DNA of 64,000 nucleotides from assembly GCF_003002915.1 (NCBI RefSeq), contig NZ_PVTG01000001.1, positions 310,001 through 374,000 on the forward strand, read 5' to 3'. The notes beneath the pieces were generated by a model. That model had not been told where the DNA came from. It did no database searches and saw only the letters and a list, made by a program, of their open reading frames with translations. The position numbers and the translations under genes were made by a program. Shown here piece after piece: positions 1 to 64,000 of the stretch. This DNA is from Geodermatophilus tzadiensis. GTDB taxonomy: Bacteria > Actinomycetota > Actinomycetes > Mycobacteriales > Geodermatophilaceae. How positions within the stretch are numbered: position 1 is the stretch's first letter; each line of letters starts with the position of its first letter.

Positions 1-804
1 GTGGCCCAGCTCGTGGGCGATGAGGGCGGGCAGGTCGTCGCGGACGTAGAGCCGGCCGCCGGACGCCGCCGACGAGCCGACCTGGGCCAGCCCGTACGAG
101 CAGCCGGGCAGGTCCCCGGGCTGGCTGCTGACGTAGAGCAGCAGGTGCCGGCCGGGGCCGGGCTGGAAGCCGACGCGGGCGGCGGCCTCGTCCCACAGCG
201 CCGTCGGGTCGGCGCAGCCGGCGGCGGTGCGGATCCAGTCCTGCGCCTGGGTGACGCCGACGGTGACCGCGCCACCGGTCTGCTCGGACCAGAAGCGGGC
301 GACCGGGTCGTTGACGGCGGAGACGACCGAGTCCAGCGACGTGCCGTCCGGGGTGCCGCCGTGCGGGACGACCATGACGACGGTGACCTGGTTGGTGACC
401 GAGCCGGCCGGCACCGGGGCGGCCGCCGGGGCGGCCGCGACGAGCTCGGCGCCGAGGACCTGGCGGGCCGGCTCGTAGCCGTCCGCGACAGCCTCGTCGG
501 TCTGGGGGGCGCCGACGGTGACCTCGACGGTGCTGCCGGGCTCGAGGTCGCCGACGGCCGCGGTCGGGACGCGCACCGAGGTGCCGTCCTCGCCCTCGAC
601 GAACGTCAGCGGCTCCTCGTGCGACTCACCCGCGTGCTGGCCCTCCGGGGAGGTCTCGGGCCAGGCCTGCACCAGCTCCCCGACGACGGTCTCCCCGCCG
701 TCGGCCTGCGCCGACGGCGCGAACGGGCCCGCGCAGACCGCGAGCACGGCACCGGCGACGGCCAGGGACCGGGGCAGGCGGGCGGGGACTCGGCGCGGGG
801 ACAT
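1..804 (-). CDS. Secreted zinc metalloprotease, 3' end outside window
   Basis: Partial gene reading leftwards off the window edge; the first 268 codons are visible. Residues 1-34 look like a signal peptide: Arg-rich start, alanine/valine/leucine core, then APSAQA before the likely cleavage site. The middle is a threonine/valine-rich domain of no family I recognise. The visible end reads AHELGH, the HExxH zinc-binding and catalytic motif of gluzincin/metzincin peptidases, so the third metal ligand lies beyond base 1. The substrate is unknown; an extracellular role is inferred from the signal peptide. An in-frame ATG at 816 would add MCGE; neither start has a well-spaced ribosome site, so the start is uncertain by four codons. 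It lies 95 bases downstream of lpdA on the same strand. Confidence 0.8.
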   Translation of the reverse strand, partial: MSPRRVPARLPRSLAVAGAVLAVCAGPFAPSAQADGGETVVGELVQAWPETSPEGQHAGESHEEPLTFVEGEDGTSVRVPTAAVGDLEPGSTVEVTVGAPQTDEAVADGYEPARQVLGAELVAAAPAAAPVPAGSVTNQVTVVMVVPHGGTPDGTSLDSVVSAVNDPVARFWSEQTGGAVTVGVTQAQDWIRTAAGCADPTALWDEAAARVGFQPGPGRHLLLYVSSQPGDLPGCSYGLAQVGSSAASGGRLYVRDDLPALIAHELGH

Positions 805-899
805 CTCCCCGCACATCGGCCGCCCCGCACCCCGGGGGCACCATCGGGGACCCGCCCGTCACACCGGTCCCGCCCGCCCCGTCCCGGGCGTCCCGTGCG

Positions 900-2306
900 T
901 CACGCCAGCGCGTCGGCCCTCATCAGCCGCCGGCCGGCCTCGGTGATCGAGCCCGACAGCGACGGGTAGATGGCGAAGGTCTGCGCCAGGTCGCTGACCG
1001 TGAGGCCCTTGGTGACCGCCAGCGCGATCGGCAGGATCAGCTCGCTCGCGCCCGGCGCGACGACCACGCCGCCGACCACGACGCCGGTGGTCCGGCGGGC
1101 GAACAGCTTGACGAAGCCGGCGTGCAGGTCGCTCATCTTGGCGCGCGCGTTGGTGGCCAGCGGCAGCCGGACGACGTCGAGGTCGTGGCCCTCCGGCAGC
1201 GTCTTCTCCTGGACGCCGACGGTGGCGATCTCCGGGTGGGTGAACACGTTGGCCGCCACGGTCTTCAGGCGGATGGGCTGCACGGCCTCCCCCAGCGCGT
1301 GCCACATGGCGATCCGCCCCTGCATGGCCGCGACGCTGGCCAGCTGGAAGACCCCGGTGACGTCGCCGGCGGCGTAGATCCCGGGCACGTTGGTGCGCGA
1401 GACCCGGTCGACGACGACGTGCCCGGACTCGCGCAGCTCCACGCCGCACGCCTCGAGGTTGAGGCCGGCGGTGTTGGGCACGGTGCCCACGGTCATCAGC
1501 GCGTGCGAGCCCTCGACGGTGCGGCCGTCGGTGAGCTCGACGAGCACGCCCTTCTCGGTGCGGGTGACGCCGGCCGCGCGGCCGCGCTCGGCGATCCGCC
1601 CGCCGCGCGCCTGGAAGACCTCGGCGATGACGTCGGCGGCGTCGGCGTCCTCACCGGGCAGCACCTGGTCGCGGGAGGAGACGAGGGTGACCGGCACGCC
1701 CGCCTCGAGGTAGCCGGAGGCGAACTCCGCGCCGGTGACGCCCGAGCCGACGACGACGAGGTGCTCGGGCATGTCCTCGAGCTCGTAGAGGTCGCGCCAG
1801 TCGAGGATGCGCTCGCCGTCGGGCTCGCTGCCGGGCAGCACGCGCGGGTCGGCGCCGGTGGCCACGAGGACGACGTCGCACTCGAGGGTCTCGAGGACCG
1901 CGCCGTCGGGACCGAGCACCTCGACGCGGTGCTCGACCAGCCCGCGGACGTCGTCGGCGAGGCGGCCCTGCCCGGCGACGATCCGCACGCCCTCGGCGGA
2001 GAGCCGGGCGTGGATGTCGGCGGACTGGGCGACCGCCAGGCCCTTGACCCGGTGGTTGACCGTGGGGAGGTCCAGGCCGACGGTGGCCAGGTCGGTGCCG
2101 CGCAGGCCGAGGACGGCCGAGTCCCGCACCGAGGTCATCGTGCCCGCGGCGGCGATGAGGGTCTTCGACGGCACGCAGTCGGTGAGCACGCTCGCCCCAC
2201 CGAGGCCGTCGCGTTCGACGACGGTGACCTGCGCGCCGAGCGAGGCGGCCACCAGCGCGGCCTCGTAGCCGGCCGGGCCGCCGCCGATGATGACGATGCG
2301 GGTCAT
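900..2306 (-). CDS. lpdA: NAD(P)H-quinone dehydrogenase / flavoprotein disulfide reductase LpdA
   Basis: A 468-residue two-dinucleotide-fold flavoprotein of the lipoamide dehydrogenase superfamily. The FAD-binding GGGPAGYEAAL is at residues 8-18, the central NAD(P) Rossmann motif GSGVTGAEFASGY near residue 180, and a second FAD motif (YAAGDVTG) near 315. In the redox-centre segment GGASVLTDCVPSK, Ser39 stands where the first cysteine of the CxxxxC disulfide should be and only Cys44 remains. The C-terminal active-site His is replaced in AIYPSLSGSITEA. M. tuberculosis LpdA (Rv3303c) has the same losses and acts as a quinone reductase rather than a lipoamide dehydrogenase, so that role is inferred here. 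Start ATG 2306 follows GGAGATCCCCC; the longer upstream reading lacks a site and precedes the FAD fold. Confidence 0.92.
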   Translation of the reverse strand: MTRIVIIGGGPAGYEAALVAASLGAQVTVVERDGLGGASVLTDCVPSKTLIAAAGTMTSVRDSAVLGLRGTDLATVGLDLPTVNHRVKGLAVAQSADIHARLSAEGVRIVAGQGRLADDVRGLVEHRVEVLGPDGAVLETLECDVVLVATGADPRVLPGSEPDGERILDWRDLYELEDMPEHLVVVGSGVTGAEFASGYLEAGVPVTLVSSRDQVLPGEDADAADVIAEVFQARGGRIAERGRAAGVTRTEKGVLVELTDGRTVEGSHALMTVGTVPNTAGLNLEACGVELRESGHVVVDRVSRTNVPGIYAAGDVTGVFQLASVAAMQGRIAMWHALGEAVQPIRLKTVAANVFTHPEIATVGVQEKTLPEGHDLDVVRLPLATNARAKMSDLHAGFVKLFARRTTGVVVGGVVVAPGASELILPIALAVTKGLTVSDLAQTFAIYPSLSGSITEAGRRLMRADALA

Positions 2307-2406
2307 GGGGGATCTCCTGCGTCGCGGTGCGGGTGTGGCCCCCATCGTCCCAGCCCGGGCGCGATGTGTCGGCAGGCTCACGGGTCGTGCGGGCCACACC
2401 GGCCCG

Positions 2407-2412
2407 TAGGCT
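2407..2412 (+). promoter_or_regulatory. Candidate -10 hexamer (TAGGCT)
   Basis: TAGGCT fits the actinobacterial TANNNT consensus and ends 9 bases before the ATG at 2422. No clear -35 is seen. If used, the transcript would have a leader of about two bases or none. Confidence 0.35.
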
Positions 2413-2421
2413 CGGGCGTCG

Positions 2422-2877
2422 ATGGCTCTCTACGCCGCCTACGGGTCCAACATGGACCCCGAGCAGATGCTGCGCCGCTGCCCGTCCTCGCCGCACGTGG
2501 GCACGGGCTGGATCCGCGGCTGGCGGCTGACCTTCGGCGCCGAGGAGTACGGCTGGGAGGGCGCGCTGGCCACCCTCGTGCCCACCGACGACGACTCCCC
2601 CGGCGTCTTCGTCGCCCTCTACGACCTGACCCCGGCCGACGAGCGCACCCTCGACGCCTGGGAGGGCGCCGACCGCGGCCTGTACCGCAAGCTCAACCTG
2701 CGGGTGCACACCCTCGGCGGGGACGCCGTCGCCTACGTCTACGCGCTCGACGCCTTCGAGGGCGGGCTGCCCTCGGCCCGGTACCTCGGTGCGATCGCCG
2801 ACGCCGCGCAGGCCGCCGGCGCGCCCGACGACTACCTCACCGAGCTGCGCGCCCGGGAGTGCCGCACGAGCTTCTGA
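2422..2877 (+). CDS. Gamma-glutamylcyclotransferase-like (AIG2/GGCT fold) protein
   Basis: A 151-residue cytosolic protein. The N-terminal YGSN at residues 7-10 is the substrate-pocket signature of the AIG2/GGCT fold. Glu81 in the segment WEGADRGLYRK matches the position of the catalytic acid. These enzymes cyclise gamma-glutamyl-amine substrates to 5-oxoproline and a free amine or amino acid. The natural substrate cannot be read from sequence; in a lineage that normally makes mycothiol, glutathione is not the obvious choice. The gene is divergent from lpdA with a 115-base intergenic region, and its 3' end lies 9 bases from the convergent acyltransferase. Confidence 0.82.
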   Translation: MALYAAYGSNMDPEQMLRRCPSSPHVGTGWIRGWRLTFGAEEYGWEGALATLVPTDDDSPGVFVALYDLTPADERTLDAWEGADRGLYRKLNLRVHTLGGDAVAYVYALDAFEGGLPSARYLGAIADAAQAAGAPDDYLTELRARECRTSF

Positions 2878-2886
2878 CCCGGCCGG

Positions 2887-4095
2887 TCAGGGGACGGGCA
2901 GGCGGGCGTCGCGCGCCCCGCGCGGGTCCGGTGTCCGCGCGACGCCGGGGCGCCGCGCGGGCAGCGGCGGCAGCGGAGGCCGCGGCACGGCGGTGGAGCC
3001 GCGCGGCCGGGGCGGCACGGCGGGGCCGGCGGCCGCGGCCCGCGGGGCGCCGTCCAGCACCCGGCCGAGATCGCGCTCGACGGCCCGGCGCAGCCGCCCG
3101 CCCAGGGGCCGCTCGACGAAGCGGTGCACGGCGTACGCCACGGCGAGCACCGTCGCGGTGACCGCGGCGAGCACGGCGTAGGCCGGCAGCACCGGGGCCA
3201 GCAGGTGGATGAGCACCCAGCCCGGGAACTCGTGCACGAGGTAGAGCGGGTAGGTCAGGGCGCCCAGGGTGGTCAGCCACCGCCAGTCCAGGTCGGCCAC
3301 CCGGGCCGTCGTGGCGACCACCAGCGCCCCGACGCAGGCCGCCAGCAGCACGGCGAGGGCGCGGAAGGACACCCCGGCGCCGGCGATCGCGACCGACCAC
3401 GGGATGTAGTACGACCAGCAGACCCACAGGGCGAGCAGGACGTTGAACCCCAGCAGCAGCCCGGCGGCCGTGCCCCACCCCTCGCGCCGCACGAGGTGGA
3501 GCAGCAGCCCGACGCAGAAGAACGGGGCGGCGTTGGGCTCGAGCAGCGTGACCAGCAGGCCGGTCCCCGTCTGGGCGGCGAGCGCCCCGAGCAGCGGCCA
3601 GGCGAGGCAGAGCAGCAGCACCCGCTCCCGGGTGAACCCGGCGAGGCCGACGAGCGCGAGCAGGGCGTAGAACTTCAGCTCCACCCACAGCGTCCAGAAG
3701 ACGCCGTCGACGTGGCCGACGCCGAAGGCCTGGTGGAGCATCGTCAGGTTGAGCACCACGCCGTGCAGGCCGAGGTCCTCCCAGACCGGCACCAGCGGGA
3801 CGACCCAGAGCACCCCCGCGACGAGCAGCACGGCGACCCAGTAGGCGGGGAACAGCCGGCCCACCCGCGACGCGACGAACGAGTGCACCGGGCGGCCCCA
3901 GGCGCTCATGAGCACCACGAAGCCGCTGATCATGAAGAACAGGTAGGGCGCGAAGCCGCCGTAGACGGTCAGCCGGCTCAGCGTCGGGAAGACCTCGCGG
4001 ACGCTCTCGCCCCACCCGGGGTTGTCCCGCCCGGTGTAGTGGAAGGCGACCACCGCCGCGGCCGCCGCGAACCGCAGCCCGTCGAGTGCCCGCAT
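2887..4095 (-). CDS. Acyltransferase 3 family integral membrane protein
   Basis: About 402 residues beginning MRALDGLRFAAAAAVVAFHY, the typical first helix of the acyltransferase-3 (OafA/NodX) family, in which the early His is required for acyl transfer. Around ten hydrophobic helices follow, then a proline/arginine-rich cytoplasmic tail of about 90 residues. These enzymes O-acylate cell-surface sugars or lipids; the target is unknown. A GTG at 4155 would add 20 low-complexity residues. GGGAGGAG lies between the two candidates but 17 bases from the ATG, so the start is not certain. Its 5' end is followed, in the minus direction, by no obvious partner; meaB ends upstream across a 165-base gap. 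Confidence 0.85.
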   Translation of the reverse strand: MRALDGLRFAAAAAVVAFHYTGRDNPGWGESVREVFPTLSRLTVYGGFAPYLFFMISGFVVLMSAWGRPVHSFVASRVGRLFPAYWVAVLLVAGVLWVVPLVPVWEDLGLHGVVLNLTMLHQAFGVGHVDGVFWTLWVELKFYALLALVGLAGFTRERVLLLCLAWPLLGALAAQTGTGLLVTLLEPNAAPFFCVGLLLHLVRREGWGTAAGLLLGFNVLLALWVCWSYYIPWSVAIAGAGVSFRALAVLLAACVGALVVATTARVADLDWRWLTTLGALTYPLYLVHEFPGWVLIHLLAPVLPAYAVLAAVTATVLAVAYAVHRFVERPLGGRLRRAVERDLGRVLDGAPRAAAAGPAVPPRPRGSTAVPRPPLPPLPARRPGVARTPDPRGARDARLPVP

Positions 4096-4260
4096 CCGCC
4101 CGACCGCCGGGACTCCTCCCTCGCGCACCACGCCCCCGTCCCCGCCGGGCCTCACCCGGTCGACGGCGGGACGCTAGCCGCGGCCGCGCCGCCGGCGGAG
4201 CCGACCCGCCCGGGCCCGGGACACCGGCGCGCCGGGTGTGACCAGCGGGTCGCGAGCGCC

Positions 4261-5268
4261 TCAGGAGGACGCCGGCGTCCCGCTCCCGGGGCTGCCGAGG
4301 AAGGTCTCCAGCAACTGCCGGGCGGCCAGCGCCGGGGTGAGCTCACCGGCCAGCACCGCCTTCTCCAGCTCCGGTGCCGACGAGCGGACGGCGGGGTGCG
4401 CGCGCAGCCGGTGCTCCAGGCCGTCGCGGACCAGCTGCCAGGTCCAGCGCACCTGCTGCGCGCGGCGGCGCTCGTCGAACGCGCCCGAGGCGCGCGCCCG
4501 GTCCTGGTGCTCGACCACCTTGGCCCACACCGCGGCCAGCCCCTCGCCGGTCAGCCCGGCGCAGGTGAGCACGGGCACGTCCCACTCGCCGTGCCCGCGC
4601 AGCATCCGGATCGCCCCGGCCAGCTCGCGGGCGGCCTTGCGCGCGTCACCGGCGGCCGGGCCGTCGGCCTTGTTGACGGCGATGACGTCGGCGATCTCGA
4701 GGATGCCGCGCTTGATGCCCTGCAGCTGGTCGCCGGTGCGCGCCAGCGTGAGGAACAGGAAGGAGTCGACCATCTCGGCGACGGTGACCTCCGACTGTCC
4801 GACGCCGACGGTCTCCACCAGCACGACGTCGTGGCCGGCCGCCTCGACGACGACCATCGACTCCCGCGTCGCCTGCGCCACCCCGCCGAGCGTCCCGGCG
4901 GTCGGCGCCGGCCGGATGAAGGCGGCCGGGTCCACCGACAGCCGCGCCATCCGGGTCTTGTCACCGAGGATCGACCCGCCCGAGCGCGCCGACGACGGGT
5001 CGACGGCGAGCACCGCGACCCGGTGGCCGGCCGCGGTGAGGTCCACCCCGAGCTGGTCGATGAACGTCGACTTGCCCACGCCGGGCACCCCGGAGATGCC
5101 GACCCGGCGCGCGTTCCCGGCGTGCGGGGTGAGCTCGACGAGCAGCTCCTGGGCCCGCTCGCGGTGGTCGGCGCGGCGCGACTCGACCAGCGTGATGGCG
5201 CGGGCGAGCGACCGCCGGTCCCCGCCGAGCACCCCCTCGACGAGCGCCGGGACGTCCGGTGCCGGCAT
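4261..5268 (-). CDS. meaB: Methylmalonyl Co-A mutase-associated GTPase MeaB
   Basis: A 335-residue G3E/SIMIBI-class GTPase. The P-loop GVPGVGKST is near residues 60-68, followed by switch-like DPSS and GDKTRM segments, ETVGVGQSE (Walker-B/switch II) and the NKADGP base-recognition motif. MeaB proteins gate cobalamin loading and protect methylmalonyl-CoA mutase from inactivation. The start ATG overlaps the stop of mutB by one base (TGATG), so translational coupling to the mutase is very likely. It is last in the mutA-mutB-meaB run, the usual actinobacterial arrangement. Confidence 0.95.
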   Translation of the reverse strand: MPAPDVPALVEGVLGGDRRSLARAITLVESRRADHRERAQELLVELTPHAGNARRVGISGVPGVGKSTFIDQLGVDLTAAGHRVAVLAVDPSSARSGGSILGDKTRMARLSVDPAAFIRPAPTAGTLGGVAQATRESMVVVEAAGHDVVLVETVGVGQSEVTVAEMVDSFLFLTLARTGDQLQGIKRGILEIADVIAVNKADGPAAGDARKAARELAGAIRMLRGHGEWDVPVLTCAGLTGEGLAAVWAKVVEHQDRARASGAFDERRRAQQVRWTWQLVRDGLEHRLRAHPAVRSSAPELEKAVLAGELTPALAARQLLETFLGSPGSGTPASS

Positions 5269-7475
5269 CAGTGCCCGAGACGCGAGGACAGCGTCCGCAG
5301 CAGCTCCTGCGCCGCCTCGGCGATGACCGTGCCCGGCGGGAACACCGCGGCCGCGCCCATCTCCCGGAGGGTCGGGACGTCGTCGGGCGGGATCACGCCG
5401 CCGACGACGATGAGCACGTCGTCGGCACCGAGGTCGGCGAGCGCCTGCTTCAGCGCCGGCACCAGCGTGAGGTGACCGGCGGCCAGCGACGAGACGCCGA
5501 CGACGTGCACGTCGGCCTCGACCGCCTGCCGGGCGACCTCCTCCGGCGTCTGGAACAGCGGGCCGACGTCGACGTCGAAGCCGAGGTCGGCGAACGCGGT
5601 GGCGATGACCTTCTGCCCGCGGTCGTGGCCGTCCTGGCCCATCTTGGCCACCAGGATCCGGGGACGGCGCCCCTCGGCCTCGGCGAACGCCTCCGCCATC
5701 CGGCGGGTCTCCTCCACCGGGCCCGAGCTGCCGGCCTCGTCGCGGTACACACCGGAGATGGTGCGCACCTGGCCGGCGTGCCGCCCGTAGACCTCCTCGA
5801 GCGCGTCGGAGATCTCCCCCACCGTCGCCCGGGCCCGCGCCGCGTCGACGGCGAGCTTGAGCAGGTTCGCGTCCAGCTCGCGCCCGCGCCGTCCCTCCGC
5901 GGCGGCCCGGGCGGCGTCGGTGAGCCGGCGCAGGGCGTCCCGGACGGCGGAGTCGTCGCGCGAGGCGCGCAGCTCCTCGAGGCGCGCCTTCTGCTGGGCC
6001 AGCACGTCGGCGTTGTCGACGCGCAGCACCTCGATCGCCTCGTCGGCCTCGACCCGGTACTTGTTGATGCCGATCACCGGCTGGCGGCCGGAGTCGATGC
6101 GCGCCTGGGTGCGGGCGGCGGCCTCCTCGATGCGCAGCTTCGGGATGCCGTCGTCGATGGCCTGGGCCATGCCGCCGTGCTCGGCGACCTCCTCGATGTG
6201 CGCCCAGGCGCGGCGGGCCAGGTCGTAGGTCAGCCGCTCCACGTACGCCGAGCCGCCCCACGGGTCGATCACCCGCGTCGTCCCCGACTCCTGCTGCAGC
6301 AGCAGCTGGGTGTTGCGGGCGATCCGGGCGGAGAAGTCGGTGGGCAGCGCGAGCGCCTCGTCGAGGGCGTTGGTGTGCAGCGACTGCGTGTGCCCCTGCG
6401 TGGCGGCCATCGCCTCCAGGCAGGTGCGGACGACGTTGTTGTAGACGTCCTGCGCGGTCAGCGACCAGCCCGAGGTCTGCGAGTGGGTGCGCAGCGACAG
6501 CGACTTGTCCTTGGTCGCGCCGGCCTCCTTCACCAGCCGCGCCCACAGCAGCCGCCCGGCGCGGAGCTTGGCGACCTCCATGAAGAAGTTCATGCCGATG
6601 GCCCAGAAGAAGGACAGCCGCGGCGCGAACGCGTCGACGTCCAGGCCCGCAGCCTTGCCGGCCTGCAGGTACTCGACGCCGTCGGCGAGGGTGTAGGCCA
6701 GCTCCAGGTCGGCCGTCGCCCCGGCCTCCTGGATGTGGTAGCCGGAGATGGAGATCGAGTTGAAGCGCGGCATCTCCGCCGAGGTGAAGGAGAAGATGTC
6801 GCTGATGATCTGCATCGACGGCTTCGGCGGGTAGATGTAGGTGTTGCGGACCATGAACTCCTTGAGGATGTCGTTCTGGATGGTCCCCGTGAGCTGCTCC
6901 GGCTTCACCCCCTGCTCCTCGGCGGCGAGCACGTAGAGCGCGAGCACCGGCAGCACCGCGCCGTTCATGGTCATCGACACGCTCATCCGGTCCAGCGGGA
7001 TGCCGTCGAAGAGCTGCCGCATGTCCAGGATCGAGTCGATCGCCACCCCGGCCATGCCGACGTCACCGACCACGCGCGGGTGGTCGGAGTCGTAGCCGCG
7101 GTGGGTGGGCAGGTCGAAGGCGACCGACAGGCCCTTCTGCCCGGCAGCGAGGTTGCGCCGGTAGAACGCGTTGGACTCCGCGGCGGTGGAGAAGCCCGCG
7201 TACTGGCGGACCGTCCACGGCTGGGTCGTGTACATCGTCGGGTAGGGCCCGCGCAGGTAGGGCGGCAGGCCCGGGTAGGTGCGCAGGAAGTCCAGCCCGG
7301 CCAGGTCGGCGGGGGTGGCCAGCGGCGGGACCGCGATGCCCTCGGGCGTCTCCCAGGTCGCCTCCTCCACGCCGCGGCCGGTGGCCTCCTTGAACGCCTT
7401 CGCCCAGTCGTCCGCACCGGCGCGCGCGGCCGGGCGGCCCAGCTCGATGCCACCGAAGTCCGGGATGTCGCTCAT
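5268..7475 (-). CDS. mutB: Methylmalonyl-CoA mutase large (catalytic) subunit
   Basis: A 735-residue enzyme interconverting (R)-methylmalonyl-CoA and succinyl-CoA, linking propionyl-CoA, odd-chain and branched-chain catabolism to the succinyl-CoA used by sucCD at the other end of the window. The N-terminal TIM barrel is complete, with [12 protein letters not shown] and [12 protein letters not shown]. The C-terminal cobalamin-binding domain carries GQDGHDRG (DxHxxG, lower axial His) at about residue 610. The ATG at 7475 overlaps the end of mutA by four bases (ATGA), so the two subunits are coupled. The length is normal for the family. Confidence 0.97.
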
Positions 7476-9343
7476 GCCGTCACTCCCACCTGCTCGTGGA
7501 CCGTCCTCAGCACGTCCAGCGCGTCGCACCCGGCGTACACGTACCCGTCGACGCCGTCCACCCCCAGCGACGGCTTGCCCGCCAGCCACACCTGCCCGGC
7601 CCCGGCGGCGCGGAGCTCCGCGGCGAGGGCGGCCGCCGACCGGGCGTAGTCGGCGTCGGTGCCGCAGATGCAGGCCACCGTCGTCCCGGCGTCGGCGAAC
7701 CCCGAGGCGCCGTCGCCGGCCGGGGTCTCCACGCCGCCGGCCTGGAACAGGTTGCCGGCGAAGGTGGCCCGCGCGGTGTGCCGGGCGACCGACCCGAGGG
7801 TGGCCAGGTAGACCCGCGGGCGCGAGGGCGCGGCGTCGGCGCGGTCGCGCAGCTCCTCGTACTCCTGCGCCGCGCGCACCCGCGGCAGGCCGCCGGTGGG
7901 GTGCAGGTCGGCCGCGGGCTGCCGCTCGGGCAGCTTCTCGGCCAGGTTGGGGAACTCGCTGACGCCGGTGATCGCGTCGGCGCGGGTGGCCAGCCGCCTC
8001 GCCCGGGTGTCCCAGGCGGCGGCCAGCCGGTCGCGCACCAGCCCCGAGGACAGCGCCGCGGCCAGCCCACCGGCCCGCTCGACCTCGGTGAACCACGTCC
8101 ACGCGGCCTGCGCCAGCGACTCGCTGAGCGACTCGACGTACCAGGAGCCGCCGGCCGGGTCGAGCACGCGGGCCAGCGAGGCCTCCTCCACCAGCAGGTT
8201 CTGGGTGTTGCGGGCGATCCGGCGGGAGAAGGCGTCGGGCAGGCCGAGGGCGGCGTCGAAGGGCTGCACGGTGACCGCGTCGGCCCCGCCCACGCCCGCG
8301 GCGAAGCAGGCGACGGTGGTCCGCAGCATGTTCACCCACGGGTCCCGCCTCGTCGTCATCACCGACGACGTCACCGCGTGCTGGCGCTGCGCGCGGGCGG
8401 CGGGTGAGGCGCCGCTGACCTCGCCCACCCGGTCCCACAGCCGGCGGGCCGCGCGCAGGGCCGCGATGGTCGTGAACTGGTCGGCGCTCGCCGAGTAGCG
8501 GAACTCGAGGCGGCCGAACGCCTCGTCCACCGGCAGGCCCGCGTCGGTGAGCGCCCGGAGGTAGGCGACACCGGCGGCCAGCGAGCAGCCCAGCTCCTCG
8601 ACCGCGGTGGCCCCGGCGTCGGCGTAGACGGTGGCGTCGACGACGACGGTGCGCCAGCCCGCGGGCGTGCGGCGGGCGAGGTCGGCCAGGCCGGTGAGGT
8701 CCTGCTCCTCCCCGGACGCGGCGTGCACGCCGAGCGGGTCGAGGCCCAGCGAGCCGCCGGGCGCGAGGTCGGTGCGGTCGCCGACCAGCGCCAGCAGCGC
8801 CTCCGCCGCCGGGAGCCCGCCGGAGACGGCGACCGGCGCGAGGTCGAGGTAGACGTCGGCGAGCACGTCGGGGAGCGCCCCGACCGGCACCGCGCCCTCG
8901 CCGAGCACCAGCCACAGCGAGGTGACGCCGTTCTCCAGGTCGGCCGCGACGGCCTCCCGGGTCACGGCGACGTCGGGGTGCGCGTGCCGCTGCCGGACGT
9001 CCCAGCCCGCCGGCACCCCGCTGTCGGGCGACGCGCCGGCCCGGGCACCGCGGACGTAGGGCGGCAGGCCCGGGACGCCGACCGCGGTGGGCAGGTCGCC
9101 GGCGTCGTCGGCGTCGTAGAGCGGGGCCACGGCGACGCCGGTGGCCACCGTGCGGCGCAGCGCGTCCTCGACCGGGTCGGGCAGCTCCTCGCGGCCGGCC
9201 TTGCGCAGCACCCCGGCGACCAGCTCGCGCCACCGGTCGCGGTCCACCGGCGGGAAGTCCCCGGCCAGGGAGAGCTCGTCGGGCACCGCGTGCTCGGCGG
9301 GGACCTCGTCCTCGCCCGGCGTGGCCGTGTGGGTGGCACTCAT
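7472..9343 (-). CDS. mutA: Methylmalonyl-CoA mutase small subunit
   Basis: A 623-residue subunit homologous to MutB but lacking a catalytic cobalamin site: the C-terminal domain retains the fold (for example [18 protein letters not shown]) without the DxHxxG axial ligand motif. In heterodimeric mutases this subunit is structural. Segments such as [20 protein letters not shown] parallel the same barrel region in MutB ([20 protein letters not shown]), showing the ancient duplication. The ATG at 9343 has a strong GGAGGAG site 7 bases upstream. It is preceded by a 29-base gap from the M20 amidohydrolase, so it may be co-transcribed with that gene. Confidence 0.96.
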
Positions 9344-9372
9344 CGGCGGACTCCTCCCAGTAGGGGACCGTT

Positions 9373-10635
9373 CTACCGGCGTTCCCCCGGCCGCGGGCGG
9401 GCGGGGTGCCCGGGTGCGGGTGCACCGGCGGCGGGGCCGGTGGTCCCGGCATCGGCGGCCAGGGCCTGCAGCGCGGCGCGGACCATGAGCCGCAGGCCCA
9501 CCCCGATCGCCCGCTCGTCGACGTCGAAGGTGCCGCGGTGCAGGTCCAGGGGCGCCCCGCCGCCGTGCGTGCCCAGCCGGGCCAGCGCGATCGGGACGAC
9601 GTCGGCGAACCAGCCGAAGTCCTCCCCGCCCATGCTCTGCGGCGTCGGGCGCACGCCCTCCGGGCCCACCGTGGCCAGCGCCGCGGTGCGCAGCAGCGCC
9701 ACGGTGCGCGGGTCGTTGACCACCGGCGGCACCCCGGGCACGTAGTCGACGTCGACCTCCGCGCCGGTGGGGGCGGTGACCTGCTCGACCAGCCGGCGCA
9801 GCAGCGCCTCGGCGGTCTTCCACTCGTCGCGGTCGAGCACCCGCACGGTGCCGCGCAGCAGGCCGCGCTGCGGGATGGCGTTGGCGGCCACCCCGGCGTT
9901 GACCGCGCCCCACACCAGCGACATGCCCGCCCGCGGGTCCACCTGCCGCGAGAGGAGTCCGGGCAGGTCGGTGATCAGCCGGCCCAGCGCGTCGACCAGG
10001 TCGACGGTCAGCTGCGGCCGGGCGGTGTGCCCGCCGGGGCCGGTGAGGGTGACGTCGAGCCGGTCGCAGGCCGCGGTGATCGAGCCGGTGCGCAGCCCCA
10101 CCGCCCCCACCGGCGTGGCCGGGTCGCAGTGCAGCGCGAACGCGCGGGAGGCGCCCTCGAGCACGCCGGCCTCGACCACGTGCAGCGCGCCGCCGGGCAC
10201 GGTCTCCTCCGCGGGCTGGAACACGCAGCGCACCGTGCCGGGCAGGTCGTCGAGGTCGGCCAGCGCGAGCGCGGCGCCCAGCACGACGGTGGTGTGCACG
10301 TCGTGGCCGCAGGCGTGGCACATGCCCTCGCGGGTGGAGGCGTAGGGGACGTCCTTGAGGTCGGCCAGCGGCAGGGCGTCGATGTCGGCGCGCAGCACGA
10401 CGGTCGGCCCCTCCCCCGAGCCGACGTCGACCACCAGGCCGGTCCCACCCGGCAGCCGGCGCGGCGCCAGCCCGCCCTCGGTGAGCTGCTGCTCGACGTA
10501 GGCCGTCGTCTCCACCTCGGCGTAGGCCAGCTCGGGGTGCGCGTGCAGGTGCCGGCGGACGGCGACCAGCTCGTCGGCGTGGCCGGTCACCCACGCGTCC
10601 AGGCCGGCGGCCAGCTCCTCGGGGGTGCGGCTCAT
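9373..10635 (-). CDS. M20-family amidohydrolase (AmiB1/hippurate hydrolase type)
   Basis: A 420-residue cytosolic metallopeptidase/amidohydrolase of the M20D group. Metal-site segments are visible: [10 protein letters not shown] near residue 28, [21 protein letters not shown] and [12 protein letters not shown], followed by a dimerisation domain and a final MGGEDFGWF segment. Related enzymes cleave N-acyl amino acids or aminobenzoyl-glutamate; the substrate here is unknown. An M20 gene near deoD is also found in M. tuberculosis (amiB1). The ATG at 10635 overlaps the stop of the upstream GCS2-type ligase (ATGA), so the two are probably translated together. Confidence 0.9.
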
Positions 10636-11837
10636 GCGGCGTGCCCGCCGGCACAGGACGCCGGGCCGGGGACGGGTCCGTCGGGCCGGGTGGCCGGGCC
10701 GGTCGCGGGGAGGCCGTCGCGCATCTCGGCCAGCAGCCCGTCGACGACGGCGCGCAGGTCGCCGCCGGACTCCAGCGCCGCGGCGCGCTGCCGCTGGTAG
10801 GAGGCGCCGACGGCGAGCACCTTCTCCACCCCGGCCAGCTCGGTCTCGCAGCCCAGCCGACGGGCGACGGGGGTGAGGTCCTCGGCCAGGTCCAGGATCG
10901 CCTGCCGGACCGGACGGACCGTGCCCTTCTCGTCGACGACCACGTCGGCGTCCAGGCCGTAGCGGGCGGCCCGCCACTTGTTCTCCCGGAGCACCCAGCT
11001 CGGCGGGGTGGGCAGGGTGTAGCCGCGGTCGAGCTGGCCGTCGAACTGCTCGACGAGGCACTGGGAGAGCGCCGCGACGACGCCGATCTCCTCGAGGGTC
11101 GGCAGGCCGTCGCAGATCCGCAGCTCCACGGTGCCGAAGCCCGGGTGCGGGCGGATGTCCCACCACACCTCGCGCACGCTCTCGATGGAGCCGGTGGAGA
11201 TGAGCGTCTCCATGTAGGTCTCGAAGCCCGACCAGTCGGCCAGCTGCGTGGGCAGCCCCGCCGTCGGCATGCCCTCGAACACCTTGCTGCGCGCCGAGGC
11301 CAGGCCGGTGTCGCAGCCGACCCAGAACGGCGAGGACGCCGACAGCGCCAGGAAGTGCGGGACGTACTGGGTGAGCGCGTTGACGATCGGCATCGCCTTG
11401 TCCGGCGAGCGGACGCCGACGTGCACGTGGACGCCGAAGATCTGCAGCCGCCGGGCCAGCCACTGCATCCGCTCGACCAGCTGCAGGTAGCGCTCCTTGG
11501 GCGAGATCAGCTGGGTCTGCCAGTCGGTGAACGGGTGGGTGCCCGCGCACATCAGCCCCAGCCCGCGCCGGTCGGCGGCGGCGGCGACCTCGGCCACCGT
11601 GCCGGCGAGGTCGGCGGTGGCCTCCTCGACCGTGGTGCAGACCCCGGTGATGACCTCCACGGTCGACTGCAGCAGCTCGTGCTTGGCCTTCGGGTGCTCC
11701 TCGGCACCCTCGGGGCAGATCTCGGCGAGGATCTCCGTCGCGCCCGCGGTCAGTTCCCGGCTCTGCCGGTCGACGAGCTGCAGCTCCCACTCGACGCCCA
11801 GGCTGGCCCGCTCGGAGGAGGCGAAGGGGATCTGCAC
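10632..11837 (-). CDS. Glutamate-cysteine ligase family 2 (YbdK/GCS2) carboxylate-amine ligase
   Basis: About 401 residues of the GCS2 family. The early EWELQLVD segment, the central HVHVGV and the later FGTVELRICDGLPT carry the acidic residues and histidines expected to bind Mg-ATP and glutamate. Family members join glutamate to cysteine or other amines with weak activity; the true product in actinobacteria is often unproven. I place the start at GTG 11837 (VQIPFASSERAS) because the family begins just before the EWEL strand; the longer reading to 12023 is arginine/glycine-rich and overlaps the next gene. The ribosome site is weak. It is coupled to the downstream amidohydrolase. Confidence 0.85.
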   Translation of the reverse strand: MQIPFASSERASLGVEWELQLVDRQSRELTAGATEILAEICPEGAEEHPKAKHELLQSTVEVITGVCTTVEEATADLAGTVAEVAAAADRRGLGLMCAGTHPFTDWQTQLISPKERYLQLVERMQWLARRLQIFGVHVHVGVRSPDKAMPIVNALTQYVPHFLALSASSPFWVGCDTGLASARSKVFEGMPTAGLPTQLADWSGFETYMETLISTGSIESVREVWWDIRPHPGFGTVELRICDGLPTLEEIGVVAALSQCLVEQFDGQLDRGYTLPTPPSWVLRENKWRAARYGLDADVVVDEKGTVRPVRQAILDLAEDLTPVARRLGCETELAGVEKVLAVGASYQRQRAAALESGGDLRAVVDGLLAEMRDGLPATGPATRPDGPVPGPASCAGGHAA

Positions 11838-11884
11838 CCCACGAGGATAGGGAGGTCCGCCGCTCGCGACCCCCTGGAACGGCG

Positions 11885-13378
11885 TCAGACCGCGGCGAGC
11901 TCCGCGGCAGCGGCCACCGGCCGGCCCAGCAGCAGCGACGGGGGCACCCGGGAGGTGGCTGCGGCGAGCACCGCGGCCACCGCCCGGCGGCCGTGCCTCG
12001 CGGGGTGCACGGTCACCGCGCACAGGTCACGGCCGACCACGGACACCCCGGCGCCGTCCTCGGTGGGCACCAGCGCCTCCACCCGCGACCACGGGATCCC
12101 GTGCACGTCGCCGTCGGCGTCGCGGTGGGCCAGCCCCTCCTCGGAGACCACCAGCACCACCCGCGCGGCCGGGTCGAGCAGCCGCCGGTGCAGCGGCGGG
12201 CGGAACCGCGCCCCCTCCGGCAGCGCCGGCAGCACGCCGCACAGCGGGCGGCGCGGCACCCGGGGGTCCGGCCCGTCCCAGGTGGCGGTGTCCGGCACGG
12301 TGAGCACCGCGGTCGGCTCGGCCCGGCGCAGCGCCGCGGTCACCGCGGCCGGGGTCACCGCACGCCAGGCGGCGAGGGTCTCGGCGGCGGTGCGGAACGG
12401 CAGCCCGACCGCGGCGCAGTACGCCGCGTCGGCGAGCTCGGTGCCGGCGGCGTCCTCGTCGTCGAGCTCGGCCTCCAGCCCGGCGACGGCGTGCGCCACC
12501 TCCTCCGGCGCCGGGCCGTCGGCGCACAGCTGCGCGAAGCTCGCCCAGAGCAGCTCGGCCACCTCGGCGTCGCGGCCGGTGCGGGCGTCGACGACGACGG
12601 CCACCTCCCGCCGGTCGGCGGCGAGGTCGAGGATCAGCGAGTCGACGGCGTAGCTGAGGCCCGAGGCGTGCCGGGCGCGCTCGCGCACCCGCTCCTGCAG
12701 GACGTCGACGCCGACTGCCAGTGCGGCGTCCGCCGGGGAGTCGGTGGCCAGCAGCAGGCCGACGCCGGGCGCGTCGGTGCGGGTCCACACCGGCCCGTCC
12801 TGCGGTCGCGGCACCGGCGTCCGGCGGGCCGGGCGGGGGCCGGCGGGCAGCGGCAGCCGCAGCCCGGAGGGCAGCGGGCCGTGGCACCACAGCGCCGCGT
12901 TGCCGCGGACGAACCAGCGGGCGGCGTGCGCGCGCACCGTCTCCTCGTCCAGGTGCTCGGGGCCGGGGCCGGCCGAGACGGTCAGCCCGGGGCCGGCCAG
13001 CCCGTAGCGGGCCGCCCACAGCGCGCTGACCGTCGAGGAGCCGGTGCCGCAGCCCTCGGCCTGCAGCACGCCGGCCTCGGCGGTCATCCGCCCGGTGGGC
13101 AGGTCGGCCAGCGCGCGGCAGATCCCCTCGAGGAACGCGCCGACCGCCTCCGGCCGGCCGGTGGCGAAGAAGGCGGTGCTGTCGACGTCGGTGACCGCGT
13201 TGCAGCGCAGGTGGGTGCGCGGCAGCGCGGCCATCGCCAGGTGCTCGACGAGGTGGGTCACCTCGATGGTCGCGAACGTCTCGTCGCGCAGGCCGACGCC
13301 GAAGACCAGGGCCGCCGTGGTCCGCTGCCGGCCCCCCGCGGTGAACACCGGGACGCCGTCGATCTGCGTTCGCTGCAC
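11885..13378 (-). CDS. M16 (insulinase-like) peptidase family protein
   Basis: About 497 residues. The inverted zinc motif HLVEH (HxxEH) lies near residue 48, with a possible third ligand in GVLQAEGCG about 75 residues later, the M16 layout. A second, degenerate M16-like half follows, so the protein resembles a compact, single-chain M16 enzyme. It has no signal peptide, and the C-terminal 100 residues resemble a PH-like/regulatory tail without clear family. The substrate is unknown. GTG 13378 is preferred; GTG 13423 would add 15 residues, and neither has a good ribosome site. It is divergent from deoD. Confidence 0.75.
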   Translation of the reverse strand: MQRTQIDGVPVFTAGGRQRTTAALVFGVGLRDETFATIEVTHLVEHLAMAALPRTHLRCNAVTDVDSTAFFATGRPEAVGAFLEGICRALADLPTGRMTAEAGVLQAEGCGTGSSTVSALWAARYGLAGPGLTVSAGPGPEHLDEETVRAHAARWFVRGNAALWCHGPLPSGLRLPLPAGPRPARRTPVPRPQDGPVWTRTDAPGVGLLLATDSPADAALAVGVDVLQERVRERARHASGLSYAVDSLILDLAADRREVAVVVDARTGRDAEVAELLWASFAQLCADGPAPEEVAHAVAGLEAELDDEDAAGTELADAAYCAAVGLPFRTAAETLAAWRAVTPAAVTAALRRAEPTAVLTVPDTATWDGPDPRVPRRPLCGVLPALPEGARFRPPLHRRLLDPAARVVLVVSEEGLAHRDADGDVHGIPWSRVEALVPTEDGAGVSVVGRDLCAVTVHPARHGRRAVAAVLAAATSRVPPSLLLGRPVAAAAELAAV

Positions 13379-13485
13379 GCGGCCATCGTCCGGGGCGACC
13401 CGGCCGCCGTCCCCGGCCGACACGCGGCCGGGACGGGTGGGGCGGGTGCGGCGAGGGGCTGCGCCGCCGCCCGGCGGAGTCGGGT

Positions 13486-13491
13486 TAGCGT
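13486..13491 (+). promoter_or_regulatory. Candidate leaderless -10 hexamer (TAGCGT) of deoD
   Basis: TAGCGT ends exactly 6 bases before the GTG at 13498, the spacing expected if transcription starts on the start codon. There is no Shine-Dalgarno-like purine run in this gap. Confidence 0.5.
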
Positions 13492-13497
13492 CGACGG

Positions 13498-14310
13498 GTG
13501 AGCGATCGCCGCCCCGGACCCGACCCCGCCTCCCTGGCCCGCACGGCCGCCGACGACCTCGGCTCGGCCCTCGGGGAGGGGCACGACACCGCCGTGGTCA
13601 TGGGCTCGGGCTGGGCGCCCGCCGCCGACGCCTTCGGCCCCGCCGACTCCGTGGTGGGCATGGGCGAGCTGCCCGGCTTCGCCGTGCCCACGGCCCACGG
13701 CCACGGCGGTGAGATCCGTTCCGTGCGCGTCGGGCGGCGGAAGGTGCTGCTGTTCCTCGGGCGGACGCACCTCTACGAGGGCCGCGGCGTCGACGTCGTG
13801 GCGCACGGCGTGCGCACCGCCGCGGCCGCGGGCGTGCGCACCGTCGTCCTCACCAACGCCGCCGGCGGCCTGTCGCCCGACCACCGCGTCGGCCAGCCGG
13901 TGCTCATCAGCGACCACCTCAACCTCACCGCCCGCTCGCCGCTGGTCGGCGCGACCTTCGTCGACCTCACCGACCTGTACTCGGCGCGGCTGCGCGGCCT
14001 GGCCCGCGAGCTCGACCCGTCGCTCACCGAGGGCGTCTACGCCGCGCTGCCCGGCCCGCACTACGAGACGCCGGCCGAGATCCGCATGCTGCGCACGCTG
14101 GGCGCCGACCTGGTCGGCATGTCCACCGCGCTGGAGGCGATCGCCGCCCGCGCCGCAGGTATGGAGGTGCTCGGCCTGTCGCTGGTCACCAACGCGGCGG
14201 CCGGCGTCACCGGCGAGGAGCTCGACCACCAGGAGGTGCTCGCCGCGGGCCGGGCGGCGGCCGGCCGGCTCGGCAGCTTCCTCGTCGACCTGCTGGGCCG
14301 GCTGCCGTGA
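13498..14310 (+). CDS. deoD: Purine-nucleoside phosphorylase (trimeric PNP)
   Basis: A 270-residue member of the low-molecular-mass trimeric PNP/MTAP family, which cleaves (deoxy)inosine or guanosine with phosphate to the base and (deoxy)ribose-1-phosphate. Visible motifs are VVMGSGW (phosphate loop), [28 protein letters not shown] (phosphate/ribose pocket) and VGMSTALEA. The gene corresponds to M. tuberculosis Rv3307 in family and position. Its stop overlaps the GTG of the next gene. It supplies pmmB, two genes on, with pentose-1-phosphate. Confidence 0.95.
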
Positions 14311-15125
14311 GCGGTCCGGTCCTGGTGACCGGCGCGGCGGGGCGGATCGGCACGGTGCTGCGGCAGGGGCTGCCCGAGCGCGGCTGGCCGGTCCGCAGCC
14401 TCGACGTCGTCGAGCTGCCCGAGCCGCGGCCGGGCGAGGAGACGCTGGTCGCCGACGTCACCGACCTCGGCGCGCTGACCGCCGCCACCCAGGGCGCGGC
14501 CGCCGTCGTCCACCTGGCCGGCGTCTCGGGCGAGTCCACCTGGGCCGCGGTCTCCTCCGCCAACATCCAGGGCACCTGGACGGTCCTCGAGGCCGCGCGG
14601 CGCACCGGCGTCGCCCGGGTCGTGCTGGCCGGCAGCAACCACGCCACCGGTTTCACCGGGCGCCCGGCGTCGGGCCCGCTCGCCGAGCACGACGGCCCCT
14701 CGCGGCCGGACACGTTCTACGGCGTGACGAAGGTGGCCGTGGAGGCGCTGGGCTCGCTCTACGCCGACCGCTACGGCCTCGACGTCGTCTGCCTGCGCAT
14801 CGGCACCCAGGCCCCCGAGCCGCCGACGACGCGCGCGCTGGCCACCTGGCTCTCGCCGCGCGACACCGTCGCCCTGGTCGACGCCGCGCTGCGCGCCCCC
14901 TCCCCCGGCTTCCGGGTGGTGTGGGGCACCTCGGCCAACACCCGCGGCTGGTGGGACCTCACCGCCGCGCGCGAGCTGGGCTACGAGCCGCAGGACGACG
15001 CCGAGAGCTTCGCCGCGGCCCTGGTCGCCGCGCACGGCGAGCCCGACCCGGCCGACCCGGTGCACGCGCGGGTGGGCGGCGAGTTCACCCTGCCGTCCTA
15101 CGACGCGGACGGGCTCTCCTCGTGA
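14307..15125 (+). CDS. NAD-dependent epimerase/dehydratase, resembling uronate dehydrogenase
   Basis: A 272-residue short-chain extended reductase. The NAD motif VTGAAGRIG is at residues 7-15, and the catalytic YGVTK (YxxxK) is near residue 136. The segment GSNHATGF, the later [20 protein letters not shown] and the [12 protein letters not shown] region closely resemble bacterial uronate dehydrogenases, which oxidise glucuronate or galacturonate to the aldarolactone. That assignment is inference from these motifs. GTGA overlaps join it to deoD before it and pmmB after it, so it is translated with nucleoside-salvage genes although uronate oxidation has no evident link to them. Confidence 0.82.
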
Positions 15126-16741
15126 CCGTGCTCGACGCCGCCCGCTCCTGGGCCGCCGAGGACCCCCACCCCGGCGACCGCGCCGAGATCGAGGCGCTCG
15201 TCGCGGCCGGGGACACCGCCGAGCTCGCCCGCCGCTTCGCCGGGCCGCTGACCTTCGGCACCGCCGGGCTGCGCGGCCCGCTGCGCGCCGGGCCGGCCGG
15301 GATGAACGCCGCCGTCGTCACCCGCGCCGCCGCCGGCCTGGGCACGTGGCTCACCGCGGCCGGGCACGGCGGGGGAAGCGTGGTGGTCGGCTTCGACGCC
15401 CGGCACCGCTCCGACGAGTTCGCGCGGGTCACGGCGGCGGTGCTGTCCGGGGCCGGGTTCGCCGTCCGGGTGCTGCCGCGGCCGCTGCCGACACCGGTCC
15501 TCTCCTTCGCCGTCCGGCACCTGGGCTGCGTGGCCGGCGTCATGGTGACCGCCAGCCACAACCCGCCGCAGGACAACGGCTACAAGGTCTACCTCGCCGA
15601 CGGCGCGCAGCTGGTGCCCCCGGCCGACCGCGAGATCGAGACCGCCATCGCCGCCGTCGGCCCGGCGCGGGAGGTGCCGACGTCCGACGCGTGGGACACC
15701 CTCGGCGACGACGTCGAGGCCGACTACGTCGCCGCCGTCGTGCGGGCCCTGGAGCCCGGGCGGGTGCCCGGCCGCGACCGCCTCGTGGTGGCCTACACCG
15801 CGATGCACGGGGTCGGCGCGGCCACCACGCGGGCGGTGTTCGCCGCCGCCGGGCTCGCGCCGCCGGTGAGCGTGCCGGAGCAGGACTCCCCCGACCCGGC
15901 GTTCCCGACGGTCGCCTTCCCCAACCCGGAGGAGCCGGGCGCGGTCGACCTGCTGCTCGCGCTCGCCGAGCGGTCCGGCGCCGCGGTCGCGATCGCCGAG
16001 GACCCCGACGCCGACCGGTGCTCGGTCGTGTGCGACGGCCGCCAGCTCACCGGCGACGAGGTGGGCGCCCTGCTCGCCGACTGGCTGCTGCGCCGCGGCG
16101 TGCGCGGCACCTACGCGGCCTCGCTGGTCAGCGGCTCGCTGCTGCACGCACTGGCCGGGGCGCACGGCGTCCGCTTCGCCGAGACGCCGACCGGGTTCAA
16201 GTGGATCATCCGGGCCGGCACCGACGACGAGCCGCTGGTGTTCGGCTACGAGGAGGCGCTGGGCTACGCGGTGACGCCGGGCGTCGCCCGGGACAAGGAC
16301 GGCATCTCCGCGGCGCTGGCCGTCGCGCTGCTGGCCGCGGAGCTGCAGGCCGACGGGCGCACGCTGGTCGACCGGCTCGACGAGCTCGCCGTCGAGCACG
16401 GGCTGTTCGCCACCGGCCAGCTCTCGGTGCGGGTGGAGGACCTCTCGCTCATCACCGACGCGATGGCCCGGCTGCGCGCCACCCCGCCGGCCCGCCTGCT
16501 CGGCCGCGCGGTCACCGCCGCCGACCTGCTGCACGAGGACCCGCCGGTCGACGCCGTCCGGCTGCTCGGCGACGGGGTGCGCGTGGTGGTGCGGCCCAGC
16601 GGCACCGAGCCCAAGCTCAAGGCCTACCTGGAGACCGTCGTCCCGGTGCACGACGACGCCGGCGTCATCGCCGCCCGCGGCCGCGGCATGGACGAGCTCG
16701 ACCAGCTGCGCGGCGAGATGGCGCACGCGCTGGGGCTCTAG
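15122..16741 (+). CDS. pmmB: Phosphomannomutase/phosphopentomutase family enzyme (PmmB type)
   Basis: A 539-residue alpha-D-phosphohexomutase-fold protein. The phosphoserine loop TASHNPP is at about residue 142, the metal-binding EDPDADR (DxDxD) near 293, the sugar-binding GYEEALGYAV segment near 378, and the phosphate-binding RPSGTEPKLKAY near the C-terminus. The length fits the larger PGM2/PmmB subgroup rather than short phosphomannomutases. Next to deoD, its likely role is to turn (deoxy)ribose-1-phosphate into the 5-phosphate, which DeoC can then cleave; hexose phosphates cannot be excluded. It is coupled to the preceding gene by GTGA. Confidence 0.92.
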   Translation: MTVLDAARSWAAEDPHPGDRAEIEALVAAGDTAELARRFAGPLTFGTAGLRGPLRAGPAGMNAAVVTRAAAGLGTWLTAAGHGGGSVVVGFDARHRSDEFARVTAAVLSGAGFAVRVLPRPLPTPVLSFAVRHLGCVAGVMVTASHNPPQDNGYKVYLADGAQLVPPADREIETAIAAVGPAREVPTSDAWDTLGDDVEADYVAAVVRALEPGRVPGRDRLVVAYTAMHGVGAATTRAVFAAAGLAPPVSVPEQDSPDPAFPTVAFPNPEEPGAVDLLLALAERSGAAVAIAEDPDADRCSVVCDGRQLTGDEVGALLADWLLRRGVRGTYAASLVSGSLLHALAGAHGVRFAETPTGFKWIIRAGTDDEPLVFGYEEALGYAVTPGVARDKDGISAALAVALLAAELQADGRTLVDRLDELAVEHGLFATGQLSVRVEDLSLITDAMARLRATPPARLLGRAVTAADLLHEDPPVDAVRLLGDGVRVVVRPSGTEPKLKAYLETVVPVHDDAGVIAARGRGMDELDQLRGEMAHALGL

Positions 16742-16744
16742 ACC

Positions 16745-17437
16745 GTGGACGTGCGGGCGCTGGTGTTCGACGTGTTCGGGACCGTCGTCGACTGGCGCGG
16801 CGGGGTGGCCCGCGAGGCGGCCCGGCTGCTCGGCCCGGACGTGGACGCGGCCGCGTTCGCCGACGCCTGGCGGGCGCGCTACGTGCCGTCGATGCAGCGG
16901 GTGCGCTCCGGCGAGCGGCCGTGGGTGGTGCTCGACGCGCTGCACCGCGAGTCGCTGCCGGCGGCGCTCGCCGAGGTCGGCGTGGACGGCGTGCCGGACG
17001 ACGTCGCCGACGAGCTGGTCCTGGCCTGGCACCGCCTCGACCCCTGGCCCGACGTCGTCGCGGGGCTGACCCGGCTGCGGCGGTCGTACCTCCTGGCGCC
17101 GCTGTCCAACGGCGGGGTGCGGCTGTCGGTCGACCTGGCCCGCCGCGGCGGGCTGCCGTGGGACGCGGTGCTCGGCGCCGAGGTGGCCGGGCACTACAAG
17201 CCCGACCCCGAGGTGTACGACTCCGCGCCGCGGCTGCTCGACCTGCCGCCGTCGGCGGTGTGCATGGTCGCCGCCCACGGCGACGACCTCACCGCCGCAC
17301 GGGCGCGGGGACTGCGGACGGCCTACGTGCACCGGCCCGGCGAGTTCGGCGGCCTGCGCACCCCGCCGGCCACCGATCCCGACGCCGACCTGAGCGTCGG
17401 CTCCCTCGAGGAGCTCGCCACCGCGCTGGGCTGCTGA
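16745..17437 (+). CDS. HAD-family hydrolase, haloacid dehalogenase type II-like
   Basis: A 230-residue HAD hydrolase. Motif I is DVFGTVVDWR (nucleophile Asp9), motif II PLSNGG near residue 118, the lysine motif YKPDPEVY near 154, and the acidic motif HGDDLTAARARG near 179. The DWR after motif I and the overall arrangement match L-2-haloacid dehalogenases, but many such proteins act on phosphates, so the substrate is open. GTG starts 3 bases after the pmmB stop, so it is the last gene of the deoD operon. It is followed at once by a long hairpin. Confidence 0.88.
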   Translation: MDVRALVFDVFGTVVDWRGGVAREAARLLGPDVDAAAFADAWRARYVPSMQRVRSGERPWVVLDALHRESLPAALAEVGVDGVPDDVADELVLAWHRLDPWPDVVAGLTRLRRSYLLAPLSNGGVRLSVDLARRGGLPWDAVLGAEVAGHYKPDPEVYDSAPRLLDLPPSAVCMVAAHGDDLTAARARGLRTAYVHRPGEFGGLRTPPATDPDADLSVGSLEELATALGC

Positions 17438-17449
17438 GGGCCCAGGCCG

Positions 17450-17517
17450 CGAGAGTGCAGTCGTCGCCGTCCGCGGCGGCGTGTCCGCGCGTGTCGGCGG
17501 CCACGACTGCCCTCTCG
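17450..17517. terminator. Inverted repeat between convergent genes
   Basis: Arms CGAGAGTGCAGTCGT (17450-17464) and ACGACTGCCCTCTCG (17503-17517) pair over 15 positions with one mismatch; a GC-rich inner loop of 38 bases can fold further. It lies between the ends of the HAD gene (+) and the oxidoreductase (-), so a bidirectional terminator is the likeliest role. Confidence 0.6.
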
Positions 17518-17548
17518 GCGCGGGGCCCGACCGCGTGCGCGCCGCGGC

Positions 17549-18439
17549 TCAGGCGGGCACGGGCTCCCGGCAGCCGGAGGCCAGTGCCCGCTGCGCGGCG
17601 GCCAGCACGACGACGACCTCCCGGCCGAAGCCGACGTCGCACGGGTGCGCGCCGCCGGTGAGCGCCGCCGCGGAGAGCTCGTCGACCGCCGCGGTCAGGG
17701 AGGCGACCGGGCTCTCGGTGTCGGGCAGCAGCACCAGCCGGCCGGCGTCGCCGTGGACGGAGAACTCGACGCCCGTGGCCAGCGGCGCCACGGTGTGCGA
17801 CAGCGTGACGGTCGAGGCCACGCCCGGGGTGGCGTGCTGCAGGACCAGGTGCACGGTGTCGCCGACCCCCGCGCCCGCCTGCACCGACACCACCGGGCCC
17901 AGCGCCGGCACCAGCAGCGACAGCGCGTGCGGGCCGATGTCCCACAGCGCCCCGTGCCGGCGGCGCCAGGCCGAGTCGAAGGGGCTCCCGGCCAGCGCGG
18001 ACAGCCAGGAGGCGGCGCCGCCGGCCAGCCGGGTGCGGCCGGCCTGGGCCAGCCAGGTCGTCGTCTGGGCCTGGAAGCGGAACGTGAAGAACACGACCGA
18101 GGCGACGCCCGCCGACCGCGTCGCCGTCACCACCCGGTCGGCCTCCTCGACGGTCAGCCCGATCGGCTTCTCCAGCAGCAGGTGCCGGCCGGCGGCGGCC
18201 GCCTGCTCGGCGAGGGGGACCTGCACGTCCGGCGGGACGGCGACGGTCACCGCGTCGACCTGCTCCAGCAGCGCGGCGAGGTCGTCGGTGCCGGGGACGT
18301 CGAACTCCGCCCCGGCCTCGGCGGCCTTCCCCGCGTCCCGCCCCCAGATGCCGACGAGCTCGGCGGTGGGGTGCCCGGCGATCGCCGCCGCGTGGACGAT
18401 GCGGGCCCAGTGACCGGTGCCGAGGACCGCGAAGCGCAC
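17549..18439 (-). CDS. Gfo/Idh/MocA family oxidoreductase
   Basis: A 296-residue NAD(P)-dependent oxidoreductase. The Rossmann motif AVLGTGHWARI is at residues 4-14, EKPIGLTVEEAD (the family's conserved EKP lysine) near residue 92, and an IGPHALSLL segment near 167 corresponds to the usual DxxxH catalytic helix. These enzymes oxidise or reduce sugar, inositol or related alcohols; the substrate is not deducible. The GTG lies 2 bases after the upp stop, so it is probably cotranscribed with upp. Confidence 0.88.
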   Translation of the reverse strand: MRFAVLGTGHWARIVHAAAIAGHPTAELVGIWGRDAGKAAEAGAEFDVPGTDDLAALLEQVDAVTVAVPPDVQVPLAEQAAAAGRHLLLEKPIGLTVEEADRVVTATRSAGVASVVFFTFRFQAQTTTWLAQAGRTRLAGGAASWLSALAGSPFDSAWRRRHGALWDIGPHALSLLVPALGPVVSVQAGAGVGDTVHLVLQHATPGVASTVTLSHTVAPLATGVEFSVHGDAGRLVLLPDTESPVASLTAAVDELSAAALTGGAHPCDVGFGREVVVVLAAAQRALASGCREPVPA

Positions 18440-18441
18440 GG

Positions 18442-19065
18442 TCAGACCGCGCCGAACTGGCGGTCGCCGGCGTCGCCGAGCCCGGGGACGATGTAGGCCT
18501 GGTCGTCGAGGCCCTCGTCGACGCTGGCGGTGAACACCCGCAGCGGCAGCCCGCTCCGCTCCAGCCGCTCGAGACCGGCCGGGGCGGCGAGCGCGCACAG
18601 CACGGTGATCTCGGTGGCGCCGCGGTCGGTGAGCAGCGTGCAGCAGTGCACCAGCGAGCCGCCGGTGGCCAGCATCGGGTCGAGGACGAACACGTGCCGG
18701 CCCACCAGCGACTCCGGCAGCGAGGCCATGTACGCCTCGGGCTGGAAGGTGACCTCGTTGCGGGCCAGGCCGACGAAGCCCATCTGGGACTCCGGCAGCA
18801 TCCCGTGCGCGGTGTCGGCCATGCCCAGGCCCGCCCGCAGCACCGGCACGATCAGCGGCGGCGCGGCCAGCCGGTAGCCCGTCGTCGTGGTCACCGGCGT
18901 GGTGATCGACTCCTCGGCCACCTGCAGGTCGCGCGTGGCCTCGTAGACCAGCATCTGGGTCAGCTCGCGCAGCGCCGCCCGGAACGCGGCGTTGTCGGTC
19001 CGCTCGTCGCGCATCCGCGACAGTCGGGCGCGGGCCAGCGGGTGGTCGACGACGGTCAGCTGCAC
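18442..19065 (-). CDS. upp: Uracil phosphoribosyltransferase
   Basis: A 207-residue enzyme converting uracil and PRPP to UMP. Motifs are the YEATRDL region, PVLRAGLGM, the PRPP-binding loop [12 protein letters not shown] and the C-terminal uracil-binding [15 protein letters not shown] 19065 (VQLTVVDHP) gives the normal family length; a second GTG at 19074 is possible, but a TACGGT hexamer ends 7 bases before 19065, which favours a leaderless message from there. It forms part of the salvage set with deoD, deoA, cdd and add; M. tuberculosis also places upp near deoD and pmmB. Confidence 0.95.
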
Positions 19066-19072
19066 GGGCGCC

Positions 19073-19078
19073 ACCGTA
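19073..19078 (-). promoter_or_regulatory. Candidate leaderless -10 hexamer (TACGGT) of upp
   Basis: On the minus strand TACGGT is followed by GGCGCCC and then the GTG at 19065, giving a 7-base gap with no Shine-Dalgarno-like sequence. Confidence 0.45.
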
Positions 19079-19152
19079 TCGGGCCCCGCCGGGGGGCTCC
19101 TCCGACCACGGCGCCGACCCGGAGGCACGGTGGAGGCCCGACGCGGTCGCCG

Positions 19153-20418
19153 TCAGCGGAAGTACTGCTGCACCACCCGGCGGGCCATCGCCACGGCGTA
19201 GCTCTGGCCGCGGTCCTGCGGGTAGATCTGCGACATGGTGGCGAGCACGACGCCGGGCATCGAGGTCTCGTGCGGGGGGATCGACTCCCGGTAGGCCGGG
19301 GTGACCACCGGCTGGGCGAAGCCGGCGCGGGAGAAGTGCCAGTCCTGCACCCAGGACAGCTCGAAGTCGGGGTTGAGCCGCTGGAGCCAGGGCTCGTACC
19401 GCTGCAGCAGCTCGGCGGGGTCGGTGGTGAAGCGCCAGTCGTCGCGCGGGACGTAGTTGCCGACGTAGACGACGTGCCGCCCGCCGTACTCCGACGTCGG
19501 CACCATCCGGGTGTGCTCGACGACGGCCAGGAACGGCGCCGACGGGTCGTTGACGTTGAGCCAGTAGTACGGGATGACGCTGCGGTCGCACTCCAGGACG
19601 AAGCAGGTGGCGCCCAGGTACTCGGCGCGGTGCAGGACGTCGTCCTCCGGCGCGCCGGTCGCCCGGGCGAACGCCGGCTGGGGGACGGTGACGAGGACCC
19701 GGTCGAACTCGGCGCGGGCGCCGTCCTCGGTGGTCACCTCCACCGGCCCGGCCGGGTCGGGCTGCGCGATGTGGGCCAGCCGCCGTCCGGTCTCCACCCG
19801 GCCGCCGCGCTCCTGCACCGAGCGCAGCAGCGCGGTGTAGACCTGGTGGAAGCCGCCGTCGAGGTACCCGAGCTTGAACGTGCGGAAGTGCACCCGCGCC
19901 CACAGCCAGGCCATCGAGATCTCCGGTGCCCGCGCGCCGAACTTGCCGACCAGCAGCGGCTCCCAGATGACGTCGGCGGCCCGCCGGCCGGCCCAGCGCT
20001 GCACCCACTCCAGCGCGCGCCGGTCCCCGAACCGCTCGCCGTCGCGGACCGCCTTGAGCAGTGCCGACGACGCTCCGAAGCGGACCCGGTCGGCCAGCCG
20101 CAGCGGCGGGAAGGCGAGCATGTCCCGGGGCGTGGAGAAGTCGTGCAGCACGCCGTCGTGGTAGATCCCGGTCGTCGTCGCGTGGAAGCGCAGCTTCGGG
20201 GCCAGACCCAGCTCGCCGATCAGGTCGATCATCGCGCGGTCGCTGGCGAAGATGTGGTGGTAGTAGCGCTCCAGCGGGGTGCCCTGCACCTCCAGCGACC
20301 CGGCCAGCCCGCCGATCTCGTCCGCGCCCTCGAGCACGGTGACCTCGTGGCCGTCGGCGGCCAGGTCGTGCGCCGCGGTCAGGCCGGTCGCGCCGGCGCC
20401 GATGATCCCGATCCTCAT
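19153..20418 (-). CDS. FAD-dependent oxidoreductase (protoporphyrinogen-oxidase/UGM-like)
   Basis: A 421-residue flavoprotein. The FAD motif GIIGAGATGLTAAHDLA is at residues 4-20, followed by the EGADEIGGLAGS motif of amine-oxidase/PPOX-like proteins. The C-terminal ATMSQIYPQDRGQSYAVAMA completes the FAD site. Such proteins recur in polysaccharide clusters, where some resemble UDP-galactopyranose mutase; the reaction here is unknown. The ATG overlaps the gtrA stop (ATGA), and GGAG is 8 bases upstream. It is the last of four overlapping genes with the Emb-like transferase, GT2 and GtrA, so a role in making or modifying a lipid-linked sugar is inferred. Confidence 0.85.
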   Translation of the reverse strand: MRIGIIGAGATGLTAAHDLAADGHEVTVLEGADEIGGLAGSLEVQGTPLERYYHHIFASDRAMIDLIGELGLAPKLRFHATTTGIYHDGVLHDFSTPRDMLAFPPLRLADRVRFGASSALLKAVRDGERFGDRRALEWVQRWAGRRAADVIWEPLLVGKFGARAPEISMAWLWARVHFRTFKLGYLDGGFHQVYTALLRSVQERGGRVETGRRLAHIAQPDPAGPVEVTTEDGARAEFDRVLVTVPQPAFARATGAPEDDVLHRAEYLGATCFVLECDRSVIPYYWLNVNDPSAPFLAVVEHTRMVPTSEYGGRHVVYVGNYVPRDDWRFTTDPAELLQRYEPWLQRLNPDFELSWVQDWHFSRAGFAQPVVTPAYRESIPPHETSMPGVVLATMSQIYPQDRGQSYAVAMARRVVQQYFR

Positions 20419-20834
20419 CGGAAGCTCCACCTCTTGTTCAGCAGGAACTGCAGGACGGCCACGACCGGCAGCGACACCACCTTGACCACGTTGGCGTCGA
20501 CGCCCAGCCAGGTGTGGAAGACCAGCAGCAGCACGGCCACCAGCCCGATGCCGACCAGGCCCACCGCGTAGAAGCGGAGGAACCGGCGCAGCATGCCGTC
20601 GCGCACGCGGAAGTTCAGGTAGCTGTTCAACAGGAAGTTGTTGGTGATCCCGGCCGAGGTGCTGAGCACCGTGGCGAGCTGCTCGTGCAGGCCGAGGACG
20701 TTGTAGAGCAGCAGGAACAGGACCAGGTCCAGCAGCACACCGGAGACCCCGATGAGCTGGTACAGCACGAAGCTGCGGTACCGCCGCCAGGCCTCACGTG
20801 CCGGTCCCCCGAGCCGGCTCGTCCCCGTGGTCAC
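20415..20834 (-). CDS. GtrA family membrane protein
   Basis: A 139-residue protein with four hydrophobic segments in the GtrA/DPMS fold: after a basic N-terminus come LYQLIGVSGVLLDLVLFLL, an ATVLSTSAGITNNFLLNSYL helix carrying the conserved NFxLN, then two more helices, ending NKRWSFR. GtrA proteins are thought to help polyprenyl-phosphate sugars cross the membrane. The GTG at 20834 lies inside the 3' end of the GT2 gene (41-base overlap), and its own stop overlaps the flavoprotein start. Confidence 0.88.
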   Translation of the reverse strand: MTTGTSRLGGPAREAWRRYRSFVLYQLIGVSGVLLDLVLFLLLYNVLGLHEQLATVLSTSAGITNNFLLNSYLNFRVRDGMLRRFLRFYAVGLVGIGLVAVLLLVFHTWLGVDANVVKVVSLPVVAVLQFLLNKRWSFR

Positions 20835-21801
20835 GCCCGATCACCTCCTGGACGACGTAGAGCGGACGCGCCTGCACCTCGGTGTAGATCCGGCCGACGT
20901 AGGAGCCGATCACCCCGAGCGACAGCATCTGCACCCCGCCCAGGAACAGCACGACGATCATCAGCAGCGTCCAGCCGGGGACGGAGATCTCCGGCAGGAA
21001 CAGTCGCACACCGAGGGCGTAGACGATCCCCAGCAGCGCGATCACCACGGTCACCAGGCCCAACCGGGTGATGAGCTTCAGCGGCACCGTGGAGAAGCTG
21101 GTCACCCCGTCGGCGGCCAGCCGCAGCATCTTCGTCAGCGGGTAGTTCGTCTGCCCGGTGACCCGCTCGTCGCGGTTGAACGGCACCGCCACCTGCTCGA
21201 AGCCGAGCGAGGCCACCAGCCCCCGCACGAAGCGGTTGCGCTCCCGGTGCGACCGGAGCAGGTCGGTGGTCGTGCGGTCGGTGAGCCGGAAGTCCCCGGT
21301 GTCCACGGGGATGTCGATGTCGGCGAAGCGGCGCAGCAGCCGGTAGTAGGCGTGGGCGGTGAGCCGCTTGGTCAGGGTGTCGCGGCGGCTGCGCCGCTGG
21401 GCGTAGACGATCTGCGCGCCGGCCTCCCAGGCCGCGATCAGCTCCAGGCTGACCTCGGGCGGGTCCTGCAGGTCGGTGTCCATGACGATCACCGCGTCCC
21501 CGGGGGCCTGGTCGTACCCGGCCGTGATCGCCATCTGGTGGCCGAAGTTGCGGGACAGGTCCACCACCCGGACCTCGGGACAGGACGCGGCCAGCTCGCG
21601 GAGGACCGCCAGCGAGCCGTCGCGGGAGCCGTCGTTGACGTACACGAACCGGAAGTCCAGGTCGGGCCGGGCCCGGGTCGCGGCCACCAGCCGGGCGTGG
21701 AACTCCCGGATCCCGGCCTCCTCGTTGTAGACCGGCAGCACGTAGGAGACGAGCCGCCGCGGCGCGCCGTCGGCTCCCCCGCCGGGGACCTCGGCCGTCA
21801 C
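20794..21801 (-). CDS. Family 2 glycosyltransferase, polyprenyl-phosphate (DPM1/GtrB-like)
   Basis: A 335-residue inner-membrane enzyme. The GT2 domain shows VLPVYNEEAGI, VNDGSRDGS, the DXD-type MDTDLQDPPE and a TGDFRL acceptor loop. Two C-terminal hydrophobic helices (LVTVVIALLGIVYALGV and a second near residue 280) are typical of GtrB-type synthases that load a sugar onto polyprenyl phosphate. The sugar is not deducible. GTG 21801 overlaps the upstream Emb-like gene (GTGA). Confidence 0.9.
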   Translation of the reverse strand: MTAEVPGGGADGAPRRLVSYVLPVYNEEAGIREFHARLVAATRARPDLDFRFVYVNDGSRDGSLAVLRELAASCPEVRVVDLSRNFGHQMAITAGYDQAPGDAVIVMDTDLQDPPEVSLELIAAWEAGAQIVYAQRRSRRDTLTKRLTAHAYYRLLRRFADIDIPVDTGDFRLTDRTTTDLLRSHRERNRFVRGLVASLGFEQVAVPFNRDERVTGQTNYPLTKMLRLAADGVTSFSTVPLKLITRLGLVTVVIALLGIVYALGVRLFLPEISVPGWTLLMIVVLFLGGVQMLSLGVIGSYVGRIYTEVQARPLYVVQEVIGRDHGDEPARGTGT

Positions 21802-24800
21802 CGGTCGCCCTGCCAGCCCCAGAGCTGCACCTGGTCGGTCCTCCGGTCGTACGCGTCGCGGGCCATGCGGTAGTCGAGCAGCTGCACGCTCCCCCAGTCC
21901 TCCTGCGCGGTGCCGGCCAGCCGGCTCGGGGCCTCCTGCCGGGCGGCGAGGGCGATCCCGGCGAAGCTGCCGCCCTGGCCGGGGGCGTAGGCGATCGCGG
22001 CCAGGCCGCTGTAGGCGCTGGGGGCGGCGAGCAGCACGTCCGGGGTCTCGGCGAGGCCGTCGGCGACCACCGGGACGTCCCGCACGCAGGGGAAGTGCCA
22101 GGACAGCGGCCACTCGGGCAGCACGGTCCCCCGGCCCGCGAGGAACTCCTGCAGGCCCTCGGCGCTGCGCACCCGCGGCCCGGTCACGGCCAGCCAGCCG
22201 CCGGCGTCGGTGGCGGCGTCCGTGGCCAGCACGCGGACCCGGTCCGCGCCGGCGGGGACGGCGTCGGCCGTGACGGAGAGCGGGCGCCACGCCGAGGCGC
22301 CCGCCGCCCCGTCACCGAGCGGACGGCGCTCCAGCGCGGTCACGCCCCCGCCGTCGTCGGACCGGCCGAACTCCAGCTCCAGCACGTTCGCCCCGCCCGT
22401 CCGGCCGGCCGCGGAGACGGTGAGGTCCTGCTCGCCGGACAGCGCCGGCAGGGCGAACCACGCGCTGGTCAGGGTGCCGGTGGACAGCTCGCCGCCGTCG
22501 AGGCTGCCCCACACGGAGGTGGCCGGGCCCGAGCCCGGCGCGGCGGGGGGCGGGGACGACGACGGCCACCCGCCGCCGCTGACGAAGCCCGCCACCGCGT
22601 CCTCGCCCGCCGTCGGCTCCAGCGGCCCGTCGGGGTCGTCGGCGAGCACCTGCACGGCGTCGGCCAGCCCGCAGGTGTCCCCGGTCACGGCCGCCAGGTT
22701 GACCGCGGTCAGCGAGTAGCTGCCGGCCGCGGCCTGCCGCAGCGGCGCCACGGTGAAGGTCCCGACCAGCACCAGGACGCCGGCGGCCAGGCCGGCCGCG
22801 GCGAGCGGGACGGGCAGCAGGACGGCGGCGGTCGCGGCCCTCCCCCGGCCGGGCCGCCACCGCAGCCGGACGACGACGGCGGCCGCGACGGCCGCGAGCA
22901 GGAGCCAGGGCACGGGGTTGCCCAGGGGGACCCCGAGGGGGCGCACCGGCACGTCCCGGTACGGGAGGCCGTAGTCGGAGTACAGGAACCAGCCGTTCGC
23001 CCCGGAGAGGCCCACCCCGACCGCCAGCGCCAGCAGCCCGGCGCCGACGAGGCCGATGGCGACCACCCCGCGGTCGTGCGCGCGCTGGCGGGCGCTCTGC
23101 ACCAGCAGGACGCCGGCCACCACGAGGAAGGGCACGGCCAGCCCCACCACCGCGCCGAAGTGGTGCGTCCACTTCGACGGGGTCAGCGCCAGGACCACGA
23201 AGGCGAGCGCCGTCGAGCCCGCCACCAGGTGCGCGGTCGGGGCGACCCGCGGTCGCGGGAGCCGGCGGGCGAGCAGCAGGCCGGTGACGACCAGCAGGGC
23301 GAGGGTGACGAGCACCGGCACGCGCTTGGTCGTGGTGCCCTGACCGCCGCCGTTCATCAGCGCGGCGTACCGGACGACCTCCTCGTACCAGGCGAGGTTC
23401 GGCCCGATCCGGGTGTGCAGCTCCGTCGCCTTCGCCACGCCGTGCCAGGACTGGTCGGCGAACATCACGACCAGCCCGGTGCCGGCCAGGCAGCCCAGCA
23501 GCGCGACGCGCCCCAGCAGGGGCGCCCAAGCGCCGCCGGTGCCGGCGCGCAGCGTCCGCCAGGTGCGCGGGAGCAGCACCAGCACGGGCGCGAGGACGAC
23601 GACGCTCGAGGGCGTGACCGCGACCGCGACGCCGGCCACCAGCGCCGCCGCCCCGATCGTCGGCAGCGGGCGGCGGGCGCCCGGCGCGGTGCCGCGCAGC
23701 AGCAGCGCGAGCACGCTCGCCGCGGCCAGTGCGACGAACGGCTCGGGCCGCACGCCGAGGTCGAACGGGAGCCACCACGCCAGGAAGCACAGGGCGGCCG
23801 CCCACCGGACGACGGGGCGCCGGCCCAGGCCCGGGAGGGCGGCGCCGAGCACGCCCCGGCTGACGACGAACCAGGTGGCCACGCCGGCGAGGTAGCTGGG
23901 CAGCCGCAGCCAGACCGGCTCGAGGGTGAGCGCGACCAGCGGTTCGACGAGGCGCTGCACCAGCGTGAACGGCGCCTCGGAGGCGTTCATCCAGTGGTAG
24001 TAGTTGCCGACGTCGCCGCTCTCCAGCGCGTTGCGGATGGTCATCGTCGCGTAGCCGTCGTCGTCGGTCTGCGGCGCGATGAGGACCCACCCGCTCAGCA
24101 CCGCCACCACGGCGACGTCGGCCAGCACGCGCAGGGCCCGCCGGGGGACGCGCTCCCGCGCGACGCGGGCCGCCTGGGGGCCCTGCCGCGCCAGCAGCGC
24201 CAGGGAGAGCAGGACGAGCAGCGCGTGACCGGCGATCACCGCGGTCTTGAGCGTGCTGGGCCGGCTCTCGAACCAGGTGCGCGTGCGGGCGGTGACGGTC
24301 GTGTCGGCCGCCTGGTCGGGGTCCAGGTCCGTGACGAAGGCGAACACGTCGGGGACCGGCTCCCCCGGCAGCGCCGTCGGCGGCGCCGACCCGCTCGCCA
24401 CCGTCGTGCCCGCGTCGTCGGCGTCCACCCGGACGTCGCAGCCCGTCGCGGCGGGCGCCTCGTCGCGGACCAGCCGCCCGCCGACCAGCACCTGCAGCCG
24501 CCCGCCCTCGGTGGCGACCACCAGCGCGGACGTCGACCCGCCCGGGGGCGCCACCGTGGTGGCCACCAGCGTGGTGCGCTCCGAGCGGCCGAGGCCCGCC
24601 TGGACCGCCGGGCACGGGACCGCCACGTGCAGCTCGGCCGGCCGGTAGGGCACGAAGAAGGCGGTGGTGGAGACGGGCTGCTCCCCGGCTGCGGGCCAGC
24701 TGACCACGGTCCGGTCGGCCACCACCGGCGCGAGCGGCACCGCCAGGGCCAGCACGGTGCCGAGCAGGCCGACCAGCAGGGTGAGCGCCGTCCACAGCCG

Positions 24801-24881
24801 TGCCCGGGAGGCCGGGGGACGCCGGTCGGGGACGGGCTCGCGGAGCGCGTCGTCCGCGGTCGGCGACAGAGTCCTCGACAC
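21798..24881 (-). CDS. EmbC-type arabinosyltransferase (GT53-like, GT-C fold)
   Basis: About 1027 residues. A first helix near residue 35 (LWTALTLLVGLLGTVLALAV) is followed by an extracytoplasmic domain, then a multi-helix GT-C core and a C-terminal soluble carbohydrate-binding domain. In the loop near residue 272, QTDDDGYATM followed by SGDVGNYYHWMNASEAPF is the Emb-family catalytic region that binds decaprenyl-phosphoryl arabinose. These enzymes add arabinofuranose to cell-wall polysaccharide in mycobacteria and relatives; the acceptor here is unproven. GTG 24881 follows GAGAGG; a GTG at 24983 is the alternative. It heads a four-gene overlapping run with GT2, GtrA and a flavoprotein. Confidence 0.88.
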   Translation of the reverse strand: MSRTLSPTADDALREPVPDRRPPASRARLWTALTLLVGLLGTVLALAVPLAPVVADRTVVSWPAAGEQPVSTTAFFVPYRPAELHVAVPCPAVQAGLGRSERTTLVATTVAPPGGSTSALVVATEGGRLQVLVGGRLVRDEAPAATGCDVRVDADDAGTTVASGSAPPTALPGEPVPDVFAFVTDLDPDQAADTTVTARTRTWFESRPSTLKTAVIAGHALLVLLSLALLARQGPQAARVARERVPRRALRVLADVAVVAVLSGWVLIAPQTDDDGYATMTIRNALESGDVGNYYHWMNASEAPFTLVQRLVEPLVALTLEPVWLRLPSYLAGVATWFVVSRGVLGAALPGLGRRPVVRWAAALCFLAWWLPFDLGVRPEPFVALAAASVLALLLRGTAPGARRPLPTIGAAALVAGVAVAVTPSSVVVLAPVLVLLPRTWRTLRAGTGGAWAPLLGRVALLGCLAGTGLVVMFADQSWHGVAKATELHTRIGPNLAWYEEVVRYAALMNGGGQGTTTKRVPVLVTLALLVVTGLLLARRLPRPRVAPTAHLVAGSTALAFVVLALTPSKWTHHFGAVVGLAVPFLVVAGVLLVQSARQRAHDRGVVAIGLVGAGLLALAVGVGLSGANGWFLYSDYGLPYRDVPVRPLGVPLGNPVPWLLLAAVAAAVVVRLRWRPGRGRAATAAVLLPVPLAAAGLAAGVLVLVGTFTVAPLRQAAAGSYSLTAVNLAAVTGDTCGLADAVQVLADDPDGPLEPTAGEDAVAGFVSGGGWPSSSPPPAAPGSGPATSVWGSLDGGELSTGTLTSAWFALPALSGEQDLTVSAAGRTGGANVLELEFGRSDDGGGVTALERRPLGDGAAGASAWRPLSVTADAVPAGADRVRVLATDAATDAGGWLAVTGPRVRSAEGLQEFLAGRGTVLPEWPLSWHFPCVRDVPVVADGLAETPDVLLAAPSAYSGLAAIAYAPGQGGSFAGIALAARQEAPSRLAGTAQEDWGSVQLLDYRMARDAYDRRTDQVQLWGWQGDR

Positions 24882-24915
24882 CCGGGGCCTCTCGATGGGG
24901 AGCGCGGTCCGGGGA

Positions 24916-24921
24916 AGGCTA
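24916..24921 (-). promoter_or_regulatory. Candidate -10 hexamer (TAGCCT) for the glycan cassette
   Basis: On the minus strand TAGCCT lies 34 bases before GTG 24881, giving a short leader that contains the GAGAGG ribosome site. It supports the 24881 start over 24983. Confidence 0.4.
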
Positions 24922-25024
24922 GCCGACGTCCCGTCGTCCCCCGGGCAGCGAACGGGACACGGCCGGTGGGACCGGGCGCGCACCCGAGCGGGTGTGCGCT
25001 GCCCGGCGCGGGACCCGCGCGGGA

Positions 25025-25030
25025 GAGAAT
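25025..25030 (+). promoter_or_regulatory. Weak candidate -10 (GAGAAT) of deoC
   Basis: GAGAAT keeps the A2 and T6 of the TANNNT consensus and ends 6 bases before the deoC ATG, the same geometry as the better leaderless candidates in the window. GGGAGAG overlaps it and could alternatively serve as a ribosome site. Confidence 0.25.
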
Positions 25031-25036
25031 GCGGAC

Positions 25037-26032
25037 ATGACCCACGTGCTCGACCCCGGGACGCTGGCGGCCGGGACCCGGCCCGGTCCGGGGCCCGGGA
25101 CGGCGTTCGACGACGTGACCCGCTCCGACGCCGCCCTCCGCGCCTTCCTGCACGGCCTGCCCGGCGTCGACCAGGTGGGGGCCGAGCAGCGCGCCGCCAC
25201 CCTCGGCACCCGCTCGATCAAGACCACGGCCAAGGCCTGGGCGATCGACACCGCGATCTCGATGGTCGACCTGACCACCCTGGAGGGTGCCGACACGCCG
25301 GGGAAGGTCCGCAGCCTGGCGGCCAAGGCCCGCCGTCCCGACCCCACCGACCCGACCGCCCCGGCGGTGGCCGCCGTCTGCGTCTACGGCGACCTCGCCG
25401 GCGTCGCGCGGGAGGCGCTGGCCGGCACCGGCGTCCACGTGGCCGCCGTGGCCACCGCGTTCCCCAGCGGCCGGGCGAGCCGGGAGGTCAAGCTCGCCGA
25501 CGTCCGTGACGCCGTGGGCAACGGCGCCGACGAGATCGACATGGTCATCGACCGCGGCGCGTTCCTCGCCGGCCGCTACCTCGAGGTGTTCGAGGAGGTC
25601 GTCGCGGTGAAGGAGGCGTGCGGGGGCGCGCACCTCAAGGTCATCCTCGAGACCGGCGAGCTGGTCACCTACGACAACGCCCGCCGCGCCTCGTGGCTGG
25701 CGATGCTCGCCGGCGCCGACTTCGTCAAGACCTCCACCGGCAAGATCTCCCCCGCCGCGACGCTGCCGGTGTGTCTGGTGATGCTCGAGGCGGTCCGCGA
25801 CTTCCGCGCCGCCACCGGCCGGCAGGTCGGCGTCAAGCCCGCCGGCGGCATCCGCACCACCAAGGACGCGATCAAGCACCTGGTGCTGGTCAACGAGACC
25901 GTCGGCGCCGACTGGCTGTCCCCCGACCGGTTCCGCCTCGGCGCCTCCAGCCTCCTCAACGACCTGCTCCTGCAGCGGCAGAAGCTGCGCACCGGCCACT
26001 ACTCCGGCCCCGACCACGTGAGCGTCGACTGA
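25037..26032 (+). CDS. deoC: Deoxyribose-phosphate aldolase
   Basis: A 331-residue class I aldolase cleaving 2-deoxyribose-5-phosphate to glyceraldehyde-3-phosphate and acetaldehyde. The Schiff-base lysine is in FVKTSTGK and the second active-site lysine in GVKPAGGI. It is longer than the roughly 220-260-residue bacterial DeoC and matches the longer actinobacterial/animal-like type, with about 60 extra N-terminal residues. It starts the operon deoC, aldehyde dehydrogenase, truncated aldehyde dehydrogenase, which would dispose of the acetaldehyde released. Confidence 0.95.
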   Translation: MTHVLDPGTLAAGTRPGPGPGTAFDDVTRSDAALRAFLHGLPGVDQVGAEQRAATLGTRSIKTTAKAWAIDTAISMVDLTTLEGADTPGKVRSLAAKARRPDPTDPTAPAVAAVCVYGDLAGVAREALAGTGVHVAAVATAFPSGRASREVKLADVRDAVGNGADEIDMVIDRGAFLAGRYLEVFEEVVAVKEACGGAHLKVILETGELVTYDNARRASWLAMLAGADFVKTSTGKISPAATLPVCLVMLEAVRDFRAATGRQVGVKPAGGIRTTKDAIKHLVLVNETVGADWLSPDRFRLGASSLLNDLLLQRQKLRTGHYSGPDHVSVD

Positions 26033-26034
26033 CC

Positions 26035-27483
26035 ATGACCAGCCCCCTGTTCGAGTACGCCCCGGCCCCCGAGTCCCGCTCGATCGTCGACGTCGCGCCG
26101 TCCTACGGCCTGTTCGTCGACGGCGAGTTCGTCGACGGCTCCGGCGACACCCTCAAGACGGTCAACCCGGCCACCGAGGAGGTGCTCAGCGAGGTCGCGG
26201 TGGGCACCGAGGCCGACGTCGACCGCGCCGTGCGGGCCGCCCGCCGCGCGTTCACCCGCGTGTGGGGCCCGATGCGCCCGGCCGACCGCGGCAAGTACCT
26301 GTTCCGGATCGCCCGGATCCTGCAGGAGCGGGCGCGCGAGTTCGCCGTCCTGGAGTCGCTGGACAACGGCAAGCCGATCCGGGAGTCCCGCGACGTCGAC
26401 GTACCCCTGGCCGCGGCGCACTTCTTCCACCACGCGGGCTGGGCCGACAAGCTCGGCTACGCGGGCCTCGGGCCCGACCCGCGGCCGCACGGCGTGGCCG
26501 GGCAGGTCATCCCGTGGAACTTCCCGCTGCTCATGCTCGCGTGGAAGGTCGCGCCGGCGCTGGCCACCGGCAACACCGTCGTCCTCAAGCCGGCCGAGAC
26601 CACGCCGCTGACCGCGCTGCTGTTCGCCCAGGTGTGCCAGCAGGCCGACCTGCCGCCGGGTGTGGTGAACATCGTGACCGGCGCCGGCGAGACGGGTCGG
26701 GCGGTGGTGGAGCACGCCGACGTCGACAAGGTCGCCTTCACCGGCTCGACGGAGGTGGGCCGCTCGATCGCGCGCGCCGTCGCCGGCACCCGCAAGGTGC
26801 TGACGCTGGAGCTCGGCGGCAAGGCGGCCAACATCGTCTTCGACGACGCCCCGATCGACCAGGCCGTCGAGGGCATCGTGCGCGGCATCTTCTTCAACCA
26901 GGGCCACGTGTGCTGCGCGGGCTCCCGGCTGCTGGTGCAGGAGTCGGTGCACGACGAGGTGATCGCCTCGCTGCAGCGCCGGATCGGCACGCTGCGGGTG
27001 GGCGACCCGCTGGACAAGAACACCGACGTCGGGGCGATCAACTCCGCGGAGCAGTTGGCCCGCATCCGGGAGCTGTCCGAGATCGGCGAGGCCGAGGGCG
27101 CGCACCGCTGGCAGCCCGCGTGCGACCTGCCCGACCGCGGCTTCTGGTTCCCGCCCACGGTGTTCACCGACGTCTCCCCCGCCCACCGGATCGCCCGCGA
27201 CGAGGTGTTCGGCCCGGTGCTGTCGGTGCTCACCTTCCGCACGCCGGACGAGGCGGTGGCCAAGGCCGACAACAGCACCTACGGGCTGTCGGCCGGCATC
27301 TGGACGGAGAAGGGCTCGCGGATCCTGGCGATCGCCGACCGGCTGCGCGCCGGCGTGGTGTGGGCCAACACGTTCAACCAGTTCGACCCGACGTCGCCCT
27401 TCGGCGGCTACAAGCAGTCCGGCTACGGCCGGGAGGGCGGCCGGCAGGGGCTGGCCGCCTACCTGAAGGGGGCCTCCCACTGA
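26035..27483 (+). CDS. Aldehyde dehydrogenase
   Basis: A complete 482-residue NAD(P)-dependent aldehyde dehydrogenase. The oxyanion/NAD segment IPWNFPLLMLAWK is near residue 157, FTGSTEVG near 236, the general-base Glu in LELGGKAAN near 258, and the catalytic Cys in FNQGHVCCAGSR near 291 (two adjacent cysteines). The ATG is 2 bases after the deoC stop. Oxidation of acetaldehyde from the DeoC reaction to acetate is the likely role, inferred from position. A one-base TGATG overlap leads into the truncated paralogue. Confidence 0.93.
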   Translation: MTSPLFEYAPAPESRSIVDVAPSYGLFVDGEFVDGSGDTLKTVNPATEEVLSEVAVGTEADVDRAVRAARRAFTRVWGPMRPADRGKYLFRIARILQERAREFAVLESLDNGKPIRESRDVDVPLAAAHFFHHAGWADKLGYAGLGPDPRPHGVAGQVIPWNFPLLMLAWKVAPALATGNTVVLKPAETTPLTALLFAQVCQQADLPPGVVNIVTGAGETGRAVVEHADVDKVAFTGSTEVGRSIARAVAGTRKVLTLELGGKAANIVFDDAPIDQAVEGIVRGIFFNQGHVCCAGSRLLVQESVHDEVIASLQRRIGTLRVGDPLDKNTDVGAINSAEQLARIRELSEIGEAEGAHRWQPACDLPDRGFWFPPTVFTDVSPAHRIARDEVFGPVLSVLTFRTPDEAVAKADNSTYGLSAGIWTEKGSRILAIADRLRAGVVWANTFNQFDPTSPFGGYKQSGYGREGGRQGLAAYLKGASH

Positions 27484-28349
27484 TGTCGGACCGCCTGGCC
27501 GTCCGCAAGACGTTCAAGCTCTACCTGGGCGGGGCCTTCCCCCGCTCGGAGTCCGGCCGCACCTACGCCGTCACCGACGCGCGGGGCGCGTTCCTCGCCA
27601 ACGCCGCGTGGGCCTCCCGCAAGGACGCCCGCGACGCCGTCGTCGCCGCCCGCGGCGCCTTCGCCAAGTGGTCGGGTGCCACCGCCTACAACCGCGGTCA
27701 GGTGCTCTACCGGGTCGCCGAGGTGATGGAGGGCCGGCACGCCCAGTTCTGCGAGGAGGTGGCCGCCGGCGAGGGGCTGTCGGCCGGACGCGCCCGCGCC
27801 GTCGTCGACGCCGCCGTCGACCGCTGGGTCTGGTACGCCGGCTGGACCGACAAGCTGGCGTCGGTGCTGGGCAGCGCCAACCCGGTCGCCGGGCCGTTCT
27901 TCGGCTTCTCCACGCCCGAGCCGACCGGCGTGGTCGCCGTCCTGGCGCCGCAGCGCTCGTCGCTGCTCGGCCTGGTCAGCGTGCTGGCCCCGGTGCTCGC
28001 CGGCGGCAACACCGCGGTCGTCGTGACCTCGCGGGAGCGGCCGCTGCCGGCGGTGACGCTGGGCGAGGTGCTGGCCACCAGCGACGTCCCCGGCGGGGTG
28101 GTCAACCTGCTCACCGGCGACGCCGGCGAGATCGGCCCGTGGCTGGCCGAGCACGACGACGTCGACGCCGTCGACCTCACCGGCGCCCCGCCGGCGCAGG
28201 CGATGGAGCTCGAGCGGCTGGCCGCCGGCAGCATCAAGCGGGTGCTGCGCCCGCCGGCCGAGGAGCCGGACTGGAGCGCCGACCCGGGGCTGTCCCGCAT
28301 GACGCCGTTCCTGGAGACCAAGACCGTGTGGCACCCGAAGGGAGTGTGA
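27483..28349 (+). CDS. Truncated aldehyde dehydrogenase-like protein without catalytic domain
   Basis: A 288-residue protein aligning with the N-terminal, coenzyme-binding half of aldehyde dehydrogenases: KLYLGGAFPRSESG at the start, GVVAVLAPQRSSLLGLVSVL where the IPWNFP loop should be, and NTAVVV. It then ends with about 60 residues that do not contain an ELGGK motif or a catalytic cysteine domain. The usual WNFP is replaced, so catalysis is very unlikely. Codon use matches its neighbours, the reading frame is clean, and it is coupled by TGATG to the complete enzyme, so it looks maintained rather than decayed. A structural or regulatory partner of the full-length enzyme is inferred. Confidence 0.85.
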   Translation: MSDRLAVRKTFKLYLGGAFPRSESGRTYAVTDARGAFLANAAWASRKDARDAVVAARGAFAKWSGATAYNRGQVLYRVAEVMEGRHAQFCEEVAAGEGLSAGRARAVVDAAVDRWVWYAGWTDKLASVLGSANPVAGPFFGFSTPEPTGVVAVLAPQRSSLLGLVSVLAPVLAGGNTAVVVTSRERPLPAVTLGEVLATSDVPGGVVNLLTGDAGEIGPWLAEHDDVDAVDLTGAPPAQAMELERLAAGSIKRVLRPPAEEPDWSADPGLSRMTPFLETKTVWHPKGV

Positions 28350-28393
28350 ATCCCCCGGGTGCGCTCCCGGCCGGACCCGGCAGGATGGGCTCC

Positions 28394-29953
28394 GTGGCCA
28401 GGCCCAGCATCGTCCCGATCGCCCTCACCCTCGACGACCGCACCGGCTACACGCTGTGGGCGCCGCCGTGGGAGGAGGACGGCGAGGAGTGGCAGGCCTT
28501 CCTCGGCACCTCCGAGACCGACACCGCCACCGTGCACCTGTTCCCCACCCCGGCGGCGCTGGCCGCGTTCTGCCGCACCAGCACCGACCACGACCTCGCC
28601 GACCACCCGGTCTGGCCGGTGGTCACCGGCCTGGGCGCGGAGGACCTGACCCCGGACGACGACCACCGCTACGACCTCGACGGCGTCTACGACATCGCCG
28701 CGGAGAACCCCGACCGGTGGGCGGTCGAGGAGCTGTCGGCCACCATCGACATCGTCAGCCGGCTGGCCGAGTGCCTGGACACCGCCGGTGCCGACGAGGA
28801 CGACGACGAGCCGGTGGCCCGCCGGCGCGCCTCCGCCGCGGCCTCGGACGACGAGGACGACACCGAGGACGACACCGAGGACGACGCCACCGCGGACGAC
28901 GACGAGGAGACCGAGTTCCCGGCGCTGGCCGAGCTGGTCGCCCGCCCGGAGATCGGCTCGCTGGGCCTGGGCGTGGAGGCCTTCGTCGGCCGCTCCGGTG
29001 AGGACGCCTGGGTCGGCGTCGGCGGGGCCCTCGACGAGCTGTGGGAGGACGTGGTCGAGGAGCTGTCGGCCCACCTCGACTGGACCGGCGCCGGGACCAC
29101 GACCCTGGACGCCTACCCGTCGGCCGCCGAGGACGACGTCCTCGACGACTCCGACGACACCGACGACACCGACGAGGACGCCGGCACCGGGACCGCGGTC
29201 GGCGCGACACCGGCGCGGGTGGCCGGCACCGGCGGCGGGCGCGGCCCGGAGCGGACGGTGGCCCGGGGCTCGGACGGCTCGGGCGACCGGCCGGCGGCGG
29301 GCTCGACGGCCGCCGCGCCGGCCGAGGCCGCGACCGCCGGGACGAGCACCATCCGCGGCGGCGGGCAGGTCAGCGCCACCCCGGCCGCGGTCGCGGCGGC
29401 CGCGGAGTTCTGGGAGGCGGTCGGCATCCTGCCGGTGGAGCTCGTCGTCCCCGAGGGCGCCGGCGTGACGCTGCGCTGCTACGTCGAGGACGTCGCCCGC
29501 TTCCTCGGCCGCGACGGCGAGGTGTACCTCTTCGACACCCCGGCCGACCTGGCCCGCTTCTGCGCCGGCGACGAGGAGCACGACCTCACCGAGATCGCGT
29601 CGTGGCCGGAGGTGGCCGACACCGACACCCTCCCGCTGCCGGCCGAACAGGACCGCTACGACCTCACCGAGCTGTCCGAGGTGCTCGGCGAGGTGGCCGG
29701 CGGCGCCGCCGGGCTGGTGGACCACACGGTGTTCGTGCAGCCGGTCGAGGGCGTGCGTGACGTCGCGGAGTACGCCCGGCTGGCCCGCGTCGACGAGCTG
29801 CTGGCACCGGGGGCGCCGCTGGGCCGGGCGGTCACCCGCGCGGAGCGGGAGCCGGAGGCGCCGCTGCCCGCCGAGGACGCGGCCGCGCTGCGGACGGCGT
29901 GGGACGAGGTCGTCGCCCAGGTCAGCGGGGCCCTGGTCTTCCGCCACGGGTAG
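28394..29953 (+). CDS. Uncharacterised acidic protein with two copies of one domain
   Basis: About 519 residues; I do not recognise the family. An N-terminal unit (residues about 10-120, ending HRYDLDGVYDI) and a C-terminal unit (about 335-435, ending DRYDLTELSEVL) share an order of features: a short strand such as HLFPTPAALAAFC or YLFDTPADLARFC, a HDL turn, a W-P-x-V segment and a final RYDL helix. Between them lie a highly acidic stretch (residues about 135-180) and a Ser/Gly/Ala-rich linker near 300. No signal peptide or membrane helix. GTG 28394 is chosen because AGGATGGG precedes it; ATG 28385 is the alternative. It is followed by two long hairpins. Confidence 0.75.
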   Translation: MARPSIVPIALTLDDRTGYTLWAPPWEEDGEEWQAFLGTSETDTATVHLFPTPAALAAFCRTSTDHDLADHPVWPVVTGLGAEDLTPDDDHRYDLDGVYDIAAENPDRWAVEELSATIDIVSRLAECLDTAGADEDDDEPVARRRASAAASDDEDDTEDDTEDDATADDDEETEFPALAELVARPEIGSLGLGVEAFVGRSGEDAWVGVGGALDELWEDVVEELSAHLDWTGAGTTTLDAYPSAAEDDVLDDSDDTDDTDEDAGTGTAVGATPARVAGTGGGRGPERTVARGSDGSGDRPAAGSTAAAPAEAATAGTSTIRGGGQVSATPAAVAAAAEFWEAVGILPVELVVPEGAGVTLRCYVEDVARFLGRDGEVYLFDTPADLARFCAGDEEHDLTEIASWPEVADTDTLPLPAEQDRYDLTELSEVLGEVAGGAAGLVDHTVFVQPVEGVRDVAEYARLARVDELLAPGAPLGRAVTRAEREPEAPLPAEDAAALRTAWDEVVAQVSGALVFRHG

Positions 29954-29988
29954 TCGTGCTCTGCCCACCATGCGTGGGCAGAGCACGA
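29954..29988. terminator. Perfect 15-bp hairpin after stop codon
   Basis: TCGTGCTCTGCCCAC pairs perfectly with GTGGGCAGAGCACGA around a 5-base loop. It begins on the base after the TAG of the acidic protein, so it is a likely terminator for that gene. It has no U-run, as is usual in actinobacteria. Confidence 0.65.
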
Positions 29989-30017
29989 AGGCGGGGTCCC
30001 GGGGTGTGCTCCCGAGC

Positions 30018-30059
30018 GCAGTCGTGCTCTGCCCCCAGTCGTGGGCAGAGCACGACTGC
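30018..30059. terminator. Second hairpin with the same stem sequence
   Basis: A perfect 17-bp stem around an 8-base loop. The 13 central stem bases TCGTGCTCTGCCC are identical to those of the hairpin 30 bases upstream, so one is a copy of the other. Confidence 0.6.
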
Positions 30060-30123
30060 ACGCGGAACAGCACAGCGGCCGGCCCCGGGGATCCGGGACC
30101 GGCCACTGGTGAGGTGCTGGGAC

Positions 30124-30181
30124 GGCCCCTCCGCAGGGCCCCGCACCGAGCGGCAGCGAGGGGTGGGGGGCGGAGGGTCCT
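30124..30181 (-). repeat. Stop-adjacent covarying hairpin repeat, copy D
   Basis: The outer stem CCCTCCGC/GCGGAGGG encloses a diverged inner part. It ends TCCT 3 bases from the helicase stop codon. Same architecture as the copies at 48160, 56777 and 62658, with the stem changed on both sides. Confidence 0.7.
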
Positions 30182-30184
30182 CCC

Positions 30185-31672
30185 CTAGTCGCGGGCGGAC
30201 GCCGGACGGTCGAACCGCCCGCCTCGCTCGCCCGGGCCGCGGGAGCGGTCGCGCTCACCCGAGGGGCGGCGCGGACGCTCGCCCTCCCGGCGCGGACGCT
30301 CACCGTCGCGCCGGCCACGCTCGCCCTCGCCGTACGGGCGGCGCGGGCGGTCGCCGTCACGGCGCGGACGCCGGCCGCCGGGGCCGCCGTGCGGACGGCG
30401 CGACTCGCGGGCCGGCCGCTCGACCGGCTCCACCGGCACGCCGCTGGCCACGAGCTCGGCGATCGGGGCGTCACCGGGGCGGACGCGGGTGACCTGCGGG
30501 TCGACCTTGGCCTGGCGGAACCGGCGCTTGGCCTGCCCCACCTGGTCGGGCAGCAGCAGGGAGACGACCACACCGGCCGCACCCGCACGGGCGGTGCGCC
30601 CGGAACGGTGCAGGTAGGTCTTGTGGTCGGCCGGCGGGTCGTAGTGCAGGACCAGCGAGACGTCGTCGACGTGGATGCCGCGAGCGGCGACGTCCGTGGC
30701 CACCAGCACCGGGCTGCGGGCGTCGGTGAACGCCTCCAGCGCCCGGCGGCGCGCCGACTGCGGCAGCCCACCGTGGATGGCCTCGGCCTTGATGCCGACC
30801 GCCTGCAGGTTCTCCGTCAGCCGGTCGACCCCGAGCTGCGTGCGCGCGAAGACGATGGTCCGGCCCGGGCGGGCGGCCAGCTCCTGCGTCAGCGGCACCT
30901 TGTCGCGGAAGGCGATGCTGTAGGCCAGGTGCTCGGCAGGCGGGGCGTCGTCGCCGGCCCGCTTCACCTCGTGCCGGGCCGGGTCCTTGAGGTAGCGGCG
31001 GACCAGGGTGTCGACCTCGCCGTCCAGCGTGGCCGAGAACAGCAGCCGCTGGGCGTCGGGGCGGGTCTGGTCGAGCAGCTCCTGCACGACCGGCAGGAAG
31101 CCGAGGTCGGACATGAAGTCCGCCTCGTCGACGACGCTGACCTCGACGTCGGCGAGGCTGGCCTCGCCCTGGCTGATGAGGTCCTGCAACCGGCCGGGGG
31201 TGGCGACGACGACGTCGACGCCGCGGCGCAGCTGCTGGATCTGCCGGTACATCGGGGCACCGCCGTAGACGGTGGCGAACTGGACGCCGGTGGCCTGCCC
31301 GAGCGGCGCCAGGTTGTCGCTGACCTGCTGGGCGAGCTCCCGGGTGGGCACCAGGACGAGCGCCCGCGGGGTGCGGGGGCCGCGGCGGGCGGTGCCGCCC
31401 ATGCGGGCGAGCATCGGCAGGCCGAAGGCGAGGGTCTTGCCCGACCCCGTCGCCGCCTTGCCCAGCACGTCGCGTCCGGCGAGGGCGTCGGGCAGGACGG
31501 TGGCCTGGATGGCGAACGGCGAGTGGATGCCGCGCCGCTCCAGCGCGGTCACCAGCGGCTGGGGCAGTCCCAGCCGGGCGAAGGTGGGGCCGGCGGGTCG
31601 GGGGGCGTTCTCGAGGTCGTGCTGAGGGTCGATCCGGGTGTCGACGGCGTCGACGGGGTCGAACGAGGACAT
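30185..31672 (-). CDS. DEAD-box ATP-dependent RNA helicase
   Basis: A 495-residue two-RecA-domain helicase. Q-motif region FARLGLPQPLVTALERRGI, Walker A AATGSGKT near residue 73, PTRELAQQ, TPGRL, DEAD in VVDEADFMSD, SAT in LLFSATLDG, then the C-terminal HRSGRTARAG arginine-finger motif. After about residue 400 comes an Arg/Gly/Pro/Glu-rich tail with RRPRRDGDRPRR-like repeats, an unstructured RNA-binding tail common in RhlE/CsdA-type proteins. Such enzymes remodel RNA or ribosome precursors, often in cold adaptation. ATG 31672 follows CGGAGT at 13 bases. Confidence 0.93.
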   Translation of the reverse strand: MSSFDPVDAVDTRIDPQHDLENAPRPAGPTFARLGLPQPLVTALERRGIHSPFAIQATVLPDALAGRDVLGKAATGSGKTLAFGLPMLARMGGTARRGPRTPRALVLVPTRELAQQVSDNLAPLGQATGVQFATVYGGAPMYRQIQQLRRGVDVVVATPGRLQDLISQGEASLADVEVSVVDEADFMSDLGFLPVVQELLDQTRPDAQRLLFSATLDGEVDTLVRRYLKDPARHEVKRAGDDAPPAEHLAYSIAFRDKVPLTQELAARPGRTIVFARTQLGVDRLTENLQAVGIKAEAIHGGLPQSARRRALEAFTDARSPVLVATDVAARGIHVDDVSLVLHYDPPADHKTYLHRSGRTARAGAAGVVVSLLLPDQVGQAKRRFRQAKVDPQVTRVRPGDAPIAELVASGVPVEPVERPARESRRPHGGPGGRRPRRDGDRPRRPYGEGERGRRDGERPRREGERPRRPSGERDRSRGPGERGGRFDRPASARD

Positions 31673-31915
31673 GCGGGTGTGGGACTCCGATACAGCTCGG
31701 GCGCGTCCCGTGGTGGTGCGCGGGCGCCACCCCGAAGGCAGGGTCGGCGTCCTCACTGGCGATCGCGGGCGTCGTGGACGCGGCGGATCTGCACGGATGC
31801 GCTCATGCCCGGACGGACCGTCCGGGAGGATGTCCGGCGAGTGCCGGCACACCCAAGGTAGCAGCGGTGATCAGCCGGGGATTCCGGCGAGCACGGTGGC
31901 CGTGGTCACCGCAGG

Positions 31916-32992
31916 TCAGGCGCGCAGTGCCGCGAACCCCGGCCGGACGACGTCGGTGAGCAGCCGCGCCCGCTCGGCGTCGTCGGTGAAGGCCGCGGCC
32001 AGCGCCCGCTCGGTCACCGTCTGCACGTCGTCCCAGCCCCAGCCGTGGGCCGCCGCGACGTCGGCGAGCTCGCTGGTGACCGAGACCCCGCTCATCAGCC
32101 GGTTGTCGGTGTTCACGGTGACCGCGAAGCCGAGCCGGTGCAGCCGGCCCACGGGGTGCCGGTCGATCGAGGGGTAGGCGCCGGTCTGCACGTTCGACGA
32201 CGGCGCGACCTCCAGCGGCACCTGCTCCTCGAGCACCCGCCGCGCCAGCGGCCCGAGCGGGCCCTCCCCCGGGGCCTCGTCGGCGATGCGCACGCCGTGG
32301 CCGAGACGCTCGGCGCGGGCGCCGTCCAGGGCGGCGCGGATGCTGTCGACGCCGGCCGCCTCACCGGCGTGGACGGTGCGGTGCGCCCCGGCGCGGTCGA
32401 GCAGCGCGACGGCCTCCGGGTGCCGGTCGGGCGGGAAGCCGATCTCCGGGCCGGCCAGGTCGAAGCCGACGACGCCGGCGTCGCGGTACCGGACGACGAG
32501 GCCGGCGACCTCCTCCCACCGGTCGGCCTGCCGCATCGCGCACAGCAGCGCGCCCACGGTGATCGGCGTGCCCGCGGCCGCGGCCGCGGAGCTGCCCTGT
32601 GCGAAGCCGTCGAGGATGGCCTCGACGGCCTCCTCGATCGGCGTGCCGCCCGCGGTGAGCAGCTCCGGGGCCATCCGGACCTCGGCGTACACCACGCCGT
32701 CGGCGGCCAGGTCGAGCGCGCACTCGCGGGCCACCCGGCGGACGGCCTCGGGGCGCTGCATCACGCCGACGGTGTGCGCGAAGGTCTCCAGGTAGCGCAC
32801 CAGCGACCCCGAGTCGGCGGCCTGCCGGAACCAGCGGCCCAGCTCGCCGGCGTCGCCCGTGGGCAGGTCGCGGTAGCCGGTCTCCTCGGCCAGTTCGAGC
32901 ACCGTCTGCGGCCGCAGCCCGCCGTCGAGGTGGTCGTGCAGCAGGACCTTGGGGGCGCGGCGGATCGAGTCGGCGTCGAGCGGTGCGGGCAC
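31916..32992 (-). CDS. add: Adenosine deaminase
   Basis: A 358-residue zinc hydrolase converting (deoxy)adenosine to (deoxy)inosine, the substrate of DeoD. Motifs: metal ligands HDHLDGGLRP near residue 18, substrate/metal HAGEAAG near 207, GHGVRIADE near 230, and the SSN plus NTDNRLMSG metal-binding aspartate near 290. It corresponds to M. tuberculosis Rv3313c. GTG 32992 is preceded by a TAGCGT hexamer that contains the stop codon of the ABC permease. The 243-base gap on its 3' side separates it from the helicase and shows nothing further to me. Confidence 0.95.
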   Translation of the reverse strand: MPAPLDADSIRRAPKVLLHDHLDGGLRPQTVLELAEETGYRDLPTGDAGELGRWFRQAADSGSLVRYLETFAHTVGVMQRPEAVRRVARECALDLAADGVVYAEVRMAPELLTAGGTPIEEAVEAILDGFAQGSSAAAAAGTPITVGALLCAMRQADRWEEVAGLVVRYRDAGVVGFDLAGPEIGFPPDRHPEAVALLDRAGAHRTVHAGEAAGVDSIRAALDGARAERLGHGVRIADEAPGEGPLGPLARRVLEEQVPLEVAPSSNVQTGAYPSIDRHPVGRLHRLGFAVTVNTDNRLMSGVSVTSELADVAAAHGWGWDDVQTVTERALAAAFTDDAERARLLTDVVRPGFAALRA

Positions 32993-32998
32993 CCCGAG

Positions 32999-33004
32999 AC
33001 GCTA
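32999..33004 (-). promoter_or_regulatory. Candidate leaderless -10 (TAGCGT) of add, sharing the upstream stop codon
   Basis: The TAG stop of the ABC-2 permease (33004-33002) forms the first three bases of TAGCGT, which ends 6 bases before the add GTG. This gives a leaderless geometry. Confidence 0.5.
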
Positions 33005-33808
33005 TCTGGTGTCGCGGTCCTGCCAGCGGAAGGTCAGGACGCAGAGCACCAGCCCGAGGACGCACCAGGCGCCCAGCACCAGGGCCACCCGGCCGAGCTC
33101 CCAGGAGCCCGCGGGCTCCTGGGCGGCGAGCGCGTCGGGCAGGAACACCGAGCGCAGCCCCTGGGCCAGCCATTTCACCGGGAAGACGGCGGCGACGTCC
33201 TGCAGCCAGCCGGGCACCTGGTCGAAGGGCAGGAAGACGCCGGAGACGAACTCCAGCACCAGCGCGATGGGGGTGACCGTGGCCGAGGCCGACCGGCCGG
33301 TGCGGCACAGCGTCGAGACGGCGATCCCCAGCAGCGTGCAGGCCGCGGCGCCGAGCACGGACACCCAGGCGAAGGTGAGCCAGTCGGCGGCGGAGGGCAG
33401 GTCGATGCCGTACACGAGCACGCCGACGCCGAGCAGCAGCGCGATCGTGGCCACCGCGACGGCGAGCACCTGCACGACCTTGCCGGCGAAGTAGGCGCTG
33501 GCCGGCATCGGTGTCCCGGCCAGGCTCTTGAGGGTGCCGTCGGAGCGCTCCCCGGCGATGTGGATCGCCATGTTCTGCAGGCTGGCGCCCACGATGCCGG
33601 CGGTGACCACCCCGGCCATGAAGTACTGCGGGAAGTCGACGCCGGCGCCGAGGTCGTAGTCGAGCACCGCGCCCAGCGCGAGCAGCAGGATCACCGGGAA
33701 GGCGAGGGTGAACACCACCGACTCGCGCTGCCGGAAGAACTCCCTGAGCTCGACCCGCGCCCGGGTGCCGTAGACGCGGGCCAGCGAGGGCAGGGCGGGG
33801 GCGGTCAC
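33002..33808 (-). CDS. ABC-2 type transporter permease
   Basis: A 268-residue membrane protein with six hydrophobic segments in the ABC-2 exporter layout. A basic cytosolic start (RVELREFFRQRESV) precedes helix 1; the long central loop carries SDGTLKSLAGTPMPAS, and a late FLPFDQVPGWLQDVAAVFPVKW motif is typical of drug or lipid exporters. Its GTG overlaps the stop of the ATPase gene (GTGA), so the two form one exporter. The substrate is unknown. It lies between add and deoA, breaking an otherwise salvage-only run. Confidence 0.9.
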   Translation of the reverse strand: MTAPALPSLARVYGTRARVELREFFRQRESVVFTLAFPVILLLALGAVLDYDLGAGVDFPQYFMAGVVTAGIVGASLQNMAIHIAGERSDGTLKSLAGTPMPASAYFAGKVVQVLAVAVATIALLLGVGVLVYGIDLPSAADWLTFAWVSVLGAAACTLLGIAVSTLCRTGRSASATVTPIALVLEFVSGVFLPFDQVPGWLQDVAAVFPVKWLAQGLRSVFLPDALAAQEPAGSWELGRVALVLGAWCVLGLVLCVLTFRWQDRDTR

Positions 33809-34713
33809 TGACCCGATCCCCCGATCATCTTCAGGTAGACGTCCTCCAGCGTGGGCCGGCTGACCGCCAGGTCGGGCACCTCGCCGGGGAAGCGGGCGGC
33901 CAGGTCGCGGACGAACGCGGTCGGGGTCGTCGTCTCGGCGGTCCGCCGGACGCCGTCCTCGGTCCAGCTGACCACGGCCGGCGCCGAGCCGCGCCCGCCC
34001 AGCGCCGTGGGGACGGCGACCTCGGCCAGCTGCCCGCGGGCGAGGACGCCGACCCGGTCGGCCAGCGTCTCGGCCTCGTCGAGGTAGTGGGTGGTGAGCA
34101 GCATCGTGGTGCCCAGGTCGCGCAGCGAGCGGATCAGCGCCCAGAACTGCCGCCGGGCCTCGGGGTCGAAGCCGGTCGTCGGCTCGTCGAGGAACAGCAG
34201 CCGGGGCCGGCCGACGATGCCCAGCGCGACGTCGAGCCGGCGACGCTGGCCGCCCGACAGCGTGCGTCCGCGCGCGCCGGCCTTCTCGGTGAGGCCCACC
34301 AGCTCGAGCACCTCTCCGGGGTCGCGCGGGTCGGCGTAGTAGGAGGCCCGGGCCTCGAGCAGCTCGCGCACCGACAGCTGGCTGTCCCCCGCGCCGGACT
34401 GCAGCACGATGCCGAGCTCGGCCTTCCACCGGCGCCCGCCCCGGGCCGGGTCGACGCCGAGCACCCGCACCTCGCCGCCGTCGCGCCGGCGGTAGCCCTC
34501 GAGCACCTCGACGGTGGTGGTCTTGCCGGCGCCGTTGGGCCCGAGCAGGGCGAAGATCTCGCCGCGGCGGATGTCGAGGTCGAGCCCGTCGACGGCGGTC
34601 CGGTCGCCGTAGCGCTTGACCAGGCCGCGCACGGAGATCGCGGCGTCCGGGTCGAGCGGGGCACCGGGCCGCGGTCGGCCGTCGGCCGCCACGGCCGCAG
34701 ACGTTCGGGTCAC
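33805..34713 (-). CDS. ABC transporter ATP-binding protein (ABC-2 exporter)
   Basis: About 302 residues. Walker A GPNGAGKTTT near residue 54, signature LSGGQRRRLDVALG near 149, Walker B RLLFLDEPTTG near 170 and the switch His in TTHYLDEAE near 202. A C-terminal regulatory domain of about 80 residues follows. GTG 34713 (VTRTSAAV) is preferred, with GGAGGGG upstream; GTG 34737 would add 8 residues. It couples to the downstream permease. The family exports drugs, lipids or polysaccharides; no substrate can be named. Confidence 0.9.
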   Translation of the reverse strand: MTRTSAAVAADGRPRPGAPLDPDAAISVRGLVKRYGDRTAVDGLDLDIRRGEIFALLGPNGAGKTTTVEVLEGYRRRDGGEVRVLGVDPARGGRRWKAELGIVLQSGAGDSQLSVRELLEARASYYADPRDPGEVLELVGLTEKAGARGRTLSGGQRRRLDVALGIVGRPRLLFLDEPTTGFDPEARRQFWALIRSLRDLGTTMLLTTHYLDEAETLADRVGVLARGQLAEVAVPTALGGRGSAPAVVSWTEDGVRRTAETTTPTAFVRDLAARFPGEVPDLAVSRPTLEDVYLKMIGGSGQ

Positions 34714-34726
34714 GAGGACACAGTGT

Positions 34727-34764
34727 CCCCTCCGCACCCGGCGGTGGGAGGCGGGAGGGTCCCC
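34727..34764 (-). repeat. Degenerate copy E of the stop-adjacent hairpin repeat
   Basis: CCCCTCCGC ... GCGGGAGGG keeps the outer arms with one bulge and the trailing GGGTCC next to the deoA stop at 34765, but lacks the inner hairpin. It also sits just upstream of the ABC ATPase start. Confidence 0.4.
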
Positions 34765-36045
34765 TCAGGCGTCCGTGACGCGCTCCAGCACCAGGGGCAG
34801 CGGCTCGTCCGCGGTGCCGACGCCGACCGCGCCCTCCAGCGCCTCCAGCGCCCGCGGGATGCGGCCGGCGTCGTCGGTCTGCAGCTCCAGCAGAGGCTGG
34901 CCCTCGGTGACCCGCTCCCCCACGGTCGCCGTCCAGGTGATGCCGGCCGCGGCCGACACCGGGTCCTCCTTGCGCGCCCGCCCGGCACCGAGCCGCCAGG
35001 TGGCCACCCCGAGGGCGTAGGCGTCCAGGCGGGTCAGCGTGCCGGTGGCCGGGGCGGTCACCACGTGCCGCTCGGCCGGCTGCGGCAGCGGCGCGTCCGG
35101 GTCGCCGCCCTGCGCGGTGACCATCCGCCGCCACACGTCCATCGCCCGGCCGTCGCGCAGTGCGTCCGCCGGGTCGACGTCGTCGCGCCCGACGCCGGCG
35201 AGCATCTCCCGGGCCAGCGCGAGGGTCAGCTCCACCAGGTCGGCCGGGCCGCCCCCGGCCAGCACCTCCACCGACTCGGCCACCTCGACGGCGTTGCCGG
35301 CGGCGCGGCCCAGCGGCCGGTCCATCGCCGTCACCAGGGCCACCGTGCGGACCCCGGCCGCCTCACCGAGGCCGACCATCGTGCGGGCCAGCTCGCGGGA
35401 GGACGCCGGGTCCTTCATGAAGGCGCCCGACCCCGTCTTGACGTCGAGCACCAGCGCGTCGGCGCCCTCGGCGATCTTCTTGCTCATGATCGAGCTGGCG
35501 ATCAGCGGGATCGACTCGACGGTGCCGGTGACGTCGCGCAGCGCGTAGAGCTTCTTGTCCGCCGGCGCCAGGTCGTGCCCGGCCGCGCAGATCACCGCGC
35601 CCACCTCGCGCAGCTGCGCCAGGTAGGCCTCCTCGTGCACGTCGGCCCGCCAGCCGGGGATCGACTCGAGCTTGTCCAGCGTGCCGCCGGTGTGGCCCAG
35701 CCCGCGGCCCGACAGCTGCGGCACCGCCACCCCGCACGCGGCCACCAGCGGTGCCAGCGGCAGCGTCGTCTTGTCGCCCACCCCGCCGGTGGAGTGCTTG
35801 TCGGCGGTCGGCCGGCCCAGCGAGGAGAGGTCCTTGCGCTCGCCGGAGTCGATCATCGCCTGGGTCCAGGCAGCGAGCTCCCCGGGCGCCATGCCGCGGA
35901 AGAACACCGCCATGAGCAGCGCGCTGACCTGCTCGTCGGGCACCACCCCGCGGGTGTGGGCGTCGATCAGCCAGCGGATCTGCTCGGCGCTGAGCTGCCC
36001 GCCGTCGCGCTTGGTGCGGATGACGTCGATCGCGTCGAAGGTCAC
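34765..36045 (-). CDS. deoA: Thymidine phosphorylase
   Basis: A 426-residue pyrimidine nucleoside phosphorylase giving thymine and deoxyribose-1-phosphate. The N-terminal VIRTKRDGGQLS and the phosphate-binding KHSTGGVGDKTTL near residue 82 are family signatures, followed by SGRGLGHTGGTLDKLESIPG and TGSGAFM (pyrimidine site). The C-terminal domain is complete. GTG 36045 overlaps the cdd stop (GTGA). With cdd it converts deoxycytidine-derived nucleosides towards pmmB and deoC. It corresponds to M. tuberculosis Rv3314c. Confidence 0.96.
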   Translation of the reverse strand: MTFDAIDVIRTKRDGGQLSAEQIRWLIDAHTRGVVPDEQVSALLMAVFFRGMAPGELAAWTQAMIDSGERKDLSSLGRPTADKHSTGGVGDKTTLPLAPLVAACGVAVPQLSGRGLGHTGGTLDKLESIPGWRADVHEEAYLAQLREVGAVICAAGHDLAPADKKLYALRDVTGTVESIPLIASSIMSKKIAEGADALVLDVKTGSGAFMKDPASSRELARTMVGLGEAAGVRTVALVTAMDRPLGRAAGNAVEVAESVEVLAGGGPADLVELTLALAREMLAGVGRDDVDPADALRDGRAMDVWRRMVTAQGGDPDAPLPQPAERHVVTAPATGTLTRLDAYALGVATWRLGAGRARKEDPVSAAAGITWTATVGERVTEGQPLLELQTDDAGRIPRALEALEGAVGVGTADEPLPLVLERVTDA

Positions 36046-36470
36046 CGGCCGGCCCTCCCCAGGTCGTCGGGGCCGAACGCGTCGGGCAGCACCTCGCGCA
36101 TCGGCACGATGCCCAGCGACACGGTCTCGATGAGCGTGTCCGGGCCGCCGTGCTCCCAGAGCAGCTGCCGGCACCGCCCGCAGGGCATCAGCGGCCGGCC
36201 CGCGCCGTCGACGCAGGCCACCGCGACCAGCCGGCCGCCGCCGGTGCGGGCGAGGTCGCTGACCATCCCGCACTCGGCGCACAGCCCCAGCCCGTACGAG
36301 GCGTTCTCGACGTTGCAGCCGGTGACCACCCGGCCGTCGTCGACCAGGCCGGCCACGCCCACCGCGAAGCCGGAGTACGGCGCGTAGGCGTGCGTCATCG
36401 CCTCCCGGGCGGCGCCGCGCAGCGCCGCCCAGTCCACGTCGTCCACCCGCCCCACCACCCCGTCCGCCAC
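36042..36470 (-). CDS. cdd: Cytidine deaminase
   Basis: A 142-residue zinc enzyme deaminating cytidine and deoxycytidine. The substrate motif CNVENASYGLGLCAE (Cys-Ala-Glu, zinc ligand plus catalytic Glu) is near residue 53, and MPCGRCRQ supplies the other two zinc cysteines. This is the small tetrameric type. GTG 36470 follows GAGGAGAG at 5 bases and overlaps the TAG of the ABC permease by one base, tying nucleoside uptake to deamination. It corresponds to Rv3315c. Confidence 0.95.
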   Translation of the reverse strand: MADGVVGRVDDVDWAALRGAAREAMTHAYAPYSGFAVGVAGLVDDGRVVTGCNVENASYGLGLCAECGMVSDLARTGGGRLVAVACVDGAGRPLMPCGRCRQLLWEHGGPDTLIETVSLGIVPMREVLPDAFGPDDLGRAGR

Positions 36471-37756
36471 TAGTGCTCTCCTCGTCGGTAGACCAGTCCG
36501 TCGGCCTTGGGCATGCGCAGGCGCTGGGAGGCCAGCGACAGCACCAGCAGGGTGGTCAGGTGCGGCGTGAACGACACCAGGCCCGGCGGCAGCTCGTCGA
36601 CGGTCAGGAAGCCGACCAGCGCCGCGACCGCCACCACCGCGGCGATGCCCGCCGGCAGCAGCCTGCCGCGCCGCGCCTGGAGCACCGCGACGGCGGCGAG
36701 CAGGAGCGCGACGAGCAGGAACAGCGCGACGACGGCCGAGCGGCTGCGCAGCTGGAGGGCGTCGGTGAACCCGAACAGCGCCGCGCCCGCGGCCAGCCCG
36801 CCGGGCCGCCAGTTGCCGAAGATCAGCGCGGCCAGGCCGATGAAGCCGCGGCCGTTGACCTGCCCCTCGCGGTAGATGCCGGCGATGAAGACGAGGAACA
36901 CCCCGCCCAGCCCGGCGAGGGCACCCGAGGTCACCACCGCGATGTACTTCAGCCGGTACACCGGGACGCCGAGCGAGTCGGCCGCGGCCGGGTTCTCGCC
37001 GCAGGAGCGCAGCCGCAGCCCGAACGCCGTCCGCCACAGCAGCAGGTAGGACGCCGGCACGAGCAGCACCGCGATGAGGGTGAGCAGGCCGACGCCGCTG
37101 GTCAGCCCGCGCAGCACGCCGGCGAGGTCGCTGACCAGGAACCAGTGCCGGTTCTCCAGCGAGCCGAGCAGGTCGGGGCCGGAGGACAGCACCGGGACGG
37201 AGAACGTGGGCGGGTCCCCCTTCACGGGCGGGGACTGGGTGACGCCGCCGCCGGCCGGGTTGTCGCTGTAGAGCAGCTCGGACAGGAAGCGCACGAGGCC
37301 GCCGGCGAGGATGTTGATCGCCACGCCGGACACCACGTGGTCGACGCCGAAGGTCACCGTGGCCACCGCGTGCAGCAGCCCGCCGATCGCGCCGAAGAGC
37401 AGCCCGCCGACGACGGCGGCGCCCCAGCCCCACTGGTAGCCGGCGAACCCGGCGCCCCAGGTGCCCAGGACCATCATCCCGTCGAGGCCGATGTTGACCA
37501 CGCCCGCGCGCTCGGCGAACAGGCCGCCGAGGGCGGCCAGGCCGATCGGCACGGCGAGCAGCAGCGCCGCGGCGATGGTCGAGGAGCTGGTGAGCGCGTC
37601 CTGGCCGCTGACCACGCGCACGACCGAGACCAGCAGCAGGACGCCCAGCAGCAGCCAGGTCAGCCTCCGGGCGCGGCCGCCGCCGGTGAGCAGGTCGGTC
37701 AGCGGGCCGCGGCTCGGTCGGGTCCCGCTGCCTGGGGGTGTGGCGACGGTGCTCAT
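36470..37756 (-). CDS. ABC transporter permease, BMP-type nucleoside importer (NupQ-like)
   Basis: A 428-residue polytopic membrane protein of the RbsC/YufQ branch. After a 30-residue cytosolic start it has about ten hydrophobic helices. The NIGLDGMMVLG segment near residue 90 and the cytosolic EAA-like loop LRSCGENPAAADSLGV near 263 are hallmarks of this permease family. It pairs with the next permease as a heterodimer. Both are joined by ATGA to each other, and cdd follows by a one-base overlap. Confidence 0.93.
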   Translation of the reverse strand: MSTVATPPGSGTRPSRGPLTDLLTGGGRARRLTWLLLGVLLLVSVVRVVSGQDALTSSSTIAAALLLAVPIGLAALGGLFAERAGVVNIGLDGMMVLGTWGAGFAGYQWGWGAAVVGGLLFGAIGGLLHAVATVTFGVDHVVSGVAINILAGGLVRFLSELLYSDNPAGGGVTQSPPVKGDPPTFSVPVLSSGPDLLGSLENRHWFLVSDLAGVLRGLTSGVGLLTLIAVLLVPASYLLLWRTAFGLRLRSCGENPAAADSLGVPVYRLKYIAVVTSGALAGLGGVFLVFIAGIYREGQVNGRGFIGLAALIFGNWRPGGLAAGAALFGFTDALQLRSRSAVVALFLLVALLLAAVAVLQARRGRLLPAGIAAVVAVAALVGFLTVDELPPGLVSFTPHLTTLLVLSLASQRLRMPKADGLVYRRGEH

Positions 37757-38994
37757 GCCCCGGTCTCCTGCCGCTCGTCGGTGCGCTGTCCGGCACCGGT
37801 GGTCCGGCTGACGCCGGCGCCGGTGCCCTCGCCCCCACCCGCTCCGGGTCCGCCGGTGCTCTGCCCGGGCCCGGTGCTGCCGTCGCCGGCGACCGCGGCC
37901 GCGGGGCCGGAGCCGCGCTCGGCGGAGCGGCGGGCCACCCGGCGGGCGACCTCGTTGGCGACGACGACGGCGAGCACGATCGTGCCCTGGATGATCGTGA
38001 CGACCGAGGCCGGGAAGTCCTGGATCTGCAGCGGCACCAGTGACCGGTCGAGGAAGGCGAACAGCAGCGCGCCGAGCGCGATGCCGACCGGCTTGTTGCG
38101 GCCGAGCAGGGCCACGGCGATGCCGAGGAAGCCCAGCCCGGAGGTGAAGTCGGTGGTGTAGGCGTGCGTCGAGCCGAGCAGGTCGGGCATGCCGATCAGC
38201 CCGGCCACCGCGCCCGAGAGCAGCATCGTCTTGACCACCATGGCGCGGGAGTCGACGCCGCTGGCGCTGGCCGCCGAGGGCGAGAGGCCGGCCGCGCGCA
38301 GGTCGAAGCCGAAGCGGGTGCGGTTGAGCAGCACCGCGATCACCACGCCGACCACGACCGCCACGAGCAGGAAGCCGTAGAGCTGCCGCGGCGGGTTAGC
38401 CAGCCCCAGCACCCCGAAGACGCCGTTGAGGCTCGGCATCCAGCCCGACTCGGGGATCTCCGCGGTGCTGATGATCGACGCGCCCTCCGGGCTCCCCCGC
38501 AGCGGGCCGGTGAGCAGGTAGGACGCGATGCCCAGCGCGATGACGTTGAGCATGATCGAGCTGATGACCTCGCTGACGCCGCGGGTCACCTTCAGGACGG
38601 CGACGATGCCCGCCCAGATCGCCGCGACCGCCATCGCCACCACCACGATGAGCAGCACGTGCAGCGGACCCGGTAGCGCGACGGCGGCGCCGACGCCGGC
38701 GGCCAGGACGGTCGCCAGCCGGTACTGGCCCTCGACGCCGATGTTGAACAGCCCCATGCGGAAGGCGATCGCCACCGCGAGGCCGGCGAGGAACAGCGGG
38801 ACCGCCCGGTTGAGCACCACCACGATCGCGGTGACCTGCTGGCTCGGGGTGTCGCCGAAGTCGACCATCACCGCGAACACCCGCAGCGGGTCGACCTGCA
38901 GCGCCGCCATCACCGCGGAGGAGATGACGACGGCGACGACGACGGCGAGGACGGGGGCGAACAGGGCCAGGCCGACCCGGCGGAGGACGCTCAC
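37753..38994 (-). CDS. ABC transporter permease, BMP-type nucleoside importer (NupP-like)
   Basis: A 413-residue polytopic permease, the partner of the preceding entry. The FNIGVEGQYRLATV segment near residue 83 is the counterpart of the partner's NIGLDGMM, and LRAAGLSPSAASASGV near 240 is its ATPase-contact loop. The last 60 residues are a Gly/Thr/Gln-rich, low-complexity cytosolic tail not usual for the family. GTG 38994 overlaps the ATPase stop (GTGA). Confidence 0.93.
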   Translation of the reverse strand: MSVLRRVGLALFAPVLAVVVAVVISSAVMAALQVDPLRVFAVMVDFGDTPSQQVTAIVVVLNRAVPLFLAGLAVAIAFRMGLFNIGVEGQYRLATVLAAGVGAAVALPGPLHVLLIVVVAMAVAAIWAGIVAVLKVTRGVSEVISSIMLNVIALGIASYLLTGPLRGSPEGASIISTAEIPESGWMPSLNGVFGVLGLANPPRQLYGFLLVAVVVGVVIAVLLNRTRFGFDLRAAGLSPSAASASGVDSRAMVVKTMLLSGAVAGLIGMPDLLGSTHAYTTDFTSGLGFLGIAVALLGRNKPVGIALGALLFAFLDRSLVPLQIQDFPASVVTIIQGTIVLAVVVANEVARRVARRSAERGSGPAAAVAGDGSTGPGQSTGGPGAGGGEGTGAGVSRTTGAGQRTDERQETGA

Positions 38995-40598
38995 GCCGCA
39001 CCCGCCGCGGTCTGCGCGCCGGTCATATGGCCGCCGAGCTCCTCGGGGGTGACCGCCGAGGGGTCGAGGGTGGCCACCAGCCGGCCGCGCAGCATGACGT
39101 GCAGCGTGTCCGACAGGCCGATCAGCTCGTCGAGGTCGGCGGAGATCAGCAGGATGCCCATCCCCTCGGCCCGGGCCTCCTCCAGCAGCCGCCAGATGGC
39201 GCCCTGGGCGCCGACGTCGACCCCGCGGGTGGGGTGGGCGGCCAGCAGCAGCCGCGGCCGGGCGCTCATCTCCCGCCCGACGATCAGCTTCTGCTGGTTG
39301 CCGCCGGAGAGCGCGACGGCCAGCGTGTCCGGGCCGGGCGCGCGGACGTCGTAGTCGTGCATGATCCGCTCGGTGTCGGCGCGGGCGGCGCGGCGGTCGA
39401 TGAAGGGGCCCCTCACCGCGGGCGGTCGGGTCTGGTGGCCCAGGATCCGGTTCTCCCAGAGCGGCGCGTCCAGCAGCATGCCCTGCCGGTGCCGGTCCTC
39501 GGGGATGAAGCCCAGGCCGGCCTCGCGGCGGGCCCGGGTGCTCCACGCGGTGATGTCGTCGTCGCCGAGCAGCACGGTGCCGGCCGCCAGCGGGCGCAGC
39601 CCCATGACGGCGTCGACGAGCTCGGCCTGGCCGTTGCCCTCGACGCCGGCGATGCCGACCACCTCGCCCTCGCGGACGGTCAGGCTCACCGCGTCGACCG
39701 GCGGGCGGCCGGTGGGCGCGGCCACGGTGACCTCGCGCAGCTGCAGCACCGGCGTCTCGCGGACCGTGGAGGTGCGGATCTCCGGCGAGGGCAGCTCGGT
39801 GCCGACCATCATCTCGGCGAGCTGGCGGGCGGTCGTCGTCCCCGGGTCGGCGGTGCCGACGGTGGTGCCGCGGCGGATGACGGTGATCGCGTCGGCGACC
39901 TTCCGCACCTCGTCGAGCTTGTGCGAGATGAAGATGACGGTGAGGCCCTCGCGCTTGAGCTCGGCGAGGTTGCCGAACAGCTCGTCGACCTCCTGGGGCA
40001 CGAGGACGGCGGTGGGCTCGTCGAGGATCAGCGTGCGCGCGTCGCGGTAGAGCACCTTGGCGATCTCGACCCGCTGCCGGTCGCCGACGCCGAGGTCCTC
40101 CACCAGGTCGTCGGGACGCAGGTCCAGGCCGTAGCGCTCGGAGATCTCGGTGATGCGCCGGCGGGCGGTGGCCCGGTCCAGCCGGCCGCCCCGGGTGGGC
40201 TCGCTGCCCAGGACGACGTTCTCCAGGACGGTGAAGTTGTCGGCCAGCATGAAGTGCTGGTGCACCATGCCGATCCCGGCGGCGATCGCGTCGGCCGGGC
40301 TGCGGAAGGACACCTCCCGGCCGTCGAGCAGGATCTGCCCCTCGTCGGGCCGGTGCTCGCCGTAGAGCGTCTTCATCAGCGTGGACTTGCCGGCGCCGTT
40401 CTCGCCCACGATGGCGTGCACCTCACCGCGGCGGACGCGCAGCTCGATGTCGCGGTTGGCGACCACGCCGGGGAACCGCTTGGTGATGCCGCGCAGCTCG
40501 ACGGCCAGGGGAGCCGGCCCGCCGTCGCCGCTGCCCGCCCCGGTCCCGCCCGTGCTGAGGCCGGCCGGCGTCCCGGCCGGGGTGCCTGCTGTGGCCAT
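38991..40598 (-). CDS. ABC transporter ATP-binding protein, BMP-type nucleoside importer
   Basis: A 535-residue protein with two fused ABC domains. The first has a good Walker A (GENGAGKST, near residue 63), the Q-loop MVHQHFML and Walker B TLILDEPTAVL. The second has the degenerate GVEGNGQAE in place of Walker A, normal for carbohydrate/nucleoside family members, and LSGGNQQKLIVGREM. The first 30 residues are a Thr/Gly/Ala-rich extension. ATG 40598 follows AGGAAGG at 7 bases. It is separated from the binding-protein gene by a strong hairpin. Confidence 0.94.
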   Translation of the reverse strand: MATAGTPAGTPAGLSTGGTGAGSGDGGPAPLAVELRGITKRFPGVVANRDIELRVRRGEVHAIVGENGAGKSTLMKTLYGEHRPDEGQILLDGREVSFRSPADAIAAGIGMVHQHFMLADNFTVLENVVLGSEPTRGGRLDRATARRRITEISERYGLDLRPDDLVEDLGVGDRQRVEIAKVLYRDARTLILDEPTAVLVPQEVDELFGNLAELKREGLTVIFISHKLDEVRKVADAITVIRRGTTVGTADPGTTTARQLAEMMVGTELPSPEIRTSTVRETPVLQLREVTVAAPTGRPPVDAVSLTVREGEVVGIAGVEGNGQAELVDAVMGLRPLAAGTVLLGDDDITAWSTRARREAGLGFIPEDRHRQGMLLDAPLWENRILGHQTRPPAVRGPFIDRRAARADTERIMHDYDVRAPGPDTLAVALSGGNQQKLIVGREMSARPRLLLAAHPTRGVDVGAQGAIWRLLEEARAEGMGILLISADLDELIGLSDTLHVMLRGRLVATLDPSAVTPEELGGHMTGAQTAAGAA

Positions 40599-40778
40599 GG
40601 TGGGCCCTTCCTGCGTCACGTGCGGCCCGCGGGTGTGCGGGCTCGCGTCCACTCTGCTGCACCGGGGGCGTGGGATCGACCACGCCCCGGCGTGCACGGG
40701 CGCCGGAGCGTCGCCGACCGGCACCGGCTGGGCATTCTCCCCGGCGCGGGGAGCGCCGGGACCTCCCCCCTCACGACG

Positions 40779-40818
40779 ACGGCGGGCCCGGGGGGCGTGT
40801 GCTCCCCGGGCCCGCCGT
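40779..40818. terminator. Perfect 15-bp hairpin after the binding-protein gene
   Basis: Arms 40779-40793 (ACGGCGGGCCCGGGG) and 40804-40818 pair perfectly around a 10-base loop. It lies 42 bases past the BMP lipoprotein stop and 180 bases before the ATPase start, so it probably terminates most transcripts and lowers expression of the membrane components. Confidence 0.75.
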
Positions 40819-40859
40819 GTGGTGACCGCGCGATCGGCCGGCCGGGTGGCCGGCGGGCG

Positions 40860-41918
40860 TCACGGGGTGGTCGGGACCTCGATCTCGCCGTCGACGATCT
40901 GCTGGCGGTAGTCGTCGATCTGGTCCTGGATGTCGTCGATCTGCCCGCCCGAGTTGGACAGGCCGACGCCCTCGGCCTCCAGGTCGTAGACGATGTCCGA
41001 GCCGCCCTCGACGCTGCCGTCGACGTAGGAGTCGATGAAGGCCGAGACCGCGTTGTCGACCCGCTTGAGCATCGAGGTCATGATCACGGCCTGCAGCGCC
41101 GGGTCGTCGACGGTCTGGAACTGGTCGGAGTCGACGCCGATGGCGCGCCCGCCGGCCGCCGCGGCGGCCTGGAAGACGCCGAGCCCCGAGCCGCCCGCCG
41201 CGTGGTAGACGATGTCGGCGCCGGCCTCGTACATGCCCTGGGCGACCAGCAGGCCGCGGTCGGGGGCGTTGAAGCCGGAGAAGTCACCGGCCGGCGAGAT
41301 GTACTGCCGGTCGATGGTGATCTGCGGGTTGACCGCCTGGGCGCCGGCCACGTACCCGGCCTCGAACTTCTGGATCAGCGGGCTCTCCACACCGCCGACG
41401 AAGCCGATGTGGGCGGTCTCGGACTTCAGCGCGGCCGCGACGCCGGCGAGGAAGGAGCCCTGCTCCTCGGCGAAGAGCAGACCGGTGAGGTTGTCGGCGC
41501 CGACGTCCTCCGCCGAGGAGTCGATGATCGCGAACTGCGTGTCGGGGTACTGCTCGACGACGTCGCCGATGACCTCGCCGTAGGCGAAACCGACCGCGAT
41601 GATCGGGTTGTAGCCCTCGTCGGCCAGCTGGGTCAGCAGGTCGGCGCGGTTGGAGGCGTCGGCGTTGGGGCTGAGGTCCTGGAACTCCCCGCCGTGCTCC
41701 TCGACGGCGGCCTCGAGCCCGGCGACGGCCGCGTCGTTGAACGAGCGGTCGCCGCGGCCGCCGGTGTCGAAGGCCAGGCCGATGCGCGGTTCCTCGCTGC
41801 CGCCCTCCGAGCCGCCACCGCCGCTGCCGCTGCCGGCCTCGTCACTGGCACAGGCGGCCAGGGCGGTGCTGGCGGCCAGCACCAGCGCCGCGACCTTCAT
41901 CTTCCGCGCTCGGCGCAA
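40860..41918 (-). CDS. BMP-family substrate-binding lipoprotein (nucleoside/purine)
   Basis: A 352-residue lipoprotein that captures substrate for the downstream ABC importer. The signal RRARKMKVAALVLAASTALA ends at the lipobox LAAC, followed by a Ser/Gly linker. The mature domain has GRGDRSFNDAAVAGLE, SNRADLLTQLADEGY and GVDSDQ, all typical of BmpA/PnrA-like nucleoside-binding proteins. I choose TTG 41918 (MRRARKMK): GAGGAGAC lies 4-5 bases upstream and it restores the positively charged n-region; ATG 41900 has no such site. Exact ligand specificity is unproven. Confidence 0.9.
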   Translation of the reverse strand: MRRARKMKVAALVLAASTALAACASDEAGSGSGGGGSEGGSEEPRIGLAFDTGGRGDRSFNDAAVAGLEAAVEEHGGEFQDLSPNADASNRADLLTQLADEGYNPIIAVGFAYGEVIGDVVEQYPDTQFAIIDSSAEDVGADNLTGLLFAEEQGSFLAGVAAALKSETAHIGFVGGVESPLIQKFEAGYVAGAQAVNPQITIDRQYISPAGDFSGFNAPDRGLLVAQGMYEAGADIVYHAAGGSGLGVFQAAAAAGGRAIGVDSDQFQTVDDPALQAVIMTSMLKRVDNAVSAFIDSYVDGSVEGGSDIVYDLEAEGVGLSNSGGQIDDIQDQIDDYRQQIVDGEIEVPTTP

Positions 41919-42036
41919 GACGGTCTCCTCTCTGCGGGGAGCTCCCCCGGTCGGTGGAGGGCTCCCGTCGGGTCCGATGGCGCCGCGTCCGGGAACGGTC
42001 CGGCTCGCACCGGACGCGCGAGGCGGCGCCTCGGGC

Positions 42037-42042
42037 ACGCTA
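42037..42042 (-). promoter_or_regulatory. Candidate -10 hexamer (TAGCGT) of the BMP gene
   Basis: On the minus strand TAGCGT lies about 119 bases before TTG 41918, implying a leader of about 110 bases. That leader can fold short hairpins (for example GTCCGG with CCGGAC), but I recognise no riboswitch. Confidence 0.35.
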
Positions 42043-42167
42043 ACCGCGGGTGGCGCCACCGCCCTCATCCCGGCGGCGGACCGAGACGCGATCGTTGCGA
42101 ACGCACCCCCGGTCGTGGTCCCCGCCACGGGGCGTCCCCGTGGCGGCCGGCCGGGCGTCGCCGCGAC

Positions 42168-42173
42168 TAGCGT
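42168..42173 (+). promoter_or_regulatory. Candidate leaderless -10 (TAGCGT)
   Basis: TAGCGT ends 7 bases before GTG 42181 of the carboxypeptidase gene; no ribosome site lies between. Confidence 0.45.
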
Positions 42174-42180
42174 CCGGCGC

Positions 42181-43476
42181 GTGCGGCGAGGACAGGGGAC
42201 GCGGCTGGCACTGCTGCTCGCCGTGCTGCTGGTGCTGCTGCTCGGGTCGCCCGCACTGGCCGCGCCGGGGACGGCGGCACCGCGCCCGACCGTGGACCCC
42301 GCCGCCCCGACGCCCACCGCGCCGCCGCCGGAGGGCCCGCCCCAGGGCTCGGGGCCCGGCGGCGTCACCGTCGGCGGAGGGCAGCTGGACACACGGGGCA
42401 CGGTGGTCGTCGACGGCGCTCCCCCGCTGCCCGACGGGCTGGCCGCGGCCGGCTGGCTGGTCGCCGACGCCGGCACCGGGGACGTCCTCGCCACCCGCGA
42501 CCCGCACGGCCGGTTCTACCCGGCCAGCACGCTCAAGACGCTCACCCTGCTCACCCTCGTGCACCGCCTGGACCCCGACACCGTCGTGGCGGGCACCGCC
42601 GAGGACGAGGCGGTGGAGGGCAGCCGGGTCGGCATGGTCGCCGGCGGCCGCTACCCGGTGTCGCTGCTGTTCGAGGCGATGGTGCTGCAGTCGGGCAACG
42701 ACGCGGCCAACGCGCTGGCCCGGGCCTACGGCGGGGCCGAGGCCACGGTGCAGGCGATGAACGCCACCGCGCTGGAGCTGGGGGCGTTCGACACCGTGGC
42801 CGGGACGCCGTCCGGGCTCGACGTCGCCGGCCAGTCCTCCTCGCCCTACGACCTGGCGCTGGTCTTCCGCGAGCTCGTCGCCGACCCGGTCACCGCCGCG
42901 GTCCTCACCACGCCGTTCGCGCAGGTGCCCGGTGTGGAGGGCCGCTCGCCGGGCTTCCAGATCCAGAACGAGAACCCGCTGGCCGGCTACCCCGGCGGGC
43001 TGGGCGGCAAGACGGGGTTCACCGACGCCGCCCGGCACACCTTCGTCACCGCGGCCGAGCGCGACGGCCGCCGGCTGGTGGTCAGCGTGATGGGCACCGA
43101 GAACCGGCCGCTGCGCGCCGCCGACCAGGCCGCGCTGCTGCTCGACTGGGGCTTTGCCGTCCCCCCGTCGCTCGGCGGCGTCGGCACGCTGGTGCGCTCG
43201 GCGGCCGACGTCCCGGTACCGGCGGCGGAGGACGGGGCCGTCCCGGCGCCGTCCGCGGCGGCCCCGGCAGGGGTGGCCGCCGGCGCACCGCCGGCGGCGG
43301 ACGACGACGGCCCGCGCGGGCTCTGGGCTGCCGTCCTGGGGGCGGCGGCGGTCGCGGTCGTCGCCGCGACGCTCACCGGAGTACGGCGGGCGGTGCGGCG
43401 ACCGGCACCGGCTCGGGCCGGACGGCGGGGACCGCCGGCTCCAGGGCCGGCAGGGTCGCCGTCCAGGCGGCGGTGA
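42181..43476 (+). CDS. D-alanyl-D-alanine carboxypeptidase (S11 penicillin-binding protein)
   Basis: A 431-residue exported, membrane-anchored peptidoglycan enzyme that trims the terminal D-Ala. A signal peptide (LALLLAVLLVLLLGSPALAA) is followed by a Pro-rich linker. The three active-site motifs are PASTLK (SxxK, near residue 115), QSGNDAAN (SxN, near 171) and GGKTGFTDAA (KTG, near 277). A C-terminal helix near residue 390 and a short Arg/Pro tail anchor it. Its 3' end overlaps the convergent YihY gene by 104 bases. Confidence 0.92.
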   Translation: MRRGQGTRLALLLAVLLVLLLGSPALAAPGTAAPRPTVDPAAPTPTAPPPEGPPQGSGPGGVTVGGGQLDTRGTVVVDGAPPLPDGLAAAGWLVADAGTGDVLATRDPHGRFYPASTLKTLTLLTLVHRLDPDTVVAGTAEDEAVEGSRVGMVAGGRYPVSLLFEAMVLQSGNDAANALARAYGGAEATVQAMNATALELGAFDTVAGTPSGLDVAGQSSSPYDLALVFRELVADPVTAAVLTTPFAQVPGVEGRSPGFQIQNENPLAGYPGGLGGKTGFTDAARHTFVTAAERDGRRLVVSVMGTENRPLRAADQAALLLDWGFAVPPSLGGVGTLVRSAADVPVPAAEDGAVPAPSAAAPAGVAAGAPPAADDDGPRGLWAAVLGAAAVAVVAATLTGVRRAVRRPAPARAGRRGPPAPGPAGSPSRRR

Positions 43477-44379
43477 AGAACGCGAAGCGGACCACCAGGT
43501 TGATCCAGACCAGCGTGCCGACCGCCCCGCCGAAGGCCGACGAGGTGACGTTGCCCGAGATCAGCGACAGGTAGAGGCTGCCGAGCAGCTTCATCACCTC
43601 GAAGCCGGCGGCCCCGAACAGCGCGCCGGGCAGCAGCAGCCGCAGCGGGTGCGAGGTCGAGGGCACCACCCGCAGCAGCCACAGGAAGACCACGACGTCG
43701 CCGGCGAAGGCCAGCGCGAGCCCCAGCGCGCCGGTGAGGACGGCGAGGCCGGGGGCGCCCTGGACGCCGAGCTGCCCGAGCACCCACGAGGCGGCCCGCG
43801 TGGCGAACCCGGTCAGCCCGATGCTGGTCAGGCCGGCGGCGCCCAGGGCGACCAGCGCGACGACGTCGGCGAGGTTGTCCCGCCAGAACTCCGGCTCGTC
43901 GGCCTCGCCCTTCCAGATCCGCTCCATGCCGATGCGCAGCTTGTCCATGGCGCGGAGGCCCGCGTAGAGGAAGCCGGCCGCCCCGAGCAGCGTGGTGATC
44001 CCGGCCGCGCCCACCGCCGAGCGCAGCTCGCTGACGATCTGCCGGCCGGTGGCCCCGGGGAACGCCTCCCGGACGGCGGTGAACAGCTCCCGCTGCAGCA
44101 GCGCGTCGCCGGAGAGCACCAGCGCGATCACCGAGGCGACCAGCAGCAGCACCGGGAACAGCCCGAGGAACACGAAGTAGGTGACGCCGGCGGCCATCAG
44201 GTCGCCCTGCGTGCGGGTGTAGCGGCCCCCGGCGCGGGCGAGGTGGTCCAGCCACGGCCACCGGCGGCGCCTGCCCTCGACGACGGCGGTGAACCGGTCC
44301 CCCAGGCCGGCGACCCGCTCCCACGGCCGCCGCAGCGCGTTCCCCCGGGGTGCCGGATCGGGCCGCGGCCGGTCGTCGC

Positions 44380-44383
<4 letters not shown>
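43373..44383 (-). CDS. YihY/BrkB-family inner-membrane protein, probable CTG start
   Basis: About 336 residues with six hydrophobic helices of the YihY family, formerly named RNase BN and now thought to be a transporter or envelope protein. The conserved region GGRYTRTQGDLMAAGVTYFVFLGLF (abridged to its key TQGD...A..YF) is at the first helix. In frame there is no ATG, GTG or TTG between the conserved helix and far upstream, except an ATG inside the conserved segment; CTG 44383 overlaps the stop of the upstream gene as CTGA, echoing the GTGA junctions elsewhere. The last 35 codons lie over the carboxypeptidase gene. Confidence 0.8.
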
Positions 44384-48157
<3,774 letters not shown>

Positions 48158-48159
48158 GC

Positions 48160-48217
48160 GGCCCCTCTGCAGGGGCCCGCCGCGAGCGTGCGAGCGGTGG
48201 GGGGCAGAGGGGTCCTT
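48160..48217 (-). repeat. Stop-adjacent covarying hairpin repeat, copy A
   Basis: The outer stem CCCCTCTGC/GCAGAGGGG is 9 bp and perfect. The inner stem CCCGCCGC/GCGGTGGG has one G-U wobble, around GAGCGTGCGA. It ends TCCTT 3 bases from the CNNM-gene stop and begins 2 bases after the galE stop. Confidence 0.8.
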
Positions 48218-48220
48218 CCG

Positions 48221-49537
48221 CTATGCCTCGGGGTCGGCGACGGCGGGCTCGGGGTCGGCGGCGCGGGTGACGGCGAGGCGGGCGATCCGCCGTCCGTCGA
48301 GCTCGACGACGGTGAGCGTGCGCCCCTCGGCCTCCACGGCGTCGCCCACCTCGGGCAGCCGGCCGAGCTCGGCGAGCACGTACCCGGCGACGGTCTCGTA
48401 GGGCCCCTCGGGCAGCCGCAGGCCGGTGGCCTCGGCGAAGTCGTCGAGGTTGAGCAGCCCGTCGAGCTCCTGCGGCCCGCCGGGCACCTCGCCGTCCTCC
48501 GCGGCGACCTCCTCGTCGTACTCGTCGTAGATCTCCCCGATGACCTCCTCGATGAGGTCCTCGAGGGTGACGATGCCGTCGGTGCCGCCGTACTCGTCGA
48601 CGACGATCGCCAGGTGCTGGTTCTCCCGGCGCATCTCCGACAGGGCGGTCAGCACGCCGGCGGTGCCGGGCAGCCGCTTCACCTCGCGGGCGAGGTCGCC
48701 GACGGTCGCCGCGCGGCCGGCCGGGTGGGTCGGCAGCAGCAGGTCGCGCACGTGCACGAAGCCGACGACGTCGTCCTGGTCGCGGCCGGCCACCGGGTAG
48801 CGCGACCAGTTGGAGTCGGCGACCTGGCGGGCGGCCCGGCTGACCGTGGTGGAGGCCTCGAGGAACTCCACCTCGGTGCGCGGGGTCATCACCTCGCGCA
48901 CCTCGCGGTCGCCGGCGCGGAACACCTCGTCGATGAGCCGGCGCTCGTCGCTGCTCAGCGACTCGTGCGCGGCGACCAGGTCGCGCAGCTCCTCCTGGCT
49001 GATCGCCTCGCCGCTGGCCTTCGGGTCGCCGCCGAGCAGGCGTACCAGCACGTTCGTCGACGCCGACAGCAGCCAGATGACCGGGCGGGAGAGCCGGGCG
49101 ATGGCGTTCAGCGGCCGGGCGACGAGCAGCGAGAAGCCCTCGGCGCGCTGCAGCGCCAGCCGCTTGGGCGTCAGCTCGCCGACCACCAGCGAGAGGTAGC
49201 TGATGGCGATGGTGACCAGGACGAAGGCCAGCGTGCCGGCGAGGCCCTCCCGCAGTCCCCGCTGCACCAGCCAGTCGGCGAACGGCTGCGACAGGGTGCT
49301 GGCCCCGAACGCCGCGGAGAAGAAGCCGGCCAGCGTCACCCCGACCTGCACCGCGGACAGAAAGCGGTTGGGGTCGCTGAGCAGGCGCTGCACGGCCCGC
49401 CCGCGGCGGCCGCGCTCGGCCAGCGTCCGGACCTGCGACTCCCGCAGGGAGACCAGTGCGATCTCCGCGCCGGCGAAGAAGCCGCCGACCAGGACGAAGA
49501 CGACGACCATGACGGCGTCGAGCCAGACGTCGCTCAC
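48221..49537 (-). CDS. CNNM/CorC-type transporter-associated protein (hemolysin family)
   Basis: A 438-residue protein with three parts: an N-terminal DUF21/CNNM membrane domain of about four helices (first helix VWLDAVMVVVFVLVGGFF, with the GELTPKRLA segment near residue 136), a tandem CBS pair (about residues 210-335) and a C-terminal CorC/HlyC domain (about 350-430). Such proteins are linked to Mg or other divalent-cation efflux. GTG 49537 is used, with AGGAG 10 bases upstream; the longer reading lacks a natural start before the first helix. Confidence 0.9.
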   Translation of the reverse strand: MSDVWLDAVMVVVFVLVGGFFAGAEIALVSLRESQVRTLAERGRRGRAVQRLLSDPNRFLSAVQVGVTLAGFFSAAFGASTLSQPFADWLVQRGLREGLAGTLAFVLVTIAISYLSLVVGELTPKRLALQRAEGFSLLVARPLNAIARLSRPVIWLLSASTNVLVRLLGGDPKASGEAISQEELRDLVAAHESLSSDERRLIDEVFRAGDREVREVMTPRTEVEFLEASTTVSRAARQVADSNWSRYPVAGRDQDDVVGFVHVRDLLLPTHPAGRAATVGDLAREVKRLPGTAGVLTALSEMRRENQHLAIVVDEYGGTDGIVTLEDLIEEVIGEIYDEYDEEVAAEDGEVPGGPQELDGLLNLDDFAEATGLRLPEGPYETVAGYVLAELGRLPEVGDAVEAEGRTLTVVELDGRRIARLAVTRAADPEPAVADPEA

Positions 49538-49693
49538 CGGCGGCGCGCTCCTCGGTGTTCGGGGACGGCGCCTCGGGTCGACGCCGGGGTCCATGCTGCC
49601 GGGGTCCGTCGGGCCTGCCCACACCGGCGTCCGCGACGGGAGCCGCGGGTAGTGACCCTGGCGATCACGGTTCGGTCACGGCTAGTCTTCACG

Positions 49694-49712
49694 AAGTCAC
49701 AGAAGGTGACTT
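49694..49712 (+). promoter_or_regulatory. Inverted repeat upstream of the CAP-domain gene
   Basis: AAGTCAC-AGAAG-GTGACTT is a perfect 7-bp inverted repeat 26 bases before the GTG at 49739. It could be an operator or an early leader hairpin. Two GATCACGG/GGTCACGG-type direct repeats, 11 bases apart, precede it. Confidence 0.4.
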
Positions 49713-49738
49713 GTCGACTTACGTGAGGTCTTCCCCTC

Positions 49739-50860
49739 GTGCGCCACCGCCTGCCCTCCCCGCCGCCCGCCCGCCGTGCCGCCCGTCCGGTCCCGCTGCC
49801 GCGCGCCCGCCGCCTCGGCCTCTGGCGGGTCCTCCTCGTCGTCCTGGTCGTCGCCGGGGTCGTCCTGCTCGTCCCGCTGCTGGCCGCCGGCCGCGGCGGG
49901 CTGACCGCGGCCGAGTCCGCGGCGACCTCGGCCGGGGTCCCCACCGCGGACGAGCCGCTCACCGGCGTGGTGGAGCTCGGCGTCGACGGGGAGACGACCG
50001 CACCGGAGACGACGCCCGGGTCGGGGCCCGCCGGGTCCTCGGCGGCCGCCTCCTCCGCGGGGTCGCCGTCCGCCCGCTCGTCATCGGCGGGGTCGTCCGC
50101 CGGCTCGTCCGCTGCCGGTGCGCCGTCGGCGCCGGGCGCGACGGCGGATGCAGAGGCGACGTCCGGCGGGGCGACGTCCGGCGGGGCGGCGTCCGGCGGG
50201 GCGGCGTCCGGTGGGACCTCGTCCGGTCCGGCCACGACCGGCTCGTCGCCGGCCCCGGGCTCCGCGACCGGTGCCGCGGGGCCGGCCTCGTCGGCCGGCG
50301 GCTCGTCGTCCGGCAGCCCGTCGGGCAGCAGCTCCTCGTCGGCCGGGTCGTCGTCGGCCGGGTCGTCGTCGGCCGGGTCGTCGTCGGCCGGGTCGTCGTC
50401 GGCGGGGACCTCCTCCGCGGTGCCGGGCACCTCGGGCTCGCCGTCGCCGTCGGGCGGGCCGGTGGCGCAGGCCGCCGTCCCGGCGGGGTCCTCCACGGAG
50501 GGGGCGGTACTGGCGCTGGTCAACCAGGAGCGCGCCGCCGCCGGGTGCGCCCCCGTGGCCGCGGACGCGGCGCTGGCCGCCGTCGCCCGGGCGCACAGCG
50601 CGGACATGCGCGACCGCGGCTACTTCTCGCACGACACCCCGGAGGGGCTCGACCCCTTCGACCGGGCGCGGGCCGCCGGGGTGACCTACGCGCGGGCGGA
50701 GAACATCGCCCAGGGGCAGCGCGACCCGGCCGCGGTCATGGCGGCGTGGATGAACAGCGCCGGGCACCGGGCCAACATCCTCAACTGCTCGCTGACGAAG
50801 CTCGGTGTGGGTGTGGTCGAGGGCTCCGGCGGCCCCTGGTGGACCCAGCTCTTCGGCTGA
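49739..50860 (+). CDS. Membrane-anchored CAP-domain (SCP/YkwD-like) protein
   Basis: A 373-residue protein. A single N-terminal helix (VLLVVLVVAGVVLLVPLL) anchors it facing outwards. A Ser/Gly/Ala-rich linker of about 190 residues follows, including five SSSAG units and a TSGGA-type repeat. The CAP domain occupies about residues 257-373: VNQERAAAG at the start, AHSADMRDRGYFSHDTP with the conserved His/Glu-type surface, AENIAQG and an SAGHRANILN segment. CAP proteins are linked to cell-wall remodelling or binding, with no settled enzymatic role. The GTG has only a distant GAGG upstream. Confidence 0.88.
   Translation: MRHRLPSPPPARRAARPVPLPRARRLGLWRVLLVVLVVAGVVLLVPLLAAGRGGLTAAESAATSAGVPTADEPLTGVVELGVDGETTAPETTPGSGPAGSSAAASSAGSPSARSSSAGSSAGSSAAGAPSAPGATADAEATSGGATSGGAASGGAASGGTSSGPATTGSSPAPGSATGAAGPASSAGGSSSGSPSGSSSSSAGSSSAGSSSAGSSSAGSSSAGTSSAVPGTSGSPSPSGGPVAQAAVPAGSSTEGAVLALVNQERAAAGCAPVAADAALAAVARAHSADMRDRGYFSHDTPEGLDPFDRARAAGVTYARAENIAQGQRDPAAVMAAWMNSAGHRANILNCSLTKLGVGVVEGSGGPWWTQLFG
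50333..50407 (+). repeat. Five 15-bp coding tandem units
   Basis: Five near-identical 15-base units, consensus TCGTCGTCGGCCGGG, each encoding SSSAG, within the linker of the CAP protein. The length is likely variable between strains. Confidence 0.75.
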
Positions 50861-50875
50861 CCCACGACCGGCCGG

Positions 50876-51760
50876 TCACCCCGGGGAGAGGATCCGGGCC
50901 AGGTCGGCGAGCAGGACGTCGGGACGACGGAGGTCGCTCTTGGTCACGAAGTGGACCCGCCAGCCGGCGGCCAGGAGCCCGTTGATCCGGCGTCGGTCGC
51001 GCGGCAGCTCGTCGGGAGCGCCGTGCCAGGCCCCGTCGTACTCCAGGGCCAGCCGATGCTCCGGCCAGGCGAAGTCGACCCGCGCGACGAAGCGGCCGCC
51101 GCTCCGGACCTCGTACTGGGCGACCGGACGGGGCAGGCCCGACCGGTGCAGCAGGAGCCGCAACCGCGTCTCGGGTGGTGACTGCGCGAGCCCGTCGGCG
51201 AGTGCGACGGCCCGCCGGGCGTAGGCGCTCCCGCGGCAGCGGGGCAGGACCGCGACGGCGGACCGCACGTCCGCGAGGTCGACCACCCGGGCGTGCACCA
51301 GGCGGTCGAGCAGGACCACGGCCTCGTCGGTCCCGTCCCGGCGGGCGAGGTCCACCGCGGTGCGGACGCGGCCGGTCCAGCGCAATCACGGGCCGTCCCG
51401 GACGACCTCGCCGTCCAACGGGGCGCTCCGGACGGCGACGCCCGGACCGGGACTCCAGCGCGTCCCGGGCGGCAGCACGACGTCCACCGGGTCCTCGGCC
51501 GTCGCCACGTCGGGTGCACCCCAGAGCACCGCCGCGGTCAGCCCACCCAGCGCGGCCGACCGCGGCATGACCAGGCTGACGCCACGGGCCAGGAGCCGGT
51601 GGTCGACGGGGAGCGCGGCGTCGGCGTGGACGTCCTGGCGGAGTCTGCGCCAGGCGCTGCTCCGCAGCTCGTCCGCCGTCAGCACGCCGGCAGCCACGGC
51701 CCAGGTGCCCCGGAACACCCGCCCGCGGAGCAGCGGCGGACGGCGGGGCGCGACGGGCAC
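50876..51760 (-). pseudogene. DUF559-type endonuclease-fold gene interrupted by an in-frame TGA
   Basis: Reading on the minus strand, the 5' part (from GTG 51760, VPVAPRRPPLL) and the 3' part are in one frame, separated only by TGA at 51388-51386. Residues run LDGEVVRDGP, stop, LRWTGRVRTAVDLARR. The N-terminal half resembles AbiEi-like winged-helix antitoxin domains; the C-terminal half has the DUF559/Vsr-like nuclease pattern EHRLALEYDGAWH and GWRVHFVTKSDL. Ancestrally one protein of about 294 residues is inferred, a single base change (for example GGA to TGA) splitting it. A TTG at 51385 could start the C-terminal piece alone. Confidence 0.7.
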
Positions 51761-51811
51761 CGGTGGAGCCTGCCGGTCCTCCGCCACCGACCGCTCCCGC
51801 CGTCCACAGGC

Positions 51812-51876
51812 GTGATCACCTCGGATCGGGAGGGTCCTCGGCGGCGATGAGGCCCCGCTGCACCCGAGGTGATCAC
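51812..51876. repeat. 13-bp perfect inverted repeat
   Basis: GTGATCACCTCGG (51812-51824) and CCGAGGTGATCAC (51864-51876) are exact reverse complements, each containing the palindrome GTGATCAC. It lies in the upstream region of the interrupted DUF559 gene and downstream of icd. Confidence 0.55.
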
Positions 51877-51889
51877 CGCCAGGACGCGC

Positions 51890-51923
51890 GGTGGCCCCCT
51901 CACCCGGAGGTGAGGGGGCCACC
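51890..51923. terminator. Perfect 15-bp hairpin downstream of icd
   Basis: GGTGGCCCCCTCACC pairs perfectly with its complement around a CGGA tetraloop, 31 bases past the icd stop. This is a likely terminator. Confidence 0.75.
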
Positions 51924-51953
51924 GGCGTCAGGCGACCAGGTCAGGCCACCACG

Positions 51954-53177
51954 TCAGGCCATGGCCTTCTGCAGGTTGGTGTCGATGGCCGCCAGGAAGT
52001 CCTGGGTGGTGAGCCACGGCTGGTCCTTGCTGATCAGCAGCGCGAGGTCCTTGGTCATCTGGCCGCCCTCGACGGTGTCGATGCAGACCTTCTCCAGGGT
52101 CTCGGCGAACCGGGTGACCTCGGGGGTGTCGTCCAGCTTGCCGCGGTGGGCCAGGCCCCGGGTCCAGGCGAAGATCGACGCGATCGGGTTGGTCGAGGTC
52201 TCCTTGCCCTGCTGGTGCTGCCGGTAGTGGCGGGTCACCGTGCCGTGGGCAGCCTCGGCCTCGACGGTGCGGCCGTCGGGGCTCATCAGCACCGAGGTCA
52301 TCAGGCCGAGCGAGCCGAAGCCCTGCGCCACGGTGTCGGACTGGACGTCGCCGTCGTAGTTCTTGCACGCCCAGACGTAGCCGCCCTCCCACTTGAGGGA
52401 CGCCGCGACCATGTCGTCGATGAGGCGGTGCTCGTAGGTGATGCCGGCCTCGTCGAACTTCGCCTTGAACTCGGCCTCGAAGACCTCCTGGAACAGGTCC
52501 TTGAACCGGCCGTCGTAGGCCTTGAGGATCGTGTTCTTCGTCGACAGGTACACCGGGTACTGCCGGTTGAGGCCGTAGTTCATCGAGGCGCGGGCGAAGT
52601 CGCGGATGGAGTCGTCGAGGTTGTACATCGCCATCGCGACGCCGCCGCCGGGCGACTGGAAGACCTCGTGCTCGATCGGCGCCGAGCCGTCGGCGGGCTG
52701 GAAGCTGATCGTCAGCGTGCCCTCGCCGGGGAACTTGAAGTCGGTGGCGCGGTACTGGTCGCCGAACGCGTGACGGCCGACGACGATCGGCTTGGTCCAG
52801 CCGGGCACCAGCCGCGGCACATTCTGCATGATGATCGGCTCGCGGAAGATGACGCCGCCGAGGATGTTGCGGATCGTCCCGTTCGGGGAGCGCCACATCT
52901 TCTTCAGGCCGAACTCCTCGACCCGCGCCTCGTCCGGCGTGATGGTGGCGCACTTGACGCCCACGCCGTGCTGCTTGATGGCGTTGGCGGAGTCGACGGT
53001 GACCTGGTCGTCGGTGGCGTCGCGGTGCTCGATGCCCAGGTCGTAGTACTCCAGGTTGACGTCGAGGTACGGCAGGATCAGCTGGTCCTTGATGAACTGC
53101 CAGATGATCCGGGTCATCTCGTCGCCGTCGAGCTCGACGACGGTGCCCTCGACCTTGATCTTGCTCACGTCAGGCAT
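51954..53177 (-). CDS. icd: Isocitrate dehydrogenase, NADP-dependent, dimeric
   Basis: A 407-residue TCA-cycle enzyme making 2-oxoglutarate and NADPH. The N-terminus [13 protein letters not shown], the substrate-binding [12 protein letters not shown] near residue 97, the metal-site RLIDDMVA near 252, and [10 protein letters not shown] plus [11 protein letters not shown] near 310 define the eukaryote-like dimeric NADP subtype. ATG 53177 is used, though GTG 53168 (VSKIKVEG) is a plausible alternative. mdh lies 53 bases upstream on the same strand. Confidence 0.96.
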
Positions 53178-53191
53178 TCCCTCTCTACAGC

Positions 53192-53210
53192 TCCGGCCCG
53201 TCGGGCCGGA
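53192..53210. terminator. Short hairpin between mdh and icd
   Basis: TCCGGCCC and GGGCCGGA form a perfect 8-bp stem around GTC, just after the mdh stop and 15 bases before the icd start. It is a weak terminator or mRNA processing stem. Confidence 0.45.
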
Positions 53211-53230
53211 AGTCGGTCACAGGCCGGCCC

Positions 53231-54184
53231 TCACAGGTCGGCCACGTCGGCCTGCTTGGCGCGCACCGCCTCGGCCGCCTCGCGCAGCCCGGCCAGCTCG
53301 CTCTCGGACAGGTCCCCCTCGACCACCCGGCGCACACCCTCGCGCCCGATCTCGGCCTCGACGCCCAGGTAGACGCCGGAGATCCCGTACTCCCCGTCGA
53401 CCCACGCGCACACGGGCATGACCGCACCGGAGTCCTCGATGACGGCGCGGGCCATGCGGGCAGCGGCCGCGGACGGCGCGTAGTACGCCGACCCGGTCTT
53501 GAGCAGCGCGACGACCTCCGCGCCGCCGTTGCGGGTGCGGTCGACGAGGTGCTCGATGCGGTCGGCGGGGAGCACGTCGGCCAGCGGCTTGCCGTCGACG
53601 GTGCAGCGCGAGGGCACCGGCACCATCGTGTCGCCGTGCGAGCCGAGCGTCAGCGTCCGCACCGAGGACACCGGGACGCCGAGCTCCTCGGCGACGTTGT
53701 TGCTGAACCGGGCGGTATCGAGCATCCCGGCCTGGCCCATGACCCGGTTCCTCGGGAACCCGGTGGCCAGCTGGGCCAGGGCGGTCATCTCGTCGAGCGG
53801 GTTGGACACCACGATGACGACGGCGTCGGGCGAGGTCTGCGCGATGTTCTCGGCGACCTGGCGGACGATCCCGGCGTTGGTCTCGATGAGGTCCATGCGG
53901 CTCATGCCGGGCTTGCGGGGCAGGCCCGCGGTGACCACGACGACGTCGGAGCCCTCGGTGCCCTCGTACGAGCCGCCGCCGACGCCGACGACCCTCGTCT
54001 CGAAGCCCTCGATGGGGCGGGACTGGTTGATGTCGAGGGCCAGGCCCTCGGGCTTGCCCTCGACGATGTCGGTGAGCACGACGGTCTCGAAGACGTCGTA
54101 CTCGGCGAGTCGCAGGGCGGTGGTGGAGCCGTAGAAACCGGCACCGACGACGGTGACCTTGCCGTTCCGGGGCTGCTCTGCCAT
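53231..54184 (-). CDS. mdh: Malate dehydrogenase (LDH-like type)
   Basis: A 317-residue NAD-dependent enzyme. VVGAGFYGSTTALRL is the Rossmann motif near residue 10. TAGLPRKPGMSR near 80 has the malate-specific loop arginine, VVSNPLDEMT near 117 and the catalytic His in LGSHGDTMVP near 175. ATG 54184 is favoured because TAGGTT lies 7 bases upstream, a leaderless geometry; a TTG 9 bases earlier would overlap that hexamer. It supplies oxaloacetate for the same TCA block as icd and sucCD. Confidence 0.95.
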   Translation of the reverse strand: MAEQPRNGKVTVVGAGFYGSTTALRLAEYDVFETVVLTDIVEGKPEGLALDINQSRPIEGFETRVVGVGGGSYEGTEGSDVVVVTAGLPRKPGMSRMDLIETNAGIVRQVAENIAQTSPDAVVIVVSNPLDEMTALAQLATGFPRNRVMGQAGMLDTARFSNNVAEELGVPVSSVRTLTLGSHGDTMVPVPSRCTVDGKPLADVLPADRIEHLVDRTRNGGAEVVALLKTGSAYYAPSAAAARMARAVIEDSGAVMPVCAWVDGEYGISGVYLGVEAEIGREGVRRVVEGDLSESELAGLREAAEAVRAKQADVADL

Positions 54185-54191
54185 GCGCGTC

Positions 54192-54197
54192 AACCTA
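54192..54197 (-). promoter_or_regulatory. Candidate leaderless -10 (TAGGTT) of mdh
   Basis: On the minus strand TAGGTT is followed by GACGCGC and the ATG at 54184, a 7-base gap without a ribosome site. Confidence 0.45.
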
Positions 54198-54244
54198 GCC
54201 CCGCGGTCCAGGGCGCGCGCTCCGCGGTCGGCCGCACGGCGCCG

Positions 54245-54538
54245 TCACGGGACCGCCAGGGTCAGCGCCGTCAGCAGGACGCCGGTCGCCGCCATGAGGA
54301 CGACGTCGACCGGCCGGCTGCGGACGGCGAGGAAGCCGACCCGGCGCAGCGGCAGGACCAGCCGCAGTCCCGCGGCCGCGACGAGCGCCAGCCCGACGAC
54401 GAGCAGCCCGCGCCGCCAGTGCTCCAGCGCGACCATCGCCAGCCCCACGCCGACCGCCACCAGCACCGCGAGCAGCGGCAGCTGGCGCAGCACGCCGGCC
54501 AGGAAGGGCCGGCGCGTGTAGAGCGGCGGGCGGCTCAC
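54245..54538 (-). CDS. DUF3017 small membrane protein
   Basis: A 97-residue protein with three hydrophobic helices ([40 protein letters not shown] and [18 protein letters not shown]). Proteins of this size and layout follow folD in many actinobacteria and are annotated DUF3017; function unknown. GTG 54538 overlaps the folD stop (GTGA). Confidence 0.82.
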
Positions 54539-55404
54539 GCCGACAGCGCCTCGACGCCCGCGGCCCGCTCGGCGGCCAGGACGACGTTCTGCAGCAGCAT
54601 CGCCCGGGTCATCGGCCCGACGCCGCCCGGATTGGGCGCCACGAACCCGGCCACGTCGGCGACGTCCGCGGCGACGTCCCCGGCGATCCTGCCGTCGACC
54701 CGGCTGACGCCGACGTCGAGCACCGCGGCACCGGGCTTGACGACGTCGGCCGTGACCAGCCCCGGCACGCCGGCCGCGGCGACGACGACGTCGGCGGTGC
54801 GCAGGTGCGCGGCCAGGTCGCGGGTGCCGGTGTGGCAGAGGGTGACCGTCGCGTTCTCGGTGCGGCGGGTGAGCAGCAGACCGAGCGGACGTCCCACGGT
54901 GATCCCGCGGCCGACGACGACGACCTCCGCGCCGGCGACCGGGACCCCGAAGCGGCGCAGCAGCTCCACGATGCCGACCGGGGTGCACGGCAGCGGCCCG
55001 TCGACGCCGAGCACGAGCCGGCCGAGGTTGACCGGGTGCAGGCCGTCGGCGTCCTTGGCCGGGTCCATGGCCTCGAGGACGGCGTACTCGTCGACCTGCC
55101 GCGGCAGCGGGAGCTGGACGATGTAGCCGGTGCACGCCGGGTCGGCGTTGAGCTCCGCGACGACCTCGAGGACGTCGGCCGGCGTGGCCGTCGCGGGGAG
55201 CTCGCGCTGGATGCTGGCGATGCCGACCTGCGCGCAGTCGGAGTGCTTGGCGTCGACGTACCAGCGGCTGCCCGGGTCGTCGCCGACGAGCAGCGTGCCC
55301 AGCCCCGGACGGTGGCCGGCGGCGATCAGCGCGGCGACCCGCGCGGTGAGCTCCTGACGGATGGTCGCAGCGGTCGCCTTGCCGTCGAGGATCGTCGCGG
55401 GCAC
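54535..55404 (-). CDS. folD: Bifunctional methylenetetrahydrofolate dehydrogenase/cyclohydrolase
   Basis: A 289-residue enzyme making 10-formyl-THF, the cofactor used by purN and purH nearby. The catalytic lysine is in [14 protein letters not shown] near residue 55, [11 protein letters not shown] near 98, [11 protein letters not shown] near 137, and the NADP-binding [14 protein letters not shown] near 160. GTG 55404 gives the standard length. Coupled to the DUF3017 gene. Confidence 0.96.
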
Positions 55405-55497
55405 CCCGACAGTGTGCCGGAGGCGGCCCCGGGGCAGCCCTCCCGGCCCTACCCTCGCAGCCGAGTCCTCCCGCACCGCGGCCCGCCAGGAGAGCAA

Positions 55498-56112
55498 ATG
55501 ACCGAGCGCGACCCGTCCTCCGGCCAGGTCGGCGCCGGCGAGCAGCGCGACTGGCGGGAGCAGACGACGCCCGGCCTGTCCCCGGCGGCGACCGGCGGGT
55601 ACGGCTCCCCCGGTACGGGCGAGAACCCCTACCTGACGCCGGACCGCTCCACCGAGCCGGTCGCCGTCCGCGGGCCGGACTCCCTGGGCGGCCTGCTGTG
55701 CCTGCTGGCCGGGATCGCGGCCGCGGTGAGCCTGGCGCTGAGCTGGCTGCGCGAGCCGGGCGACATCGGGTGGGACCTCGTCGTCCGCGGCTTCGACGAG
55801 TTCGGGAGCGGGTTCGGGACCCTGGTCGACTCCGGGTTCTGGCAGCCGCTGGCCGTCGTCCTCGGTGGCGGCGTGCTGCTGCTCCTGGGCCTGCTGATGT
55901 GGCTGCCGGCGCGCACGCACCGCTTCCTGGGCGTGGTGGCGCTGTTCGTCAGCCTGCTCGCGCTGGCCGCGGTGCTGGTGCCGCTGGCCTCCGAGGAGTG
56001 GGACCCCGCCGCGTTCCGGCTGGGCTTCTGGTTCGCCTGCGCCGTCAGCGTCCTGGGCCTGCTCGGCGCGCTCAAGGCCATGCTCACCGGCCGGCGGTAC
56101 GCCCGGCGCTGA
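55498..56112 (+). CDS. Four-helix membrane protein of unknown function
   Basis: A 204-residue protein. About 60 polar, low-complexity N-terminal residues (Gly/Thr/Pro-rich, probably cytosolic) precede four helices: [57 protein letters not shown] and [17 protein letters not shown] 55498 is preceded by AGGAGAG at 3 bases, a strong site. Family not recognised. It is the only plus-strand gene in the last 10 kb, between folD and the pentapeptide-repeat gene. Confidence 0.85.
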
Positions 56113-56124
56113 GCGGCCGGGCGC

Positions 56125-56760
56125 TCAGCCGTCGACGACGGCGCCGTGCGCGAGGGCGACCTGCACCGCCTGGCCGACGTCCAGGCGGACGCCGGTGAGC
56201 TCGATCGCCCGCCACGCCAGCGCCTCGGTGCGCGCGCCGCGCAGGTCGCTGCCCCGCAGCCGGGTGCCGCGCTGCACGCGGGCGCGGTCGAGGTCGGCGC
56301 CGGTGAGGTCGCACTCGCGCAGGTCGGCGTCGGTGAGGTCGGCCTCGCGGAACCGCTGGCCGGACAGGTCGCTGCCGGAGAGGTCCACGCCGCGCAGCGA
56401 GGTCCAGCTCCAGTCGGAGTCGGTGGTGGTCAGCGGCCGCAGCACCGCGCCGGGGAACTGCGAGCCGGTGAGCTTGCAGCCCTCCCACACCGCGTCGAAG
56501 AGCCGGGCCCGGTCGAAGCGGCAGGACAGGAACGCGCTCCCCCGGTGCCGCGAGCCGCTCAGCCGCACGCCGGTGAGCACACAGGAGTCGAACACGCAGC
56601 GCCGGGTGACCAGCTCGGTGAGGTCGGCGTCGTCGAAGCGGCAGCGGGTGAAGGTGACGTCCTCCAGCTCGGCGCCCCACCAGTCGACCCGCGCGAGGTC
56701 GGCGCCGACCAGCTCGGCGCCGACCTCGGGCGGCTGGACGTGTGGTCGGGCGTTGCGCAC
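56125..56760 (-). CDS. Pentapeptide-repeat protein
   Basis: A 211-residue protein built of A(D/N)LXX pentapeptides, for example GADLARVDWW, FDDADLTEL, the run SGSDLSGQRFREADLTDADL and the continuing ADL/ECDL units to near residue 165. These form a right-handed quadrilateral beta-helix; some members mimic DNA and protect gyrase (MfpA-like), most have no known role. Two Cys-rich units (RRCVFDSC and LSCRF) are noted. GTG 56760 is used. It lies downstream of purH, whose stop-adjacent repeat sits between them. Confidence 0.88.
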   Translation of the reverse strand: MRNARPHVQPPEVGAELVGADLARVDWWGAELEDVTFTRCRFDDADLTELVTRRCVFDSCVLTGVRLSGSRHRGSAFLSCRFDRARLFDAVWEGCKLTGSQFPGAVLRPLTTTDSDWSWTSLRGVDLSGSDLSGQRFREADLTDADLRECDLTGADLDRARVQRGTRLRGSDLRGARTEALAWRAIELTGVRLDVGQAVQVALAHGAVVDG

Positions 56761-56776
56761 CTGCGCAGGCTACGGC

Positions 56777-56833
56777 GGCCCCGCTGCAGGGTCCCGCCGC
56801 GAGCGTGCGAGCGGTGGGGGCAGCGGGGTCCTT
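56777..56833 (-). repeat. Stop-adjacent covarying hairpin repeat, copy B
   Basis: The outer stem CCCCGCTGC/GCAGCGGGG differs from copy A on both arms; the inner stem and loop are identical to A. It ends TCCTT 2 bases from the purH stop. Confidence 0.8.
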
Positions 56834-56835
56834 CC

Positions 56836-58389
56836 TCAGTGGGCGAAGTGGCGGGTGCCGGTGAGGTAGAGCGGGACGCCGGCCGCGCGCGCCGCGGCGA
56901 CGACCTCCTCGTCACGCACCGACCCGCCCGGCTGCACCACCGCCCGCACCCCGGCGTCGAGCAGCACCTGCAGTCCGTCGGCGAACGGGAAGAACGCGTC
57001 GGACGCGGCCACCGACCCCGCGGCCCGCTCCCCCGCCCGGGCTACCGCCAGCCGGGCCGAGTCGACCCGGTTCACCTGGCCCATGCCGACGCCGACGGTG
57101 GCCTTGTCGTGGGCCAGCAGGATGGCGTTGCTCTTCACCGCGCGCACCGAGCGCCAGGCGAACACCAGGTCGTCGAGGCCGGCGGCGTCCACCGGCTCCC
57201 CGCAGGCCAGCGTCCAGGTGGTGGGGTCGTCGCCGTCGGCGTCGATGCGGTCGGCGCTCTGCAGCAGCAGCCCGCCGCTCACGGGGCGCAGCTCGACCGG
57301 GGGCCGGCCGGCATCGGGCAGCCGCAGCAGCCGGATGTTCTTCTTCGCCGTCAGCACCTCGACGGCGTCCCGGGTGAACGAGGGGGCCACGACCACCTCG
57401 GTGAACACGCCGGCCACCTGCTCGGCCATCGCCAGGTCGACCTCGCGGTTGGCCGCGATCACCCCGCCGAAGGCCGACACCGGGTCGCAGGCGTGCGCCT
57501 TGCGGTGGGCGGCGGCGATGTCGGTGCCGACGGCGATGCCGCAGGGGTTGGCGTGCTTGATGATCGCCACGCAGGGGTCGTCGTGGTCGTGCGCGGCCCG
57601 CCAGGCGGCGTCGGTGTCGACGTAGTTGTTGTAGGACATCTGCTTGCCGTGCAGCTGCTCGGCGTGTGCCAGCCCCGGCTCGCCGCCGCGGTAGAGCGCC
57701 GCCCGCTGGTGCGGGTTCTCCCCGTAGCGCAGCACGTCGGCGCGCTCCCAGCTCGCGGCCACCCACGTGGGGAAGCCCGAGTCGTCGTCGGGCGCGAGGA
57801 CGTTGCCCATCCACGAGGCGACGGCGATGTCGTAGGAGGCGGTATGCCGGAAGGCCGCGGCCGCCAGCGACCGCCGCTGCTCGAGGGTGAAGCCGCCCGC
57901 GGCGACCGCGGCCAGCACCTCGCCGTAGCGGGCCGGGTCGACGACGACGGCGACCGACGGGTGGTTCTTCGCGGCGGCGCGCACCATCGCCGGGCCGCCG
58001 ATGTCGATCTGCTCGACGCACTCGTCGGGCGACGCGCCCGAGGCCACGGTCTCGGGGAACGGGTAGAGGTTGACCACCACGAGGTCGAAGGCGGCGATGC
58101 CGAGCTCGTCGAGCTGCCGCACGTGCTCCCCGCGGCGCCGGTCGGCGAGGATGCCGGCGTGCACCGCGGGGTGCAGCGTCTTGACCCGCCCGTCGAGGCA
58201 CTCGGGGAAGCCGGTGACCTGCTCGACCGGCGTCACCGGCACGCCGGCGTCGGCGATCCGGCGGGCGGTGGCGCCGGTGCTGACCAGCTCGACGCCGGCG
58301 TCGGCCAGGCCGCGGGCGAGCTCCTCGATGCCGGCCTTGTCGTAGACACCCAGCAGGGCACGGCGCACCGGGGTCCGGGTCTCGGTCAT
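56836..58389 (-). CDS. purH: Bifunctional AICAR formyltransferase/IMP cyclohydrolase
   Basis: A 517-residue enzyme for the last two steps of IMP synthesis. The N-terminal MGS-like cyclohydrolase domain has [19 protein letters not shown] and [16 protein letters not shown]. The C-terminal formyltransferase domain has [12 protein letters not shown] near residue 210, the KHANPCG motif near 260 and the closing [10 protein letters not shown] and GGSVRDEEV segments. ATG 58389 overlaps the purN stop (ATGA) and has GGAGGAG 9 bases upstream. It uses 10-formyl-THF from folD. Confidence 0.97.
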
Positions 58390-58994
58390 CGGGGGCTCTC
58401 CTCCGTCGTCCCGGTGACGAGTCGCGCCACCGTCTCCACCAGGAGCGTGCGCTCCACGGCCTTGATGCGTTCGTGCAGGTGCTCCTCGTCGTCGCCGGGG
58501 AGCACCGCGACCTCGCGCTGCGCCAGCACCGGCCCGGTGTCCACACCGGCGTCGACCAGGTGCACGGTGCTGCCGGTGACCTCGACCCCGGCGGCGAGCG
58601 CGTCGCGGACGGCGTGCGCGCCGGGGAAGGCCGGCAGCAGCGCCGGGTGGGTGTTGACCAGGCGGCCCTCGTAGCGGGCCAGGACGGCGGGACCGACGAT
58701 CCTCATGAACCCGGCCGAGACCACCCAGTCGGGCGCGTGCGCGGCGATCGCCCCGGCCAGCGCGGCGTCCCAGGCGGCCCGGTCGGGGAAGTCGCGCAGG
58801 GCGACGGTGAACGTCGGCACGCCGCGGCGGCGGGCGTGCGCGAGGCCCGGTGCATCGCGGTCGGCGCCGACGGCGACCACCTCGACCGGGTAGCCGGGGT
58901 CCTCGGCGGCCTCGAGCAGCGCGGCGCACAGCGAGCCGGCGCCCGAGAGCAGGACGACGACCCGCGCCCGCGGGGTCGGGGCGGCGGCGGGCAC
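58386..58994 (-). CDS. purN: Phosphoribosylglycinamide formyltransferase
   Basis: A 202-residue enzyme formylating GAR with 10-formyl-THF. The phosphate loop LLSGAGSL is near residue 15, the catalytic Asn/His [12 protein letters not shown] near 109, and the aspartate of [13 protein letters not shown] near 140. GTG 58994 is chosen because TAGGGT ends 7 bases upstream. Its end overlaps purH (ATGA). The purN-purH order is that of M. tuberculosis Rv0956-Rv0957. Confidence 0.96.
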
Positions 58995-59001
58995 GACCGC
59001 G

Positions 59002-59007
59002 ACCCTA
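59002..59007 (-). promoter_or_regulatory. Candidate leaderless -10 (TAGGGT) of purN
   Basis: On the minus strand TAGGGT is followed by CGCGGTC and the GTG at 58994. It is 19 bases before the DUF6350 stop, so the gene can be transcribed on its own. Confidence 0.45.
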
Positions 59008-59025
59008 GACGGGGCCGCCGCCGGC

Positions 59026-60222
59026 TCAGCCGAGGGACCGCCAGCGGGCGACGGCGGCGGCCACCGCGGCGGCGATACCGGCCTGGGCGCCGACCGACAG
59101 CGCCGTGGCCACCGGCGGCGCGCCGACGTCGGCGAGGGCGCCGTTCCCCAGCGCGCCGCCGGCCACGGCGACGACCACACCCGAGGCGAGCCCCAGCAGC
59201 ACCCCGGTGAGCACACCCCAGAGGCCGGCGACCACCGAGCCGCCGTCGTCGGCGGCGAGGCGGCGGCCCAGCGTGGTGCCGGCGACCAGGCCCGCCAGCG
59301 CCGGCACCACCTGCGAGACGAACGCCAGCAGGGGCACGGCCTGGGTGTCGGGCAGCGCGGCGAGCAGCGGCAGCGCGGGCACCGGGCCGAGGGTCACGCC
59401 GTGCACCGAGACGACGGTCGCGGTGCCGATCGAGAAGCCGGGGCCGGCCGCCACCCCGAGCGCGGCGGCGGCGGCGTTGGGCAGCAGCAGCGCGCCGAGC
59501 GCGAGCAACCCGACCGCGCCGGCGCCCGAGCCGCCCAGCGTGCGGGAGACGGCGGCGTACCCGGCGGCGTCGGCGGCCACCGCGACCGCGACGACCACCA
59601 GCCCGAGGCCGAGGGCGGTGAGCAGGCCGGTGAGCACCGCGGGCGGCACGGCGCGGGCCGGGCCGGGCAGCCGGCCGGCCGCGGTGCCGGGCAGGTCGCT
59701 CTCGCGCAGCACGCCCCAGCAGGCGGCGACGGCGGCCAGCGCCGCCGGCCCGACGGCGCAGCGGAGCACGTCGGTGCCCGCGCCCGGGCCGTCGACCGCC
59801 AGCGCGAGCAGCACGCAGAGCAGCACGTGGACGGCGACGACGGCCGCCACGACGCCGGCGGCCCCACGCGCGTCCTCGGGCCCGGCCACGCGCGTCACCC
59901 CGCGCGCGGCGCGGGAGAGCCCCCACGCGACGGCGAGGGTGAGCAGCAGCGGCGCGAGCACCAGCGGCCCCGACGGCAGCTCCAGCCCGCCGAACTGGGC
60001 GAGCAGCCACAGCTGCCCGGCCACCCGCGCCGACCCGCCGACCGGCAGGCCGCCGGAGGGGTCGAGGGTCTGCACCACGACGACGGCCAGGCCCAGGCCG
60101 ACGAGGCCCAGCACGCCGACCGCGAGGGTGGCGGCGGCCGCGAGCGCGACGGGGTACCAGGGCCGGCGGGCGTCGGGGTCGGCCTGCCCGGGCAGGGGCA
60201 GGCGCGCCAGCAGGGAGACCAC
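59026..60222 (-). CDS. DUF6350 family polytopic membrane protein
   Basis: A 398-residue protein with about nine to ten hydrophobic helices and no catalytic motif. It matches the DUF6350 gene that precedes purN in M. tuberculosis (Rv0955). The long loops are glycine/alanine-rich and the C-terminus ends ARWRSLG. GTG 60222 is used, with GAGAGT 6 bases upstream as a possible weak -10; a longer reading to 60264 has no site. Function unknown; cell-division or stress roles are only suggested by location. Confidence 0.82.
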   Translation of the reverse strand: MVSLLARLPLPGQADPDARRPWYPVALAAAATLAVGVLGLVGLGLAVVVVQTLDPSGGLPVGGSARVAGQLWLLAQFGGLELPSGPLVLAPLLLTLAVAWGLSRAARGVTRVAGPEDARGAAGVVAAVVAVHVLLCVLLALAVDGPGAGTDVLRCAVGPAALAAVAACWGVLRESDLPGTAAGRLPGPARAVPPAVLTGLLTALGLGLVVVAVAVAADAAGYAAVSRTLGGSGAGAVGLLALGALLLPNAAAAALGVAAGPGFSIGTATVVSVHGVTLGPVPALPLLAALPDTQAVPLLAFVSQVVPALAGLVAGTTLGRRLAADDGGSVVAGLWGVLTGVLLGLASGVVVAVAGGALGNGALADVGAPPVATALSVGAQAGIAAAVAAAVARWRSLG

Positions 60223-60309
60223 GTCCCCACTCTCGCAAGCCCGGCCACCGGATGGGCGGCGCACGCGCCGGGGCGGCTCCCCGGCCCGCGTCGGGCCGTC
60301 GTCGTCAGG

Positions 60310-61527
60310 TCAGGACGGACCCTGGCCCGAGGCGCTGGAGCCGCCGTGCCGGCCGGGGTGCTCGGCACCCGGGTCGGTGACCGGCGGCGGATCCGGCTGC
60401 CCGTACGGCGGTTGCTCGTACTGGGCCTGCTCGTACTGGGGCTGCTCGTACTGGGGCTGCTCGTACTGGGGCTGCTCGTACTGGGGCTGCTCGTACTGGG
60501 GCTGCTCGTACTGGGGCTGCTCGTACTGCTGGCCGTAGCCGGGCTGCCCGTAGGGGATCTGCCCGTACGGCGGCTGCCCGTGGTGCTGGCCGTAGCCGGG
60601 CTGCTCGTAGCCGGGCTGGCTGTAGCCGGGCTGGCCGTAGCCGGGCTGGCCGTACTGCTGGCCGTACTGCTGGCCGTACTGCTGGCCGTACTGCTGGCCG
60701 TGGCCGGGTGGGCCGTAGGGCTGCTGGCCCCAGGGCTGACCGGGAACGCCGCCGGACCCGGTCGACTGCCCGACCCCGGGGTGCCCCGACCGGCCGGGGT
60801 CCGGCGCCTGTCGGCCGGCCCACTGCGCGGCACCGGCGAGGCCGCCGGGCAGGGTGGGGCGGTCGCGCAGCTCGGGCAGCAGCCGCAGCACGGCGAACAC
60901 CGTGACGGCTGCGGCGACCAGCAGCGCGAGCAGCCCGATGACGGAGAACTCGAGCGTGAGGGCCTGGAGCCAGGCGACGAGCGTGAGCAGCGCGGCCAGG
61001 CCGGCGAGACCGACGGTGACCCAGCTGCGCGGGAAGCCCAGCCGCAGCTCGACGACGGCCGGGAGCAGCGCCCACCCCGCGGCGAACAGCAGCAGCACGA
61101 CGCTGAACGGCACCAGGCCGCTGACGTCGAACCCGCTGAAGGTGTAGCTCACCGTCGGCACGTCGAAGCCGGGGATGCCGAAGTCGTCGCTGGAGAAGGT
61201 GACCCACGGCAGCAGCGCCAGCACCAGGTAGAGCAGGGCACCCGCGGCGACGACGAGGTCGGCGACCTGGAGTCGCTTGACGTCGACGCCGGCGCCGGGC
61301 GGGCGTCCGGGGCCGATCGGGGGCTGCTGGCCGAGGGGGGCGCCGTACGGCTGCTGACCCCAGCCCGGTCCCGGTGCCTGCTGCTGGGCCTGAGGTTCCT
61401 GGGCGTACGGATGCCGGTCCGGAGCGGGCTGACCCGGCTGCGGCCGGCCGTACGGGGAGGCGGGAGGCTGCCCGTGTCCCGGCTGCCCGGGCACCCCGGG
61501 CTGCTGGGGCGGCTGACTGGACCCCAT
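60310..61527 (-). CDS. DUF5336-like membrane protein with repetitive QYEQP tail
   Basis: A 405-residue protein. The N-terminal 90 residues are Pro/Gln/Gly-rich. Four helices (about residues 91-230) form the membrane core, with [20 protein letters not shown] between the first and second. The C-terminal 170 residues carry QQYG units and eight YEQ-containing units, mostly QYEQP, encoded by 15-bp tandem repeats. The order sucD, this gene, DUF6350, purN follows M. tuberculosis Rv0952-Rv0956. ATG 61527 follows GGGAG at 8 bases. Function unknown. Confidence 0.82.
60411..60533 (-). repeat. 15-bp coding tandem repeat (QYEQP units)
   Basis: Eight near-identical 15-base units on the minus strand encoding QYEQP or QYEQA, within the tail of the DUF5336-like gene. 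Identical codons suggest recent slippage. Confidence 0.75.
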
Positions 61528-61688
61528 GCGTGGACTCCCTCTCGTCACATCGGCCAGGCGCGGGTGCTCCTGCCCTCGGGGACCGGCAGCAACCACGCCA
61601 CACCCTCCTCCCCGGCCCGGGCGGGAATCGCGGTGGCCTGGTCGGACACCGGCCGCCTGCCGGGCGCGACCACCGCCGCGTACGCGCA

Positions 61689-61733
61689 GGGGGCGCCCGC
61701 CAGGTCCGTCGTGCGGACCAGGCGGGCACCCCC
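61689..61733. terminator. Long hairpin downstream of sucD
   Basis: GGGGG-GCCCGCC-GGTCCG on the left pairs with CGGACC-GGCGGGC-CCCCC on the right around TCGTG, with two single mismatches. It sits 17 bases past the sucD stop. Confidence 0.75.
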
Positions 61734-61749
61734 CGGAGCGGTCGCGGAC

Positions 61750-62628
61750 TCAGGCGCCGACGAGCTCCCGCATGAGGCGGGCGGTCTCCGACGGGGTCTT
61801 GCCCACGCGGACGCCGGCGGCCTCGAGGGCCTCCTTCTTGGCCTGCGCGGTGCCGGCCGAGCCGGACACGATGGCGCCGGCGTGGCCCATCGTCTTGCCC
61901 TCGGGCGCGGTGAACCCGGCGACGTAGCCGACGACCGGCTTGGTCACGTTGGCCCTGATGAAGTCGGCGGCCCGCTCCTCGGCGTCGCCGCCGATCTCGC
62001 CGATCATCACGATGGCCTCGGTCTCCGGGTCCTCCTGGAAGGCCTGGAGCGCGTCGATGTGCGTGGTGCCGATGACCGGGTCGCCGCCGATGCCGATGGC
62101 GGTGGAGAAGCCGATGTCCCGGAGCTCGTACATCATCTGGTAGGTCAGCGTCCCGGACTTGCTGACCAGGCCGATCCTGCCCTGCTGGGTGATGTTGGCC
62201 GGGATGATGCCGGCGTTGGAGCGCCCGGGGCTGATCAGGCCCGGGCAGTTCGGGCCGATGATCCGGGTGGCGCCGCCCTGGGCGTGCGCCCAGAAGTAGG
62301 TCGAGTCGTGCACCGGGATGCCCTCGGTGATGACGACGGCCAGCCCGATCTGGGCGTCGACGGCCTCGATGACCGCGCCCTTGGCGCCGGCCGGCGGCAC
62401 GAAGATGACGCTGACGTCGGCGCCGGTCTCCTTCATCGCCTCGGACACGCTGCCGAAGACCGGGACGCTGGCGCCCTCGAAGTCGACGTCCGTGCCGGCC
62501 TTCTTCGGGTTGACACCGCCGACGATGGCCGTGCCGGAGGCGAGCATGCGCTGGGTGTGCTTGCGCCCCTCCGAGCCGGTCATGCCCTGGACGATGACCT
62601 TGCTGTTCTCGTTGAGGAAGATCGACAT
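61750..62628 (-). CDS. sucD: Succinate-CoA ligase alpha subunit
   Basis: A 292-residue CoA-binding subunit. The Rossmann-like [14 protein letters not shown] is near residue 15, [13 protein letters not shown] near 122, and the phosphorylated active-site His in [17 protein letters not shown] near 245. With SucC it converts succinyl-CoA to succinate with ATP or GTP formation, downstream of the mutase encoded by mutAB. A stop-adjacent hairpin repeat separates it from sucC, so the two subunits may be adjusted post-transcriptionally. Confidence 0.97.
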
Positions 62629-62657
62629 CTCTTCGGGTCCTGTCTGGAGAGGCGGGC

Positions 62658-62715
62658 GGCCCCCTTCCAGGGGCCCGCCGCGAGCCTGCGAGTGGTGGGG
62701 AGGAAGGGGGTCCTT
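62658..62715 (-). repeat. Stop-adjacent covarying hairpin repeat, copy C
   Basis: The outer stem CCCCCTTCC/GGAAGGGGG differs from copy A at several paired positions, and the inner stem keeps pairing through G-U wobbles. It ends TCCTT 2 bases from the sucC stop and lies 29 bases before the sucD start. Confidence 0.8.
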
Positions 62716-62717
62716 GC

Positions 62718-63878
62718 TCAGGCGGCGAGCTCGGCGGCGCGGCGCGCGGCGCCGTCCATGGTGTCCACCACGGTGACCAGCGGGTGGTTCGCCTCGGCGA
62801 GGATGCGCCGGCCCTCCTCGACGTTGTTGCCGTCGAGCCGGACCACCAGCGGCTTGGTGGCCTCGTCGCCGAGGATGCCGAGGGCGGAGACGATGCCGTT
62901 GGCGACGGCGTCGCAGGCGGTGATGCCGCCGAAGACGTTGACGAAGACGCTCTTCACGGCCGGGTCGCCGAGGATGATGTGCAGCCCGTTGGCCATCACC
63001 TCGGCCGAGGCACCGCCACCGATGTCGAGGAAGTTGGCCGGCTTGACGCCGCCGAACTCCTCGCCGGCGTAGGCGACGACGTCCAGGGTGCTCATGACCA
63101 GGCCGGCGCCGTTGCCGATGATGCCGACCTCGCCGTCGAGCTTGACGTAGTTGAGGTCCTTCTCCTTGGCCGCGGCCTCGAGCGGGTCGGCCGAGGCGGA
63201 GTCCTCGAGCGCCGCGTGGCTCTCGTGGCGGAAGGCGGCGTTCTCGTCGAGGGTCACCTTCGCGTCGAGCGCGAGCACGGTGCCGTCGGGTGCCTTGGCC
63301 AGCGGGTTGACCTCGACGAGGGTCGCGTCCTCCTTGGCGAACGCGTCCCACAGCTGCACGGCGATGGCGATCACCTGGTCGCGCACCTCGGGGGCGAACC
63401 CGGCGGCGTCGACGATCTCGGCTGCCTTGGCGGTGTCGACGCCGACCGTGGCGTCGACCGGGATGCGCGCGAGCGCCTCGGGGCGCTCGACGGCGAGCTG
63501 CTCGATCTCCATGCCGCCCTCGACGCTGGCCATGGCCAGGAAGGTGCGGTTGGCGCGGTCGAGGAGGTAGGAGAAGTAGTACTCCTCGGCGATGTCGCTG
63601 GCCTGGGCCACCATCACGCGGTGGGTGATGTGGCCCTTGATGTCCAGGCCGAGGATGTCCTGGGCCCGGGCGCGCGCCTCGTCGGCGTCGTCGGCCAGCT
63701 TCACGCCGCCGGCCTTGCCGCGCCCACCGGTCTTCACCTGCGCCTTGACGACGACGCGCGAGCCGATCTCCCGCGCGATCGCCTCGGCCTGGTCGGGTGT
63801 CTCGGCCACGCCGCCGGGCAGCACGGGCACGCCGTGCGAGGCCAGCAGGTCACGCGCCTGGTACTCGAAGAGATCCAC
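62718..63878 (-). CDS. sucC: Succinate-CoA ligase beta subunit
   Basis: A 386-residue nucleotide-binding (ATP-grasp) subunit. [15 protein letters not shown] starts the ATP-grasp domain, [18 protein letters not shown] near residue 43 is the nucleotide lysine loop, LVEVNPLA near 198 a metal-binding segment, and NIGGGAS-like [11 protein letters not shown] with NVFGGIT near 300 forms the CoA-ligase domain. GTG 63878 is standard, with TACGGT 8 bases upstream. The region from 63893 to 64000 shows nothing I can name. Confidence 0.97.
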
Positions 63879-63886
63879 GAACGAGC

Positions 63887-63892
63887 ACCGTA
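63887..63892 (-). promoter_or_regulatory. Candidate leaderless -10 (TACGGT) of sucC
   Basis: On the minus strand TACGGT precedes the sucC GTG by 8 bases, with no ribosome site between. Confidence 0.4.
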
Positions 63893-64000
63893 GCTCCCGC
63901 GTTCCGGGCCCGCGTCACCGGCGTGGGGTCTATGGGCGGGGTCACAGCGGGCGGTGCGGAGTGCGGTCGGGACCGCCCTGGTCACGGTCCAGCGCGGCCA

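Follow-up and report, generated by a model that had tools for sequence, protein, structure and literature searches.

Four palindromic repeats behind stop codons

The window analyzed here, 64,000 nucleotides of the Geodermatophilus tzadiensis contig NZ_PVTG01000001.1, holds four copies (A to D) of a palindromic repeat, all on the minus strand and each a few bases behind a gene (Table 1). A preliminary description made from the letters alone had reported four such hairpins, and all are matched by covariance model R1 with E values of 1e-10 to 1e-17; the 33 sequences from which R1 was built include these same four copies. The upstream genes are those named in that description: a DEAD-box helicase gene, a CNNM/CorC gene, purH and sucC. 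In copies A–D a TCCTT or TCCT motif ends 2–3 nt from the stop codon, as had been said, except that the shorter TCCT, assigned earlier to copy D, sits in the copy at 30124, and TCCTT is found elsewhere. Likewise, the inner stem described for copies A–C is there, and it is not restricted to them, as copy D has the same inner-stem plan. The outer stem of copy A reads CCCTCCGC/GCGGAGGG. A separate terminator-like hairpin follows copy A; genome G080 has it too, there with no recognized element beside it. Single-sequence folds were better than those of shuffles for copies A–C (z of -1.8 to -3.2) and no better for copy D (z of 0.03).

Table 1. Repeat copies and adjoining features in the window (positions are those of the window)
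Feature	Position	Strand	Remarks
Copy A	30122..30184	-	57.5 bits; adjoins TAG stop of DEAD-box helicase gene (30185-31672 -)
3' tail of copy A, CCCAGCACCTCACC	30108..30121	-	tail type common to other copies
Separate terminator-like hairpin, 16 bp	30073..30109		downstream of copy A; shares 2 bases with the end of the tail
Possible degenerate, internally deleted copy	34723..34766	-	13.2 bits, E = 1.1; behind pyrimidine nucleoside phosphorylase gene stop; not statistically supported
galE-like gene (by eye)	47201..48157	+	its TGA abuts the right end of copy B
Copy B	48158..48219	-	88.4 bits; between the convergent gene 47201-48157 + and the CNNM gene
CNNM/CorC gene	48221..49537	-	TAG stop; upstream of copy B
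Pentapeptide-repeat gene	56125..56760	-	downstream of copy C
Copy C	56775..56835	-	79.4 bits; adjoins TGA stop of purH (56836-58389 -)
Copy D	62656..62717	-	80.2 bits; between sucC (62718-63878 -) and sucD (61750-62628 -)

The gene before a fifth, degenerate hairpin at 34727–34764, read earlier as deoA, is a pyrimidine nucleoside phosphorylase gene; membership of that hairpin in the family is unproven at its score. Its fold gives a z of -0.57 against shuffles, and by eye neither G015 nor G080 has a family element immediately after the orthologous stop, though G015 has one about 130 nt further on. The hairpin could be what an internal deletion left of a copy. Rfam covariance models gave no match in the window at gathering scores, and short motif searches of the window with 3 mismatches found fewer matches than in shuffles and were of no use alone.

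Architecture and covariation

The element is 62–80 nt long and has an outer and an inner stem, both of which covary. Alignment cells changed on both sides numbered 35, against 7.6 in shuffles, among 33 copies, and 319, against 109, among 121 copies, the larger alignment being fitted to the covariance model and hence leaning towards it; the earlier claim that the two arms change together thus holds. The 121 copies are those at E <= 1e-3 in three genomes (38 in 863 kb of the G. tzadiensis genome, 47 in 355 kb of G015 and 36 in 320 kb of G080), and the set leaves out 7 G. tzadiensis matches with E of 0.011–0.96 and 6 matches in G015 and G080 with E of 0.0039–0.085. An alternative 3' hairpin (GGCCCC/GGGGCC) was rejected, its covariation being no greater than that of shuffles. 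Some copies, copy A included, are extended by a tail of about 16 nt of the GTTCCAGCACGTCACC type; it is found at <=4 edits in 33 of the 121 copies, some of these instances being loose or belonging to a neighboring older copy, and at another site it falls within a stretch absent from empty orthologues. Imperfect inverted ends, GGAAGGACC ... GGCCGTTCC, occur in some copies.

The preliminary description took this covariation to mean that pairing is under selection, which covariation by itself does not establish for RNA pairing. We compared 31 undirected pairs of orthologous sites at which a copy is recognized on both sides. Outer-stem differences comprised 40 in which both sides had changed and remained paired, 4 with one side changed and still paired, 16 with one side changed and the pair broken, and 4 with both changed and unpaired, and they often come as blocks. 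At orthologous sites one often finds another variant that pairs equally well, so the covariation is explained by replacement, by gene conversion or by a palindrome required for mobility at least as well as by selection on RNA pairing. Quasipalindrome template switching and ectopic gene conversion are routes by which mutation bias can yield paired changes, and such bias, with the present copies mostly dead, could account for the pattern in place of selection on pairing. The 31 pairs and the occurrence of nested copies speak for this account; repeated insertion of different variants fits the same data, however, and the position at stop codons is left unexplained. We consider it rather improbable, and it is compatible with, not exclusive of, the mobile palindrome favored below.

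Copy number and distribution

Searched with a covariance model, the G. tzadiensis genome gave at least 151 matches (E <= 0.01), and the density in an unselected 863 kb is about 44 per Mb. The search of Geodermatophilaceae genomes that the preliminary description had proposed found the element in 101 of 112, and none of the 295 other genomes sampled in the class gave a match; both surveys used stricter filters, and copy counts there are lower bounds. Within genus g18 the number of copies per genome runs from 0 (G041) through 2 and 3 up to at least 48, and neither G041 nor G069 has a match though their congeners are rich in the element. G047 and G057 also belong to the genomes with few or no copies beside high-copy congeners. 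It is absent from plasmid and phage collections searched with blastn and, by one exact pattern, from viral contigs. By eye, some elements are nested inside older ones.

Placement at stop codons and CTGA

In the three genomes 81 of the 121 copies have their start at -1 to +10 nt relative to the stop codon of a co-oriented gene upstream, against 3.5% under random intergenic placement, a null without purifying selection against other positions; the G. tzadiensis genome alone gives 30 of 38 copies at a gene stop. The near-constant distance to stops seen in the four original copies holds for the family. Genes were called with a simple codon-usage caller, which missed, for example, the gene ending at 48157, and a lower score limit was used in the position counts. 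With at least 151 matches in one genome, and with covariation and position both far above the controls, the possibility that these are chance GC-rich repeats is negligible; it would fit the hairpin at 34727 alone and offers nothing for the four copies.

A stop trinucleotide lies at a spacing of 0–5 in 91 of the 121 copies (the next windows hold 6, 4 and 2 of 121), and even among the 40 copies away from called gene stops it does so in 15 (next windows 2, 3 and 2). At spacing 4, the commonest, CTGA is present in 39 of 42 copies as compared with 643 of 1279 gene stops (p about 3e-9, a rough value, as are all p-values here, the copies being related to one another). The 95 stop-type tetranucleotides at spacing 0–5 are CTGA (47), CTAG (14), GTGA (11), GTAG (8) and others (15). 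TAG and TAA together make up 22 of the 81 stops at copies, above their 15% share of gene stops, and a strict TGA rule thus fails. Because CTGA so dominates at spacing 4 although it accounts for just half of gene stops, proximity to stop codons looks like a DNA target preference for CTGA/CTAG; the link to translation termination suggested earlier may nevertheless exist. Copies lie between convergent gene ends in 32 of 121 cases, and of the 69 with a co-oriented downstream gene just one has that gene's start within 10 nt.

Relation to transcription termination

GC-rich hairpins behind stops, a quarter of them between convergent gene ends, invite the explanation that they are intrinsic terminators made alike by gene conversion. 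None of the 121 copies, however, has TTTT within 20 nt downstream. Moreover, a second hairpin of >=12 bp follows 17 of the 46 copies with room for one, as compared with 160 of 511 gene ends that have no element (the shuffles in this test keep base content only), and at several loci the element lies upstream of another terminator-like hairpin. These two counts led us to reject a terminator role: a separate terminator-like hairpin is kept as often with the element as without it, and copy D separates sucC from sucD, so the element is not simply a terminator. Restriction to one family among the samples searched also speaks against this explanation, which we regard as very unlikely. The earlier suggestion of a link to mRNA 3'-end formation, taken as a general role, is not supported by the same evidence, including copies inside operons. 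The element thus resembles intrinsic terminators in being a GC-rich hairpin behind genes and differs from them in having no U tract, in its one shared sequence and, at several loci, in its position upstream of other terminator-like hairpins.

Occupied and empty orthologous sites

Three sites were followed through 26 genomes of the genus, G. tzadiensis included. The element occupies 18, 11 and 15 of them, and 7, 15 and 11 have no match (7 at the copy C site behind purH and 15 at the copy D site between sucC and sucD). On a quickly built tree, some of whose forks are weak, these patterns need no fewer than 6, 8 and 7 changes, among which gain and loss are indistinguishable. The empty purH site reads TGATG in several genus genomes, sister genomes included, a state that could be due to deletion. 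The copy D variant is common to G015 and G014, which are distant in the tree, and is not in the sister species of G. tzadiensis, which makes recombination between lineages possible. At the compared sites the native stop is kept in empty orthologues.

Directed comparisons gave 54 "empty" records, defined by a gap >=40 nt shorter, and 99 "occupied" ones; some of the "empty" records contain a different copy or a remnant, and truly empty sites thus number fewer than 54. In many cases a few flanking bases also differ between the occupied and the empty state, and the ends of the element are therefore not fixed exactly. Counts of k-mers shared between flanks, with shuffle means in parentheses, were 94 (87.6) for k = 4, 45 (34.5, maximum 47) for k = 5, 9 (10.0) for k = 6, 4 (2.8) for k = 7 and 2 (0.5, maximum 4) for k = 8. 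There is no clear target duplication: shared 5-mers are slightly raised and 6- to 8-mers are not, and very short duplications are possible.

The same data weigh on the idea of a functional mRNA element, selected behind stops, that stalls terminating ribosomes or protects upstream mRNA as has been described for E. coli REPs lying no more than 15 nt from a stop codon. Its precise position, its stable covarying hairpin and copies between co-oriented genes such as sucC and sucD all fit, as does the finding, in the accessible part of PMC12306157, that E. coli REPs <16 nt from a stop lower translation. However, the same genes do without the element in the empty genomes just counted, G041 and G069 lack it altogether among rich congeners, the bias towards CTGA at one spacing is a rule about DNA sequence more than about translation, and stop trinucleotides are enriched even where no gene stop is called. 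We judge such a function unlikely as the reason for the family.

A probable miniature mobile palindrome

Dispersal, polymorphic occupancy of orthologous sites, nesting and variable copy number agree with the REP-like mobile element that the preliminary description had offered as one of its options, and this Geodermatophilaceae repeat is probably a miniature mobile palindrome of REP/MIRU-like type. It would insert a few bases beyond the 3' side of a tetranucleotide of CTGA/CTAG type, with one orientation preferred and without clear target duplication. In a dense genome that tetranucleotide is most often a gene stop codon, which would put the element behind stop codons, between the stop and the native terminator or between the genes of an operon, and it would presumably be transcribed where it lands. 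Its stems would be kept paired either because the spreading machinery acts on the folded palindrome or because copies replace one another, and an RNA function would not be required. We infer insertion itself, beyond loss or recombination, and the substrate would be single-stranded or a hairpin.

The Y1_Tnp domain (PF01797) was found neither in the G. tzadiensis genome nor in any of 108 family genomes, whereas 5 of 14 control genomes gave matches, and we rejected RAYT mobilization on this basis. An IS91-type Y2_Tnp search was made of the G. tzadiensis genome, a search in which no control genome gave a match. No full-size parent element was recognized in 1.54 Mb, in which there are 16 pairs of half elements 84–3653 bp apart. 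A more specific proposal, that an enzyme other than a Y1 (RAYT/IS200) transposase places the folded palindrome 3' of CTGA/CTAG in fixed orientation with no clear target duplication, making it a stop-codon-seeking miniature mobile element, is one we put forward tentatively, as somewhat less than an even prospect. If true, such a stop-hugging element would settle at gene junctions of a dense genome and leave genes and terminators intact.

Comparison with known repeats

In the literature within reach on Geodermatophilaceae and on bacterial repeats, most subscription journals lying outside it, we found no description of this repeat; the accessible part of a Geodermatophilaceae genome paper (PMC9686282) mentions only CRISPR repeats. 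If our reading is right, most members of one bacterial family carry a large palindromic repeat that is placed unusually sharply at stop codons and CTGA and for which no mobilizing enzyme is known. Its hundreds of natural placements are material for mapping target choice, and it is a warning that a strongly covarying hairpin behind a stop codon is not necessarily a terminator or a regulatory RNA. Since some copies lie among genes of core metabolism (sucC-sucD, purH), any effect on translation termination and mRNA stability is open to direct testing.

MITEs and similar small mobile sequences (PMC2229807) are likewise small and dispersed, and the imperfect inverted ends of some copies are a further likeness. 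The element differs from them in having no clear target duplication and no recognized parent insertion sequence. MIRUs of Mycobacterium were reportedly described by Supply et al. in 1997. According to the accessible part of PMC12548453, they are short, apparently mobile actinobacterial repeats at gene junctions, which may hold for the present element too. The empty purH site TGATG of several genus genomes is a further likeness. MIRUs, however, are described as inserting at start codons with an ORF coupled at -4 spacing, whereas the element described here keeps to the upstream stop and forms a strong palindrome.

REP elements of the GTAG and CGTC super-families were compared through the accessible parts of PMC3733652 and PMC2817692. 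By those texts REPs are 20–40 bp long, shorter than the element here, and the GTAG end of GTAG REPs often supplies a TAG stop. No GTAG (GYAG/GTRG) or CGTC tag is conserved here; the neighbor is CTGA, CTAG, GTGA or GTAG, and at the compared sites the stop pre-exists in empty orthologues. Of the CGTC-REP features (CGTC end, 8–9 bp stem, 4–5 nt loop), the end tag and the short loop are absent from the 33-copy consensus. Unlike REPs with a RAYT, the element has no Y1/RAYT transposase in the family genomes searched, and unlike REPs it is found in one taxonomic family. On the other hand, CGTC REPs have no dedicated transposase either, and REPs as described in the same sources are palindromes dispersed in many copies. 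They sit for the most part between genes that converge or run in the same direction, frequently <20 bp from the 3' end of the gene before, and sometimes inside genes, and they have sub-families that carry alternative complementary stem bases, all of which they share with the element described here.

Abundance and structure of the element

The preliminary description had proposed four hairpins behind minus-strand genes of the window, and all four are present behind the genes it named (table). The mRNA-strand consensus from 33 copies is nGAAGGACCCCnCTGCCCCCCACCGCTCGCAnGCTCGCGGCGGGCCCCTGCAGnGGGGCCGn.

Element copies, and a tandem repeat, in the window
Feature	Position	Strand	Context
Copy A	30122-30184	-	behind DEAD-box helicase gene
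Copy B	48158-48219	-	behind CNNM/CorC gene
Copy C	56775-56835	-	behind purH
Copy D	62656-62717	-	behind sucC, before sucD
Tandem repeats, mostly 15 bases	60362-60736		inside called gene 60310-61494 (-); by eye encode PQYEQ-like units

Copy B, used as blastn query against the source genome, had 50 matches at E <= 1, and a covariance model built from 33 sequences (29 loci of that genome and all four copies of the window, with two of these four also among the 29) gave at least 151 at E <= 0.01. In 863,265 bases of this genome (the window and 40 further stretches) 38 copies were found at E <= 1e-3, or about 44 per Mb; two other species of the genus carry 47 copies in 355 kb (G015) and 36 in 320 kb (G080). 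Five matches stand in a row with a period of 63 bases at G000:C9:94062-94375 (stretches L004 and L037), and at the 3' end of purH in genome G005 (L214) there is an array of 3' half-elements, ending in a GTTCCAGCACGTCACC-type tail.

Both arms of the stems had been said to change together, and this is so: 92.4% of cells are paired among the 33 copies, and two-sided changes affect 35 cells, where shuffles give 7.6 and slid controls no more than 4. For the 121 copies from the three genomes, whose alignment was fitted to the covariance model and is thus biased towards it, 91.5% of cells are paired and 319 changed on both sides (109 in shuffles, at most 38 in slid controls). Pairing reaches 96% in the outer stem and 86% in the inner; an alternative 3' hairpin showed no covariation and was rejected. 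Folded singly, copies A to C are more stable than shuffles (z -1.8 to -3.2) and copy D is no better than them (z 0.03). Rfam gave no match at gathering scores.

Position relative to stop codons

With gene ends taken from our own gene caller, the GGACC anchor lies -1 to +10 nt from the end of an upstream co-oriented gene in 81 of the 121 copies, versus 3.5% for random intergenic positions and orientations, in agreement with the preferred distance first proposed. The spacing is 4 in 42 of these copies, -1 to 3 in 31, 5 in five and larger in three. Stops beside copies are TGA in 59 cases, TAG in 18 and TAA in 4 (1091, 164 and 24 among all genes), and CTGA occurs at spacing 4 in 39/42 copies versus 643/1279 gene stops. 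Spacings 0-5 contain a stop trinucleotide in 91/121 copies, versus 6, 4 and 2 in the following windows, and also in 15 of the 40 copies away from called gene stops (versus 2, 3 and 2). Given this last enrichment and the CTGA bias, the placement rule concerns DNA letters as much as translation. The 40 copies are real exceptions; an opposite-strand gene start precedes 25 of the 120 copies that have a left neighbour, and 7/121 lie inside a called gene. By raw counts, the right end is within 10 nt of an opposite-strand stop in 9/48 cases, at exactly 2 nt in five of these, and stop codons abut both ends of copy B. Of the stop-adjacent copies, 79 have a right neighbour, and in 13 of these a co-oriented start lies within 40 nt, so some copies are intercistronic.

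A general role in mRNA 3'-end formation, which had been among the first suggestions, was not borne out. TTTT does not occur within 20 nt downstream of any of the 121 copies, and a second hairpin of at least 12 bp within 90 nt follows 17 of the 46 stop-adjacent copies with at least 60 nt following, which is as frequent as at gene ends lacking the element (160/511; about 4-5% in base-shuffled sequence). Several of these separate hairpins, including the one beside copy A, also occur in orthologues without the element. We therefore rejected the element as a terminator.

Occupied and empty orthologous sites

Among 26 genomes of the genus including the source genome (one underlying comparison covered 22 of them), the sucC-sucD site holds the element in 11 (nine in the same orientation, two reversed) and gives no match in 15. 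Behind purH it is present in 18, further downstream in one (L212) and unmatched in seven, one of which (L206) has what looks by eye like a remnant; at the third site 15 genomes have the element and 11 do not. The closest relatives of the source genome (G006, G002 and G023) lack copies C and D. On a quick tree from four gene pieces the three sites need 6, 8 and 7 state changes, which are equally compatible with gain, loss and inter-lineage recombination. Since empty orthologues at the compared sites keep the same native stop or another one, the stop there is target rather than product. We infer that the element spreads by insertion. The flanks show no clear target duplication, shared 5-mers being slightly elevated.

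In 31 orthologous-site pairs with a copy recognised in both, the outer stems frequently differ by several neighbouring paired changes at once. Changes on both sides were paired in 40 cases and unpaired in 4, and changes on one side left the pair intact in 4 and broken in 16, a pattern better explained by replacement or renewed insertion than by slow compensation. By eye, newer copies are nested within older ones in either orientation. Those in L300, L289, L224 and L090:16604 lie near the middle of the older copy, whose inner hairpin is apparently part-lost, as though replaced.

Taxonomic spread

At E <= 1e-7 the element is matched in 101/112 genomes of the family, in 9 of 12 genera. Counts are low in some members of element-rich genera (none in G041 and G069, 3 in G047, 2 in G057, 7 in G061; congeners reach at least 48), and the nine other genomes without a match all belong to genera g21-g23. 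With stricter filters, no match was found in 16 genomes of the same order outside the family (E <= 1e-3) or in 295 other sampled genomes of the class (E <= 1e-5). The plasmid and phage collections gave no match by blastn, nor did viral contigs with one exact pattern. Of the named relatives compared at the purH locus, Geodermatophilus chilensis and Modestobacter lapidis carry it there, and the element is absent from this site in Blastococcus sp. DSM 44205 and Modestobacter sp. VKM Ac-2985. These relatives point to Geodermatophilaceae as the family of the window. In an Acidothermales MAG (L118), another actinobacterial lineage, a different long palindrome immediately follows the purH TAG stop and is perhaps an unrelated post-stop repeat.

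Possible effects on neighbouring genes and relation to known repeats

At the copy-B site of G015 (L247:19780-19880, G015:C8) a galE-like gene by eye runs through a family element and would thereby gain a new C-terminal tail; in the source genome the element lies behind the galE-like stop, in opposite orientation to G015. At the purH 3' end of G015 (L192), TGATG is retained behind purH and the element lies downstream of its ATG. The frame matches by eye that of the pentapeptide gene, of which the element could then form a translated N-terminal extension. In E. coli, REPs no more than 15 nt from a stop reportedly cause ribosome stalling (PMC12306157), so copies of the present element lie at positions that would permit an influence on translation.

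REP elements are described as palindromes found dispersed, chiefly close to the 3' ends of upstream genes; their sub-families differ in having alternative complementary stems, and their GTAG end frequently provides a TAG stop (PMC3733652). The element resembles them in dispersal, in its alternative complementary stem variants and in its position near upstream 3' ends. Membership of the GTAG REPs was rejected on two features: a conserved GTAG tag is absent from the copies, and a Y1 transposase was found in 0/108 family genomes with controls working. The earlier suggestion of a mobile REP-like element is supported by the dispersed copies, the nesting and the polymorphic occupancy of orthologous sites, with mobility itself a probable reading of them. 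The closest actinobacterial parallel is MIRU, described as tied to start codons (PMC12548453), whereas the present element sits at upstream stops. For these reasons we regard the element as new and REP/MIRU-like.
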